The notes beneath the pieces are model-generated. The model searched no databases. It was not told where the DNA came from and saw nothing but the letters and a program-made list of their open reading frames with translations. Both the position numbers and the translations under genes were made by a program. Of a stretch of DNA of 64,000 nucleotides, positions 1 through 64,000 are shown one piece after another. The stretch spans positions 124,001-188,000 of the forward strand of contig JBAIAA010000654.1 of the NCBI GenBank assembly GCA_037893245.1, read 5' to 3'. This DNA is from Crossaster papposus (taxonomy: Eukaryota; Echinodermata; Asteroidea; Velatida; Solasteridae). Positions within the stretch are counted from its first letter, which is position 1; each line of letters begins with the position of its first letter.

Positions 1-103
1 GGCGAGCCGGTGACTGTCTTGTGGGGCCGGGCCCATCTTGTCTTGGGGGCATCGTGGGACGGGGATCCCGATAACGGCTTGGGCTTGCTCTTGGCTGCTG
101 GGC
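1..103 (-). CDS. CLEC16A: CLEC16A exon 24 (probable, runs off the left edge)
   Basis: At least 103 nt, in phase with exon 23 (G|GC). It begins GPAAKSKPKPLSGSPSHD after an ATGCAG acceptor. GC-rich, Pro/Ser/Lys-rich tail coding. No stop codon is reached before base 1, so the true C-terminus is outside the window. This could be an alternative or wrong exon; the frame and GC contrast with the flanking intron support it. Confidence 0.6.
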
Positions 104-3100
104 CTGCATGAATGAATTACAAACTCGTCAATAAATACAATCAGTTCCAAAGTTGTACAAAGGGAGTATCATACAAATTGAACATGACGTCATATTCACA
201 GACCAATTTGCTGGCCTTGAAACTGTGCTTTACTTTAGCAAGTTTTAATACAAGCTTTCAAACCAGGCATTTATTTTCAAACCAATAAATGAAACGTCTT
301 TTATAAAAGCCAAAGTTTAACATTGGGGTTTTTCAAAAACTTTGCTTCGGTTTTGTCTACTGGAAACACTTTGCCTCATGTCATACAACTTAATGTTTCT
401 GAAGCAGAACATGTCAACAAAATCTCGCTAGCTGGAATTCCCATGGTCAGAGACCAAGTATCTCATGGAGCCGAAATAAACACAAAGCAGAAATAAAGAC
501 GAACTCGGGAGTTTCGAAAAATGCCCCCACGTGTACCGTATAAGTATAGGTAAAATTACAATAAGCAACTTCTAGAATAGTCTTTACAAGGTTCTATATC
601 ATCTGATCAGCTCGTCTCAAAAAAATGGATAAACTACATAATAACAAAACAAATGTATATTTCCAAATAAAAATATAAATTTAGATTTCTTAACAAAATG
701 CACAGAATCATAAAATGTAATAGTTTAATCTTTTAGAAAACTCTTTAGACTTTTCAGCAAACAAAATCTCTACATTTTCCTAAATGTTTTTATTTCTTTT
801 CAACCCCAATTAAAAAACCTAACCACCTGACAGTCACAACAAGGAATCGAGATTGAATCCTTCATTTGATGCCCTTGTCTATTCTATTTGCTCTTATTCA
901 AGAGATTTAACGCCACTGCGTGAAGATATTTAGAGAAAATCGTAGGGAAAGTTAAAAAAAATCTTAGCATTCCTTTAAAATAGGGAATACTAGTTTGTAC
1001 ATGTACATACACTACACGTTAGTTGTTATTTTTAAAATTAATACGATGTGGCATTACAACAAAGAGTTATTAGTACCAGCAGAGGGTGAAGATAAAGCTA
1101 AAGATAAAGGGAAAGGATTAAGGGTACCAAAATAGGCTAAAGATTTAAACATTAACCCTAACTATAAAAATATGATTCATGAATCCTCAATCCTTCAAAA
1201 TCAATTTGAAGCAATTAAAATGGGACTGATTTGTTTAGAGGGGTTCTAAACATAAATAAATCAATCAAAACAAAAATACCATTACAGAATGAAAAATTAT
1301 TAAAATAAATTGGAATTTGATAAAACCAAAACCATGCAGCTTCTAAAAAAAGGTGTACACAAGTCATAATTTGTCATGCGCAAGGATTTTGACATTCTTT
1401 CACAACATGCTAGGCTAGTACTAAGGTAGTATTAGTTTCAGTAAATATACCAGTATGCAGACAGTTTGTATTAAGGTATAAATTCAATCTACCTTTTTCT
1501 TGGCTCTCACTTTTTTAGTTTGCACTTAGTAGAGAAATTAGTAGAGGGAATAAATTCATACAAAGTTAGAAATGATTTTACCACTTCGGACATTGAAACT
1601 AAATGACCGAAATGCACACATTTCATCTCACAAATGATTCAGCAGATCCTTGTAGGACAAACAGTTATTGTGTAATTGCTGACCTACATGTACATGTGCA
1701 AATGAGATGCATATAAATTCTGTGGTATTAAATGTTATTTTATCGCCAAATCATCCAAGCGGTTTTTCGGAGAAACAAAACTAGACACCATGACGGAACA
1801 GATGTTTATTGTTTGAAGCCCGGCCATTCATGGCTTCCGTTGCAAACAAGAATCAATACCAACCAAACTAAGAGAAGATTTTATCAACCCTCCCCCCTCT
1901 TAAAAAAACACACACCCCAAAACAACCCAAAAGAACAACAAAGAAACACACAAAAATAACCCCTTCACTTTTGGACAATTTTACGTAATTTACAAACTTC
2001 AACCCAACTGTATCATGGAACTATTCCAAAAATTGGTTGAGCCCACAAATATTGGACACCTGCCCAAAATACCATTGCCCCAAAATGTAGTCTTGAACTG
2101 TGCCAGCCTTGACGCAAATTGTAAATCAAGTATATAAACAACAGCTTCATTGAAGGAATGTTGACATGGAGATGCTGACAAATATTGCCAATTTCCATTC
2201 TATCTGAACAACTTGTAAGGCTTACCAGGAGGACATATTGATGTTTTCTAAGAAACCGAGGCCAGGCCAGGCCAGACCTCCAACCTTGCAACAGAACAGT
2301 ACTATTCACTCAGACTCCTCAATTGACAATAATAACAGATTATGTTGTGTGAGCTCTGCCAACTCTCAAGTTTCTTAGAACTCTACTTTAAATATTTGTG
2401 GTCACTTATCAGAGACTGTCATTTACATCTTTGTGTGGGACCTCCAGTCGTTGTTGTTGAATACATTGGACTTTTATAAACAATGACAAATAGAAGAGTG
2501 CAACATGATTTTCTAGCGTTCACAAATCTAAAAGTATTTGTCAAGGTTTTGCACACAAGATTGCAAACAGAATCAAGCTATATTGTCAACAAGGTTTCCA
2601 AAAAAGCTGCAAATCAAACAATTCCAAAAGAGGTGTCCTTTTGAAAGACTTGCAAATCTCTACAGTCTCTGCAGGCAATCACTCTGGCTAAAACTTTGGT
2701 AGAATGTACATGTACATAGTAGATAGTAGATAGTACATAGTACATTTAGTTTTCACGACAAACAAAATTTGTGGCAGAATATTTGACAGATATGCCAAAA
2801 GTGAAGATTTCAAGTCTACAGCAAGTAACAAGAAGCGTGGAAAAGACCCATTTTTTTGGTTGAGAAATATGATAAGTTAAAAGTCAATGTCCCTTTTGAA
2901 TAACCTCTCAGCCTTTTAAATCAATTCCCCACTGCTTTAGTTTGGCTAAGAGAGGATTGATTACCCCCTCCCCTCTGTCCACCCTTCCCCTCTCCCCCAG
3001 CTAAGTTCACTGAATTTTGTATTATTATTTTTAAGAAATATGATAAGTGTAGTCAATGTTCTTCTTGAATAACCTTAGTTTTAAATCAACTGCTCATTTG

Positions 3101-6100
3101 AGATGTCAACAAAATACAAATAAACATAGTATTTGTCGAAACGTCTTAAGTGGGTTTTGAGGAGGGTGAATGCCATTCTTGACAAAGAGAAGAAAACCAC
3201 AACCGGGATATCGCCTACCAACATCGCCAGACAACTGCCTCATGTCTGGACCATGGTTAACCAACACTCTGCCCACCCCCCCCCCCCCTCCCAAGAAACC
3301 TCAATGTGGAACAAAGGAATTGAAAAGGGGGTTTCAGAAGGAGTGAGTGAGTGAGTTTTTAGGGTTTAACGCCGTACCAGCATCAATGGCCATATTCACG
3401 GCGGGAACAAATTTCATTCAACAATTTTTTATTTCATTCAACAATTAATGTGAAGAAGTTACAGTTTTAGAGGTGGGAGGAAAACCCCAGAAGAATATCC
3501 TGGGGAAAAACCCACGGAGTCAGGCAGGGACTGAAAACCCAATCCACATATTGGCCCAGGCCGGATTCGAACCCGGGTCATAGTGGTGGAAGGCGAGGAA
3601 AGAACCGCTACACCAACCCGACTCCCCGGTTTCAGAAGGAAAGGGACCTACTAGGATCTGAGGACCAGAGGGAAGGCACCTACAAGGATCTTAGGAGGCA
3701 GGCAACCCAATAAGTTTATCAAACTAAGTCATCATTAGGAGGAAGTATAATCAGGAAAAGCTATTTCAACTTTTTATTTCCAAAGCTATCTCAAACTTCA
3801 GGCATGATTCAAAAATTTGAAGAGCTCTGTTTAAAAAGTATGGAGACACTTCAACCAACAATTTAGGGCTTTAAGTATTTATGAGGGGAATACATCGATC
3901 CAGCAGGCCACGCCCATCGTAGTAACTGCCTAATAGCGTGATTACATACAAGTAGATAACGCATTTGGCTTAGGAAATGCCACCTAAAAAACACTATTTA
4001 TGAGGGCAATACATCAATCCAGAAGGCCACGCCCATCGTAGTAACTGCCTAATAGCGTGATTACATACAAGTAGATAACGCATTTGGCTTGGGAAATGCC
4101 ACAAAAAACACACTATTTACTGTCAACTGTATTGTCCACTAGCTTTAAATATTCTGCCCTTTTCAGAAGACAATCAATCCATGTACAATGAGTAACTAAA
4201 TCCAACTCTAGTTTAGAATATAGATTGTTTTTAGAATATATTTAGAAGTGTTTTGAAAAGAAGAAACACTTGAATTACCGGTAATTGAGAAACAGACAAG
4301 TTTGTGAGGCTGACAATTGTTTTTAGGAACTGTAGCCCCCAATAGACCATCGGTAAATCAATACAAGTAGTCATTGCTATTTGCTGTTTAATTTCTACAT
4401 GGCTCTATTCTTTGACATATTCTCTTTGACTAGTCGACTTGGAACAACTCACTAAAGCATAAAACGGTCGTCTTGGAGTTTTGCCACTATGAGGGAGCCA
4501 TTAATACTCCTTGCCGCAAGGCAATGCCTGATATTTCAGGTTGAATTAATAAACATCAAAGGTAGGATAGTCATACACCATTGGTAATTGCTTGAATTAT
4601 CATGCATGGGTGGACTTAAGGGGTTGTATTTTACAGTCAAAAACTGACCTGTCCTAAGTTTTACAATCATAGATGCTAAAAAAAGCAATTTGTTTTCAAC
4701 CGGCATCCGGCAGTGATTCTTATGTTGTTCTTGTTGTTTTTTCCTGATCGCCGCTCTGTGATCGTGATTTTTATTTTGTATTCCTTTTTTTCGGGACAAT
4801 TACAGGATATCTATCGCAATAATTTTGCTGGATGCCTAGCCTAGATTCATTATTTACTTTTAAATAAGTAAAATATTTTCGGTAGTAAAAAAGATTTGAT
4901 ATTTGCAAATGGTGTATCCTACCTTAAACTAGCACCTCCACTGGGAAATCCCTGCACATGAATGAGGTCAAGTTTCATAGAATCTACAATTGTATTGGTT
5001 GCTACGCAGCACATAATATACCTTTTCTGCATTGTGATTGGTCTACTTTATAAGTATGCGCAGACAGGGCAATCAGTAACCATGTAGACAATTTAAATAT
5101 GAAAATTAAGTTGACCCTGAGGTCAAAAGTCATAATAGGAAGAAGTTGAATTAAAGAAATAACCAGTTTCGGACTCAATAATTATCCAATATTGTGGATT
5201 TTGTGAGCCAAACTTACCGGATGCTGTGGCTTCTCCTTTTGTCTCCTTTTCTTGCTTCTGGGCTTGCGGGTGGCCTTGTGTCTGGGTTTGGGGCTGGCCT
5301 TTTGCCTGGGGGTCTGAGTGACGGCGATTGGCTGAAGCAAAGAGGCCTCGTCTGGCTCCTATGACCTGAGCAATTGGAGCCACTGCCCTAAGGGGTCAGG
5401 GGGAAGAGGGTGGGGGAGAAAGAAATAATTACTGGGGTAATTATAATGACCAGGAAGACACAGTACAGCAGCTGTTCTTCTTTCTTGATTTTCAAAAAAT
5501 TGTGAAAAAAAAGAGGATTTGGCCGAGTAAATGTTAGTGGTTTATAAAATTGACTCTTTTCTGTTTGATAATCAGCAGATTTCCCCTAATTTCACTCCAC
5601 CCCCCCCCCCTTCCCCTCCTTCCCCATGATGTTTGAAAATTGTAAGTACAAGTCAAGTATTAACTTATTAAAATATTAAAACTTAAAAGGCATATACATT
5701 GGACAATACCAGGGACATTGTAGCAAGGCTAAGAAATAGTTGAGAAATCCACAGAAAGAAAAACAAAAAACATCCAACAGAAAGGTTGCTGGATCTTGAT
5801 GGATTCAGTAGGAATAGGATTTGAGGAATATATAACTAGAGAAAAACACCAATCGTGCTCAATTAATGGTCCATTTACATATTTCATTTGTCCTTGTAAA
5901 AGATTGAAATATCGTTAAGATCGAAATATTAGGCCCTCTTAACTCATATGATTTGTATATTTCAGGTCATTCCAGCCAGTAAGCAGTTTGCAGCAGTTTT
6001 AATCTTATTCTGGTAAAATTGTATTTTTCATTATTGAATTCCATTTTTCATTCAGTTGTCAGTTTTAGAAACTTAATCTGAAAATATCCTCCAGTCCCCC

Positions 6101-9100
6101 TCAACAAACAACAAATCCTTATCTAAAACAGCACTTAAACATGTACAACAAGGTCACTCATGGGCTATATTTATCCCACTGCAAATAGTAATAACAAGGC
6201 CAGGCTCAACCTCATCCTCAGCTACTGCCATTTCCTGGAAAAACCTTGTTCAAATAAATGAATAATACAAGGTCAGCTCATAGAATCACACATAAAACCA
6301 AACCTTGGTGGTCATGGTGGCCTGGCTGTGTGTATTACAATAGGACAGATTGTACATCATCCAGCGAGAGGCAAGTTATTAATGGTTTCCATATGGAAAT
6401 TGGGGCCATGATGAGGTGGGTTTCTTCTGGGGACATTTTAGGAGGTTGGGGGTATTTAGAGAAAGGTGTCTGAGTATGTGGTGGTTGATTTGATGTGTGT
6501 GGCCAAGGTGAAATATTCCATGTACAACTCTAAACCAAAAACAGGAAGATAATTTAATATTTATTTGTTCCTGAAAGTGATTCAATTTTCTACAAACTGC
6601 TTTCTGACTGAAATGTCAAGAACAAAAATAAAGAAATTAAGAGGGTCTGGTATTTTTGTCTTAAATAGACCCCCCTAGATCTTAGATTGGAATACATGTA
6701 CATGTACCTCTAACCCTTGGTTATTTTATTGTTAGTACTAATCTCATTGTACATGAATCAGGATACAAATAGACAGTGACCAAAAGAGAAAAACAATTTC
6801 AAGCAATATACACGTACATCATCCATGTACAAGACTAAATAATTTAGGATTCAAATATCTAAAACTCGCCGATCACTTTGTACAGTCGGCAGCAGTTAAT
6901 GCAGCTGCCTTCCTCTCTACTCAAAAGTTGCAAACATTAAAATGTGCATGTTGTGGTGATGGATATTATGGGCTACTGGAGTGTTTTGAAACACACATTT
7001 GAAACTCTTCCAACCAAACCATCCAAGAAACTATCGAAAGGGTGGCATCCTTTCTTGAGCAGTTGATCTTCTAAGAAGCTGACTGAAAAGCAGATAATCC
7101 ATCACGTATCCCCTTTGGACGGAAGGACGTGGTCAATAACAGACAAAGAAAACTGACAAGCTTATTTTGGCAAACCCTCCAGCTTTCTAAAGATCCTCGA
7201 GAAAAACTGCTCTGGACTGACTTGGCATCTATTTTGATCGCTTCGTAGCTGGTGGCATTTTCATGGAAAAATTGCTGAAAAGTTGGTTAATGAGGCTGAG
7301 GCACATTGGGGGGATTCCTTGGAGGCAGAAAGAGAGAACGATAATTGAACAGTCCTTTTATTTTATTTTCCTTTCCTTTGAAGATGAGGAGCTTGAGCCC
7401 TAGGCAGCTGTCAAACAGCTCAGGAGATGAGGTCGTTGTTAGACAGCCATTTAGAGGTTTGTTTAAATTCTGCTGCTTTTAAAGATCGATTTCCGCACCT
7501 ATAATCTAAATGTGTGTACCACATGTATCTTCATTTCCAATTTGTGTTCTAGAGTTGCACCAAATGTTTATACATGTATTTTGTATAACGCCAGTTGAAA
7601 ACAAATGCCGTCTTTCTTGCTTTTCTCAGCATCCAAGATTGTAAAACTTATAACAGGTCAATTAAACGATATTTACCAAATCCACCTATTCATGAGAATT
7701 CAAGCAATTATCAATGGTGGATTCTACCTTTAACTGGAACCTGGTGTCATTTTTTAATGACTACCGTACTTAAGACAACATTTTGATACACTAACTGCCA
7801 ACTGTTTCAAATATCAAACTTCTCATAAGAATAATTTGGCTCACGGCTCTAAAATTCCAGGTTTAAGTGATTCACAGTCAAGCAAATATTGCACAGTATT
7901 CAAATTTTATGAGCTTTTCCAATGATCAGAATTTCTGTATTGAACTTGACGCTTGCTGAGGCCCCCAAAACACCTCTCCAGAAATACATAGAATTTGCAA
8001 TATCAGAGATTTTACAATAATATGACCTTTGGAACTCCAGTCCAAAAAAAATGAAGTCCTTTGACTAATCAATAATCCAGGACTGAGCCTTTTGATTGGC
8101 AGCATGCCCAAGCATTCTCCGAAAATATCCTGGGCAAAGCAAACAGACGCGATCAACAATTTCTACAGTTAACACAAATGGACAATAATAATGTCAACTA
8201 GTGCTGGGATTTAAAACCAAATTGTTTAATATTCGGTTTTAATTCCACTATTTGGTTTCGATTTAGAAAACCAAACGTTCAAAACCAACCCTAAAAAGTT
8301 TAGTCTTTCATTTTTGTGTGACACAGGCTAAAGAAAACAATTGTAACCACTTCCAATTTGCTCCATGGTCTCCGATTGTACTAGTGGTTTCATTATTAGC
8401 CTGCCCATTTGACTTATTTATGAGTTCCCATTCATTTGTCCCCACATCAAGGCTCTGGGGTGTTTTTGTAAGACCCATTGGTCACTAAATCCCCCCCCCC
8501 CCCCAAACTCATTAGAAACCAACTGATGTCTATTTCCTGAAAACATGAGAACAAACACTTCACTTCAGATCGACCATCTCATCAACATGCCAACCCTCCC
8601 ACTGTAATATGTCTTGTAGTTGTCCCTTACAAGAGGCTCTTGATTTCTTAGATTTGGCCATGTAAATGTGAGGCTGTTATCAGATCCAGCTGGTCGGCGG
8701 ACCGTTTACCTGCACTACATGACCTGCTACCCTGGTAAGATTCTGAGAATATGGGCGGGAAGACAAAATGATGAGTGACGATGCAGCGAGCGCGCAAACA
8801 GTGTGAGCGATAAAACTGCAATGATGATACGTACAAAAAAAAGCAGTTTGTAAAAAAGATACAAACAACCAATTCCTTATAAATAGACTTTCTTGTCAAT
8901 CAGGGATTTAATCTGACAAGAACTCCATCCCTTCCTCACAAAATAACAAATACAAAAAAATACACAAAAAAATATAAAAAATAAAATAACAATCCATAGG
9001 TTTCTTGTGTGCAAATTTGTTTACCTATACTATAATAACAGGATTCCGACCTTGGTTCTGTAGAGTAGTCAATAAATTTCAGATGAAGATTTTGGACGAA

Positions 9101-12100
9101 TCTTAATCTTCTTTTGATCTTACAACTTTCAGGCACATGGAATACATGTACATGAAATACATAATCCACATGTCACGCATGTACTGATATACATTTCGTA
9201 CATTGCATTATGGGGACAATTTATAGAGTTTGTGTGCTAAGGGAAATCTCTCTAAACTCAAACTCAGAACATTCTAAAATGTTCAACATCACCCTAATTT
9301 GTCTTCTTCTTCATTTTCCTTTTTTATACCCTAACTCAATTCTACCTCTAAATCCCTTTACTGGAGACCCAACACGCTATGGGGACACGAAAATGTCTCC
9401 ACTACTAGGTTCGTTGTTTTTCAGAACAAAAGAACATGTCCCCACAACTAGGTCACGCTATGCTACACACATGTCATACTACTGTATGTTACACACAAGT
9501 CATGCTATGTTACACATGCTATGTAGCACAAAATGGTAATGTTAACCACATTTGCAAATTATAGAGCACATTTTAATGTATTTAAAAAAGAAATTAGTGT
9601 GTTTGTGACTGTCCAGGTAGTTTGGCTTTTGGTTTTTTTTACAACGTATGATTTGGTCACAAGAGAAACAAAACAAGGAAATCCTGAGCTAGTGGTTTTT
9701 TAATCTTGGAAATACTAAAAGGAAGTAAAAGTTAAAATAGGAAATCAACTAATCTCTGGACAAATTGCATGCCTGTACAATGTTTGTATTATGCTCATCT
9801 CATGAATCAGAACTTGTCAAAACGACATACGGTACAGCATACCGTATCTATAGATGCTACTGGTATCGGTCATTTTGCATGGTTAAACCATAGAGAAAGG
9901 ACCCTTTTCTATGGTCAAGCCACAGCGCAGGCATACAACTTGAAATTAACAAAAAATGAGAACATTCTATAATTTGTACATTTTTTACTTTGTACAGTGT
10001 TTTCAATTTTCAATTGCAAACAAGAACAAAAGTTGATTAAAAAGTCTGAAGTTTTACAATCAAGAAAAAAGCAAGAAAAACGGCGTTCAATTTCAACCTG
10101 CGTCGGGCAGTGGTTTTTATTTGTTCTTGTTTTTGTCACGATCGCCGTGCAGATATCTAGCGCAATTATTTTGCTGGATGCCTAGAATCTTTGTTTACTT
10201 CAAAATAAGTAAGGTATTTCTCAATAGTTCGCTAGTAAACATGTTTGATATCTGCAAATGGTGTATCCTACCTTTAAGCATTCCCAAATTTGCTGATTCG
10301 ATCTGAGGGTGGTCTAATACAGAAGGCAATCAGGACTGATAAGGACTCCTAGGAATCCCCAGGTACGGATACAATATAAGTACAGCAGAGTCAGCTTGTC
10401 AACGAGGCAGATTGCCAGGGTACATGTACTGAGTTGTTGGAAGATCAAATAATCACCCCATTGAATTAATAATGACGGTTTTCCCCCCTTCAACTATAAT
10501 TCATAATAAATGATGTATTGATTCAAAACAAAATTAAGGACACGGCATACAATTATAGTAATTGGAAAGTTGTATTTTCAAATTAGAAAATCCCCCAATT
10601 TCTACCAGTTCTTCAGTGATACAGTTTAGCCATTCATATTGGTCAAGAGCCAGACACGTACATGTAGGTATATTTAAGGTACATGTAGGTATATTTAAGG
10701 TACATGTAGGTATATTTAAGGTACATGTAGGTATATTTAAGGTACATGTAGGTATATTTAAGGTACATGTAGGTATATTTAAGGTACATGTAGGTATATT
10801 TAAGGTACATGTAGGTATATTTAAGGTACATGTAGGTATATTTAAGGTACATGTAGGTATATTTAAGGTACATGTAGGTATATTTAACCAGTTCGCGCCG
10901 GATGACGAATATAAACGCAAACATTTCCCCAAATTCAAAACGGATGACGAATATATACGCCAAGTTCAAGTTCGGAAATATATGTCAGCAGCGCGCAAGG
11001 CCCGAAATGCGTGGGTGTGCTACCCAGCACTATAGGCCTGAACACGCTTCGGATCGAGTTTCGTTAAAAATAATCCCGCCCGTCGGCTCGGCGATGTTAA
11101 AATAATCCCGGCGCGAACTGGTTAAGGTACATGTAGGTATATTTAAGGTACATGTAGGTATATTTAAGGTACATGTAGGTATATTTAAGGTACATGTAGG
11201 TATATTTAAGGTACATGTAGGTATATTTAAGGTAAATGTAGGTATATTTAAGGTTATGGGCCTGTATATTTAAGGTACATGTAGGTATATTTAAGGTACA
11301 TGTGGGGATACATATTTAAGGTACATGTACATGTAGGTACATTCAAGGTACATGTAGGTATATTTAAGGTACATGTAGACCTCATTTAAGGTGCATGTAG
11401 GTAAATTTAAGGTACATGTACATGTAGGTATATTTAAGGTACATGTACATGTAGGTATATTTAAGGTACATGTAGGTATATTTAAGGTACATGTACATGT
11501 AGGTATAAACGACCGATAAAATGTTAAACACTTTTTCGGTGTCACATTAAATTTAGACTCCTATGAAATCTGATCTATGACCATTGGTTGGAACCTCACA
11601 CCGCTACTACCAGTAAGTATATGCAACACACATCACACCATATTGAGAAGCAGGTGGAACATGCACATCAACATGTACCGGTACCATTAAGCACACCAAC
11701 AATACAATAGCTAGAGGGGAGTACTCAAAACATGAGGTAAAATTGTTAAACAAAACATGAGGTAAAATTGTTAAACAAAACACGAGGTAAAATTGATTTT
11801 GTTTTTACTTGTTTGACCGAAAGGTATTTACAATAAAACCAGCTCATAAAAGCAGCATTGTTAACACGTCATGATTGTAAAAGCATCCATGATTGTAAAA
11901 CTTTGAACAGGTCAGTTAAACGATATTTACTATAAAATTTAACCCCCCAAATCCACCCATTCCTGATAATTCAAACAATTACCAATGGTTTATTCTACCT
12001 TTAAAGCCGACCAACCATATTTGTATTCCTTTTATAATGTTTGCCAAGATTATTATCACAAATTTGTTGGACCCGACTCAAATCAGTCATCATGCATGTA

Positions 12101-15100
12101 CCATGGAGGTAGGAAACATGCATGTACTGAGCCAACTTATTACACAGCTGTTACAGCCAGTCTTATTTGTCCATTTTCCTAAAACAACTCCCTGTGGGGC
12201 TAATTCCATTACTTCAATTATGTGCCCAGCCTAGAGATTCTCAGAACCATCCTTTCTTTTATTGTTTCCATTGTATAATCCCCAGCATCCAGATATATCG
12301 CTCAAGGTCAATGTCAAATGCTTGTTCAAGTCTGGTCCAATGAAGGCTGCAGATTGTTTCCATTTGAAACACCCCCACCCCCCCCCCCCACCCCAATACA
12401 TGTAAGGTTGTGACATGGATGTTATTTTTTTTAAATCTTAGAACACCCATACATTATTTAAACCTAAGTAATACTTTAGTTTTTAATATTTTATATTTCG
12501 AAATATTTTAGGAATATCTGGCAGCGTTTTATATCTTTGTTTCCAAATTCTTTCTCTTTTTTAACTTGAACATGTATATAAATATGATTAACTAGTACAG
12601 TTCAAGAGCTTAGTTCTTTCATTTGATGACTTTTCCCCAAGGAATGCATTTCTTATTTGTATGAATAATTGCAGTAAACAATTCTGCATTAAACAATTTG
12701 TTGGGGGCCAATTCCAAGAACGCTTAAAATAGTTAACTGAAAATCCCTGTTGACCTACCAGTAAATTCCCCTAACCCTCCTAACATCTAGCACAGAAACA
12801 ATAACCTTGACATTTCAACAGCAGCTACACACACTATCTAACACTAGAATCATATGAAATATAATACATGTACCTGGGGGGTTTATTGGCAGTGATAAAA
12901 ACTACTTAGAAATAATAATGAATGCAGGGAGGGGAATTTGGTTATTTACATGTGAATGAGTTCTTGGAAATGTTCCCAGGGTTAGATTGAGGCTTGCAGA
13001 ATGCTGCCCGGTTGCAGTTAAGGAGGCTAGGAAACAAGATAGTCACGATAATGTCTTTTATGTATGTATACAAGCACTTGTTTACATTGCAAGAACATGA
13101 CTGAACTTTGGGATATTCTATCCCTATTAATACCCTCGGGGAATTTACTCTAACCAATTTATTATTCAATTTTTTTTAAAGGTAAATACCATTTGCAGAT
13201 ATTGAATATTTGCAGATTTTTACTCTGGCATACTAGTATTTTTTGGTAGTAGAAGTGATATTTGGTATTGTGTGCTGCACACAAAGAAACGTTTGTAGTA
13301 CTTTATAGTTTATTCTATCATACCCCAAATAAATACCTAGGCTGTCAGGGGTAATCCAATGTTTTAGCTTTCCATTTTTACCAGTTGTCATTCTCTAAAC
13401 ACATTTCCTAGCAATGGCAAAGTAAACCACAAAGTTGAATGACATTATATTTATTCTACACAAACAGTTAAGTGAGGTCAGTAGTCTCGTAAAAATAATA
13501 GTACAATAGTCAACTTTATACTCAGGGTTAAAAAGTCTGTTATTGGGACTTTCTCAGAAAGAGATCAATACAACCCTTCACCCCCCCCCCCCCCCAAAAA
13601 AATACGATTTATAAAAATATAAAAACAAAAAGGCACCATTCAAAAATTCAAAAAAATCTGTTATTTCAAGCATAACAAAGTAAAGTTGGGGGTCATGCAT
13701 GTTGGGGGTCATGCATGTTGGGGGTCATGCATGTTGGGGGTCATGCATGTTGGGGGTCATGCATGTTGTGGTTCAGTGTTTCCTAAATGCTCAGTACAAT
13801 TTTTCGGACTGGGAAAATCTCACGCTTAAGACCTTAAATTTATAGAATGACGCATGTCTACTGGGAGGTTTTGAGGATACTAAAAATTGCTAATGAATTC
13901 ATACTCACTAGATGATTTGGAGTACGCAAGAAGATTTCTCAACTAGCCGCAAAACATTAGAATAAAGGAGTATAAAACACACAGAAATGCTAAACAGAAG
14001 AACCAAGTACAGCATCTTAGAACATAAATGCTCCCTACAATCTATTCCAAAGGCATCCTAAGATTAAAGATGGTTCATTTCCATTTTCTAATTCCCAATG
14101 TGAAATCAAAATGGGAACTTGAATTTAAGCACGATTTACTCTTGTATCAATTGTTCCTTCAATTTCTGGATTTCTGACTCCAGCCATGTTGAAGTTCCGA
14201 CCATCAATGCACAATTATAAACATCAATGGAAGCAGAATTTTCCAAGAACTGTTTTACCTCAAACATTTGGACTTCAGTCTTATCAAGTTCCTTGAACAA
14301 AAAAAACCACAAAAAAACAACAGGAGTTCAAATGACACTACCATAATGAAAACTGTGCCAATGCATTCTTGGGTTACAAGCGGATATCATTTCAGACTGT
14401 CTCAGTCGACATCTCAAGCAGACATTTTCTTGGTACACCACACTCACTACAAACATCCAGGTATCAGTTTCCTAGCATTAATTACAGAGAAGGTGCTCTA
14501 AAAACTCCTCAAGACTATCAAGGGATCCTGTCCTGGAAATAATTCATTTTCTGGTCCCTATGAAAGTCCCAAAATGCAGAGACTTCAAAGACTAGGCTAT
14601 TACTCCTTGGGGGGAAGTAACTTAATAGCATCTTTTCATCCCTGGCTAGACAACACAGTTCTCATATTGATTGCACAGAAGAAATCCTCCATGGGGAGAA
14701 GACAGTTCCCTGTGGGATAGATCAGTGCTATTCAATATTAAAGTACATGTACAAGCGTTCCAAGAATTACCAGGGCTGTTGCACTTCAGTGCTGCATTCA
14801 AGCCTTAAACCCTTTTTTTTTTCTCTTTCAAAATACATCTATAGGTTTTGAAGATAAACCGACCCTTTATTTGTCTGTGAAATAATGGCAAGGCTGTGCT
14901 GCATAACCTCCGGCCAAGTTATATTTAAATCCATGAAACTACATCGGTATAACCATTCCCTGGAAAGGCTCCTTTATTGGCAATTTCGTATTTTAGGGTT
15001 GGTGCATTTAATTCCTAATTTTCTTGACTCGGAGTTCATTTGCATAAAATGCATACTGTTATTTTTGAAATATGTTTTTTCCAAATATTACAAAAAATTG

Positions 15101-18100
15101 TAATTTGAGAATTGTGAAACTTGCACGAAAACAAAGTTTTTGGTATAGAGACCAAATTTACCCCAAACTTTTCCCTAGAACTGTGCTCTATAATTAATTT
15201 ACCTCAATTCTAATAATACATTAACCTCAATTCTATTTTTGGTTTACTAAGAAATCCAAATATTATTCCTGTTTCTTTCCGAGGACCCAATGGGAACATA
15301 GACTACATGTACATGTATTTTTCACATGGGAAAGGAATTAATGTCCCGTCCAGGAATAGTCTATTCCCTGAATTCACAACATGTTTCACGTTTGCAGTCA
15401 AATGCTCCTATAATGTGCCCATGTCACGTGCCGATGTTCTACTTCTAGTCCCAGGTTGTTCCCAGAAGGCATCCCGGATGAGAGCATACAATGTATCTTC
15501 CAGAATGGGTTTTAACAAAAAGCTGCTTCGCAAACCCAGACATATACATATAATAGAATTCCAAGTACAGGCCGAATCCAGAAATTCACGCGGGCTATGT
15601 CCCATATCTAACAAATATTTAAGATATTCATGGATTTCAGTGATTATTTTGTATTCTAATGTTGGTATTCTGCGAGAACACTCACAAGAATGAGTTATGT
15701 TATCAGTCTTTCAGATAAGTATGTAATTACAGAAAATGTGGCGTTACCGGTACCTATAGGACTATGGGGACCTTTCTTTGCACTTGCCCTACAAAGGATG
15801 ATTGATTTTGTTAATGTGCTTACAATCTTAAAGTCAATATTGACAACGTTTGCTTTTGCTGTAATTTTCTAAAAATTCATTTTCAATTTGTGCATTAGTA
15901 TTCTAGTGGGTGATTGTTAACAACAAGACTTTGTAAATATTCCAAGAAACTCTGAAGTGTAACCTGATTACTTTTCCTTAAATGTGGGTTTATCCTGGTA
16001 CAAGCTGACCCGGAATAATGATTACATTCCCAACTCTGCTTCTAAAAAAGAAATTTACGGATGATCGAACTTCAAAGAGTTAATCCAACCATGGGCAAGT
16101 TCTTTACACTATCCTGTGTGTGTGACTTTGTCACAATTAGACTTGTGTAAGGTTCAGTTTTGTGCCCTTCCATTTTCAGGAACTAGCCAACGTACTGAGT
16201 AAGTGCTGTCAACATGTTTTTGCTGAATTTGACCCAAACTAGTTTTCTGTATAAATGATTCCTTATTTGTTTGGGTTTTGCTTTACAAAAAATAAATTCT
16301 TTTCGTAATTTGCTATTCAAGTCTTGCATTCCTTTCAAATATAAAGTGATAAAACTACATTGCATGTAAATTAAAACTAGTAGAAAACATGTATTATTAT
16401 TATTATTTTTTAATTAAGAACTGGAAAACTATGATACATAACTAACCAAAGGTGCGGGAAACAAGTTATATTTTGAGCTTATGGTCACGATTTCTCACCC
16501 TGATCATTCAACAAGAACTCTACTTATACCCGGTGCCGATAGGCTAGTTCACCAACATTCTTCTGAGCTAAGGAAGTTCAATTTAGCGATTACTAATCCT
16601 CACAAGCCCTGTAATTCCAAATTTCGGGGAAAGCTGTCGGATTCATTATCTTGTCAATGCACTTGGGCAATAATAACAAGATTGATAATGTGTAGCCCAG
16701 CTGCTTAACCAAGTCACTGCTATCAAAAACAAAAGACAGGTGGAACCAGCTGTGAGCTTAAGGTGTGCCCATGGAAAGTGAGCCATGGAAAGTGAGCTGT
16801 GGAAAGTGACTGCAGCAAAATTGCCAAATTCCCCATTGGCTAATTATGCCATGTCTGTTGCACAAGAGGTATGTCACTATAATCAAGGTGAAATATACAT
16901 GTGGGTCAACAGGGTCAGTCCAGAAATAAGGGGTCCAAAAGTCTGACACTTAGTTTTGTGTCTCTGTTACGCCTGACCTGGTAATCTTCCCTGCATGAAA
17001 TTGATGAAATTGACTTCAAATACGTGATTCAAAAAAACTAAAAATGTAAGACCTTTGTCCAAAATTCACTGATGGACAAGCCAAATTAGGCTCCTTAATG
17101 CCATGCTTCCCAGAAGACTAACGGAAACAGTGACAAATTAACTCATGGAAACTCACTGTCTGTAATTAATCCTTGCTGTCAGCCTTGAACAAATAATGAG
17201 TTGAGTTGCCATGGAAACCATTCTTCCACAGACCAGCACTTGCATCATAATTACAGATATAACTACATTTTGGCTATATAACAGGGTACCCTCATAAATG
17301 CGTGATATGGATTCCTGGAACTCTCGCTATACGAAGACTTGGAAACAAACGACTGTCATTAAAGTATTACATTAGTCAGGCGAGCGACAAGCACGTCCGA
17401 GGGTATGAATTATAGCCTAACGAGCTCGCGTACATGTACTTTGGCTTGAGTGAGATTTCTTGCAAGCGGAACGTGATCTCTGTTGTCGACACAAATTAAG
17501 ATGCTCTCACGAGATCTCAACTATTGGAGGATGTCAATTTGTATGGAGATAAAAGATTGATCGCTTTTCTGGGAAACATGAATTTTTTATTACTGTATTT
17601 TACAGAGGTCTGGACAAAATAGGCCATCTGCATCATGGTTGTGTCAACAACTCAAAACTGATGTTTAAAATCAAATTTTGATTTGAAACTGTTTGACGGT
17701 GAATTATAAAAATTCTATTGATTAAAATATATTTGTTTGTATTATGTCGTCTTTTATAACAATGTACTTTTATTTAAAATCTGCAGATTTCAGCCATGTT
17801 TACTTTTGCAAGAAATTGTTTAAAACCCACATATATAATTATAAATTAACGGTAAAGCAAAAAAATTAGTAACGACAAGAAATTACAAGAAATGAAATGT
17901 TTAATTATGGCGGACAACTACAACAGACATACTTTAACTTGATTGTACATGCAATACAAACAATGACCTCTAATGACCCCTACATGACCTTTGACCTCAG
18001 TAATCCATGAAGAATTGTGTCTTCCCACCCAAGGATCACGTATGAACAAATTAAAATAGAATGTGGCATAATCGTTAACATTAATTTACTTGTTCAATAG

Positions 18101-21100
18101 CATCACTGAAACTTCATTTTGGCCACTGGTTTTAGGCTATTTTGTACGATCCTTCTTTAAAATACAATGAGACATGACTGACTAGAATAAAGATTGACTT
18201 TTGGTGGAATTTAAGCCCTCCATCTATTTTTAAGACTGCTGTAACTCTGCGAGAGCCACTCGTTTACTGCACAGACCATTGGGGCTGCCATGTTTGTTCG
18301 TGTCATTTCATTTTTAAAATGGCGCACCCTGATAACGGTCTATTTGGTCAACTCTAACCTAAGAGTACACTTCACTTTGCTAATGGTGTTGAATTTTTGT
18401 TAAATTGTACATTAAACAAACCACTGTGTAAAAGTGCATGCGGTGAATACACATAGTTAAAATAGAATAATAGTTTGGTTTTTTTCTTCTCAGAAATCAA
18501 TCCAATTTGGTTCCTCTTACTCCCTTACCACAAACCAAACTCAATTAACCAAACACCAAATATGGACATTTTGTTCAGTTTCTGAAGGTAACCACATTTA
18601 CAACTGGCAGGTCAGTTACACGTACAATTCCTGGAACCACGCTGTAAATTGTTTCTCTTGGTTTGGGGCGTGCCCACAATTACTGAAACCATTTTTGTTC
18701 TGATGGCGAGAATTAATGGGCAAGTTGTAATGTTTGCATTGTATACATTTGGGAATCACTTTTATTTCTTGTTACTGTTACATGTGAAATCAATGTTATT
18801 AATTTGATGCCCTTCTAAAAGCAGTCATCTTCAAAAAGTGATTACAATAGCAAATAATCTGCCCAACAATTACAAATCATTTTAAGTAGTCAAGGTACTG
18901 GTCACAAATATTCAACCATTGCTATGACGACACACTATTGTTAAGTGCGGATTGGTATCTACGAATCAACGCTTTGAACAAAAAGTGTGGATTTGTATCA
19001 TTTAGTTACACAAGAAAGTGTGGATTCGTATCCACAAATCCTTAGTAAGGTGTAGACTCAGGGGGGGAGGGAGGGGGAGGGGGGGAGGGGGGAGGGGGGA
19101 GGGAGGGGGGGGGGGGAGAGGGAGGGGGGTGGGAGGGGGGGGGGAGGGAGAGGGGGAGGGAGGGGAGAGAGAAGGAGAGGGGGGAGGGTACCTTGATGTC
19201 AAGTGATACATGTTTGTCAAGTAAAACTGAAACGAAAAAAAAAAGAACATGGGGGAGGGGGGTCCTTGAATGAGAAGTCAATACAAATCCCTTACAAATC
19301 CCTGACCGTAAGCTCTTAATTTCCGTCGATGCTATTTTTCTTCGAAACTAAACGGCAGCAGGATAAAATAAATATGTAAACGAGCTGATCGTGACCATCG
19401 GCCCGGAGGCGATGCCTTCAAACAGTCAAAGAGCTGATCGTGACCAACGGCCCTGAAGCTTCCATGGAAACTGCTGGACTCTCGTTATTAGCTGCAAGAT
19501 GTCGGCAATTGTAAGAAAAGCCACTAAGCCAATCATTTGGAGCTCAGAGGTGGCAATCTCATTTGTATTCATCGATTCATTGGTCTCTTTTTCTTATTTT
19601 TGTGCTCTAAGCAGGGAGTTTGATACTAAGAAATCGTTTCCATCAATAATTTGCACACAATTCAGACACTCGCTAGAGGCGACTCGATTTGGTGATGATT
19701 ATTCAGAAACTGGCACCTGGCACGAGTGAATCTCCACATCCTAGGGGGCTGTTATTGGTCTGACTTGGATCTACATCCTAGGGGGCTGTTATTGGTGTGA
19801 CTTGGATCATGGAGGTTATTCCTCCATGCTTGGATGTAGTGCCAAGTAGATTCATTTTAACAAGGTATTACTGCAGCTTTTATCTAGTGACACTATCACA
19901 AACCATCCCCGGGGTCTTGTTAGTCATATAAACGGCAACAACAAAGGCTGTGATACTGGGAAATTAAGGTATGTACATGTAAGCACTGTTTATAGCATTG
20001 CACATGTCTCACTATTAAATTCCTAATTGCGTCAGTCAATTGCTGCTAATAAAAAAAGGTCTTCAATTACTAAGAAAACGAAAAACAACTTGACAAGATG
20101 TTTGGTTTTTATGCAATATTTTTGGTATGAGTCAGACGGACATAAAGTGCTGTATAAGCTATGGTTTAGATGTCTGACATGCGTGTACTTGAAGGAACAT
20201 GCAGTATAGCATTGGATAAAGACGTTTGGTTACTGCCAGCTGAAGTGCCCAACATTTATACAATTCATTTTTGTGTGTGAACATTTAAAGGATATTAAGC
20301 ACGATCGTTATGCTGGATGCCTAGAATCATTATTTACTTTGAAATAATTAGGATAATTCTTAAAATTCCGTAGTAAATATTTTTGATATCTGCAAATGAT
20401 GTATCCTACCTTCAAAGGTCGGTATAAAAGCCAGAAGTTTCATATGCAGTTTTGGACCTCTGTCCCTTGTCTATTTTGTATTTATTTCAATAAAAAAAAT
20501 AGTTTACTGAACTTTCCGAGGAAATAGTTTTATTAGCAGAGCATATGTTGTGGTTTTAACCACACATCTGGTTTCTCCAGAAATTGAAAAGTTGGCTCGA
20601 AACCAAGAAAATAAACTCAGAATATCAAGTTTGTAATTCCTGGGTCAAAATAATAAGGAAGAACCTACATGTACACAAAACAGGAGATATGATTTGTAAA
20701 CATTTCAGTTTTGATTTCTGATTTCAATTTATGAAAATACTTGTATCGGTATATTGCAACATCGATGAATCGCAAGTTTGAAAACTGACAAACAAGTTCT
20801 TCTACTTGACACAGATTTTAATGTGTCAAGTAGACACAAATAACTTTACTTTTATGGGTTTTTGCTTTAATTAAGTTTGTTTAGTCCATTTATTTCCACT
20901 TATTCAATTCATAAGAATTAGGAGTTGACAAGCTAGTTACAACAACTATAAGTGGAGGTCTCCAAAAAGCAAAGCTTGTAAACCGGAGATCCCCTAATGT
21001 GTACTTAATGATGTTTAAATTATAAATGTTCAAATATGACATTAATAAAAGTTAATTACGTTACTATACACATCTAAGAACATACATGTAGAACAAACAC

Positions 21101-24100
21101 GGCAAGACAACATGAGGAGACGAACAATTGATCAAGAGTGATAATTACAAAGATTTACAAAACAAGTAAATAAAAATGGCATTGATCAATCTTTACAATT
21201 GCTTTGATTGCTTTGAACATGATATAAATAATGTTAATATAATAAAATGCGACTATACAAGTATGCGCTATTATAATAAATGTGCTCAAAAACAAGATTG
21301 TCTGGGTGGTAATTATCTTTGCATAATTATCTTTGCACAAAAACATTGTCCAAAAATAGTTTTAATGCATTTAAAATGGCATTTTAGCCAAAGGCTTACA
21401 GGATGCGACATTATTTGTCAAGATTACAAAACCAGACAGGCAGACACAATTCTTGGAAGAGAATACCGTAAATATGTTTATATAGAATACAGGTGATTGG
21501 TTCGTGTAAATGTCAACGACCGATGAACACAAATCCTGGACTCTTATTGGCCGAGGCAAGAGCAGCGTCATGGAAACCCATGATGCGTTTGTTGTTTTTT
21601 AGATCGTGACATTTTAGGTATACTTCTTTTTATCTCGGTTTCAAAAACAAATGAATGTATACCTGAGGGAAGGCTGGAGTATCAAATAATGAACCGTTTT
21701 TTGTTTGTTATTTTGTTGTTTTTTTGGCCTTATTTTGTTGCTTCCGACTAGTTTTTGGCCCAAGACCCTTGAGGTTTGTTGGCGCCCACACGCCAAATTC
21801 GCTAAAATTTGTGTCTTTTGCAAATCTCGGCTTTGTACCCTGTGTGTTGTGGCGTCCGCATGCATAGTTTACTAATTGCAGCTGGATCCACACTCGCGCC
21901 AGAGCCGGTGTTTGACAAACGTGCATGATTTTAAGGGGTCTTGGATAAGTTGGCAAGCAATTCTTAACCGTAGACAAGTCAATGCTCCTAAATACATCCA
22001 TAAAAATTGATGCATTTATCAAATATTCAAAGTAATTGCTTTACATTTGTGTACAATTGAGATCAGACAAAAAGTACCGCAAAAGAGCTTTCCATGAAGT
22101 CACAAAGTCAAGTGTGAACATTTAAGTACGTCAATTCTGATCGGCAATTCTTGTCTTGAATAATCACCGGAAATGACGGTACTTGTACATGCACCATTTA
22201 TTCTTCTAAATTCAGAGAAAAACTGACAACAGGGCAATTAGCCAGATGTTTGTTGTCCATTGTGGGGCATTATGAAGGCCATTACCCCTTCGCTATGTCT
22301 AAGCCATCGGCTACCTAGAATGACGGAAACATTAATTTGACTGTAATGCATTATAATGTGCTGGATGCAGCCGCTGTTTGTGCTGCTAGTACACAACTGG
22401 ATATAAGCAGGCAAGAGATTGTTAAATTAGAAAAAAGTCTAAGAATTGATAGAATGACTAAAAGATGCATATCTTTGTGTACAAATGACGTCACTCTAAG
22501 ATTCGAAAAAGTTTGATTTCAGACAAAAGTCTGAACAATCTCATGCCTGTTTGCCTGCTCAAGGACAACCAACTGGAACTATAAAACCAGAAACAAAAGA
22601 GAAAATAGCAAGACTTCCGAAGACTTCAATGTTTTCAGTTTCTAATGGCAAACAAGAAAACTACGGTAATCAGGAAGTCAGCTGATCAGAGAAAGTGTCC
22701 AGACAGTAAACGCATTTTACAACTCTTCAAAACCACACATGACTCTAGGAGCAGCTGACGATAAGTCACACATTAGACTTTGTAACCGCCTAACCACAAA
22801 GTCTTTTTGAAGGAACGTACAATGTACGTGAGAGTTACTCATCAATGACATTAGAATGGGAAACAGAAATGAAACCACAACTGTGTCCTTCTTAGGGCTG
22901 GCGATATTTATTTTTTCCCGCGATATCGCCGATATGGCGATAAAATCGGCAAAAAATTAAGGCATTAAAAAAATGTTGCCAAAGGTACGTTTAAACAGCT
23001 TTCGAACACCCCTCAAGCTTTCTGTAAGTACCGCCATGATCGTCCATCAAACACGTTGTCTTTTAATTTTTTTAAATTTCCTATGTGTGCGAACCGGTAA
23101 TGAAGCAACCATCTGAGGTCATCAAACTTTTTCAGCAAACAGTCATAGCACTTAGGCCTTGTGCTGTATATACATAATACATAACGTTCTCGGCTGATCA
23201 GCGCGGAACTCTGCAGGTGCCGGTATTAAATCCGGTCTCTTTGTCATAATGTGGCACTCAGTCTCGCACGTGTTTGCGAGTATTGGTTACACTAAGACAT
23301 GCGCGATATGCTTAAACAAGTCTGTTTATTGAGTACAAATTGCACACCACACCGGTAACCGGGTCATCAGGCCACGCGCAGTCAGCTCAGGACCGACCAT
23401 GCACGCGTTGTGTTGGTAAATGCCATGCCACACCACGCATGACCGGCTAGGTTTATCATTCATAAAAACCAAAGGCGCATTGGCACAATGACTGCCGGTT
23501 TCCTGCTTTCAGACCTATACGTGGATACACGTTTAATACACAAGTATCGCCGAAAATGCGAGTCACCAAAAAAAATCGCCAATTTCAAGAACGACATCGG
23601 CTATATGCCGATTTTTAGAAATGTATTAAAATGTATGCGATTTTGTCATTCTATACATTTAGGTTACACATTTTCTTACCTTTGCACTGCGGAGGATCCA
23701 TCACCGATACTGAATGCTCGTCCAGTTTGCTGAGAGACCGGCCTGGCGCTGCCTGGATGAGCAGCTCCTAGAGGTGGGTAAGGAGGTCCAGAAGAGGTAG
23801 GAGAGGCTGGGGTAGGGATCTCTAAAAGCGCAGCGATGTCAGCAGTCTTAGCTTGACGAACTCTCTGTCGACCTGACAAAGGATGAGATAAACAGATGAG
23901 ATTTGAGTTAACCGGAATATCATCGTCATGGCCCAGGGTGGGCCAGGAGAGGTAGGGGAGAGATCTTTAAAAGAGGGCAGCGATGTCGGCGGTCTTGGCT
24001 TGATGGACTCTCTGTCGACCTGACAAAGGATGAGATAAACAGATGAGATTTGAGTTAACCGGAATATCATCGTCATGGCCCAGGGTGGGCCAGGAGAGGT

Positions 24101-27100
24101 AGGGGAGAGATCTTTAAAAGAGGGCAGCGATGTCGGCGGTCTTGGCTTGATGGACTCTCTGTCGAACTGATGAGAGAAACAAGATGAGAGAAACAAGATG
24201 AGATCTAATCATAGACATCATTGTTATAGGAATTCTTCTTGACTAGCACTTGCCGCTTGCTGCTTGCTGAAAAACATAATTGTTGTTTCCAACATATGAA
24301 GAGTTTTATTGCAAAATGCAATAAATGCCATTTTCAAAACTTTTATGACATTAGGCCATTAATGTGTAGTAAATAAACTGGCTTTATTCCAAACCTTTTA
24401 AAATCCAAAGGTAAACTTTTGAAAATATGATCTGAAGTACATTTGTACCTGTAACACTATTTTCTTATTTATTTTATTTTTAATTATGTTATTTTTCAAA
24501 TTGAAACAAATTATAAATTATTTTTTGATAACATTTGCATACATCTCTTGTAGGAAAAATTGCATGGTACAAAGTGTGATTGAATTACCTTTGGTAAGTC
24601 TCTGTTTGGCTGCCATACAACGAATATGATCATCAAACTGAAACTTGGCAGCAAGTAGAGGGATAGGCTTAGCATGGGGGGAGGTGGTCATCCGCTTGTG
24701 AATGGTGACGTGAAGTGAACGACTGTCATCTTTGTCCCCTGTCACCTCTAAGTCCTAAAAGGACAATGACATATGACACATTAAATGACATGAATGGTAG
24801 TTAATACTGTACAAAGAGTTAGTTCCAAAAACCTAATATATTCATTTAAAAAAAATTACAATTTGGGCAGTTATCAAAGTTTAAAGAAAATTCTACACTT
24901 TGCGTCATCCACTGGTTCAGCCAACTATCGCTTCTGTCAAAAACCCATGAAAGAGAAATCGGAAACAAGAGTCACGTTTGTTGGTTCACCCTGCCCTAGT
25001 TTCAGGTAATACTTACAAAGACCGTTGTCAAGTTGGTTCTAGCTATTCATTGTTATAACTTATATCTTATATCTGTTCTACATTTTGTTATATTTTATTA
25101 TTGCCGTTTTCAAAAATGTTTTTGCTAAATTACAAATATAGTTTACTAAAACGACTCTAAATTAAAAAAATTTTGTTAAGTAAAACCAATTTTCAAGGTT
25201 TATCAAATCAACAGAATAAACAATTTATTTTACTTTAAATTCTTGCAAATAACTTTGAGCATTTGAAGGAAGTTGTACTGTAATAACATTCTTTTGGATG
25301 AAAGTGTGTACATTTTGTAAAAATATTGAAGATGAATTTTACTGTTTTATAACCTGCCCTCAATATAATGAAAGTAGATCTCAACTATTTAGTAGTATAA
25401 ATGATATTGAGCCAATATTTGTTAATATGTCCGTGTATAATAAATGTATTTATTTATCTTATGGCGTCTGACTTTCCTAGAAACCATTAGCCCAGGTGTC
25501 GTGTTTCTTTCAAAGCCGGATCACAAAAACAGACAAATCCTCTCACTCAAGGTTTTTGTGGTTTCATATCGAGTACGATGCATTTATGAGCATTTGGTAA
25601 AAACCAAGAATCCAAATAGAGTGCATTCAAAGGACACCAGGTCAAATCAAGTTTGTCATTGTTCCTCAAAGTTTGTGTCATATCTCTGACTGGATGTTAA
25701 ACCAATCCCCCACCAAATCGGGTGGGGAAGAAATTGCATAATCCCTTTATACTTTTCCTTTCATCTAAGTCCATCTACGTATTAAGCGACACATGGAATT
25801 AAGGAATGTCTTTACGTCATCGGATCACTTCTTACTGCAACCTATTAATTCCAAGAAAGATGCACAGATGTGCACAATCTGCCTATCAACATGATATGAC
25901 TGCATGCAACCAGGGTTCGTTTTACAAAAAAAAAGTTGCATGCACTGGTGCATGTAGACCAAAAAACCTACATGCACCAGCAAAAAGTTACATGCACCAT
26001 TAATTTTGCAAACTCGTACTCCGCGGCCGCCGTTGCAAAAATCACAATTCACTGATAGCGCGTGCAACACGTGGGTGCGACAGCGAGTGTAGTCTTGGTG
26101 CAAGACGTTCTTGTTGAGTTAGTAAAACCATAAAACCATAGGGCCTATGTACTCAACACTATACGCGTCGCGACTATTCCACCGATAGAGGGCGTATTCT
26201 GGAAGCCGCGAATCTGTTCTGACCCGATGTGTGGTGGTTATCTGGAAGTTTCCCAACAGCGCCCTCTATTGTTTGATAGTCGTTAGGCGCAGGGGCGCTA
26301 AATCGCGATAGTTGCGTGATAATGAACAACAACGTCTTGCACCAAGACTACAGCGAGTGCTGAGCAAATATTGCCTAGAGGGGTAGCCACAATTGAGTCA
26401 ATTACGATAACCCCTGTATGACTTCACTCCCGTAAACAACGTGTACGTACGTACGAATATGGAGGGCTTTCCCGATTACAAAAATAGCACTAGCGCTAGA
26501 ACATGACGCGACGCGACGGCGTGCGCAAGTTTACTGATTCTGAATCTGCTGCAAGGAATAAATTATGGATTTATGAAATAAATAACACGTTCGTACATTA
26601 TCTGGTAAAGTATTCAACCAACTTTATTCGTATTCTCACTGGGGCTGATAAATATATGTCTGAAATGAGTACTTTGGTGGTCAAAAAGCTACATGCACGG
26701 CGTGCACGTGGGGCAGAAAAGTTACGTGCACAAACAAAAATCTACATGCACTGGTGCATGCGTGCACCCGGGTAAATCGAACCCTGCATGCAACATAAAG
26801 TAGTGCAGATACCTTATACATCCATATCCGCGTTCGCATTGGACTTAATATTGTCAAATGTTACGGTACGTGATTGTCAAAGTTCACGGTGTTAAATCCT
26901 CCGCTAGAAGCTTGGGCCTATAGATCTTACGGTTGCGGAGGGTAAAATGGACAATTTGACATTGTTACCGCCTGTCCGCATTGGATTTAATTTGGTTAAG
27001 TTCTCTGTAGGTTTTACCAAAAAAAGTCCAATGCGAACGCGGCTTTTGTCTTATCTGCAAAACGAACCTAACTGTGCCCTACATGCGGAGATCAATCATG

Positions 27101-30100
27101 GGATATTTCAGTCTATTTTCAGGTTTTATTTTGTTTCATACCAAATTCGTATTTTTCTAGCATGTCTGAGCATTTTTGGAAGTATATAATCTGAATTTTG
27201 TTTGATTTACTCTTTTTACACGAGTCAGATGTCAACATCATTTTCAAATTATTAAATTAATTTGTAATATTCCTGAGTTCCCTTAAATTGTAAATGTTTA
27301 GGATTTTGAATTGAAATGTGAAATTTGGTCTTGATTTGGTGTCTTCCTTACCTGTAGTGGGCCCACAAGTCAGAGCCCAATTGCATGGCTCTGCTAACCA
27401 CAGAATCTCAAGCTTATGATCACCATTTTGGGCTAACCGCGCTAAGCAGAACAATTCTGTGCTAACCCTGTAAGCACAGAATCCTTAGTTATGGGATGTA
27501 CGCATGCGCAGATGCCAAAATTCCTCACTAACGCATAAAATACGCTTACAGTAACAGTACAGTAAGCAGGGATTTTTTGCTAACGATAAGCAGAGCCCAA
27601 CAAATTGGGCCCTGACCACATTTATGCCCCCCCCCCCCCCTCCCATCTAGAATCAGTTGATGTTTGTCAATCACTAGGAATCTTTCTTACCTGTAGCGGC
27701 CCCACAAATCTGGCCACGCCCCAGCCAAGCTTCTTGCTATCAGGCTCAACCAGAATCAGTTGATGGTTGTCAATCACTAGAAATCGCCGCACCCTTTGAG
27801 GGCTGGAGAAAACCAAACAGACAAACCAGAGAGCTCAATGAGGGACTGTGACAAGTCTAAATCTAAATAACATACATGTACTGGATAGTAAAGCCTTGGG
27901 GGGGGGGGGGGGGTCCCTCTGTCTCATATCTTGTTTCAAATGATGAGATAGGGAGCTGAACCAATCGTGTCGTTAGTGGGCGCACTGTGTGAAAAGAATA
28001 CGCGACGAGCATAATCCAATATTGAATACAGTCGTCTTGGGCAAAGACTAATACGACAACTGCATTAAGGAATGCATCAGAATCATACAAACACTGATGT
28101 CAGATTGAACAGGGATAGGAACAAATTGAGTTTGTTTTTGTGCTGATACATGCCAACTAGAGGCTGGTCGGGCTATTGTACAATTCAGTGATCAATGTTT
28201 GGAACATCGGATATGTTCTTACCTCTTGTCCTTCATGAGGACTGTGCAGGCAATTAAGTCGCTGTTATCTAAAATTTTATAAAACAAAGACAATAAAAAG
28301 AAAGGCCAGTTACTCATCTGTTGACTTGAAGTTGAACCATCCTATTCTGAATCAGATATGTGAGATATTCTGGCAAAATGAGACGGAACTAAACAGAGAT
28401 TGACATGACACTTTGCAGTAGAAAGAAAGCGAATAAAATTCTTCTTAATACAGTACTGTTTGTTACACTTAATAATCGGAAATAGTTATAGTTATAACAG
28501 TTGCATTTACTGAGAAAATGGCCTTAAAATTGTGGGTTTTGTTGTAGTAAACATGGAAGATGCTATTTTTAATTTTGTTTAAACTCTTTTTTCCAAGATT
28601 TGTATACCTTTTCTTCAACATGGGCAGTAGACATACCGGTACAAGCACCAAAGGTTATTAGTCTTGTGATAAACAGTCACGGGATCAAACACTATACATG
28701 TACTATACCAGAGTACTACACCAGTAGCAACCAAAGTACTATACCCATAGCAACCCTAAACTTCTTTACAGCAGTAAATGTGGTTTGTAAAATTGCACTA
28801 ATGTACAAACCAGATCAGACAGCGAACAATCTCTGAAAGTGAACAACAGAAACTCAGACTCAGAGTTACAAGAAAACCCATGACTGAAACCATAGCTCCT
28901 TGACTGAAACCACACGGAGAAAAACAACCCACGCGGGGAAATACCAGAGGAATACAAAAAGAAAGGGTAGGGGAAAACAAATAAAAGCAACAGCAGAAAA
29001 AGGAATACAAAAGAGACAGCAAAACAGAAAATGGCAGGAGGAAAACGAACGGAATAAAACCCAAAACAGAAAGGAAAAGGGCTGAAGAGATGGTACTGTA
29101 CGTACCATGACAGATTGCAATCTAGTGAAGAAGATTGCTACTAAAATATGGCTTTATACAGATGTACATGTACGCACGCCAAACCTTTGCCTAAACCAAC
29201 AGACAAATGTGCAAATTGAAACCGAGGTTCTCAATTATTCCATTGTTAATGAGGACCATTGTTTCAATTCTCTCAACTAAAGACAGCATAGATAGAGGGC
29301 CTGGGTTCACGTCCAGTCCAGGAATGCTGGTCATCAACTCCGAAAGCCCACAGAATTCTATCTAATGGATTTTCAATGGCTATTCACACTGCAAATCTGT
29401 TCAAATATGTGTACAAAAACGAGGCTCATGTATTTACATTCACTCACTGGTTATACTTTATAGTGGTGGTTCCAACATGTAAGAAGCTGTAAGTGATGGA
29501 TTTTGATGGGTAGTGTAGTTAAGGAGATCAGCAATAATAAGCCCCCCCCCCCCTCTTTCCTAGATCAAAGCATAGCTCCATGATCAAAGTATATTGATAT
29601 AAAGCTTGAATAGAACTAGACACTGTGACATCTTGCACACAATGTAAACATAACAGCAATTGAGTTACCAATCAAGATTACGGATTCTACTTTTTTCTAT
29701 TTTTTTTAAACGCTTTAACAAAGTGTGTACTGTACAGGCTGAATTTAGTATAAAATTCAAGGAAAACTTTCATGTTCCAGCAAGTTGGGTTTTAATGAGA
29801 ACGAGTAATCCCATTCAGCTTTTACTGGAATTTTTTTTCTGGGAAATGTAGGGCTTTCAATTGTAATGAAATCCATTGTGTGTTGATTGAAAATAGGCTG
29901 AATGGGTGTCTTTCTTTGATAAGAAAACGCATTTGAGATTATACACATGTAATAAATATTCAAGTGTCGAGTTAAAACTTGTAGTTGGCCCTATTTCAGA
30001 CGCACCACAGCAATCTAGAGGGGAATTGTCAGGTCAATGAATCAGACAGGCTGACTTGAAACTGTTTACAAATGTGTCACTAAATGCAAACAAAGTGAGG

Positions 30101-33100
30101 ACTTGGTAAATTGGGGGCAGTATTTGAAGAAGAAAAAACAAAACAAAATTTTTTCTTTTTTTCTTTAAGGTTTCTTGAAAATAAAAGACACACCAGGTGC
30201 CATAATTTCACAGGATGCTTGGGACTAGTATTTACTTACAGTCAAAGGTACCAGTAATTTGGTAAATTTGGTTTTTAGATGTTGGCAAATGTTGTACATC
30301 TTTCAGAACTACCGCTAACACTGTTTATGCTACTTTCTTGTTAATTCTTAAAAATGTTGAATACACTAAAAATAACTTCTGATTGTAGTGAAATTGTTCA
30401 AGGTGAGCAAAATTATTTCTCACTTTTCCAGGGAAACTATGAGAAATACATGCAGTGTACCCTGTAAAATTGGATCTAATTCCCAACCTAAATAATGCCA
30501 CATTTCCACTGACCTGGGCATTTCTTGAAACCTACTGTACACACTAAACAGAATTATATATAAATAGAATCGCTTGTAATTTCTCAGAGAATTTCACACA
30601 ATGTGGGGAATCTCCACGGCATACAATACAACTGAGCATTGACACAATTCAATTGTTTGTCTGGACAAAGAGTAAAACCAATGCATTTCCAAGAGTTCTA
30701 GGTTAGTTTGTTTTTAATCCATCCTATCGCAATATTGGAGGGGGAGGGGAGAGGGGATATTTCTCATGGACATAAATCCCAAATACAGTAATCGCATAAA
30801 GTGATTCCTCTCCTCTTCCAGAATTAAAAGAAACTTATGCTTGTTTTAGTTTTTGACAGACATTTCAAGGGGGGGGGGGGGGGGGGGCAGGGGAGGCCGA
30901 GGGGATATTTTTCATGGACATAAATCCCAAATACAGTAATCAGGTATAGTGCTTCCCTTCCAATTCCCTTCCAGAATAAAAAGAAATGAATGCTTGTTTT
31001 GTTTGAAGGAAGTCTGCACCAATAAGATGTAAATTCATCGGAGTTTTTAACACTTCACTGACAGAATGTTATAACTGTACAAGGACTTGGAAGGAAACAA
31101 ATGGTAGGAGGTCTCCAAAGTTTTATTTTATCAATAAGCATTTTAATCATGCCCCCCCCCCAAAAAAAAAAAATTAATAAAATATGTTTCCATGTACACA
31201 TTCTTTTAGTACATGACGTTATTGAGCCATTCCCTAGGATTTGTGTGCTTAAAGTACACACAATGTGGGGAATCTCAACTGTATACAATACAACTTAGCA
31301 TTGACACAATTCAATTGTTTGTCTGGACAAAGAGTAAAACCAATGCATTTCCAAGAGTTCTAGGTAGGTTGGTTGGTTTTTAATCCATTCTATCGCAATA
31401 TTGCCAACAAAAAGCGTTTCTAAAAGAACTATGCTTGTTTTGTTTTGTGGCAGACATTTCAGGGAGGGGGGGGGGGGTATTTCTCATGAACATAAATCCC
31501 AAATACAGTAATCAGGTATAGTGCTTCCCCTTCCAATTCCTTCTAGAATAACAAGAAATTAATGCTTGTTTGAAGGATGTCTGCACCAATGAAATGTAAA
31601 TTTATTGGAGTTTTCAATGCTTCACTGACAAGGATTTGGAAGGAAACAAATGGTAGGATGTCTCCAAAGTTTTATTTTATCAATAAGCATTTTAATCATG
31701 CCCCCCAAAAAATAATTTAAAAAAATTAAATATGTTTACATGTACACATTCTTTTAGTACATGACGTTAGCGAGCCATTCCCTAGGATTTGTGTGCTTAA
31801 AGTACAAACTCTCTAAACTCAAATTCAGAAAATTCTTTTGACCTAAAATGTTTAACATTACCCTAATTTGTTTTTGATTTTCCAAGAAAAGAATATTATT
31901 GATGGCAAAATAAAATCCAATATCCTGGTTTCCAAGAATTTGAAGGTAAAACTGGCAATGCTTAATTGCATTAGAACAAAACAAAAAACTCACCCCCCAA
32001 AAAAATTATATAAAATAAAAATAAATCACAAATGTTTTTAAAAACACGACAACGATTGCACAATGATAGATTCCCCTAAATACGCAATCGCCTACTGGTA
32101 GAGCCATTTCTGTTCTAAAATTAGCAAGGTCCAATATTCAAGAGCAAACAAAGTTCAAATCTGTTGTTGTATTGCACGACAGGTGTTACCACATTACACA
32201 TCCATCTTTCCAGGGTTTTGTGCACGTAGCAATTAGCAACCACAAAGCTTGTGTTTTTGAAAAGTTTCAAAGTTCAAAGAAAACTGTTTGGGATTTGTGG
32301 ATAAGTATTCGGGGAAATACAGTACATTACAATTGAAAGTTAAATTAGCAAATAGGAATGGGAAACTTTGTAAAAATAATTCTGTGAAGAGGTACGACAA
32401 TGTGAAAGGAAGTACATGTACATGTTATACATGTGTACATTTGTGTTCCTACTTGGTGAAAAGATGTGAATAAAGTTTCCCATTTTGTGAATGAAAATGA
32501 ATTCCCTGGAAAGACAAAATGTGTGAAAAATATGTTGATTCCCCGGTCAACTTTTAATGACAATGTACTGTTTTAATGTATTTGTGTGGCACATGTCCAC
32601 AATGTGTAATTGTATATTATGACAACAATTTATCATTCATGACACACACATGCCAGCATTGCCACTTTCCTGAACAAAAGATGCCATTTCAAAGCTGGGA
32701 AGAAACAAAGTACTCAAGGTCAATTGGCAACAGATGATACATCGGAGACCAGGTGACAAGTAAAATATACCACCAATGCAAAAACATTACTAATACTGCC
32801 AAGAATTGAGGGAATTTCCCCATTGCTCAGTTATTCATCGGAGAAATTCCTAACATGAAAAGAGAGCACTGAATAACAATCGAATTGTGGGATAATTTTT
32901 GTTCTTGAAATGTCCTTGTTCCTTGTTGGTTTCAATGCCAGGGACTGCCCCTATAACTCCATAATAATGAATCACTGTCTGATCATAGGGCCTTTTCGAA
33001 TCCCTGGCTTCGTCTTTGTCTTTGGCTTAAGGCGATTTTTGACTCCCAATTGCAACATCTCCAGCCACATTCTGACGCCTGTTGTACTTCAGAAACATTC

Positions 33101-36100
33101 ACTCGATTGATGTGAACCCAAAAGTTAGACTATTTCAACTTTCTTCCATTTCTATTTGCTTCTCAGTATTTCGGAATTCGGAGGCGAAGCCAAAGCCAAA
33201 GACGAAGCAACGGTTTTGAAAAGGCCCCTAGTCTACTAACAATGCAGGTTTATTCCATCCTTGGAAAGATCTCGGCAACTTAAATTAAATACATTATTTA
33301 AATTCCGGCAAAAATACCCAGTACAACATTTCTGATTATCAACGTTGTGCAGGTGATTAGACTTGTCGTCGACATTGGCTTATTTTATATCGATACAAAA
33401 AAAGAGGAAAAAATAAACTCTAAAAACTGACTCCAGCGGGATTTGAACATGCAACCTTTAGAATGTGGTATATTAGGTAAAAAGAGTAGGCTAAATACTT
33501 CATGTTGGAGCTGGGCTCCTCTTCGATAGAAACAAATTGCAGACGTTCAACCCCCCCCCCCCCCCCCCCCCCCCTAAAAGTCTTTGGTTCTTGTGGTTAT
33601 AAGAACATAATGCTTTTTTAAATAGCAAGGATATAGTTAAACGTTAGTACAGGATATCGGGTGATAACATCTTCCGATATATACACGTGGCATTTGATTT
33701 CAATGCGGTTGCACTGTGCAGGAAAAGATAAAAACCCAGGAGCTAAAGCTGGCACCAGGGACATACGTCTGCACAGCTAGAATTTAGAGATAGAATTCAC
33801 GAGGAAACAACGGAAAAATAAATAACAATAGACAATATCAATTGGCATTTTGTCTGATGTGGGACTACAAACTGAGACCACACCCCCCTGTGGGTGGAGA
33901 AGGGGGCCACCAATTGGCTATGCCACAGACAATTTACCTGAAGAAACCCGTAGAGAGAAGACAATGAGAAGAAATTACAGTTTTAAAGGTGGGAGGAAAA
34001 CCCCAGAAGAATATTCTGGGTAAAACCAACGGAATCAGGTAGGGACGTAAAACCCACGAAATCAGGTTGGGACGTAAAACCCACGAAATCAGGTTGGGAC
34101 GTAAAACCCACGAAATCAGGTTGGGACGTAAAACCCACGGAATCAGGTAGGGACGTAAAACCCACGGAATCAGGTAGGGACGTAAAACCCACGGAATCAG
34201 GTAGGAACTGAAAACCCAATCTATGTGTGTACCAGGACAGGAATCAAACCCAGGGCCACAGCGGTGAAAGGCAAGGAAAGAGCCAATGCGCTAACCTGAC
34301 TCGCCTTATCGTGTGTGGAGTTTGTGCTATACAATTAACTAGAATGCTAGAAGGAAGCTGTTTGGTAGTTACTTACTGAGATCCAGTTTGTCGGATGCTT
34401 TGACTATCTGGTCTTGGCTGGCTAGGGGTAGCTTGGTCTCCGTCTCATGGCAGAGGGTATGCGACAGGTTGCGTAGAAGGAAGAACATACGGATAGCCTG
34501 TAGGAGTAGACATATCAAAGTATAGCGTTAGAGCGGACATTGACGGACATTGGGTCGTATTAATCAAAACTAGTTGAGGGTGAGCGACAGGTTGCGTAGA
34601 AGGAAGAACATACGGATAGCCTGTAGGAGTAGACATATCAAAGTATAGCATTAGAGCAGACATTGACGGACATTGGGTCGTATTAATCAAAACCAGCGTT
34701 TGTGTTTACTACCAATAATTAAGCATTTACTAGCGTCTGTATGAATAAAAATTCCACAATTCTATCAAATCATTTGGGTGGAAGTGTGGATGTCGTGCAG
34801 TTGAGTAACTATTCCTGACATCGACCTGGTTCTGAGTTACTGGCTAATTGGGACCATCTTTTGATCAATTTTAAACTGGACAATATTACAAATTACAGGG
34901 TGGTAAAAACAATTAAGCTGTTAAATTTGTTACAATTCCACCATCTTCTGTAAAATGTGGGTTTCAACTTACCCTTCTGGTTCTCTCTAATTCTCCAGAG
35001 GGGAGACGCTTGATAAAATCAATACCAGTGAGTGGTGTTCCAGTGGGAGGAAGCAGTATAGATTCATCCATCATCAAGTATTCCACATTTAGGGGTCTCG
35101 TCTGAAAAAATCAATAGAACAAAAATACAACTAGAAACAATTCAATTTGGACATTAACAAATTAAATTCACTAAAGAATGCCATGCTTTGGTACAGAGAT
35201 TATTAAAAAAAAGTAAATTTATTTTTGTTAAATCTGCAATTGTCACAATTATTACCCCTGTTCATCAAGCCATGAGACCAAATTTCTTAAGATCAGCGCA
35301 ATTTGATCTGTACCTTCACAGGTACCCATTTGTACTCCAAAGTGTCTTGCCCAAGAACACAAGCACTATGTTTAGCGTCGGGTTTTCGATCCATGTACTA
35401 CAGCACACAAGTCAAACACAGTTGCACTCCACATAAATTAAATATGTCTTTAGGTTTGTTCAACCGGAGTTTGCGAGGAATATCGGTTGCTTTTCAGTGA
35501 GTTACGTGAGGAATCTCAGTGCGTTAATACTCACCGTCATGCTCTGATACTCATCATCAAACATGTCCAGAAAAAGCTCATCGCCTCGGTAGAAGTTTCG
35601 TAGCAGCAACATACTCTCTTCTTTGGCTCCCTAGGAAATATAGAAACCAACCAACTCGTACATTTATTGATTTGATTCAACAATGTTCAGTTTTTGTGTA
35701 TGTTGATTATGCCTAGTTTATAAAACGATGAGACAACTAACTAATGAGTCTTATGCACAGCTGGCTAAAACCTGTTGACAACCATGACTAACCTCAACGC
35801 TTGCTAGATGCTTGTCCTGAAGGAAACAGCGATTGGTCTCCAATGAATACACAAGCTGCTTGAGGAGGAGACTAGACATCTCCAAGGTTACTGGACGGAT
35901 GCGACTATTAAACTGGCAACTCTGTCCCATGACAGCAACGAGACAGTTCACCAAGACTCTACTGTAACTAGTCTTGTCCTGAAACAGATTGGCAAATTAC
36001 TCAAATAGTAACAGATTGTAAAATTACTCAAATAGTAACAGATTGGCAAATTACTCAAATAGTAACAGATTGGCAAATTACTCAAATAGTAACAGATTGG

Positions 36101-39100
36101 CAAATTACTCAAATAGTAACAGATTGTAAAATTACTCAAATAGTAACAGATTGTAAAATTACTCAAATAGTAACAGATTGGCAAATTACTCAAATAGTAA
36201 CAGATTGGCAAATTACTCAAATAGTAACAGATTGGCAAATTACTCAAATAGTAACAGATTGGCAAATTACTCAAATAGTAACAGATTGTAAAATTACTCA
36301 AATAGTAACAGATTGGCAAATTACTCAAATAGTAACAGATTGGCAAATTACTCAAATAGTAACAGATTGGCAAATTACTCAAATAGTAACAGATTGTAAA
36401 ATTACTCAAATAGTAACAGATTGTAAAATTACTCAAATAGTAACAGATTGGCAAATTACTCAAATAGTAACAGATTGGCAAATTACTCAAATAGTAACAG
36501 ATTGGCAAATTACTCAAATAGTAACAGATTGTAAAATTACTCAAATAGTAACAGATTGTAAAATTACTCAAATAGTAACAGATTGGCAAATTACTCAAAT
36601 AGTAACAGATTGGCAAATTACTCAAATAGTAACAGATTGGCAAATTACTCAAATAGTAACAGATTGTAAAATTACTCAAATAGTAACAGATTGGCAAATT
36701 ACTCAAATAGTAACAGATTGGCAAATTACTCAAATAGTAACAGATTGGCAAATTACTCAAATAGTAACAGATTGTAAAATTACTCAAATAGTAACAGATT
36801 GTAAAATTACTCAAATAGTAACAGATTGGCAAATTACTCAAATAGTAACAGATTGGCAAATTACTCAAATAGTAACAGATTGGCAAATTACTCAAATAGT
36901 AACAGATTTTAAAATTACTCAAATAGTAACAGATTGGCAAATTACTCAAATAGTAACAGTTCAGCAGAAAACTACATTGGAATATTCACTGTAATCAGAT
37001 CACTGACAATTATTTACTTCATATTTAGTCTGATTTTCATTATTCTGCTATTATGTGTTTGCAAGAATGATCAAATAAAGCACAAGTATATTTGAAAATT
37101 TGTAATATAAAAATTGCTGTATCCTCTCCGAGTGATCACTGATGGTTATTTTCGAGGTTTGCTAGTATCGTGACTTTGGGTGTGATCCCTGGCTACATGG
37201 CAATCATGGGTTTGTGGCTTCTGACTAGTGCCCCCTGAACGAGGACACTGACAAACGTTGAGCTACCAACACAGGGCTAAATAGCTCAATTGATAGAGCA
37301 CCGGAACGGCAACCAGAGGTTGCAGATTCAAACCCCACTCTAGGCAATTTCTTTTAATTTTAATTGTTAGTTTCTGCTATGTATTTATTAATTTGTATAT
37401 TTATTTCTCACCTGTGATCTGCTTGTTAAGCACACACTGACCAACAGATCTTGTTTGATGCCTGCAATGAGACATAATTATCACATCTTATGAATAGTTT
37501 GATTGTTGTATCTGTGTATATCAGATTCAAACCAACCAACCAGCCAACCAACCAACCAGCCAGCCAGCCAGCCAGCCCTGGCTATCTCGGTTGATTTAGT
37601 GATAAGACGCTGGCTTTCAATCTGACCCACAGGAAAGAGTAGGAGAAAAGGAGGATAAACATTTTCAAAAAAGCAGGACAAAAGTAGTATTTTGAGGGAC
37701 AAAATCAGGATTGTATCCTGACAAGTAAGACATTTGCGGGGTTTCAAGAGTAGTTTTTGTTGATACTCGCCAAATAGAAGCAAGGCAACAAAACTAGGAA
37801 TAAGTAGGTAAAGTATGAGCAAGGTAAGAAAACTAGGAAAAAGTAGGAAAAGTAGGAGCAAGGAAAGAAAATTCTAAAAAATCAGAAAAGTAGGAACATT
37901 TGAAAGCCTGCCGACTTGCATTGATTGATAACTAGATTACAACTCAGTCACCGTCGCCATCATAATTATTATCATTTGTATTAGACAACATAATTCAATA
38001 AAAAGATGCAGCATCAGTTATGCAGCTGCAGCAATCTCATCACACACATACCTTCATTAGATCCCATGGCATAAAGTAAACACAGTGATATGAGTGTTCG
38101 GTAGTCACCGGTACTAACATCTAATGCATCAATGACGGCTTGCAGGTACGGCCTGAAAATATCACCAACATCAAAAGGCACAAACTTGTCAATTCCATTT
38201 TAACCACACTCCCTAGTTTCAATTGTGAATGAGTTGGGATCCGAAGGTGGTGAAGTCTACTTTTTACAGTCTAAAATCTTTTGAGCGCCTTTTTTTAACA
38301 CCAATTGGACCAATTGTCAAACCTGTATTAGGGATCCAATACTTAACATGTTTACTACAAGCCGGAATAAAAGGTCACGTGAATTTACGCACACTAGATA
38401 AAATGAAGATCCTTAGTTATTCAAACTCTAAATTCCGGTCTTTCACGGTTGATTTTCAAAGATTAAATCTAATAATCTTGAATTGCTTGTAATTTGATAC
38501 ATGATGATGACATCATGGTATCTGAGTAATATACACCAGTTCAGTATGAGTTCACCTGAGTGGTATCACCTGAAAATTTGGTTTGTAACCCAAGGTGTTT
38601 TCCCAAGGAAAATTGTTCATGCTAAGCAATTTTTGGGTGCTTAGCAGCTCCATGACAGCAGAGTTGTGTCTTGACACACCTTCTAGACAACTGTAGCTCT
38701 GACTGCTGAGTCTCGTACACTTCCGATGTCTTCTCCTCATCTGTACAATTCCTCCCTGTCTTAGACTTAATCTCATCAATGCTGGGTGTGGTCACGGTCT
38801 TCTCCCCAGGAGCTGAAATAAGAAACAAAAGATCAAAACACGTGACAATTAGACAACTGAGAATTGTCTGTATAATTCCTCCCTGTCTTAGACTTAATCT
38901 CATCAATGCTGGGTGTGGTCACGGTCTTCTCCCCAGGAGCTGAAATAAGAAACAAAAGATCAAAACACGTGACATTAGACAACCGCGCCTCTCCAATGTC
39001 TAGCCTCCTGTCCCATTCATCGTGTCTTTTACCAGACCAAGATGTAAAGTAACACACTCTACTCCTTACCTTGCATCTGATCCTGAGAAACTCCTCCCTC

Positions 39101-42100
39101 CTTCCGCGCCTCTCCAATGTCTAACCTCCTGTCTCGTTCATCGTGTCTTTTACCAGACCAAGATGTTAAGTAACACACTCTACTCCTTACCTTGCATCTG
39201 ATCCTGAGAAACTCCTCCCTCCTTCCTCGCCTCTCCAATGTCTAGCCTCCTGTCCCATTCATCGTGTCTTTTACCAGACTAAGATGTAAAGTAACACACT
39301 CTACTCCTTACCTAGCATCTGATCCTGAGAAACTCCTCCCTCCTTCCTCGCCTCTCCAATGTCTAGCCTCCTGTCCCATTCATCGTGTCTTTTACCAGAC
39401 TAAGATGTAAAGTAACACACTCTACTCCTTACCTTGCATCTGATCCTGAGAAACTCCTCCCTCCTTCCGCGCCTCTCCAATGTCTAACCTCCTGTCTCGT
39501 TCATCGTGTCTTTTACCAGACCAAGATGTAAAGTAACACACTCTACTTCTTACCTTGCATCTGATCCTGAGGAACTCCTCCATCCTTCCTCGCCTCTCCA
39601 ATGTCTAACCTCCCGCCCTGTTCATGCGTCTCTGAGTCATCAGCAAAGAACCCTCCTTCCCCCTCTACTTCATCAGTCGGCGAGTCCACATTGCGATAGT
39701 TGGGTCGTTTCCTAGGCTGCGGGGTGCTTCCACTCTCTCTGTTACTCTCCAGAGAGCGTTCTAAGGACTCTTGGGGTTTGACAAAGCCTCGGTACTGCAC
39801 CTGAGTACCAAAATAAAACATTTTGTTTAGATGGAAGGCATGTTTGGGCACATGCTGCACACGTTGGTACAGACTAGGTGAGTTAGTCTTGCATACGCAC
39901 TGTGGACCTCCGAACAATATAGGTCCACACGATGCGGGAAGAGGTTACGGTTTGTGGACTTGCACACGTCCACAATCCGTTTTTCAGTTTCCGAAAAAGA
40001 GCGCTAGAGGAAAAACGGGTTAGGGTTATATATAGAAAAGATAGAAGGGACAGCTGAGAGGCCCATAATCCAAATTTGAGGGTAAATTTGTTTTGGGGAA
40101 GCGAGAAAAATGAGTATTTAGTCAAAGTTTGTTAACTACACGAAGACAAAGGAATGTCCACAGTGCGTATGTAAGGTAAAGCTGGGTGAGTGAGCATTTT
40201 GGTTACCCTATTTGTCAATGAAGCCGGGGGTGTGTGTGTAGTACCCCAGAGTGAGCCTGATTCCAACTCAAAAATGGCTGCTAATTTAGTTCACCAAATT
40301 AGTTTACCAGGTATCCAGAATCCATTTAATGGCAGAGCATTTGGAAGAAAATATTGTTTAGCAAATGTCATGCACCAGGGCAAGAAAATCCTACCTGTTC
40401 AATACCGCTGATATCTGTGGGTTGCTGGGCAACAAACGCTTCGTTGCCATGGAAAATAATTCCGGCAAGGTTGGAGACAAGTGGTGGATGATCCAGAATG
40501 AGAAACACCTGATCAGTAACCAAGGAAAAGTGCATAATTAGGAGAGAAATTTCATAATTAGGAGGGAAAACTGCATATTTAGGAGGGGAAAATACATAAT
40601 TAGAAACAAAAATGCATATTTAGGAGGGAAACTGCATAATATCTTTGTTAGTTTTTTCACTCTATTCCCTTGAATCCTTCTTTGTGTCGTTTTACCTTTT
40701 GTCTTTGTGTCAAGATAATCTTGTTAAGATCAATAATATGAGGGCAATTTCATTTTCATTTAATTTATTGGTAATTTTAGAAACTGTACTGTACATCTAT
40801 TCTATATTTGTACTGTACCCGCATCTGTATCACGTAGTCTAGACAAGGTCCTCAACTGTTATTATTCCCTAAATAAACTAGTGTTGTCCCAGGACTTGTG
40901 AGACAACATTCACATGTTTACTTGAGTGGGACTCAAACCCAAACCTCTTGCTTACTAGAACAGACGGCTTACCACTCGACCACCGAGCTAGCCAGGTCTT
41001 CGAGTGGTAGGACGGGCATAACCCCCATATCATATTTACATCGCTTCAATCCCAAGTCCATTTTATAAATAGTACATTTTTTTTCTTGGGATATTACTTC
41101 AAGAGGCTGACAGAAGCTTGTTGAGACTTTACCTGAGACAGCAGAAAGAGGGATACCACAGAGCCGATGTGTGGAGGATCCTCCTGTCAGGAAAAAAAAG
41201 AAACAAACAATAAATCCTCACGAGTTAAATGTCATTGCGGAATCCATTACGTTAAATAAAAAAAAGTAAAATTAAGCGAATTCGACCAGACTAGATCAAG
41301 AACAAGCTCCAGAAAAGAACCAAAGTGGAATCCCATGGGCCATTGGTTACGGTGTTTGACTCATTTGGCTGAAAAAGATCACGACCGCGGCCGTTCAAGA
41401 AGATACTTACAGCTACTCCAAATGATCGTTCTTTTGTCAGCGAGTCAACGTAGAGTGGTATCAGAAGTCGATTCAGAAGATGATCCGTCAAGACATCATT
41501 TAGTTGCTCAATCCTTAGGTTTAAGATGTCATTGACATAGTGAAGATGATCTAAATGTTCAGCTACAAGGGATGCCAAGCGATTCCGACTCTGATGGCTG
41601 ACAAACAAAAGAAAGGAATTTGTTCAATGTAAATCGTCTTCTTATCATCTCTCAAGATCACATTTCTTGGAGCAAGAAATCTCCCCCCCTCCAAAAAAAA
41701 AGAAAAAAAAAGAAAAAAGAAGACACCATTATTTTGAAGACGTCCTTACTCAATATCGTTCCTGACACAGCTATCCAACTCCAAAACGTGTTTGCCAACG
41801 AACCAAACCAGGTTGGAGAAGTACGGCACCGCTGTCTTATTTCTGATGTACATCAACATTGCATTGTCATTCACTGAAACAACAAGACAAGAATAGCTTC
41901 CTAAGATCTGTAATCATTCACTGAAACAGTAAGACAAGTATAGCTTCCTCAGATCTTTAATGGTAGTGCCTTGTGAGTGTACAGTGATCACATGACCAGA
42001 TTCGTCTTTATCCTCCAATCATGTCCAAGTTCTCACCTTTGTACACATTCAGCGTTAGTGTCCGGACGGCTATTCGTACCATGCTCTCTGGATGGTTGAA

Positions 42101-45100
42101 GAATTTAATGGCTTCAGTGTACAGTGCAAAGTCATTGGTGTGCTGCAACAGGACAAAGATTATTGAGGAATTAGGTCAGGTTTGTGATCAGATTTATCCA
42201 TGGACCCAGAGTATCGTAGTCTATATGGCACATATTTACATTTGCCAAAAAGCACCCCTAAAAATACAAATTTTATTTTGTCCTATATACACTTTTATAG
42301 GTTAAAAAATCATGAGTAAAAATCTCTTTGCAAAATCATGCACCATATAACTCTACATCCATACTGTTGTACTCCGATTCCAAGAATTTAAAGAATTTAC
42401 AATGGAAAGAAATTCAGGTGTATGCCTGAAAAGAACAGACCATGGAAGAGGAAAAACAATATGGCCTAAAGTGTATCTTACCTCATTGTAGAAGAAGTGA
42501 ATGGTATGAACATTCAACTTGAAAGACAACGTCTTCAGGAACGAGATATAATATGCCAAGACCTAAACAGGGTCGGAGAAAAGGAGGAAAAAACATTCAT
42601 TTACTGAAATTATTGGAGAATATTTAATGCTTTTGCTTGAATTTTCAGCTGACACATTTTAGTGAAATACCTGCGCATATTTAGGCTGCTGTGTTGCCCT
42701 TAAATAAAAATAGTAGAATGAGAGGTGAATCTTCACGTTGATAGTTCAAAACAGAAGATGAATAAGAGTGAAGGCTTGAGGAGAAAAGGTTCAAGATTCC
42801 TATTGATTACTGCATTAACTTGATTGTGGTCAGACACAAGGGCCATTTTTATTTAAATTTCTTGGATTGTCTTTCATTGTTTCTCAGATTATCATGACCT
42901 TTAACTAACCTCTTCATCTGAGAAGTCGAACCGATGTACAATGATGGCGTTCACATGATTATTGGACAATAAATAATCTGAAAAGTATAATTAAATTAAA
43001 AAAACAAGACTGTCAAAATCAACATGAAGATCATGTCACAGAATATTGCACCACAAATATGGCATTTGTAGAAAGAATAATAACATCTGTAGAATAGTGG
43101 AATAGGGAATGTCTTCAATACCACGCCCATTGTCACGCCCAGTTATCCTTTATCCTATGTGTACCTATCATGCACCCAATTGATGTCAAGAAAAAGAATT
43201 CCAACTTACACAGGGAAGTCTCATTCCTGATGTTCTCAAATAAGATGTTAAGAGTCTGCAAAAGCTGTACACAGATGTAACGTCCCGTCTTCTGACGTAA
43301 GATCTTCAAGAAGAACAACAGCATGTTCTTCTCAAGAAAGAAGCTGGAATGAAAGAGAAAACCAAAGTGTTTCACTCGGGTCCTTTCCATACCTTAACCC
43401 TCCAGTCTTTCGCATGCATTTTCCATTTACACAATTCTGCATTGCTACAGTGTACCAACAGTAGCCTGGACGAAACAAAGGGCGCCCTCGGATCGAAAAG
43501 GGGGTAAAAACGACGTCAAATGTCATATTTTGTGTCAAAAATAAATTATTTCTCTCTGGAAACACAGTTACAAGTAATTCCACACAAGGCACATACAAAA
43601 CTTTCACTTTTTTACACTTTCCCGCAGTTTTGATTAAAATATGATATAAAATTGAGGCAAAAACATCGTCCGAAAATGGCCCAAAAAGCAAATATCGACT
43701 TTTAAATTTCCCGCTCCGCGCGGCTCCAAAAGTGGGCCAATGAGAGGCTCCATTTGTAGATCGGGAGGGCATCGCCGTTTCCCAATCAATTTTAACAGTT
43801 TTAGTCTTAAATTAAAGCAAAAACATGATTCTGTAACTAGCATATGCGTACTAAACGCGATATGAATATTAATTAGGTCTTAAAACAAAAGAAAACTTTA
43901 AAAAGCGAACAACTTCAGATTCCTAGGTAGTACGCCCTCCCCCATATATCATTGGAAAGTCCATGTCATGCTCTATCCGTTCGTGTATAGGTCGTACCTT
44001 GAGATTGAGGGGCACTGTGAGATAAAGAGAGTTTACTAAATTGTGTTTCAGCCAGTCTGTGATCGGCCTCTAAATGCGCACACCGGCAACGGAGCCGGTG
44101 CCAGACTCGCCACGTTGCGCAATTTTCACACAATGCACGTGTGCGCGTGGGCACGCCGCGTCTGTTCCGTATACTCGACTATGGACCAATGGTGTACATG
44201 TACACTGTACATAATATATGTACACGCGTTGTTGTTTGGATTCACTGTGTTTGCGAGGATCATTGTTGGATTATAATTATTGGAATATCGGTCACTTTCG
44301 TTGTTTTTTAAGGTAATATTCAATTTCTGTTCTTTTTCTACATTCATTTTATTGAGAAAAATCGGCCAGATATTTGTGTAGATACAATTTTCTGAAAAGG
44401 CCCAAAGTTACGTAATTCTATAATGTGTCATTAGAGCTATCCATGGCCTTGAGAAGTGATTTATGACCATTTTCCACTGTTTTTATCTTGGCAAATCTTG
44501 GCTTGTACACTATGAAACTCCTTTAACTGAAAGAAAACAGACAAAACAGCACTGTGTTAAAGGTTGAATGCTCTGGCCTTGCTCTATGTATAAACAAAAG
44601 ACCCTTTAAAATTGAGAAAAGTTTTATTGGTTGCTAGGCAACAATTCCCTGTGGTTTTACCCCACACGAGGCTCAGCTTAAACAGTCATAACCTTGGATT
44701 GCCTGGGTCAAATTTATCCAAACAAAAACCAGATGTCTTATCTCAACCTGCTTCATGGCTAGGTGGGAAAAAGGGCACTGGCTGCTGGCTTAAAAAAAAG
44801 TCCACCATCTCTACCAACAGTTGTTTGTACCAACAAAATGACTCACAGGTTGTGCTTTTTTGGGTTGTCTAAGCACTAAAAAAAGACAATTCACCCAAAT
44901 AGTGACTTCTGCATAGGAAGGTTAATGAGCTTTTGCTAAATGGGGTTACAGTTAAGCAACTTTATTACAATGTTAACACTAACTTTCCCAAATCCTGTAA
45001 AATCCTCTTTGCACAAGTGGAGGATTTCAAACTAAGGAGTAAAAACCCTGGCACTCACTCAAATACGGAGCTGTCATTCTGGTCGCCCCATATCAGGATC

Positions 45101-45687
45101 TCAGACATGGACCTGACTGTCTCAACCAGAAGTCCTCGGTTCTGCTCCGTGACAACCGAGTTCCTTATCAAAACCTGATACAGGTATCTAAGACAAAGAA
45201 GAAATATAACAAAATGACTTAATATCACCCAGTGGTGCACATATTAAACCACATTTGCTGCATGTTCTCAAAGCTAGCCGCTGGTATTAAATATTTAATA
45301 AAAAGAGTGTTTTTTTAATAACTAACAAGTAACAAGGGTATATTGTTTCGTTTGGGTTTTTTTTAATAACAAAATGACATATGTCATGTATGTGAAGTTG
45401 TGAACTCTAAAAGTTAATTAAGGTTGCACGCAAAAAGTCGGACGAGTGTTACGGTCCTGATTTTCGGTCACAACTTCTGCGTCAAAAAAAACCTTCACGA
45501 GTGCGCCACCTAAATTACTACATTGGCCTACAACACTTTACATTATTTTCTTTTTTGTCCGGAATCTGGGCAATACCAACTCTACAATCTACAAAAATCC
45601 AATAACATACCGAAGGTGTTCCAACGAGTGGACATTTTTGGGCTTTCCCTGCCCAGAACCCAACCAGTTCTTCGTCTTGGAAAACAT
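1..45687 (-). CDS. CLEC16A: CLEC16A (ema / gop-1 family), 24 exons placed, 3' end off the window
   Basis: Membrane-associated endosomal protein. In animals the family acts in late endosome/autophagosome maturation and, in mammals, in mitophagy with the ubiquitin ligase RNF41 (Nrdp1); despite its name it has no working C-type lectin domain. Exons read on the minus strand: 45687-45611, 45187-45059, 43343-43210, 42977-42910, 42562-42482, 42142-42037, 41873-41750, 41597-41411, 41183-41133, 40508-40395, 39800-39554, 38812-38680, 38152-38052, 37461-37412, 35978-35793, 35630-35535, 35101-34973, 34497-34377, 28268-28223, 27802-27691, 24754-24589, 23872-23680, 5387-5218, 103-1. All junctions are GT-AG and all phases close, giving about 974 codons (the human protein has 1053). 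Residues about 45-195 are the FPL domain, nearly identical to human; residues about 470-830 are the conserved C-terminal region; the tail is low-complexity. The start is the ATG giving MFSKTKNWLGSGQGKPK, as in vertebrates. Neighbour: MRPL12, divergent, 447 bp away. Confidence 0.96.
3330..3640 (-). mobile_element. tRNA-derived SINE with 13-bp target duplication
   Basis: Element 3343-3627, read on the minus strand: tRNA-like head with A box (TTGGTGTAGCGGTT) and B box (GGGTTCGAATCC), a body (TTGGGTTTTCAGTCCC ... GGGGTTTTCCTCCCACC), and an ACTCACTCAC tail. The direct repeat GGTTTCAGAAGGA (3330-3342, 3628-3640) proves retroposition. CLEC16A intron 23. Confidence 0.92.
3876..4113. repeat. 119-bp tandem duplication
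   Basis: Two copies beginning tatttatgaggg at 3876 and 3995, with ggccacgcccatcgtagtaa and gataacgcatttggctt shared. Few differences. CLEC16A intron 23. Confidence 0.9.
4558..4926. mobile_element. Full-length AAAGGTAGGATA MITE, CLEC16A intron 23
   Basis: 369 bp bounded by AAAGGTAGGATA and TATCCTACCTT. Contains the family landmarks ctggatgcctag, gatcgtga, ggttgaaaac(inverted) and caagcaatta. No open frame with a recognisable product. Confidence 0.85.
5218..5387 (-). CDS. CLEC16A: CLEC16A exon 23 (probable, low-complexity tail)
   Basis: 170 nt, codons 884-940. It reads AVAPIAQVIGARRGLFAS, then a Gln/Lys-rich tail (KGQPQTQTQGHPQAQKQ). The acceptor (CTTAG) and donor (GTAAGT) are good, and the incoming phase of 2 matches exon 22 exactly. 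Sequence similarity to human is weak because the family tail is poorly conserved. It follows an 18.3-kb intron. Confidence 0.72.
7588..7733. mobile_element. AAAGGTAGG MITE, one-end fragment
   Basis: agttgaaaac ... tttcttgctttt ... gattgtaaaac ... caagcaattatcaatgg ... tctaccttta: one terminal half of the 4558 family. Confidence 0.75.
10036..10278. mobile_element. AAAGGTAGG MITE, opposite-end fragment
   Basis: Contains gcgcaattattttgctggat, gcctagaatc and gcaaatggtgtatcctacct followed by ttaa. Confidence 0.78.
10654..11510. repeat. 21-bp minisatellite (ggtacatgtaggtatatttaa)n, interrupted
   Basis: About 11 near-perfect copies at 10658-10887. After a 234-bp insertion the array resumes at 11122 and becomes degenerate to about 11510, with inserted acatgt steps. 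It is in CLEC16A intron 22 and makes spurious open frames on both strands. Confidence 0.96.
10884..11125. mobile_element. TTAA-flanked MITE inside the minisatellite
   Basis: Perfect 14-bp terminal inverted repeats (CCAGTTCGCGCCGG ... CCGGCGCGAACTGG) bound 10888-11121, and both sides have TTAA (10884-10887, 11122-11125). Removing the element and one TTAA restores a normal array unit, so this is an insertion. The TTAA target suggests piggyBac-type mobilisation. It is GC-richer than its surroundings. No transposase frame. Confidence 0.93.
11726..11796. repeat. 25-bp tandem repeat, ~3 copies
   Basis: caaaacatgaggtaaaattg plus ttaaa, the third copy with one change (acacgagg). Confidence 0.9.
11880..12004. 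mobile_element. AAAGGTAGG MITE fragment
   Basis: catccatgattgtaaaactt ... ggtcagttaaacgatattta ... accaatggtttattctacct ttaa: the same terminal half as 7588. Confidence 0.75.
13685..13767. repeat. 16-bp tandem repeat, 5 copies
   Basis: gttgggggtcatgcat repeated five times without change. Confidence 0.95.
19060..19190 (+). repeat. G-rich purine tract (ggggag)n
   Basis: About 130 bp of almost pure G/A on the plus strand with many runs of four or more Gs. On the transcribed CLEC16A RNA (minus) it is C/T-rich; the plus strand can form G-quadruplex or triplex DNA. Confidence 0.9.
20285..20418. mobile_element. AAAGGTAGG MITE fragment
   Basis: tgctggatgcctagaatcat ... gatatctgcaaatgatgtat cctacctt: the same terminal half as the 10036 copy. 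Confidence 0.75.
23680..23872 (-). CDS. CLEC16A: CLEC16A exon 22 (5' half triplicated upstream)
   Basis: 193 nt, codons 820-883. It reads GRQRVRQAKTADIAALLE then a Pro/Ser-rich stretch and AFSIGDGSSAVQ. It aligns with human GRIQARRMKMQRIAALLD and ends at the same SSDPTVQR-like boundary. Two 147-bp copies with acceptors lie upstream. Confidence 0.93.
23872..24180 (-). repeat. 147-bp copies of the 5' half of CLEC16A exon 22
   Basis: Acceptor-plus-exon copies start at 23872 (real), 24019 and 24166, exactly 147 bp apart. In the upstream copies the exon frame hits TAA soon after IAALF, so they cannot substitute for the real exon. Confidence 0.95.
24589..24754 (-). CDS. CLEC16A: CLEC16A exon 21
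   Basis: 166 nt, codons 765-819. It reads DLEVTGDKDDSRSLHVTI then HKRMTTSPHAKPIPLLAA and DDHIRCMAAKQRLTK, closely matching human (DDSRALNITIHKP and DHIRCIIAKQRLAKG). Confidence 0.97.
25903..26794. mobile_element. hAT-type non-autonomous element with a nested element
   Basis: Element 25911-26786 (876 bp). Ends CAGGGTTCGTTTTAC and GTAAATCGAACCCTG are inverted repeats, flanked by the same 8 bp, CATGCAAC (25903-25910 and 26787-26794). CAGGG ends plus an 8-bp target duplication are typical of hAT. The subterminal region is rich in repeated tacatgcac motifs in both orientations. No transposase found. CLEC16A intron 20. Confidence 0.92.
26081..26359. mobile_element. Nested 261-bp inverted-repeat element
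   Basis: 26090-26350 has a perfect 20-bp inverted repeat, TAGTCTTGGTGCAAGACGTT, at both ends. It is flanked by the 9-bp direct repeat cagcgagtg (26081-26089, 26351-26359; 8 or 9 bp depending on how the end is drawn). It lies inside the hAT-type element, so it is younger. Superfamily not assigned. Confidence 0.9.
27340..27682 (-). repeat. Decayed duplicate of the CLEC16A exon 20 end, split by a transposon
   Basis: 27345-27370 (cttacctgtagtgggcccac) copies the exon 20 donor edge, and 27647-27681 (gaatcagttgatgtttgtca) copies its interior at 27751-27786. A 244-bp inverted-repeat element lies between the two halves. The decoy donor GTAAGG is preserved at the exon edge (27352). Confidence 0.78.
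27371..27614. mobile_element. Degenerate hAT-like MITE in the exon 20 duplicate
   Basis: Ends CAGAGCCCAATT(..)GGCTCTGC and, inverted, CAGGGCCCAATT(..)GGGCTCTGC. Flanks ccacaagt and ccacattt are both one or two changes from ccacaaat in the real exon 20, consistent with a decayed 8-bp target duplication. Confidence 0.72.
27691..27802 (-). CDS. CLEC16A: CLEC16A exon 20 (3' end duplicated downstream)
   Basis: 112 nt, codons 727-764. It reads RVRRFLVIDNHQLILVEP then DSKKLGWGVARFVGPLQ, aligning with the human LVEP...LGWGV block. A decayed copy of the exon end and donor lies just downstream at 27345-27682. Confidence 0.96.
28223..28268 (-). CDS. CLEC16A: CLEC16A exon 19
   Basis: 46 nt, codons 712-726. 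It reads NNSDLIACTVLMKDK, aligning with human NNSDLIACTVITKDG. It is separated from exon 18 by a 6.1-kb intron. Confidence 0.95.
30594..31805. repeat. ~0.6-kb tandem segmental duplication
   Basis: atgtggggaatctc occurs at 30601 and 31263 (662 bp). The shared segment ends at ttgtgtgcttaaagtaca in both. Copy 1 holds an extra internal duplicate (atttctcatggacataaatc at about 30759 and 30907) that copy 2 lacks. Poly-G and poly-C runs interrupt both. CLEC16A intron 18. Confidence 0.9.
33955..34305 (-). mobile_element. Second SINE copy with internal 27-bp expansion
   Basis: Same head/body as the 3343 copy (GGGTTTTCAGTTCC ... GGGGTTTTCCTCCCACC, tRNA-like GTTTGATTCC). The segment matching CTGACTCCGTGGGTTTT is expanded into about seven 27-bp tandem units (ggaatcaggtagggacgtaa plus aacccac) at 34020-34205. 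The tail beyond 33955 does not match copy 1. Confidence 0.88.
34377..34497 (-). CDS. CLEC16A: CLEC16A exon 18 (5' end duplicated upstream)
   Basis: 121 nt, codons 672-711. It reads AIRMFFLLRNLSHTLCHE then TETKLPLASQDQIVKASD, matching human AIRVFFMLRSLSLQL. The acceptor and first ~37 nt occur again 123 bp upstream (decoy exon start 34620). Confidence 0.95.
34456..34690 (-). repeat. 123-bp duplication across the CLEC16A exon 18 acceptor
   Basis: The plus-strand gcgacaggttgcgtagaagg block occurs at 34461 and 34584. Both copies carry the minus-strand CTACAG acceptor (exon starts 34497 and 34620). Confidence 0.93.
34973..35101 (-). CDS. CLEC16A: CLEC16A exon 17
   Basis: 129 nt, 43 codons (629-671). 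It reads TRPLNVEYLMMDESILLP then PTGTPLTGIDFIKRLPSG and ELERTRR, nearly identical to human. Confidence 0.97.
35535..35630 (-). CDS. CLEC16A: CLEC16A exon 16
   Basis: 96 nt, 32 codons (597-628). It reads GAKEESMLLLRNFYRGDE then LFLDMFDDEYQSMT, aligning with human GAREESVHLVRHFYKGED and FLDMFEDEYRSM. Confidence 0.97.
35793..35978 (-). CDS. CLEC16A: CLEC16A exon 15
   Basis: 186 nt, 62 codons (535-596). It reads DKTSYSRVLVNCLVAVMG, then RIRPVTLEMSSLLLKQLV and CFLQDKHLASVE, matching human RLATLELSCLLLKQ and the VHLA block. Its acceptor lies at the edge of a ~36-copy 27-bp array. Confidence 0.95.
35985..36960. repeat. 27-bp minisatellite, ~36 copies, ending at the exon 15 acceptor
   Basis: Unit acagattggcaaattactca plus aatagta, with a variant having gattgtaaaa in place of gattggcaaa. 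Reading on the minus strand, the two variants alternate mainly as 3+2 or 3+1 blocks, a higher-order pattern. The last unit (caatctg on the minus strand) runs straight into TTTCAG, the real acceptor. The unit is a multiple of three with no stop, so it makes a spurious 333-codon frame. Confidence 0.96.
37266..37346 (+). repeat. tRNA-like SINE head (family A)
   Basis: TAGCTCAATTGATAGAGCA resembles an A box and GATTCAAACCC a B box, but acceptor and anticodon stems do not pair, so it is a SINE head or tRNA relic, not a working tRNA. CLEC16A intron 14. Confidence 0.6.
37412..37461 (-). CDS. CLEC16A: CLEC16A exon 14
   Basis: 50 nt, codons 518-534: GIKQDLLVSVCLTSRSQ. Acceptor TGCAG, donor GTGAG. The sequence diverges from human, but splice sites and phase (1 in, 0 out) fit exactly. 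Confidence 0.85.
38052..38152 (-). CDS. CLEC16A: CLEC16A exon 13
   Basis: 101 nt, codons 484-517. It reads RPYLQAVIDALDVSTGDY then RTLISLCLLYAMGSNE, aligning with human RPFLDMVYHALDSPDDDY and the CLLYAM block. Confidence 0.95.
38680..38812 (-). CDS. CLEC16A: CLEC16A exon 12 (5' end duplicated upstream)
   Basis: 133 nt, codons 440-483. It reads APGEKTVTTPSIDEIKSK then TGRNCTDEEKTSEVYETQ, a weakly conserved linker. The phase fits both neighbours (G|CT and AG|G). The acceptor and first half of the exon are repeated 127 bp upstream. Confidence 0.85.
38742..38995 (-). repeat. 127-bp tandem duplication across the CLEC16A exon 12 acceptor
   Basis: Two adjacent copies hold the polypyrimidine tract, the TTTCAG acceptor and the first half of exon 12. 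Exon starts are at 38812 (real) and 38939 (decoy). The upstream copy has no obvious donor. Confidence 0.93.
39065..39600 (-). repeat. 121-bp tandem array duplicating the CLEC16A exon 11 donor
   Basis: Donor copies (plus-strand tacct[t/a]gcat) start at 39551 (the real one), 39430, 39309, 39188 and 39067, all exactly 121 bp apart. Each unit has the exon end (LDIGEARK...SQDQMQ), the GTAAG donor and ~75 bp of intron. Confidence 0.95.
39554..39800 (-). CDS. CLEC16A: CLEC16A exon 11 (3' end tandemly duplicated)
   Basis: 247 nt, codons 358-439. It contains the conserved block FVKPQESLERSLESN and RKRPNYRNV, then an acidic linker ending GEARKDGGVPQDQMQ. Its last ~45 nt and the GTAAG donor belong to a 121-bp unit repeated four more times downstream in the intron. 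Reading through the first donor meets TAG within a few codons, so the first donor is the one that keeps the frame. Confidence 0.94.
40395..40508 (-). CDS. CLEC16A: CLEC16A exon 10
   Basis: 114 nt, 38 codons (320-357). It begins VFLILDHPPLVSNLAGII, matching the human VFLI...PLV block, then diverges (FHGNEAFVAQQ...). The intron just upstream (plus-strand 40530-40640) carries five or six AT-rich copies of a roughly 22-bp unit built on cataattaggaggg. Confidence 0.93.
40865..41005 (-). repeat. tRNA-like SINE (family B)
   Basis: Minus strand: GGTCGAGTGGTAAGCCGTCT ... AGTAAGCAAGAGG ... GGGTTTGAGTCCCAC. Shares the GTCGAGTGGTAAG and AGTAAGCA motifs with the copy at 47795. Confidence 0.65.
41133..41183 (-). 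CDS. CLEC16A: CLEC16A exon 9
   Basis: 51 nt, 17 codons: EDPPHIGSVVSLFLLSQ. It is phase 0 at both ends, with acceptor ACAG and donor GTAAAG. Confidence 0.94.
41411..41597 (-). CDS. CLEC16A: CLEC16A exon 8
   Basis: 187 nt, codons 240-302. It reads HQSRNRLASLVAEHLDHL then HYVNDILNLRIEQLNDVL, LTDHLLNRLLIPLYVDSL and TKERSFGVA. This is the continuation of the conserved N-terminal half. Confidence 0.97.
41750..41873 (-). CDS. CLEC16A: CLEC16A exon 7
   Basis: 124 nt, codons 199-239. It reads VNDNAMLMYIRNKTAVPY then FSNLVWF and a cysteine-containing SCVRNDIE. The acceptor plus the first bases of the exon are duplicated 47 bp upstream, with a second CTGAAAC (minus-strand TTTCAG) placing a decoy exon start at 41920. 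Confidence 0.95.
41867..41960 (-). repeat. 47-bp duplication across the CLEC16A exon 7 acceptor
   Basis: tcattcactgaaac occurs at 41867 and 41914, followed in both by a similar aagacaagtatagcttcctc tract. The TTTCAG acceptor and first bases of exon 7 are therefore present twice. Confidence 0.88.
42037..42142 (-). CDS. CLEC16A: CLEC16A exon 6 (FPL domain)
   Basis: 106 nt, codons 164-198. It reads HTNDFALYTEAIKFFNHP then ESMVRIAVRTLTLNVYK, matching the human segment. It ends on one base of the next codon. Confidence 0.96.
42482..42562 (-). CDS. CLEC16A: CLEC16A exon 5 (FPL domain)
   Basis: 81 nt, 27 codons (137-163). It reads VLAYYISFLKTLSFKLNV then HTIHFFYNE. It is in phase 0 at both ends. 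Confidence 0.97.
42910..42977 (-). CDS. CLEC16A: CLEC16A exon 4 (FPL domain)
   Basis: 68 nt, codons 114-136. It reads YYLLSNNHVNAIIVHRF then DFSDEE. The donor is GTTAGT. Confidence 0.95.
43210..43343 (-). CDS. CLEC16A: CLEC16A exon 3 (FPL domain)
   Basis: 134 nt, codons 69-113. It reads DFFLEKNMLLFFLKILRQ then LQTLNILFENIRNETSL, the core of the FPL domain. The donor is GTAAGT. Confidence 0.97.
45059..45187 (-). CDS. CLEC16A: CLEC16A exon 2 (start of FPL domain)
   Basis: 129 nt, codons 26-68. It reads YLYQVLIRNSVVTEQNRG then LLVETVRSMSEILIWGDQ, nearly identical to human. The acceptor is TTAG and the donor GTGAGT. Confidence 0.97.
45611..45687 (-). CDS. CLEC16A: CLEC16A exon 1
   Basis: Codons 1-25 plus two bases. 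It encodes the invariant family N-terminus (MFSKTKNWLG...HSLEHL) and ends at CTTCG before a GTATGT donor. The arginine codon is split with exon 2. Confidence 0.95.
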
Positions 45688-46134
45688 AGATAGTCTATAA
45701 GTCCCTAGGCTAAGAAGAGTCAGTCTGCATCAAAAATAAATAATACAATTATCATGTACAATTTATCATGTACACTAACAACACTAATCAGTATAAACAT
45801 GAACACTTCCGTTTTTTTACACCGATCATGCGATCCGACGTCATAGCCTTGTACCGTTTTCAAAACATCAGCTTCGTCTTCTTTGGCTTCGTTCATGCAG
45901 TTTGGCAATGGTGATGAAGTCACAGTGGAGGCTAAGGCTAAGCTTGAGTTTAGAAAACAGCCACAGACATAAATAAAACAGCCCGTCGTGCAGTGGTGTT
46001 CGGTAGGAGTGCGCCCTCTATAGTTTAAATTTCGGTTGGAGTCTGTTACCTGTACTCCTTCATATGTTTTCAAGTAATTTTGAATGTGGAACCAGTCGAA
46101 GTAAGTAACACGCACGTTTAGAAAAGTTGTGAAG
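45688..46134. promoter_or_regulatory. Putative bidirectional promoter, CLEC16A / MRPL12
   Basis: 447 bp separate the two divergent start codons and must hold both 5' UTRs and promoters. No TATA box is obvious. A 131-codon minus-strand open frame here (46115-45720) lies in the CLEC16A 5' leader and resembles nothing I know. Shared regulation is inferred from spacing only. Confidence 0.5.
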
Positions 46135-46196
46135 ATGAGTGCCGTTTGTAGAAGTTCATTTAATTTCGTTTTTAGGCGTGCAGTGCATAGGAAAAG
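46135..46196 (+). CDS. MRPL12: MRPL12 exon 1 (mitochondrial presequence)
   Basis: 62 nt, 20 codons plus AG. It encodes [20 protein letters not shown], basic with no acidic residue. The donor is GTAACA. The ATG is the first in the likely 5' UTR downstream of the divergent promoter. Confidence 0.82.
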
Positions 46197-48105
46197 GTAA
46201 CAAATAAATCGGAAAATACCTTAACACTTAATACAGAACTTATATGGACTAACAATTAATTGTGAAAAAGCGTGCGAAGTAACCAGAAAGGCAGTGCGAC
46301 TCGTCATTGTGGCTATCACAGTATCAAGACAGGGGCCAAGACAGTACAGTGCTAGACTATTTTTTATTTATTCACTGACATACGCTTAATTTGAATGAGT
46401 GTATCAATTTACAATCTGCCACCGTCAAATATTATGTACAGTTAATATTATCTGTTCTAAGAATTGTCTCAATTTGAAGGAAAAAAACCCAACAAATGGG
46501 GAATGTCCTTTTAAAACTACATCATGATTACCAAGAAAGTTACCGAAAATGGCTCGTCTTAGTACAGCTTTTGGTGCTTACAATACAAATTTGTTATTAT
46601 TTTTATCGCAGAATATGCAGACTGCAAGCTGTACGACTATGCACACATCAGAATAACCAGACACTACAAGAAACAAACCATTGTTTTCAAGATGCCATCC
46701 CCGTAGCAACGAGGGCGTACTGCAGTGATGCCATACCTGCGCCTCCTCTGGACGGAGAGGTCAGATATCCTGAGAAAATCACAAGCATCGTGGAACAGAT
46801 ATCAAGTCTTACAATAGTTGAAGTAGCAGAGCTCAATCAATTATTGAAGGTAACAAGTTTACACACTGACATCTTCACCACCCGCCCCTTCTTTACCCAC
46901 TGACACCCTTACCACCTGCCTCTTCATTACCCACTAATGCCATCCTTATTCCTCCACCCTGCCTCCCCTGCATGTTTCCTCCCATCATGCCCCACCTTCC
47001 TTTTTGTTCTCTCTTTCCTTTGTTTGCTAACTGAAACCCCCCTCCAGTTGTATTCAAGACAAAGATCCACCATCCTTTAACTCTTGAACCAACCACATAC
47101 ATTAATGTTTGTCTTTATTGCAGCAAACGTTAGGAATCCAAGATGCGCCGGTCATGGCCTTTGGAACTGCAGCTGCAGCACCAGCAGCAACTCAAGAGGT
47201 ATTCATCCCATTAACCCTAACCCCTTGAGTACTCTTACTCAAAAATATCTTGAATCCGTTCAAATGATTCAGAATGATTCTTTGTCTTTAGCTTGACGAT
47301 GATGAGGAAGTCACCGCTGCTCCCAAGGAGAAAACCCAGTTTACAGTCAAACTAACCAAGTTTGATGAAACCAGCAAGGTTAAATTGATCAAGCAGATTA
47401 AAGCACTAAACAGTGGCATGAATCTTGTACAGGTAGGTGCTGTTAACCTAATAAAAAGGTTTTGTAACTTGGGTTTATAAACATATCATCAAGAAACACT
47501 GTATCTTCACTTGTTATTAATCATCAAGTCATGAGATGCACTAACTGCAGGCATTAACCCTCCTATACAGAAGTCACTTTTTGGAGCCAGTTGTTCAACA
47601 GCACACAATGACACACTCATGTGTTTGTGTGCATAGAGTTTGTGCATCAATGAACGTGTGGGCAGAATTGTGTTCCCCATAGGAAAACATGCAAAAAGGG
47701 TGGACATTTGTGCACTGTCAAACCATAGGATGGTTAATGATTGTATGACTAGACTCAGGACATTAAATATTAGATTATAAGCCAACTCAAGCAAGCTTCG
47801 TTGTCGAGTGGTAAGACATCTGCAATAGTAAGCAGTAGGTTGTGGGTTCAGGTCCCACCCGAGTGATTAGATTTTGTTTACAGTTACTAAAGACATCACT
47901 GAGTATACAGTGTTAATAAAATATGTCGGTGAAGTGCAACAAAAAAATATTGAATTTTAAATGTTGGTTTCTGTCTCGATTTGACTAGGCCAAGAAGTTT
48001 GTGGAGTCTGCACCTCAGATTGTGAAGGCAGACGTCAGCAAGACGGAAGCAGAAGACATTAAGAAGCAGATAGAGGAGGCCGGAGGAAGCTGTGATATTG
48101 AATAG
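46135..48105 (+). CDS. MRPL12: MRPL12, mitochondrial ribosomal protein bL12m (complete, 5 exons)
   Basis: Mitochondrial homologue of bacterial L7/L12, the ribosomal stalk protein that recruits translation GTPases; it acts in the mitochondrial matrix. Exons 46135-46196, 46612-46849, 47124-47198, 47292-47432, 47989-48105; 633 nt, 210 residues (human 198). Residues 1-21 ([20 protein letters not shown]...) are Arg-rich and acid-free, a typical mitochondrial presequence. Residues about 62-100 are the N-terminal dimerisation helices ([18 protein letters not shown] then [10 protein letters not shown]). An Ala-rich hinge follows (exon 3), then the C-terminal factor-binding domain ([53 protein letters not shown], ...[10 protein letters not shown] stop). 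The start in exon 1 is preferred over an in-frame ATG at 46496 because an exon-2 acceptor (TCGCAG) lies downstream of that ATG and the exon 1 phase (AG|A) fits. Confidence 0.95.
46612..46849 (+). CDS. MRPL12: MRPL12 exon 2
   Basis: 238 nt, phase 2 in and 0 out. It carries the rest of the presequence and linker, then the dimerisation domain ending ELNQLLK, which aligns with human DLNELLKK. Confidence 0.95.
47124..47198 (+). CDS. MRPL12: MRPL12 exon 3
   Basis: 75 nt, 25 codons: [18 protein letters not shown] then APAATQE. This is the flexible Ala-rich hinge, equivalent to human LKIQDVGLVPMGG. Confidence 0.95.
47292..47432 (+). CDS. MRPL12: MRPL12 exon 4
   Basis: 141 nt, 47 codons: an acidic start LDDDEEV, then [18 protein letters not shown] and [16 protein letters not shown], the first half of the L7/L12 C-terminal domain. 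Confidence 0.96.
47795..47935 (+). repeat. tRNA-like SINE (family B), MRPL12 intron 4
   Basis: GTCGAGTGGTAAGACATCTG ... AGTAAGCAGTAGG ... GGGTTCAGGTCCCACCC, then an AT-rich tail ending gttaataaaata. Confidence 0.65.
47989..48105 (+). CDS. MRPL12: MRPL12 exon 5 and stop
   Basis: 117 nt including [21 protein letters not shown] then [18 protein letters not shown], equivalent to human AKKLVESLPQEIKANVAK and the AVGG end. Confidence 0.96.
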
Positions 48106-48556
48106 ACATCCTTGTTATGGGAGGGGCTAGGGGTGTGCCTCTAAACCAGGTACCTGGATATCGAAATCTTGATATCAGAAACCAGTTTCAGATTACTGGA
48201 ATCAAGTACCCATAATCAACTTGACAAATTATAGTAACTTCTCAGATTACTAAAGAGAAAGGTTTTGAATTATGTCGGAATTTTCAAAATTAAAACAGAC
48301 TACACGGGGAAAAAACAAAATTGTATTTCACATTTATGACGCTTGCTAAAGATGAAGTTCACACCAAGTTTCAAAGCTCAATGTACACACCTGTATCGTG
48401 CTGTATTGACTGGCCAATGTGGTAGTATTAAAAAATCTAAAGATTTAAAAATTTAAAATGAGTTGAATGTTTGTTTTCATTTGTCTGAATAGGCTCTTCC
48501 CATTAGAAAAAGGGAGAAGTAAATATTGCCTGTTGAAGAGACCTAATAACTACATA

Positions 48557-48562
48557 AATAAA
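48557..48562 (+). terminator. Probable MRPL12 polyadenylation signal
   Basis: AATAAA, 452 bp after the stop codon and the best plus-strand signal before PRKDC. The cleavage site is not proven. Confidence 0.5.
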
Positions 48563-49199
48563 TGTATGCAAGAAATTGAAAGCTGCCTTCGTTTTTATTA
48601 GATGTAATTATAAGGGTTTAGAGAAGGGGGGGGGGGGGGTTGCTGTGTTTTTTTGGTCGCAATGTTCCTACTTTCTGGGGCAGTGTGGCTTAGACTCCTC
48701 AACCTGGGGTGGAGGTCGAGGGCTAATTCAAGGAGGTGGTTATGTCTGCATGTGGAACTGGACACCATCTTATCAGGACACCTTCACATAGATGTAGCTG
48801 CTGTTTGATCGATCCATAAGGTCTTGCAAGGCTTCTGGATAATTGTTCTGTTTTTAGCTTCACTGAATTTATTCCCGATTATATACCAGTCACAATTGAA
48901 CATCGGTCAATCATGGAGGAATTCCTCCATGGGTCAATCTACCTCCATGAGTCAATCATTAACTTAATCCTCATATCAGATGATGAAACAAATGTATTGG
49001 CAGTTTTATTACATCCTCCAAAACCCTCAAATAAACAGATTTTATTTGCTTTTCTTTTGTAATTTTGATGACCATTCCGGTATCCGTAGAGTTTTTCGAA
49101 CCACCACCTTATCTCCCCTGTCTGCCCTCGCCTCCATCCTCATTCAATTTCAACGCTAGAGGGCGCTACATCAAAACACTGGTGAAGTGGGTGAAGTTC
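48563..49199. other. MRPL12-PRKDC intergenic spacer
   Basis: No gene seen. It holds a 13-base G run at 48628-48640, a perfect 20-bp palindrome at 48912-48931 (CATGGAGGAATTCCTCCATG), and the PRKDC 5' flank, which includes CGCTAGAGGGCGCTA at 49153-49167. Confidence 0.6.
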
Positions 49200-49212
49200 T
49201 TTCCCCGCGAAA
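49200..49212 (+). promoter_or_regulatory. E2F-like site just upstream of the PRKDC start
   Basis: TTTCCCCGCGAAA, a near-palindromic E2F/DP-type motif 18 bp before the ATG. The position suits a TATA-less promoter. The match is by eye only. Confidence 0.35.
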
Positions 49213-49229
49213 CGCACTGAAATGTGGAG

Positions 49230-49377
49230 ATGGCGGCCGCCGATTTGCCGGGGAAATTGAGCGAATTGAACGGGCTGATTTCGGCACAGAGCAGCCCACA
49301 TGCCGCAGAGAAGGCTCAAGATCTAGTGGTTGACCTTGGTCATCTATGTCTTCGTCAATTGTCTGAGAATGAATTGG
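49230..49377 (+). CDS. PRKDC: PRKDC exon 1
   Basis: 148 nt, codons 1-49 plus one base. [18 protein letters not shown]...; donor GTCAGT. The N-terminus is poorly conserved in the family, so the start is chosen by frame, GC-rich context and the E2F-like motif. Confidence 0.88.
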
Positions 49378-52300
49378 GTCAGTATGTCACTATCAAGTAT
49401 CATGTTGTTGGACGATCCGGGGGGAGGGGCGGGGTAGGAAACCAAAGATCGTAGATTGCCGGACGGTGATCGCGAAAAAACCCAAAAAACAACGGAACAA
49501 CTGCCCGATGCCGGTTGAAAACGAACACCGTTTTTCTTGCTTTTTTCTTTGCATCCATGATTGTAAACCTTCGGACGGGTCAGTAAACGATATTTAATAT
49601 AAAATACACCCCTCCCCCAAAAAAAAAATTAATACAAAATATCTACCCATTTCTGATAATTCAAGCAATTACCGTACCAATGGTGTATTCTACCTGCCTC
49701 AAACTACGAAATATGCCACCTTCGGACGTTATAGATTGAGATTTTAGGTGATACCACTACTGCCGGTACCAACTAATTACAATGAAAATTGATGGTGACA
49801 TTTTTTTATTTTTTTCGAAGAACTCTGATTGCGTATGAACTTTATTCTCATCATAGCCCAAGTCCGGCTAAACTACTTCAATTTTTGTATATTTTGTCCC
49901 TTACAGCTTATTGCTGCTCAGATCTATTCAACAAGGACAATGGCATCTTGGTGTTTCTCAACAAAGCTATCCCCAAAGATGAGGTAAGAAGCTTGGATCC
50001 AAATTCAAAACCTGCTTAAGAATGTTGCAATATGACGCAGTTTTTTTCTTCATATAGACAGAATCCCAAAGAAGGTCAAACATCTTTGAATTCACTATTC
50101 TTCGTCCACTGTGTTCAGTTCAAGGGAAGCAAAGAGCAACTGTTGGAGTTTCTTCATGCCTTCCTGGTCAAGGCTGGATCTCGTCTTCTGGCTCGCACCG
50201 TGGAGATCAAAAAGATCTGTATCTCGGCTTTCATGAGGGACAAATCGGCCAAAGTTAAGACCAAGACATTTCCTGTATTGATAGAGGTAGGTAGAAAATA
50301 CCAAAGGTTGACGAGTAACAAGTTGAAATGATGACTTTTATGTTCTACTTGTCTGTATGACAGACTTGTTTAGGTGGTTATTGTGCAGCAAATGACACTA
50401 AATGCTGCCCAGAGTAGTTGACCCAGCCAGACGAGCAGCACAGACTAAACATGTACGCTTTGTAGAACATTTACATAATAACACAGTGCTAGGTGAACTA
50501 AATTGAACTAAAATGTGTAAATAGTTCACTCGGTTAAATATGAGCAAGTTAAATGGGATCACCACCTATATTGGGTCATTTGCGTTATTTGCATTCAAAT
50601 GATGTCAATCTTTGATAAATCACACCTTTGAAACTTTGGCAACCCTACCCCAAAAATTCTGAGCATACTATGCGTTAGCTTAAAATGTCTGTGTTGAGCT
50701 GCCAATATTCCCAAGATTAGGTTTCATTCCTCATGTTAATTTCAATCTCTACTGCCAAGGCAGCGTAACCTCGCTCGTCAGAAACTTGCTGTCTGTATTA
50801 TAGGAATAAATTCCGCTTCATCCTTGGGCAAAGAATGACATTTTCTGTTAAAAGGCGTGTATTTGAAAATGTCTGCAGGAAATCTTTGCTTGTCTTAAAG
50901 AAAAATGGGCACTTACACGACCATTTCTTTTATATTGTGTGACATTTTTAGTTGGACACTTTTAATTACACAGTTGTTGCAACGTTCTGCATCTGCGCAG
51001 ATGGAGGCAGATCTTGATATCCCAAGAATGATTGAGCAGTACTTTGAGCAACTCATGCAGCCCTCTAAGCTATCACAGACAGGTAAACTAGTAACTCATG
51101 CAGCCCTCTAAGCTAACACAGACAGGTAAACTAGTAACTCATGCAGCCCTCTAAGCTAACACAGACAGGTAAACTAGTAACTCATGCAGCCCTCTAAAAT
51201 ATCACAGACAGGTAAACTAGTAACTCATGCAGCCCTCTAAGCTATCACAGACAGGTAAACTAGTAACTCATGCAGCACTCTGAGCTATCAACGACAGGTA
51301 AACTAGTAACTCGTGCCGCCCTCTAAAATATCACAGACAGGTAAACTAGTAACTCATGCAGCCCTCTACGCTATCACAGACAGGTAAACTAGTAACTCAT
51401 GCAGCCCTCTAAGCTAAGACAGACAGGTAAACTAGTAACTCATGCAGCCCTCTAAGCTAAGACAGACAGGTAAACTAGTAACTCATGCAGCCCTCTAAGC
51501 TATCACAGACAGGTAAACTAGTAACTCATGCAGCCCTCTAAGCTATCACAGACAGGTAAACTAGTAACTCATGCAGCCCTCTAAGCTATCACAGACAGGT
51601 AAACTAGTAACTCGTGCCGCTCTCTGAGCCAACACAGACAGGTAAACTAGTAACTCATGCAGCCCTCTAAACTATCACAGACAGGTAAACTAGTAACTCA
51701 TGCAGCCCTCTAAGCTATCACAGACAGGTAAACTAGTAACTCATGCAGCCCTCTAAGCTAACACAGACAGGTAAACTAGTAACTCATGCAGCCCTCTAAG
51801 CTATCACAGACAGGTAAACTAGTAACTCATGCAGCCCTCTAAGCTATCACAGACAGGTAAACTAGTAACTCATGCAGCCCTCTAAGCTATCACAGACAGG
51901 TAAACTAGTAACTCATGCAGCCCTCTAAACTATCACAGACAGGTAAACTAGTAACTCATGCAGCCCTCTAAGCTATCACAGACAGGTAAACTAGTAACTC
52001 ATGCAGCCCTCTGAGCTATCACAGACAGGTAAACTAGTAACTCATGCAGCCCTCTAAGCTATCACAGACAGGTAAACTAGTAACTCATGCAGCCCTCTAA
52101 GCTATCACAGACAGGTAAACTAGTAACTCATGCAGCCCTCTAAGCTATCACAGACAGGTAAACTAGTAACTCGTGCCGCTCTCTGAGCCAACACAGACAG
52201 GTAAACTAGTAACTCATGCAGCCCTCTAAACTAACACAGACAGGTAAACTAGTAACTCATGCAGCCCTCTAAGCTATCACAGACAGGTAAACTAGTAACT

Positions 52301-55300
52301 CATGCAGCCCTCTAAGCTAAGACAGACAGGTAAACTAGTAACTCATGCAGCCCTCTAAGCTAAGACAGACAGGTAAACTAGTAACTCGTGCAGCCCTCTG
52401 AGCCAACACAGACAGGTAAACTAGTAACTCATGCAGCCCTCTAAGCTATCACAGACAGGTAAACTAGTAACTCATGCAGCCCTCTGAGCCAACACAGACA
52501 GGTAAACTAGTAACTCATGCAGCCCTCTAAGCTAACACAGACAGGTAAACTAGTAACTCATGCAGCCCTCTAAAATAACACAGACAGGTAAACTAGTAAC
52601 TCATGCAGCCCTCTAAGCTAACACAGACAGGTAAACTAGTAACTCATGCAGCCCTCTAAGCTAAGACAGACAGGTAAACTAGTAACTCATGCAGCCCTCT
52701 AAGCTAACACAGACAGGTAAACTAGTAACTCATGCAGCCCTCTAAACTAACACAGACAGGTAAACTAGTAACTCATGCAGCCCTCTAAGCTAACACAGAC
52801 AGGTAAACTAGTAACTCATGCAGCCCTCTAAGCTAACACAGACAGGTAAACTAGTAACTCATGCAGCCCTCTAAGCTATCACAGACAGGTAAACTAGTAA
52901 CTCATGCAGCCCTCTAAGCTATCACAGACAGGTAAACTAGTAACTCATGCAGCCCTCTAAGCTATCACAGACAGGTAAACTAGTAACTCAATCAATTTTT
53001 GTTCATCATTTTACAGTCAAGCAAGGTATCTATGGTTTGTTAGGCGTTCTTGCTGAAGTTTACCCTGTCTTGATGTCTGGATATTCTGAGAGGCTACTTA
53101 ACGTCTACATTGCAACCCTTAACCAGCAGGTAAATCTCCAATTAAATAAACAATTAAAAGGAAATGTCTTTGCACGCTTTCTGTAGGTAAGGGGTTAACA
53201 GTGTCACGCAGGAGTCATGTTCAATTATTCCTATGGGGTTTTTTTTTGGTTTTTTTGCTGCTACTTTTCCTATAAAAAATTCTAAAAATGTAATCTCATT
53301 AACTTCAAAATGTGAATTCTCATTAACTTTGAAAAATGAACAAACCCTGAACACCGAATAAATGTGATGACTTTCTTGTGTCGTTTGCTATTCAGATGAC
53401 GTCTAAGACCAGAAAGCCAGAAATGACAGTCATCGCCGGTTGTCTTACCGGCTTGGGTCATTACTTGGTCAACTTCACTCAGTCTGTGGAAGAAGGTCAG
53501 TTGTTTATTGACTCCTATGCTCATCTAGTTTGTCTTAGCCGTAGTCAGTTGCCTGTATGTACTGACAGCTGTTGTCTGACAGCTTGCGAGAAAAAAATCA
53601 CAAGCTTGCGCGGGTAAGACTCGAACCCACGGCCTGCTTACTATAGTGGAGAGATATGTTGTCACTTTCTTGTCACTTGACAACTGAGGTTGGCAGAGGT
53701 TGGTTTACTGGTTTCAAATATAGAAGTGGTTGCTTTAACCCTAACCCCCTTTGCCTTACTTTGGGCTAAAGAACTGCGTACTACAGAATACTACTTAGTA
53801 TTTTCTAGCATTGGGTTTCTCTGTGACCGATGCTTGGGTGTGTACTGACAGAGTACAGGTACTGCCAACTACAAAATACTAATAGTAGCAATACAGGTCA
53901 GTAATACTTACCTGGCAAAAAATGCAGTAGTCCAACCTTGACCCATTGTGCCCCAAGTGACAATTTTTGCTGGAGAGTCTACACAGCATACATGGGCAAT
54001 GCACACTCAGCAAGCAGAGGTACCCAATGCTAAAAAGTACTACGAGTGCAATAAGGGGTGAAGTACCCAATACTAAAAATTACTACAGGCATTGCACAAA
54101 AGTCAGTGAGAGTACTGCATACTACTTTTTACTACTAGTAGTAAAAAGTAGCATTAGGTAGGGTTAGGGTTAAGCTATCTATAGGATGAAGGAGGTTATG
54201 GGTTCGAGTCCCACGCAGGTAAGCTTTGGAAGTTCTCGGACAATGCATGTTTACCATGTTAAAACAAAAATCTTGAACTTACTACAGGGGCCAAGCATTC
54301 CAAGGATATCTACCGATTTGCCCGCATGGCCATTGATCCCAATGTGAACAGCACCCGTTATGATGTCGTCAAGGCGGGACTGAAAATGTTTGCTAAGCAT
54401 GCTGCTCAGTTCAGCCAGTATCTGTATAACGACCACCAGGTATGATGAATGAATATATGTGACCTGTTCCAACGAAACCCGGACAAAGTCGACTTTTTAG
54501 TTTTTCAGATTTTGCTTTTTTCAAATTCTCTAGGTTCTCAGCTTTAAAATGATGTATCATTTGCATATGTACCCCCACCATATCTTCCCTGGAATCTGGA
54601 TTTAGTGATAAAACCCTGACAACCTAATTATGAGATCAACAGCTTTGAAGTTCAGAAAAGCGTATTATTTCTATACACAAATGTTTCACAAAATTGACAA
54701 AAAAACACACTTCTGGTAGACGGATTTTGTTCAAATTTGAGGAGATTGTAGATTAATAGTGAGTGACTTAGGAAAACCTAAAACCTCAAAATGGTAAAAT
54801 CCATCCCGAAATGACTTCAGGAGTACATTGTGACAAAACATATTGTGCGACTTTGTCCGGGTTTCGTTGGAACAGGTCACATATGGTCTGACGTAGGTTG
54901 TATTTTACAGAATTATGAGTAATCTCAAATACTAAATGGCTAGGGTTTAAAGGTAGTATATACCATTTCCAAAAACAATTATTATGAAATACCTGGCAAT
55001 AACCCACGTGGTCGTCCAAAGGTGGAGCGACTACATCAACAACGACCTGAAACTCCTACAGATTATGCCAACCCGGCATTGAACAGAGTAGAGTCGAGGG
55101 GAAGCTACATGTATCTGAATAAGAAGACATGATCATCATGAAGTCCAACCCTCGTGTAGTCGGAGAAAAACGAACTATGTAACAGGGACAGGAAAAAAGC
55201 AGACCCTAATTTATAGAAGACCAAGATTGAATACATTGGCTTTGGTTTGAATTCAGGGATATATGAGTTTGTCATTTGTATTTTGTGACATGATTCCTAC

Positions 55301-58300
55301 AGTATTTACATGAGGCTTTCAATAAGTGGAGTTCCCACAACAATCCGCTGGTGAAAGCTGTCGGGTTTGCGGCCCAAGAAGCTTTCCTACAACAAATAGC
55401 CGAGATGCTTGTGGAAAGAGCTGCCAAGAAAGACAAATCAGATATGGCTGTGTTCAGGGTAAGATCTTGGAAATCTCAGCTCTTTAACCAGTTTGCGCTG
55501 AGAGGGATTCAGGCCGACATCTGTGGGTAGCACACCCTGATATATTTGGCTTCACTTGCTGTTAGACAGTTGCTGACAGATATTTCTGGCCCGTGACCTG
55601 TTTGTCCATCACTTGTTTTGAATTCTGGAAAAACTTTGCATAAATACACGGCATCCGATGCGAACTAGTTAAAAGAATTTAGGAACATTTACCCCCAAAT
55701 TAATTAACCTTTTTAAAATAATTTTTTTTTAACTTAAATTAAAGCTTGCTGTCATTTTAAAGAAATCCAGAAGTGTAGGTAATTTTTTTCTGAAAAAAAA
55801 GGAGGAATTGATCAAAGGTTGTGCATGTTCTTTCAGTTTGTTTTAAAAAAAATGTTGAAGTTAAAATAGTGTTAATTTATTATTGGAAATGCTAGACAAG
55901 AAACTGATCTTATCTGCCTTAAAGTAATTTATTTTTCGTGATCAGTACAACATAATATCCTCAAAAATCTGCTAACCCATGTGCTCAAATTATCGTTATT
56001 CATGTTTGTTATATGATTGCATAAACGTTTTAGTATGCGACTTTTCTAAACTATTGTTTTTCTTGACAGTTTTTCGTGAAGCGATTCCGTGGTATTATTG
56101 ACAATCCTCAGAGTGATACAAGGGCTTTATCATCGGCCATTAGAGGATACGGTTACTTTGCTGCGGTAAGTTAATAGCACTATTTGTATTGTATTGCTTC
56201 CAACCGCTGGCCCCAATGCAAGTAACCCCTATGTACCTGTCATCATGCTCTGGTACCACATAACGACTAAGGGGCGAGACACAAAAGAGAACAAAGGGAA
56301 CAAAAGCCCCTCGGTCGGCAGTATGAATGGCAAAATTCGGTCCTCGATCGACGGTGCAAGCGCAAAGCAATGGGGTTTGGGTATAACATAGGAATAAAGG
56401 AAAACACAATATCGATCCTCGATCGTTATGTGGTTCACCACTACATGTTCTGGTCTGTGTATTTTTACAATGATTTTTTCTTTTAATTGTGCCTTCTTAA
56501 GCACAACATTCTAGATACAACTCAATATTGGTAACTATTTTGCCTGACATTTTCCCCGTTTTTGTAATTTAGCCCTGCAAGTTGTTCATGACCGATGACG
56601 ATGTCAAGTTTATGTTCACAGAAATGATACAAAGAAGTGAACAGCTGTACCTGCAGTAAGTCAATTAGAAGTAAACAGTCAACAGTAATTGGCTCAAGAC
56701 CTGCTCAATCTGATCTCAACCCTCACATGTGCCCAGAGAGGCAATTCTAATAATGTCTTGCCCAAGAACAACATACCCAAGTTAATTTTAAGACTACTAT
56801 AAGGTTAGGTTCATCAAAGTTAGAAGTTTTAAATGAAATTCATTCCCCATTAACCATTAAACAAAAATTGAAATTATTTATATTCTGTTGATTAGACAAG
56901 GAGATGTTTCTGACGATAAACTGAATCAACTTCCTAACTTTCTTGAGGCATTGGCAAGCATCATCCTTCAGCTGGACATGGTAAGGCAACATTGTGTCTA
57001 AGATGTTCCCGTCTCCGTTTATATCTCTCATCATTGTATAAGCTAAAGTATAATATGTTTTTACTTTGTTCATTCATTATGTAAAAAGTCAAGTCTGTTC
57101 TGAGCAAAAATTGCTGGTGTTCAACTGAAAATATTTCTTTAATCCATGGATGGGATGATAGTCCATCGCAGGTTACTCATCATCTTGACAAGAAGTAAAT
57201 TTTTGAACAACAAAAATTTGCTTGGTTACTTTTAGGTTTGCGGTAAAAGGTGCACTTTTGCTTTAAGAAGAATGAATAAACGAATGAGTTGACCACAATA
57301 AATTGAAAATTGATTGAATTGATGTCTCTTAACGGTCACATTTTTGTCTCGTTGTCCGTTTCCAGCTTTCAGATACATTCCTTTTAGCTCTGGAGCGTCT
57401 CGTCATTATCCAAATCAGCAGTTTTCCCAGGGTTTCTCAGAAGTATCAATTCCTGTGTCACCGTGCCGTCCTACTGGTGCTGATTGCCTTGGCTCCGAAG
57501 GGAGCCACACTCAAGAATTTCCTCTCAAGAGTGGGTGAGTTAGTAGCATACCTCATGAATATTCATGAGTGAGATAATAATCAAACAAACGATGCATGGT
57601 TTATTTGGAGTGGATAGCATGTGTTAGCTTCTAATCAGGCAGAGTGGTGCACGATATGAGAGAATTGTTGACCTGATGATAAAAGCATGACATTTGGCAC
57701 ACAGCCCGAGTATGTCATGAGAAAGATATCTGGCTATAGGGCCATCGCAGAATGAATAAAAATATAGATGGAATAACATGCAATGGCAGCCATTTAAAAA
57801 AGTTTGGAAATTGCTTGTGGATTCTACCTCTAAATCTATCAAATCTGCGATGGCCCTATAGCCAAATGTGACCCAGCACAATTAAATAAGACACTTTGAG
57901 GCAAAAATTAAAATTTTGATTTTGATTTCATCATTTAAAGCTAAACAAGCTTTAAATAATGAAATCAAAATCAAAATTTATATTTTTGCCTCAAAGTGTC
58001 TCATTTACTCGTGCTGGGTCACAACTATCTTTCTCATGACATTACAATGACTGTGTGCCAAATTCCAAGCTCCTATGATTTGGTTGAACAAGTTGTCATC
58101 AATTTGTCCGACTATTCCCGTGGTATTGGAAGGTGACAGACAAGTTCCTGCGGTGACGCAGAGGTAATTAGGTTGTCAATGTCCAATACCTTAGGGAACT
58201 ACTGTCATTCTGACGTTTCTTGCAATTGTTTGTAATTTCAGTTTACCAAGCTGTGGTACAGACTTGTTCTCATCCCGTGATGCTCGATGTAAGAAATCTT

Positions 58301-61300
58301 TGTTTGCCTTTTAGTAAATCTTTGTTTGCCTTACAGAAGAATAATCCTAATTTTATTCAAGTTATTGAATTAACTTTCCTGTGTGCAAAACATAATCTGC
58401 ATGATGTGTTATTGGACTGGAACCAAAGTGTGTTTCTTGTTTTGTTGCCTGGACTTCACGGAGTTAAATGACACCCATGAGTTACCAAGTAGATGTGTTT
58501 TTTTGAATTTTTTTTTGGGGGGGGGCATAGTGTATATTAATAGATCAAAGAAATATTGGCATGCTTGAAATTCCAAATACATGTACTTGGAACTAGTAAT
58601 AGTTAGTAATACATGTCATTTGTTGCTCAAAGATTGTCAACATGATAAATATAATGCTATAATGCAAATGCTACGACACCTGTTCCAGCAGTGATTGGTA
58701 ACAAATCATGGGGGCGTGGCTTAAAGGATCGGTCTATAACAAGAGTCGTTTACGACTTGTAATTACACATTGGCTTATGGTAAACGGCTGCAGCCACTTC
58801 CCATAGACTCGTGTGTTATTTACAGCAATAGCCAGTTAATTTAGATGTAGCCAGAGTTTGTCTTTGACTTGATGGTTATAGGGAAGCACCGTGCAAGATA
58901 GTCTGGACTCTGGAAAAGATGATCAGGATATTGAAGCTGATATGCTGGCCGATGCCAGACACATTTCATGCAAGGATTATGTCAAATTATGGGCTAGTCT
59001 ACTGGATAGTCCACACATGAAGGTAAGATGACATTAAGACTTAAAGGTAGGAAACACCATTTGCAGACATACAAAAATTACTACCGAAATATTAAGAAAT
59101 ATCTTTTATATTTGAAAATATATTTTTATATCTAGCAAGATGACTGTCCTAGATATCCTGTAATTGTTCCGACGATAGCGAAAAAAACAAAAACAACATA
59201 ACTATCGAATCAAAACCACATCGAATGCCGGTTGAAAACAATCGCTTTTTTTTCTTGCTTTTTCTTGGCATCCATGATTGTAAAAATTTGAACAGGTCAG
59301 TTAAACAATATTTACTATAAAATACAACCCCCAAATCCACTTGATCATGAGTGTTACTAGGCTTGGACGGTATTGCCTTTTACTATACCGGGATACCGTG
59401 ACAAAAAAAACCGCGGTATTCGGTAATACCGAGGTGTTATGTTAAGTGGGTATTACGTCATTATTATCAACCCAAACAAATTACAGCGATCACTGCATGC
59501 TACGTCGAACCGGCAAACCACGTAATTGCATCTTCATGGCAAATTCTTCAACACCTAAGATTCATTATCAGTCTTTATATTTGTAAAAATGTATCACTGT
59601 GATGGATTATTGAAAATTAAAAGCTTACTTTTTGTGGAATCATTGTTTGAGTTTGTAAAGTCATTGATATGTCTATCAAAGAAATGCCGATTGTTAGCGA
59701 CCGATGCCCAGTCGTAATGCCCACGCACTGCACCGGCACACTGCGAACTTGCTTCCCACGATCATGCTAGCTATCAGTTGGTATCCTGCATCAATGGCAG
59801 TGATTCAATTGGCTCATCATGCGATTCATGCCGGCCACCAGCGATTCCTACTGCGTGTGCGTTCGCAGCATATGCAGCGGCGATGTACATGTACTGGTAC
59901 ATGTATTATAATATCGCCCTGTTTGCAGGGCGGGCGTACGACGATACAATCAGAGCAGGCGCCAATAGGAGGCCGTACTGGAGTAATCGGTGTGACGAAA
60001 CCTTATTTGTGAATGAAAAATGTTCTGGTCGTTGTTTTAGACGGCCAATCAGATTTGTTTAAAATGACATTAGCTCGCGGCGTGCAAGTCGTGCGTGGGA
60101 GAAAAGCACGTGTATTACCTTGTGCATGCTGTGCGTGGAGTATGCAAACACGGCGGCGTAATAAGCAAACTTCAAAGGCCTTTCTGGAAGGACGGCTGCT
60201 GCTGAAGTATCGGGTTATCAAGTGGAGATTGACAATAACGTCTTATCTTTCCACTTGATTGAATGCAGACATGACACTGAATGGAATGAAACATGTGGAT
60301 CGGGTGTTTCTCTTTCTGTTTGAAAGACTTTTGCGAGGTTCTGAACAATATCGCGGTATTGCAATTCCATACCGAGATCACCGGTATTTCGGTTTTTGTA
60401 GATCATTAGTACCGACTAGTCGGTAATAAAAAAAAACCGTGACTATCCGGTAATACCGAAATACCGTCCAAGCCTAAGTGTTACCAACAAACACAAGTCT
60501 AGTTAATTATTGCTACAATTAGAGTGTAACATTGTTTCTGTGTGTTTGAATGTGCAGGAAATCCAAGCCATGGGAATGAACTATGCCGACAGACGCAAGA
60601 TTCACATCATTCTGTATGATGAAGTCATTTCTTCCATCTTAAAGATCCTTGGCAAGTTAGACTTGACTTCTGTTAAAGAGACGACCCAACTTCAAGATCA
60701 GGTAAGCATGAAGCTGCTATTTATCAAGCTGTGATGTTGTAAACGTTTTCATTAGCAAATAGCTAAACTCAGCAACGTTTAAACATTTCACCAAGGCTTA
60801 TTATGCCGTCCACTACGTTTGCAGACTAACAGGATTGACGTGATAAGTCGATAACAATTGACATAATAAATAGCAGACAGTAAAGGAAGAGAAACAAATG
60901 TACTACTAAAATTTATGTAAATTATGTTAATTTTATGAAAGTTATGTTAATTTGTTTATTAATTTATTTTTACAGATGGTTGTTGATTCAACTGAGGATG
61001 CCTCATCAGATCCTCTTCACGGTTTACACGCCACAAAACCAAAGGATTTCCAGATTTTTATTAACCTGGTCGACTTCTGTCGGTAAGTTAATTGTGGACA
61101 TTAAACCAGTATGAGAATTTGTACGCAGTTAAACTTGAATGATTACACAGAAAGTTTGAAAAGGTCACATTATTACTGGGACCTCTGATCTCCTGAAACA
61201 GCTACAGGAGAAAATCAAAAAGATTCTGTGTCAGAAGCCGACAAGAGGGAGACAACGCTCCAGCCCACATGTTGACATTGGCCATGGCTGCCAAATGGTG

Positions 61301-63810
61301 ATTCAAACTGATTCGACACCCTCCTACCTTTTCTCGAAGTTGAAGGAGCTTGGTGGTCACTAATTTGCCTTGGATGATGACGTCATTGATGCTGTGGACA
61401 TCTTCCAGGGGACCCAAGACAATAACTTCTACATAAAATAGATCCGTATGCTCCATGACTACTGTACTAAGTGTGTTAATGTAGGACGGGAGTATGTTGA
61501 CAAATGATTGTTTCACTGACTCCTACCTCAGGCCATTAACTTATCCGTCTTCCCTCGAATAACCCTCTCATCCTAATCCTCTCACCCCGATACTGTTTTT
61601 GTTTCCATAGAGACCTTCTCCCAGCCAATCAGCCGACACTATTCAAGCAGTGGGTCTATCGCTTTGGCCATGACGTTATTCTCATGTCCAGTCGATTGCC
61701 ATTGGTCAGTGGTTTCTACAAACTACTGACCGTCTGCATGTCCATCTGTTCCCAGATTCAATATTTTAAGGTAATAAATAACCCATTATTTAAAAAAAAA
61801 CACCTTTATTTTGTAATCTTTAATATTTGAATAAGATTAATACTGCTGCAAACTGCTATAGTTAATATTTAATATTTAATATCTTTAATATTTAATATCT
61901 TTAATATTTCTTAGAACTACTGAGAAACCAGGGCAGGGCAGTTTAACCCGTTGAGCATAAATTCACAGGGCGCCCCCTTTTGCCAAACATTGTAGGCAGG
62001 GCTGGGTAGTTAAAGGAGTAAATGGCAGGGCGCTTCCAGGCAGTTTGAGGACTAAATTGTTTAATACCTATTTCGTTGTTATTATCGATCCTGAGTTTTC
62101 TCTGTTATGCACCTTTTCATAACCATTCTTTCAAGTGACAGCATTTAATTTTTTGTTTTGTTTTTTGTAGCTTGCACCTAGGAAAATTATTGCATTGCAC
62201 TTCTTAATATAAGAGAATAAATCTTTGAACAAAAGTACCTTACTCTTTAAAACAGATTTGTTACCATAGAATAGTTTCCAATTGACTAAGATGAGATTGT
62301 TGGTTTTTCTAATTTGAAGACATCATTATTAGCAGTGTGGAGGCAATGTGTTTGGGTTACCAAGGATCACTGTTTCTGCAGCAGTTTTTTAATGACAATA
62401 CTGAAATAACCCGTCTTCATTTCCCAGTCTATCAAGCCATCAGATCCTAGCAACCAAGAAGACTCCATGGAGGTAGACCTTCCATCCTCCTCCCATCAGT
62501 CATCTCGCGTCTCGGCCTCAGACTACTCAGCTTGCTTCACACTCTTTGCTAAGTTCTCCAAGGAAGTCTTAGTCCGTCTCAAGCAGTACAAGGATGACCT
62601 ACTCGCATCTTGTTTGCTCTTAGTTCTCTCCTTACCTCACGAGATAGTCCAAGCTGAAGTGGCTCAACTTGTACCGGCCTTACAGGTATGTTTAGTCTTG
62701 TCAGAAGATTGACTTGAGGGTAAGGGAATTTCTTGGGCTGTAAATTCAGTGGTCAACATTTATTGTCCTCAGTTGTTAAAATTAAGCCTTATTTCTTTGT
62801 GACGATTAGAGAAGATACAAAAATACTGTTTGCGATTACCAAGTCAGTTTGTTTAGTTAATATAAGAAATTCAAACAGCCTTTTAGTTGGGTCATTCCAT
62901 TTTTCGTGTCCCTGTTACGTCTGACAACAGATTTTTTTTTACAATCAGGACACATTCTTTGATGCCTTCTATCTCCAAGAATGATAAGCAAAGCACCTTC
63001 ACAACTAATACAAAGATTGGAAGTCAATTTCAATAACACTTGGAAATTACACAGGTCGAGTTTAACAGGGACACCAAACAAATTGGACTCCTTTTGAAAC
63101 CCTTTTGGACCCCTTATTTATAGACTGACTCGGTTTGAGTCGCTTACAACCTGTTTTGTTTCAGATGACGTTTCGTATCGGCCTGAGCTACCTTCCTTTA
63201 GCTGAGACGGGTTTAGAAGCCTTAGAAGGATGGATGTGTCATCTTCCGACAGACTCCCTCCGCCCGTACCTGAAGGAGATATTACCTCTACTGGACGGCT
63301 ACCTTAGAGGTACAGTTACCCAAGGTAAGAACTTTGCTATTTATTTGAAGGAGTTTTTCAACTAATTATATACCCATATTTTTGGAGTTAGCGATTGACT
63401 GAGTTGTGTATTTATATCTTCTACTGGTTATTTACCCACATTTCTTGCTCTGTTTTCTCTTAGAGGCCATTTTAGTTTTTATTTTGTGGGTTATTTTAGT
63501 ATTATTTTGTGGGCTATTTTAGTATTCTTTTGTGGGCCATTTTAGTATTCTTTTGTGGGCCATTTTAGTAATCTTTTTGAGGCCATTTTAGTAATCTTTT
63601 AGAGGCCATTTTAGTATTCATTTGAAGGCCATTTTAGTATTCATTTGAAGGCCATTTTAGTAGTCTTTAAAGGTTTTTTTCTTCTGAATAGGTGCTGATG
63701 TACCTGAAGTTGTCAAGACAGTTACCATGGCAACTTCATCCAGTTTTGCACGAGGTGGAAAAAGAAAGCTTCCCTCTAAGTTACTTCGGGATGCGGGGAG
63801 CACAGGGCAA
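49230..63810 (+). CDS. PRKDC: PRKDC (DNA-PKcs), first 20 exons, 3' part off the window
   Basis: Catalytic subunit of DNA-dependent protein kinase, a PIKK-family kinase recruited by Ku to double-strand breaks for non-homologous end joining. Exons: 49230-49377, 49907-49983, 50119-50286, 50974-51082, 53017-53129, 53396-53495, 54288-54439, 55303-55458, 56070-56165, 56573-56655, 56896-56980, 57366-57534, 58242-58288, 58882-59022, 60558-60701, 60976-61082, 61611-61770, 62428-62685, 63165-63324, 63692-63810. All are GT-AG and all phases close: 2592 nt, 864 codons. This equals roughly the first fifth of the ~4100-residue family and covers the N-terminal HEAT region; the kinase domain is off-window. 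Landmarks shared with human: AIRGYG, KPKDFxxFINLVxFCR, [11 protein letters not shown], FxKEVxVxxKQYKDxLLASC, LSLPHxI and LDGYL. The start is the ATG at 49230 ([13 protein letters not shown]); an ATG at 49222 is in another frame. Confidence 0.96.
49445..49695. mobile_element. AAAGGTAGG MITE fragment, PRKDC intron 1
   Basis: ccggttgaaaac ... tttttcttgcttttttcttt ... gggtcagtaaacgatattta ... ggtgtattctacct. Confidence 0.75.
49907..49983 (+). CDS. PRKDC: PRKDC exon 2
   Basis: 77 nt, codons 50-75. [18 protein letters not shown] then KAIPKDE, aligning with human SLVFSRDFGLLVFVRKSL. Confidence 0.92.
50119..50286 (+). CDS. PRKDC: PRKDC exon 3
   Basis: 168 nt, 56 codons (76-131). [18 protein letters not shown], then [18 protein letters not shown] and [12 protein letters not shown]; the human match is [20 protein letters not shown]. 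Confidence 0.95.
50974..51082 (+). CDS. PRKDC: PRKDC exon 4 (3' end is unit 1 of a 45-copy array)
   Basis: 109 nt, codons 132-167 plus [19 protein letters not shown] then [18 protein letters not shown]. The last 32 nt and the GTAAAC donor form the first unit of the 43-bp array. Phase 1 joins G|TC of exon 5. Reading past the first donor meets TAA in the second unit. Confidence 0.93.
51051..52990 (+). repeat. 43-bp minisatellite, ~45 copies, each with a splice-donor copy
   Basis: Unit actcatgcagccctctaagc, then tatcacagacaggtaaacta and gta. First copy at 51051 inside exon 4, last full copy at 52943: exactly 44 x 43 bp apart, so there is no net indel; differences are substitutions. A variant unit (ctcgtgccgctctctgagcc) occurs at 51611 and 52170, 559 bp = 13 units apart, suggesting a higher-order 13-unit duplication. 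Each unit holds a 5' splice-site copy (ACAG|GTAAAC) and a 3' splice-site-like CATGCAG. Confidence 0.97.
53017..53129 (+). CDS. PRKDC: PRKDC exon 5
   Basis: 113 nt, codons 168-205. [18 protein letters not shown] then [18 protein letters not shown]; human VYELLGLLGEVHP. Confidence 0.96.
53396..53495 (+). CDS. PRKDC: PRKDC exon 6
   Basis: 100 nt, codons 206-238. [18 protein letters not shown] then [15 protein letters not shown]; human REPKLPVLAGCLKGLSSL and NFTKSMEE. Confidence 0.96.
53496..54287 (+). other. PRKDC intron 6
   Basis: Holds the family B SINE fragment, repeated agtactactagta-like motifs at 53770-54150, and a B-box piece near 54200. Confidence 0.55.
53580..53660 (-). repeat. tRNA-like SINE fragment (family B), PRKDC intron 6
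   Basis: Minus strand: AGTAAGCAGGCCGTGGG then GTTCGAGTCTTACCC, the B-box half only. A similar B-box piece (gggttcgagtcccacgc) lies at 54198-54226. Confidence 0.55.
54288..54439 (+). CDS. PRKDC: PRKDC exon 7
   Basis: 152 nt, codons 239-289. [18 protein letters not shown] then [18 protein letters not shown] and [10 protein letters not shown]; human [20 protein letters not shown]. Confidence 0.96.
54456..54883. mobile_element. TA-flanked MITE with ~36-bp perfect inverted ends, PRKDC intron 7
   Basis: TGTGACCTGTTCCAACGAAA and onward through CCCGGACAAAGTCG at 54458 is repeated exactly inverted up to 54881, with TA on both sides. TA target and TGTGACC ends suggest a Tc1/mariner-type MITE. Interior AT-rich; no transposase. 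Confidence 0.9.
55303..55458 (+). CDS. PRKDC: PRKDC exon 8
   Basis: 156 nt, 52 codons (290-341). [18 protein letters not shown], then [18 protein letters not shown] and SDMAVFR; human [20 protein letters not shown]. Confidence 0.95.
55484..55672. mobile_element. Second copy of the CCAGTTCGCGC MITE, in PRKDC intron 8
   Basis: TTAA CCAGTTTGCGC ... GCGAACTAG TTAA. In the opposite orientation its interior shares AAATAT(A/C)TGTCAGCA and GGGTGTGCTACCCA with the 10888 copy. Diverged, 181 bp between the TTAAs. Confidence 0.85.
56070..56165 (+). CDS. PRKDC: PRKDC exon 9
   Basis: 96 nt, 32 codons (342-373). [18 protein letters not shown] then [14 protein letters not shown]; human [20 protein letters not shown] and GYGLFA. 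Confidence 0.96.
56573..56655 (+). CDS. PRKDC: PRKDC exon 10
   Basis: 83 nt, codons 374-400. [18 protein letters not shown] then IQRSEQLYL; human [20 protein letters not shown]. Confidence 0.96.
56896..56980 (+). CDS. PRKDC: PRKDC exon 11
   Basis: 85 nt, codons 401-429. [18 protein letters not shown] then [10 protein letters not shown]; human [20 protein letters not shown]. Confidence 0.95.
57366..57534 (+). CDS. PRKDC: PRKDC exon 12
   Basis: 169 nt, codons 430-485. [36 protein letters not shown], then [14 protein letters not shown]; human [20 protein letters not shown] and LALAAKGPVLRNCIS. Confidence 0.96.
57688..58070. repeat. Outer and side inverted repeats around the hairpin
   Basis: Outer arms: atttggcacacag/atgtcatgagaaagata (57692-57728) against tatctttctcatgacat/ctgtgtgccaaat (58026-58063). 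Side pair: ggctatagggccatcgcag (57732-57750) against its exact inverse (57845-57863). With the hairpin this makes a three-stem fold. Confidence 0.88.
57868..58022. mobile_element. 155-bp near-perfect hairpin element, PRKDC intron 12
   Basis: GTGACCCAGCAC (57868) and GTGCTGGGTCAC (ending 58022) are the tips of two ~73-bp arms around a 7-base loop (taaacaa). Arms hold aatcaaaatcaaaat and cactttgaggcaaaaat. The termini resemble the TGTGACC ends of the 54458 element. Confidence 0.92.
58242..58288 (+). CDS. PRKDC: PRKDC exon 13
   Basis: 47 nt, codons 486-501. [16 protein letters not shown]; human VVHQGLIRICSKPVVL. The intron immediately after its donor holds a 22-bp direct duplication (58293-58337). 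Confidence 0.93.
58293..58337 (+). repeat. 22-bp duplication after the PRKDC exon 13 donor
   Basis: aaatctttgtttgcctt occurs twice, ending ttagt and acaga. It lies entirely in the intron. Confidence 0.85.
58882..59022 (+). CDS. PRKDC: PRKDC exon 14
   Basis: 141 nt, 47 codons (502-548). An acidic linker [18 protein letters not shown], then [18 protein letters not shown]; human YKDYVDLFRHLLSSDQMMD. Confidence 0.94.
59043..59349. mobile_element. AAAGGTAGG MITE, right end missing, PRKDC intron 14
   Basis: Starts ttaaaggtaggaaacaccat ttgcagac, runs through tgccggttgaaaac and gtcagttaaac, and stops at the hAT-type insertion, so it predates that insertion or was cut by it. Confidence 0.78.
59350..60484. 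mobile_element. hAT-type non-autonomous element in PRKDC intron 14
   Basis: Element 59358-60476 (1119 bp) with 17-bp perfect ends TAGGCTTGGACGGTATT / AATACCGTCCAAGCCTA. Target duplication AGTGTTAC (8 bp) at 59350-59357 and 60477-60484. The subterminal regions are full of ccggtat/ataccgg motifs. Open frames inside (59704-60258) resemble no transposase I know. It is inserted at the end of an older AAAGGTAGG element. Confidence 0.93.
60558..60701 (+). CDS. PRKDC: PRKDC exon 15
   Basis: 144 nt, 48 codons (549-596). [18 protein letters not shown] then [14 protein letters not shown]; human [20 protein letters not shown]. Confidence 0.96.
60976..61082 (+). CDS. PRKDC: PRKDC exon 16
   Basis: 107 nt, codons 597-631. 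[18 protein letters not shown] then [17 protein letters not shown]; human [20 protein letters not shown]. Confidence 0.97.
61611..61770 (+). CDS. PRKDC: PRKDC exon 17
   Basis: 160 nt, codons 632-685. [18 protein letters not shown] then [18 protein letters not shown]; human [20 protein letters not shown] and LISGFYKLLSI. Confidence 0.97.
62428..62685 (+). CDS. PRKDC: PRKDC exon 18
   Basis: 258 nt, 86 codons (686-771). A Ser-rich variable start, then [36 protein letters not shown] and [16 protein letters not shown]; human [20 protein letters not shown]. Confidence 0.97.
63165..63324 (+). CDS. PRKDC: PRKDC exon 19
   Basis: 160 nt, codons 772-824. [18 protein letters not shown] then [18 protein letters not shown]; human [20 protein letters not shown] and DILPCLDGYL. 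Confidence 0.97.
63460..63685 (+). repeat. 22-24-bp array beside the PRKDC exon 20 acceptor
   Basis: About nine copies of ggccattttagtattctttt and variants. Each unit contains a pyrimidine-rich run and TTTTAG, resembling a 3' splice site. The array ends just before the real TGAATAG acceptor. Confidence 0.9.
63692..63810 (+). CDS. PRKDC: PRKDC exon 20
   Basis: 119 nt, codons 825-864. [18 protein letters not shown] then a basic stretch [14 protein letters not shown]. The acceptor GAATAG follows a repeat array; the donor is GTAAGT. The sequence is variable here in the family, so support comes from phase and splice sites. Confidence 0.87.
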
Positions 63811-64000
63811 GTAAGTCGACACCTGTGGTCCTGAATAGTGCGTGGCAGGTGTTTTTTTAAAATAATTTCTTGTTTAATTTTGGTAGCTGCATATTACAGC
63901 ATCATTCACCAACAGTGAAATATATACTCCTCTACCGTACATGTATATATGCTGTAGTGATAAAATGGCCTACAACTCTTTTTCTTTTTCTTCCCTAAAT

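Follow-up and report, generated by a model that had tools for sequence, protein, structure and literature searches.

The window, a stretch of 64,000 nucleotides, carries two unrelated genes, CLEC16A and the 5' part of PRKDC (DNA-PKcs). Both gene models were built with human protein sequences as reference and simple GT-AG scoring, and 41 exons with 80 junctions were placed, instead of the 49 coding exons claimed by the initial annotation. The CLEC16A exons join into a stop-free frame of 878 codons with Pfam matches to CLEC16A_C (6e-203) and FPL (2e-55); the figure of 22 exons covers the placed part of the gene, exons past 22 being unplaced. The joined PRKDC frame is open through exon 18, with the end of exon 8 and the start of exon 18 adjusted, and it matches DNA-PKcs_N (2e-153). 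PRKDC extends about 40 kb past the window, and this continuation, which was fetched after the pattern in the window was known, served as an out-of-sample set. It is represented by a hand-assembled list of 69 exons taken from two spliced alignments with different penalties and from tblastn rows, and the best PDB match of its kinase stretch is DNA-PKcs (E 4.5e-62). The total sample is therefore 110 placed exons in two genes.

The genome has a size of 1.02 Gb. Its mitochondrial contig uses code 9 (AAA=Asn, ATA=Ile), has a tRNA-Lys with the anticodon CTT and shows the order COX1-Arg-ND4L-COX2; long frames resembling ND1 and ND2 lie on the opposite strand. We take this gene order to be sea-star-like. 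A second haplotype of the locus was not found among the 40 of 171 candidates that were scored, and the other matches belong to a dispersed element.

Table 1. Gene models and tandem arrays in the window.
Feature	Position	Strand	Detail	Basis
CLEC16A, 22 coding exons	23680..45687	(-)		spliced alignment with human protein, boundaries refined, Pfam
CLEC16A exon 22 acceptor array, 147 bp x2.5	23799..24204	(-)	real AG 23873; copies 24020, 24167	TRF
CLEC16A exon 20 donor, diverged duplicate of exon 20	27341..27785	(-)	real donor 27690	self-BLAST
CLEC16A exon 18 acceptor array, 123 bp x2	34453..34696	(-)	real AG 34498; copy 34621	TRF
CLEC16A minisatellite, 27 bp x36	35983..36959	(-)	ends 5 bp from exon 15 acceptor; junction not copied
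CLEC16A exon 12 acceptor array, 127 bp x1.9	38740..38983	(-)	real AG 38813; copy 38940	TRF
CLEC16A exon 11 donor array, 121 bp x5.4	38983..39633	(-)	real GT 39553	TRF
CLEC16A array, 41 bp x2.9	40522..40640	(-)	14 bp from exon 10 acceptor; junction not copied
CLEC16A exon 7 acceptor array, 47 bp x2	41867..41961	(-)	real AG 41874; copy 41921	TRF
PRKDC (DNA-PKcs) 5' part, 19 exons	49230..64000	(+)		spliced alignment, Pfam
PRKDC exon 4 donor minisatellite, 43 bp x45	51047..52990	(+)		TRF

The seven duplications that the initial annotation had reported in CLEC16A and PRKDC were all confirmed, and every unit crosses a splice junction. Six of the seven junction copies were recovered with TRF and the exon 20 donor with self-BLAST only, and all of them were inspected by eye. 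The arrays are separate duplications that straddle junctions and keep the GT or AG, as had been proposed, and the extra copies lie on the intron side in 16 of 16 arrays when those of the PRKDC continuation are included. The exon 20 duplication, with a unit of about 103 bp, requires one correction, since an insertion of roughly 236 bp interrupts its copy: the exon part of the duplicate lies at 27649-27682 (offset 103) and is followed by the insertion and then by a strong donor copy, CAG/GTAAGG, at 27351. The exon 11 donor is copied at 39432, 39311, 39190 and 39069, and intron 11 of CLEC16A is made up of the exon 11 and exon 12 arrays and nothing else. At exon 7 the unit includes 7 exon bases. 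Differences between exon 22 and its copies seem, by eye, to favor third codon positions. The PRKDC exon 4 unit consists of 33 exon and 10 intron bases, and its array occupies almost the whole of intron 4 (1934 bp), comprises 14 unit types among its 45 copies, has the donor CAG/GTAAAC in 45 of 45 and is flanked at both ends by the 6-base repeat AACTCA.

Together with nine arrays in the PRKDC continuation, the seven in the window bring the junction arrays to 16, at 16 of the 110 exons, with eight donors and eight acceptors affected and with periods from 43 to 184. Their units, of some 40-190 bp, start in the exon and end in the adjacent intron and thus copy the junction, and the long arrays are composed of whole units. 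No frame preference was seen, periods being divisible by three in 5 of 16. Six of the seven window cases sit in CLEC16A, as had been noted, and the affected fraction of exons in the window is 6/22 for CLEC16A versus 1/19 for PRKDC (Fisher P=0.10). The 27-bp and 41-bp arrays near acceptors (Table 1) were absent from the list of the initial annotation.

For the counting of junction-spanning arrays against chance, a unit of equal length was placed at random in the gene, and the event scale was, by our choice, the unit at first duplication. In the window, a junction is crossed by 6 of 6 arrays whose period is 43 or more (expected 1.1, P=3e-5), a cut that was picked post hoc; the count is 6 of 10 in-gene arrays at a score of at least 140 (expected 1.4, P=6e-4) and 6 of 19 at a score of at least 50 and a period of at least 10 (expected 1.7, P=0.003), and none of the 13 among these 19 with a period below 43 spans one (expected 0.6). 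Inclusion of exon 20 and of two intronic repeats that have diverged brings the window count to 7 of 9 (P=3e-4). The PRKDC continuation gave 9 of 11 at a period of at least 42 (expected 3.4, P=5e-4) and, taken alone at a cut of 100, a non-significant 3 of 3 (P=0.07). The pooled count is 15 of 17 (expected 4.5), with a nominal P=7e-8 that includes the post hoc window part and that becomes 5e-5 with doubled odds and 0.015 with fivefold odds, raised to accommodate a slower decay of copies in exons. When only TRF's own thresholds and a minimum period of 10 are applied, the pooled figure is 15 of 45 (expected 6.0, P=2e-4), and an excess was found at every one of nine period cuts (7 of 7 at 100, P=2e-4). 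Conversely, intron-only arrays number 2 of 17 versus about 12 expected (TRF, period at least 42, score at least 140, both genes); a repeat of roughly 600 bp that lies wholly within a CLEC16A intron was left out of the 17 because it is above TRF's limit of 500 bp. The excess is one of events. Counted per base it is absent, because arrays expand into the intron: arrays take up 15% of the bases in introns and 8% of those in exons of the window genes, and 40-base windows with a local copy at a score of 40 or more amount to 7 of 80 at junctions versus 257 of 1316 in introns.

The reading that we favor, with a probability of roughly 0.6, is that these arrays are mirage-type minisatellites, produced by an exon-biased duplication that is filtered by selection and lengthens existing introns. 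Duplication of units of this size would strike exons and their edges with greater frequency than intron interiors, through slippage, unequal exchange or break repair, and at times at a short direct repeat. Duplications lying wholly in an exon would mostly be purged by selection, and those crossing a junction would leave the mRNA unchanged while the exon-proximal splice site is used. The array could then grow into the intron, its surplus GT or AG becoming decoys that would be ignored or cleared by nonsense-mediated decay.

On average, exon sequence makes up 0.64 of the unit in the 16 junction arrays, versus 0.5 (t-test and KS P=0.018), where the share for exon 20 is an estimate and all shares are uncertain by some bases because the array ends are uncertain (60 or 80 exon bases for exon 11). 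This exon weighting, and an exon overlap that ranges from 7 to 161 bases per array, argue against a hot spot at the splice junction itself, rather than in the exon, arising from breakage at polymerase pauses, from R-loops or from splice-signal microhomology. Such a hot spot would fit the arrays that stop close to a junction without copying it, namely the two near acceptors in the window and two in the PRKDC continuation that end 8 and 20 bp short; the repeat at the ends of the PRKDC exon 4 array, the only array-end repeat examined, is on the other hand not a splice signal. We consider a junction hot spot unlikely.

Survivorship alone, which the initial annotation had offered as one explanation, assumes that duplication is uniform and that junction-crossing events are merely tolerated. 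It accounts for the missing exon-only arrays, as no TRF array lies wholly within any exon of CLEC16A or PRKDC, and a nearby array with a period of 111 reads as an in-frame coding repeat, which is expected if only frame-neutral exonic arrays persist. It leaves unexplained, however, why intron-only arrays, which should be equally harmless, are so few, and as a sufficient cause it appears quite improbable.

Frame computation showed that 14 of 14 tested uses of decoy sites run into a premature stop, and in the tested cases the frame is open only from the site adjoining the intact exon. Judged from these reading frames, regular splicing may be undisturbed here. These arrays raise the question of how the spliceosome chooses correctly when as many as 45 equal sites are on offer, and where exons carry such arrays the results of annotation and of short-read mapping may be untrustworthy. 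That selection maintains the extra sites for a function of their own, be it to dock splicing factors, to serve as a backup or to brake expression, seems very unlikely. In the PRKDC exon 4 array every donor is intact, and none of the 12 variable positions falls within a gap of 20 bases about the donor (P=0.002, or 0.011 or 0.05 if they represent 10 or 8 independent events); in a second long array, with a 75-bp unit, acceptors are intact in 25 of 25. Intact sites in all copies are unsurprising because divergence is so low. The donor gap is suggestive, but the 75-bp array has no equivalent, its 11 variable positions lying on both sides of the AG and being unclustered by eye, and the stops reached from the tested decoys also speak against a selected role, which we rejected.

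The initial annotation had likened the arrays to intron gain under the AGGT model, in which duplication of an exonic AGGT segment is described as supplying a new intron with its donor and its acceptor, one from each copy (PMC3443670), and a potato RdRp gene is reported to owe an intron to the duplication of a stretch that included both intron and exon (PMC4974935). The units here do hold splice signals beside exon sequence, as in this precedent, but the proposed likeness is not supported here, since they already contain the junction plus a part of the pre-existing intron, whose other splice site lies beyond the array. No new intron was seen in CLEC16A or PRKDC: the frames join without an extra intron (in PRKDC to exon 18), the junction beside the intact exon stays and the existing introns are longer. 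By analogy with the potato case, intron gain might in principle start from junction-holding units, though nothing here shows such gain, and as an origin of the arrays it is most improbable. Tandem arrays are prone to misassembly, but an artefact can hardly be the cause when the copies differ in patterned ways (the unit types of the exon 4 array), one copy carries an insertion, the host contig is 597 kb long and, with 40 of 171 candidates scored, a 1.5-kb piece of the locus matches over its full length at a single place.

Counting against the favored reading, arrays of this class are common beyond both genes, with 18 in the remainder of the 264 kb examined. One of these arrays on the contig reaches into a predicted thyroglobulin-domain exon (thyroglobulin-1, Pfam 2e-10, above the cut-off); the edge of a second flank array falls just under the Pfam cut-off (20.1 versus 20.6 bits), and that of a third shows a weak resemblance to CN_hydrolase (E 0.08). 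A crude codon test called coding sequence at an edge in 2 of 18 flank arrays; for the arrays of the known genes it did so in 8 of 17. An ab initio exon finder trained on PRKDC exons shared a boundary with just 37 of 69 of them. With returns this low, neither the ab initio exons nor the edge test is strong enough to rely on. No array of this class was found in a 10-kb piece of CLTC, with 17 exon-match rows, from another contig, which counts against the pattern being general. The local hotspot that the initial annotation had also considered is therefore unsupported in its small form, because junction arrays recur over about 79 kb and because of the thyroglobulin-domain case, and junction arrays may vary regionally, the CLTC piece being free of them.

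Human IFI6 (6-16) contains a minisatellite with a unit of about 12 bp that includes the donor site at an exon end, and more than one of its donors is used. IFI6 and the PRKDC exon 4 array both repeat the donor at the end of an exon, whereas use of more than one donor is a feature of IFI6, and the extra PRKDC donors are probably decoys. Intron gain by tandem duplication, as described (PMC3443670, PMC4974935), likewise involves an intragenic tandem duplication that carries splice signals, and it differs in that the arrays here lengthened introns that already existed. The closest known structures are the lancelet 'mirages', in which exon-intron boundaries of Adh3, troponin C, the globins Gb6 and Gb9 and PGBD5 are tandemly duplicated in the manner of a minisatellite (PMC3087553, PMC3902484). 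According to these reports, the mirage unit measures from tens of bases to about 160 bp and spans a 5' or 3' junction, the copies are intronic and keep many splice signals, unit size is gene-specific and whole units turn over, all of which is shared here; RT-PCR in lancelets suggests that mirages leave splicing undisturbed (PMC3087553). In our two genes, too, the unit spans the junction, both 5' and 3' boundaries are affected and unit length varies by site. The mitochondrial code is that of echinoderms, and on this ground and that of genome size a lancelet origin was rejected; the host is probably not a cephalochordate and falls outside the published range, though not the definition, of mirages. 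The junction arrays are mirages in what is probably a second lineage beyond the lancelets, and no mirages outside lancelets were among the matches listed in the open-access literature.

Tentatively, we suggest that exon-edge-biased duplication has left junction minisatellites at about one exon in seven in what is probably a sea star, and that the same process, perhaps widespread in the invertebrate deuterostomes, may account for much of the growth of introns as one of its main sources; wide sharing of such an exon-edge-targeted process is possible because lancelets have the same structures. Published mirages concern single lancelet genes, reported gene by gene in cephalochordates, whereas here they occur at 16 of 110 exons of two genes in a genome with an echinoderm-like mitochondrion. 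The 45-copy array and the test against intron-only arrays also set this case apart from the published ones, and with many cases in a second lineage and an excess over intron-only arrays, the question of why mirages begin at exon ends becomes one that can be approached by counting.

The initial annotation had claimed that seven exons in the window, CLEC16A exons 7, 11, 12, 18, 20 and 22 and PRKDC exon 4, each have a splice junction copied into the adjacent intron. This observation is right: six copies were recovered with the tandem repeat finder TRF and the exon 20 copy by self-BLAST, and all seven were inspected by eye. The most striking case is PRKDC exon 4, where the last 33 exon bases and the first 10 bases of intron 4 are repeated 45-fold, so that this 43-bp array makes up nearly all of the 1934-bp intron; the 6-base repeat AACTCA stands at both flanks, in keeping with a putative origin by slippage or unequal exchange. 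CLEC16A intron 11 is built entirely from duplicates of its two borders: 5.4 units of the exon 11 donor array adjoin 1.9 units of the exon 12 acceptor array. Divergence is greater in the exon 20 copy, whose exon part directly follows the donor; an insertion of about 236 bp within this copy places its own donor, CAG|GTAAGG, 339 bases downstream of the genuine site. By eye, the ends of this insertion resemble inverted repeats. Inspection by eye also suggests that most differences between exon 22 and its duplicates in the intron fall at third codon positions, which would fit copies that preserve an older exon sequence.

Exons were placed using human protein sequences as queries. The joined CLEC16A exons give 878 codons without a stop, the PRKDC frame is open through exon 18 given a corrected start of that exon, and the CLEC16A_C, FPL and DNA-PKcs_N domains were recognised (Pfam). 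The assembly totals 1.02 Gb, and the contig that holds the window is 597 kb long; 100 kb was added on each side of the window, giving 264 kb in total. PRKDC extends about 40 kb past the window, and in this continuation 69 further exons were placed by combining two spliced alignments with tblastn rows and reading of the sequence.

Locations of the features discussed (window, positions in the 64,000-nt stretch; C654, the contig that holds it)
Feature	Location	Strand	Remark
CLEC16A	window 45687 to 23680	minus	22 exons placed; head to head with PRKDC
PRKDC, 5' part	window, from 49230	plus	19 exons placed in the window
Exon 22 and intronic copies	window 23799-24020
Insertion in exon 20 copy	window 27352-27648
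Intron-only tandem repeat	window 30595-31809		in a CLEC16A intron
Meeting point of exon 11 and exon 12 arrays	window 38983
Dispersed element, part	window 42703-42825
21-bp GTACATGTAGG minisatellite and G-rich tract	window 10658-11507 and 19060-19188		region without placed exons
124-bp array, 10 units	C654:60289-61525		end enters predicted exon with thyroglobulin type-1 domain
111-bp array, 5 units	C654:251818-252373		part reads as in-frame 37-residue repeat
COX1-family frames	C8:5208663-5210009 and 2872001-2873343		no stops

Since a copied junction requires the first duplicated unit to cross that junction, the chance expectation was obtained by placing a unit of each array's length randomly in both genes and counting only placements internal to an intron or across one junction. 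Among window arrays with a score of at least 140, 6 of 10 span a junction (expected 1.4, P = 6e-4), and with a score of at least 50 and a period of at least 10, 6 of 19 do (expected 1.7, P = 0.003). All six arrays with a period of at least 43, a cut set after seeing the data, span one (expected 1.1, P = 3e-5); none of the 13 shorter-period window arrays does (expected 0.6). When the set was widened to take in exon 20 and a pair of diverged repeats from introns, 7/9 spanned a junction (P = 3e-4). Counted by bases instead of events, the excess in these genes is absent, because arrays expand into introns.

The excess held up in sequence outside the initial window. In the PRKDC continuation, 9 of 11 arrays with a period of at least 42 and a score of at least 140 span a junction (expected 3.4, P = 5e-4), the remaining two lying 8 and 20 bp away from one. 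At a score of at least 50 and a period of at least 10 the count was 9/26 (expected 4.3, P = 0.013), and the other 15 shorter-period arrays span none. Pooling window and continuation gave 15/17 (expected 4.5, nominal P = 7e-8). Since copies of exon sequence erode less quickly, the odds were also raised two- to fivefold, with P from 5e-5 to 0.015. With the period cut set at nine values and the score cut at two, the pooled P ranged from 2e-8 to 2e-4; taken by itself, the continuation was weakest at period cut 100 (3/3, P = 0.07). With exon 20, the 110 placed exons carry 16 junction arrays, at eight donors and eight acceptors.

The mean exon share of the unit was 64% (16 arrays; P = 0.018 versus uniform), which, alongside the low number of arrays confined to introns, suggests that duplications may start preferentially within exons or at exon edges and that those crossing a junction would survive because the exon-proximal site still gives the correct mRNA. 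Survivorship, one of the explanations first offered, appears to be half of the answer: junction-crossing duplications would indeed survive, and the scarce intron-only arrays speak against survival as the whole of it. A counterexample to this scarcity is one tandem repeat of about 600-660 bp, with 80-93% identity, that lies wholly within a CLEC16A intron.

Splicing at a copied site rather than the real one would add the unit to the mRNA. Scored with a simple matrix, the majority of copied sites are on par with the real sites; lower scores were obtained for the farthest exon 22 copy (4.6 versus 6.0) and for a single copy of the exon 11 site (5.7 versus 7.1). All 14 decoy-site uses (nine in CLEC16A and five of the 44 PRKDC exon 4 copies, with exon 20 and the continuation left out) led the frame to a stop, and multiples of three are not favoured among the junction-array periods, which argues from sequence that the tested copies are not alternative coding exons. 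The 12 variable positions of the 43-bp array are absent from a 20-base stretch about the donor (P = 0.002, rising to 0.011 if 10 events are assumed and to 0.05 if 8). A second long array, of 75-bp units over an acceptor in the continuation, has the AG intact in 25/25 copies. Despite the donor gap, selection on the copies is not argued, because the 75-bp array shows no comparable gap in variable positions.

Against the pattern, arrays of the same class are also common outside the two genes: the remainder of the 264 kb has 18, and only two of these were linked to coding edges by a crude coding test. The 124-bp array probably spans a junction of a third gene. Also running counter to the pattern, a 10-kb stretch of another contig, from the clathrin heavy-chain gene, holds no array with a period of at least 42 (17 exon-match rows; where the piece is truncated, the alignment was forced and is unreliable), nor does a 3.3-kb locus from the same gene. 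In a locus search, the dispersed element drew most of the 74 matches, on many contigs and often paired in opposite orientation.

The mitochondrial genome, contig C1841, is 16,330 bp long; its COX1 is sensible under code 9 (WLFSTNHKDIGTLY; AAA as Asn, ATA as Ile), and the anticodon of its tRNA-Lys is CTT. After COX1 come tRNA-Arg and then frames interpreted as ND4L and COX2; the opposite strand carries the ND1- and ND2-like frames (gene names by eye). We take the code to be that of echinoderms and the gene order to be that of sea stars (or brittle stars), so that the genome is probably a sea star's. COX1-family frames lie on contig C8, which reaches past 5.2 Mb and is possibly a bacterial contig within the assembly; unlike these frames, the mitochondrial contig has 13 in-frame TGA.

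The proposed link to intron gain is not supported here; no new intron was seen, and the AGGT duplication model (PMC3443670) does not match the anatomy. In potato, one gene acquired an intron when a stretch covering both intron and exon was duplicated (PMC4974935), whereas the CLEC16A and PRKDC arrays show no new intron. They are of the kind known in lancelet genes as mirages, tandem repeats over exon-intron boundaries that there have units of about 150-160 bp in globins and 10-72 bp in Adh3 and occur also in troponin C and PGBD5 (PMC3087553, PMC3902484). The globin authors proposed mirages as raw material for new introns (PMC3087553). No report of mirages in echinoderms was among the matches listed in searches of an open-access library. 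Given the mitochondrial code and gene order, the range of mirages would probably extend beyond lancelets to a sea star, an unexpected lineage.
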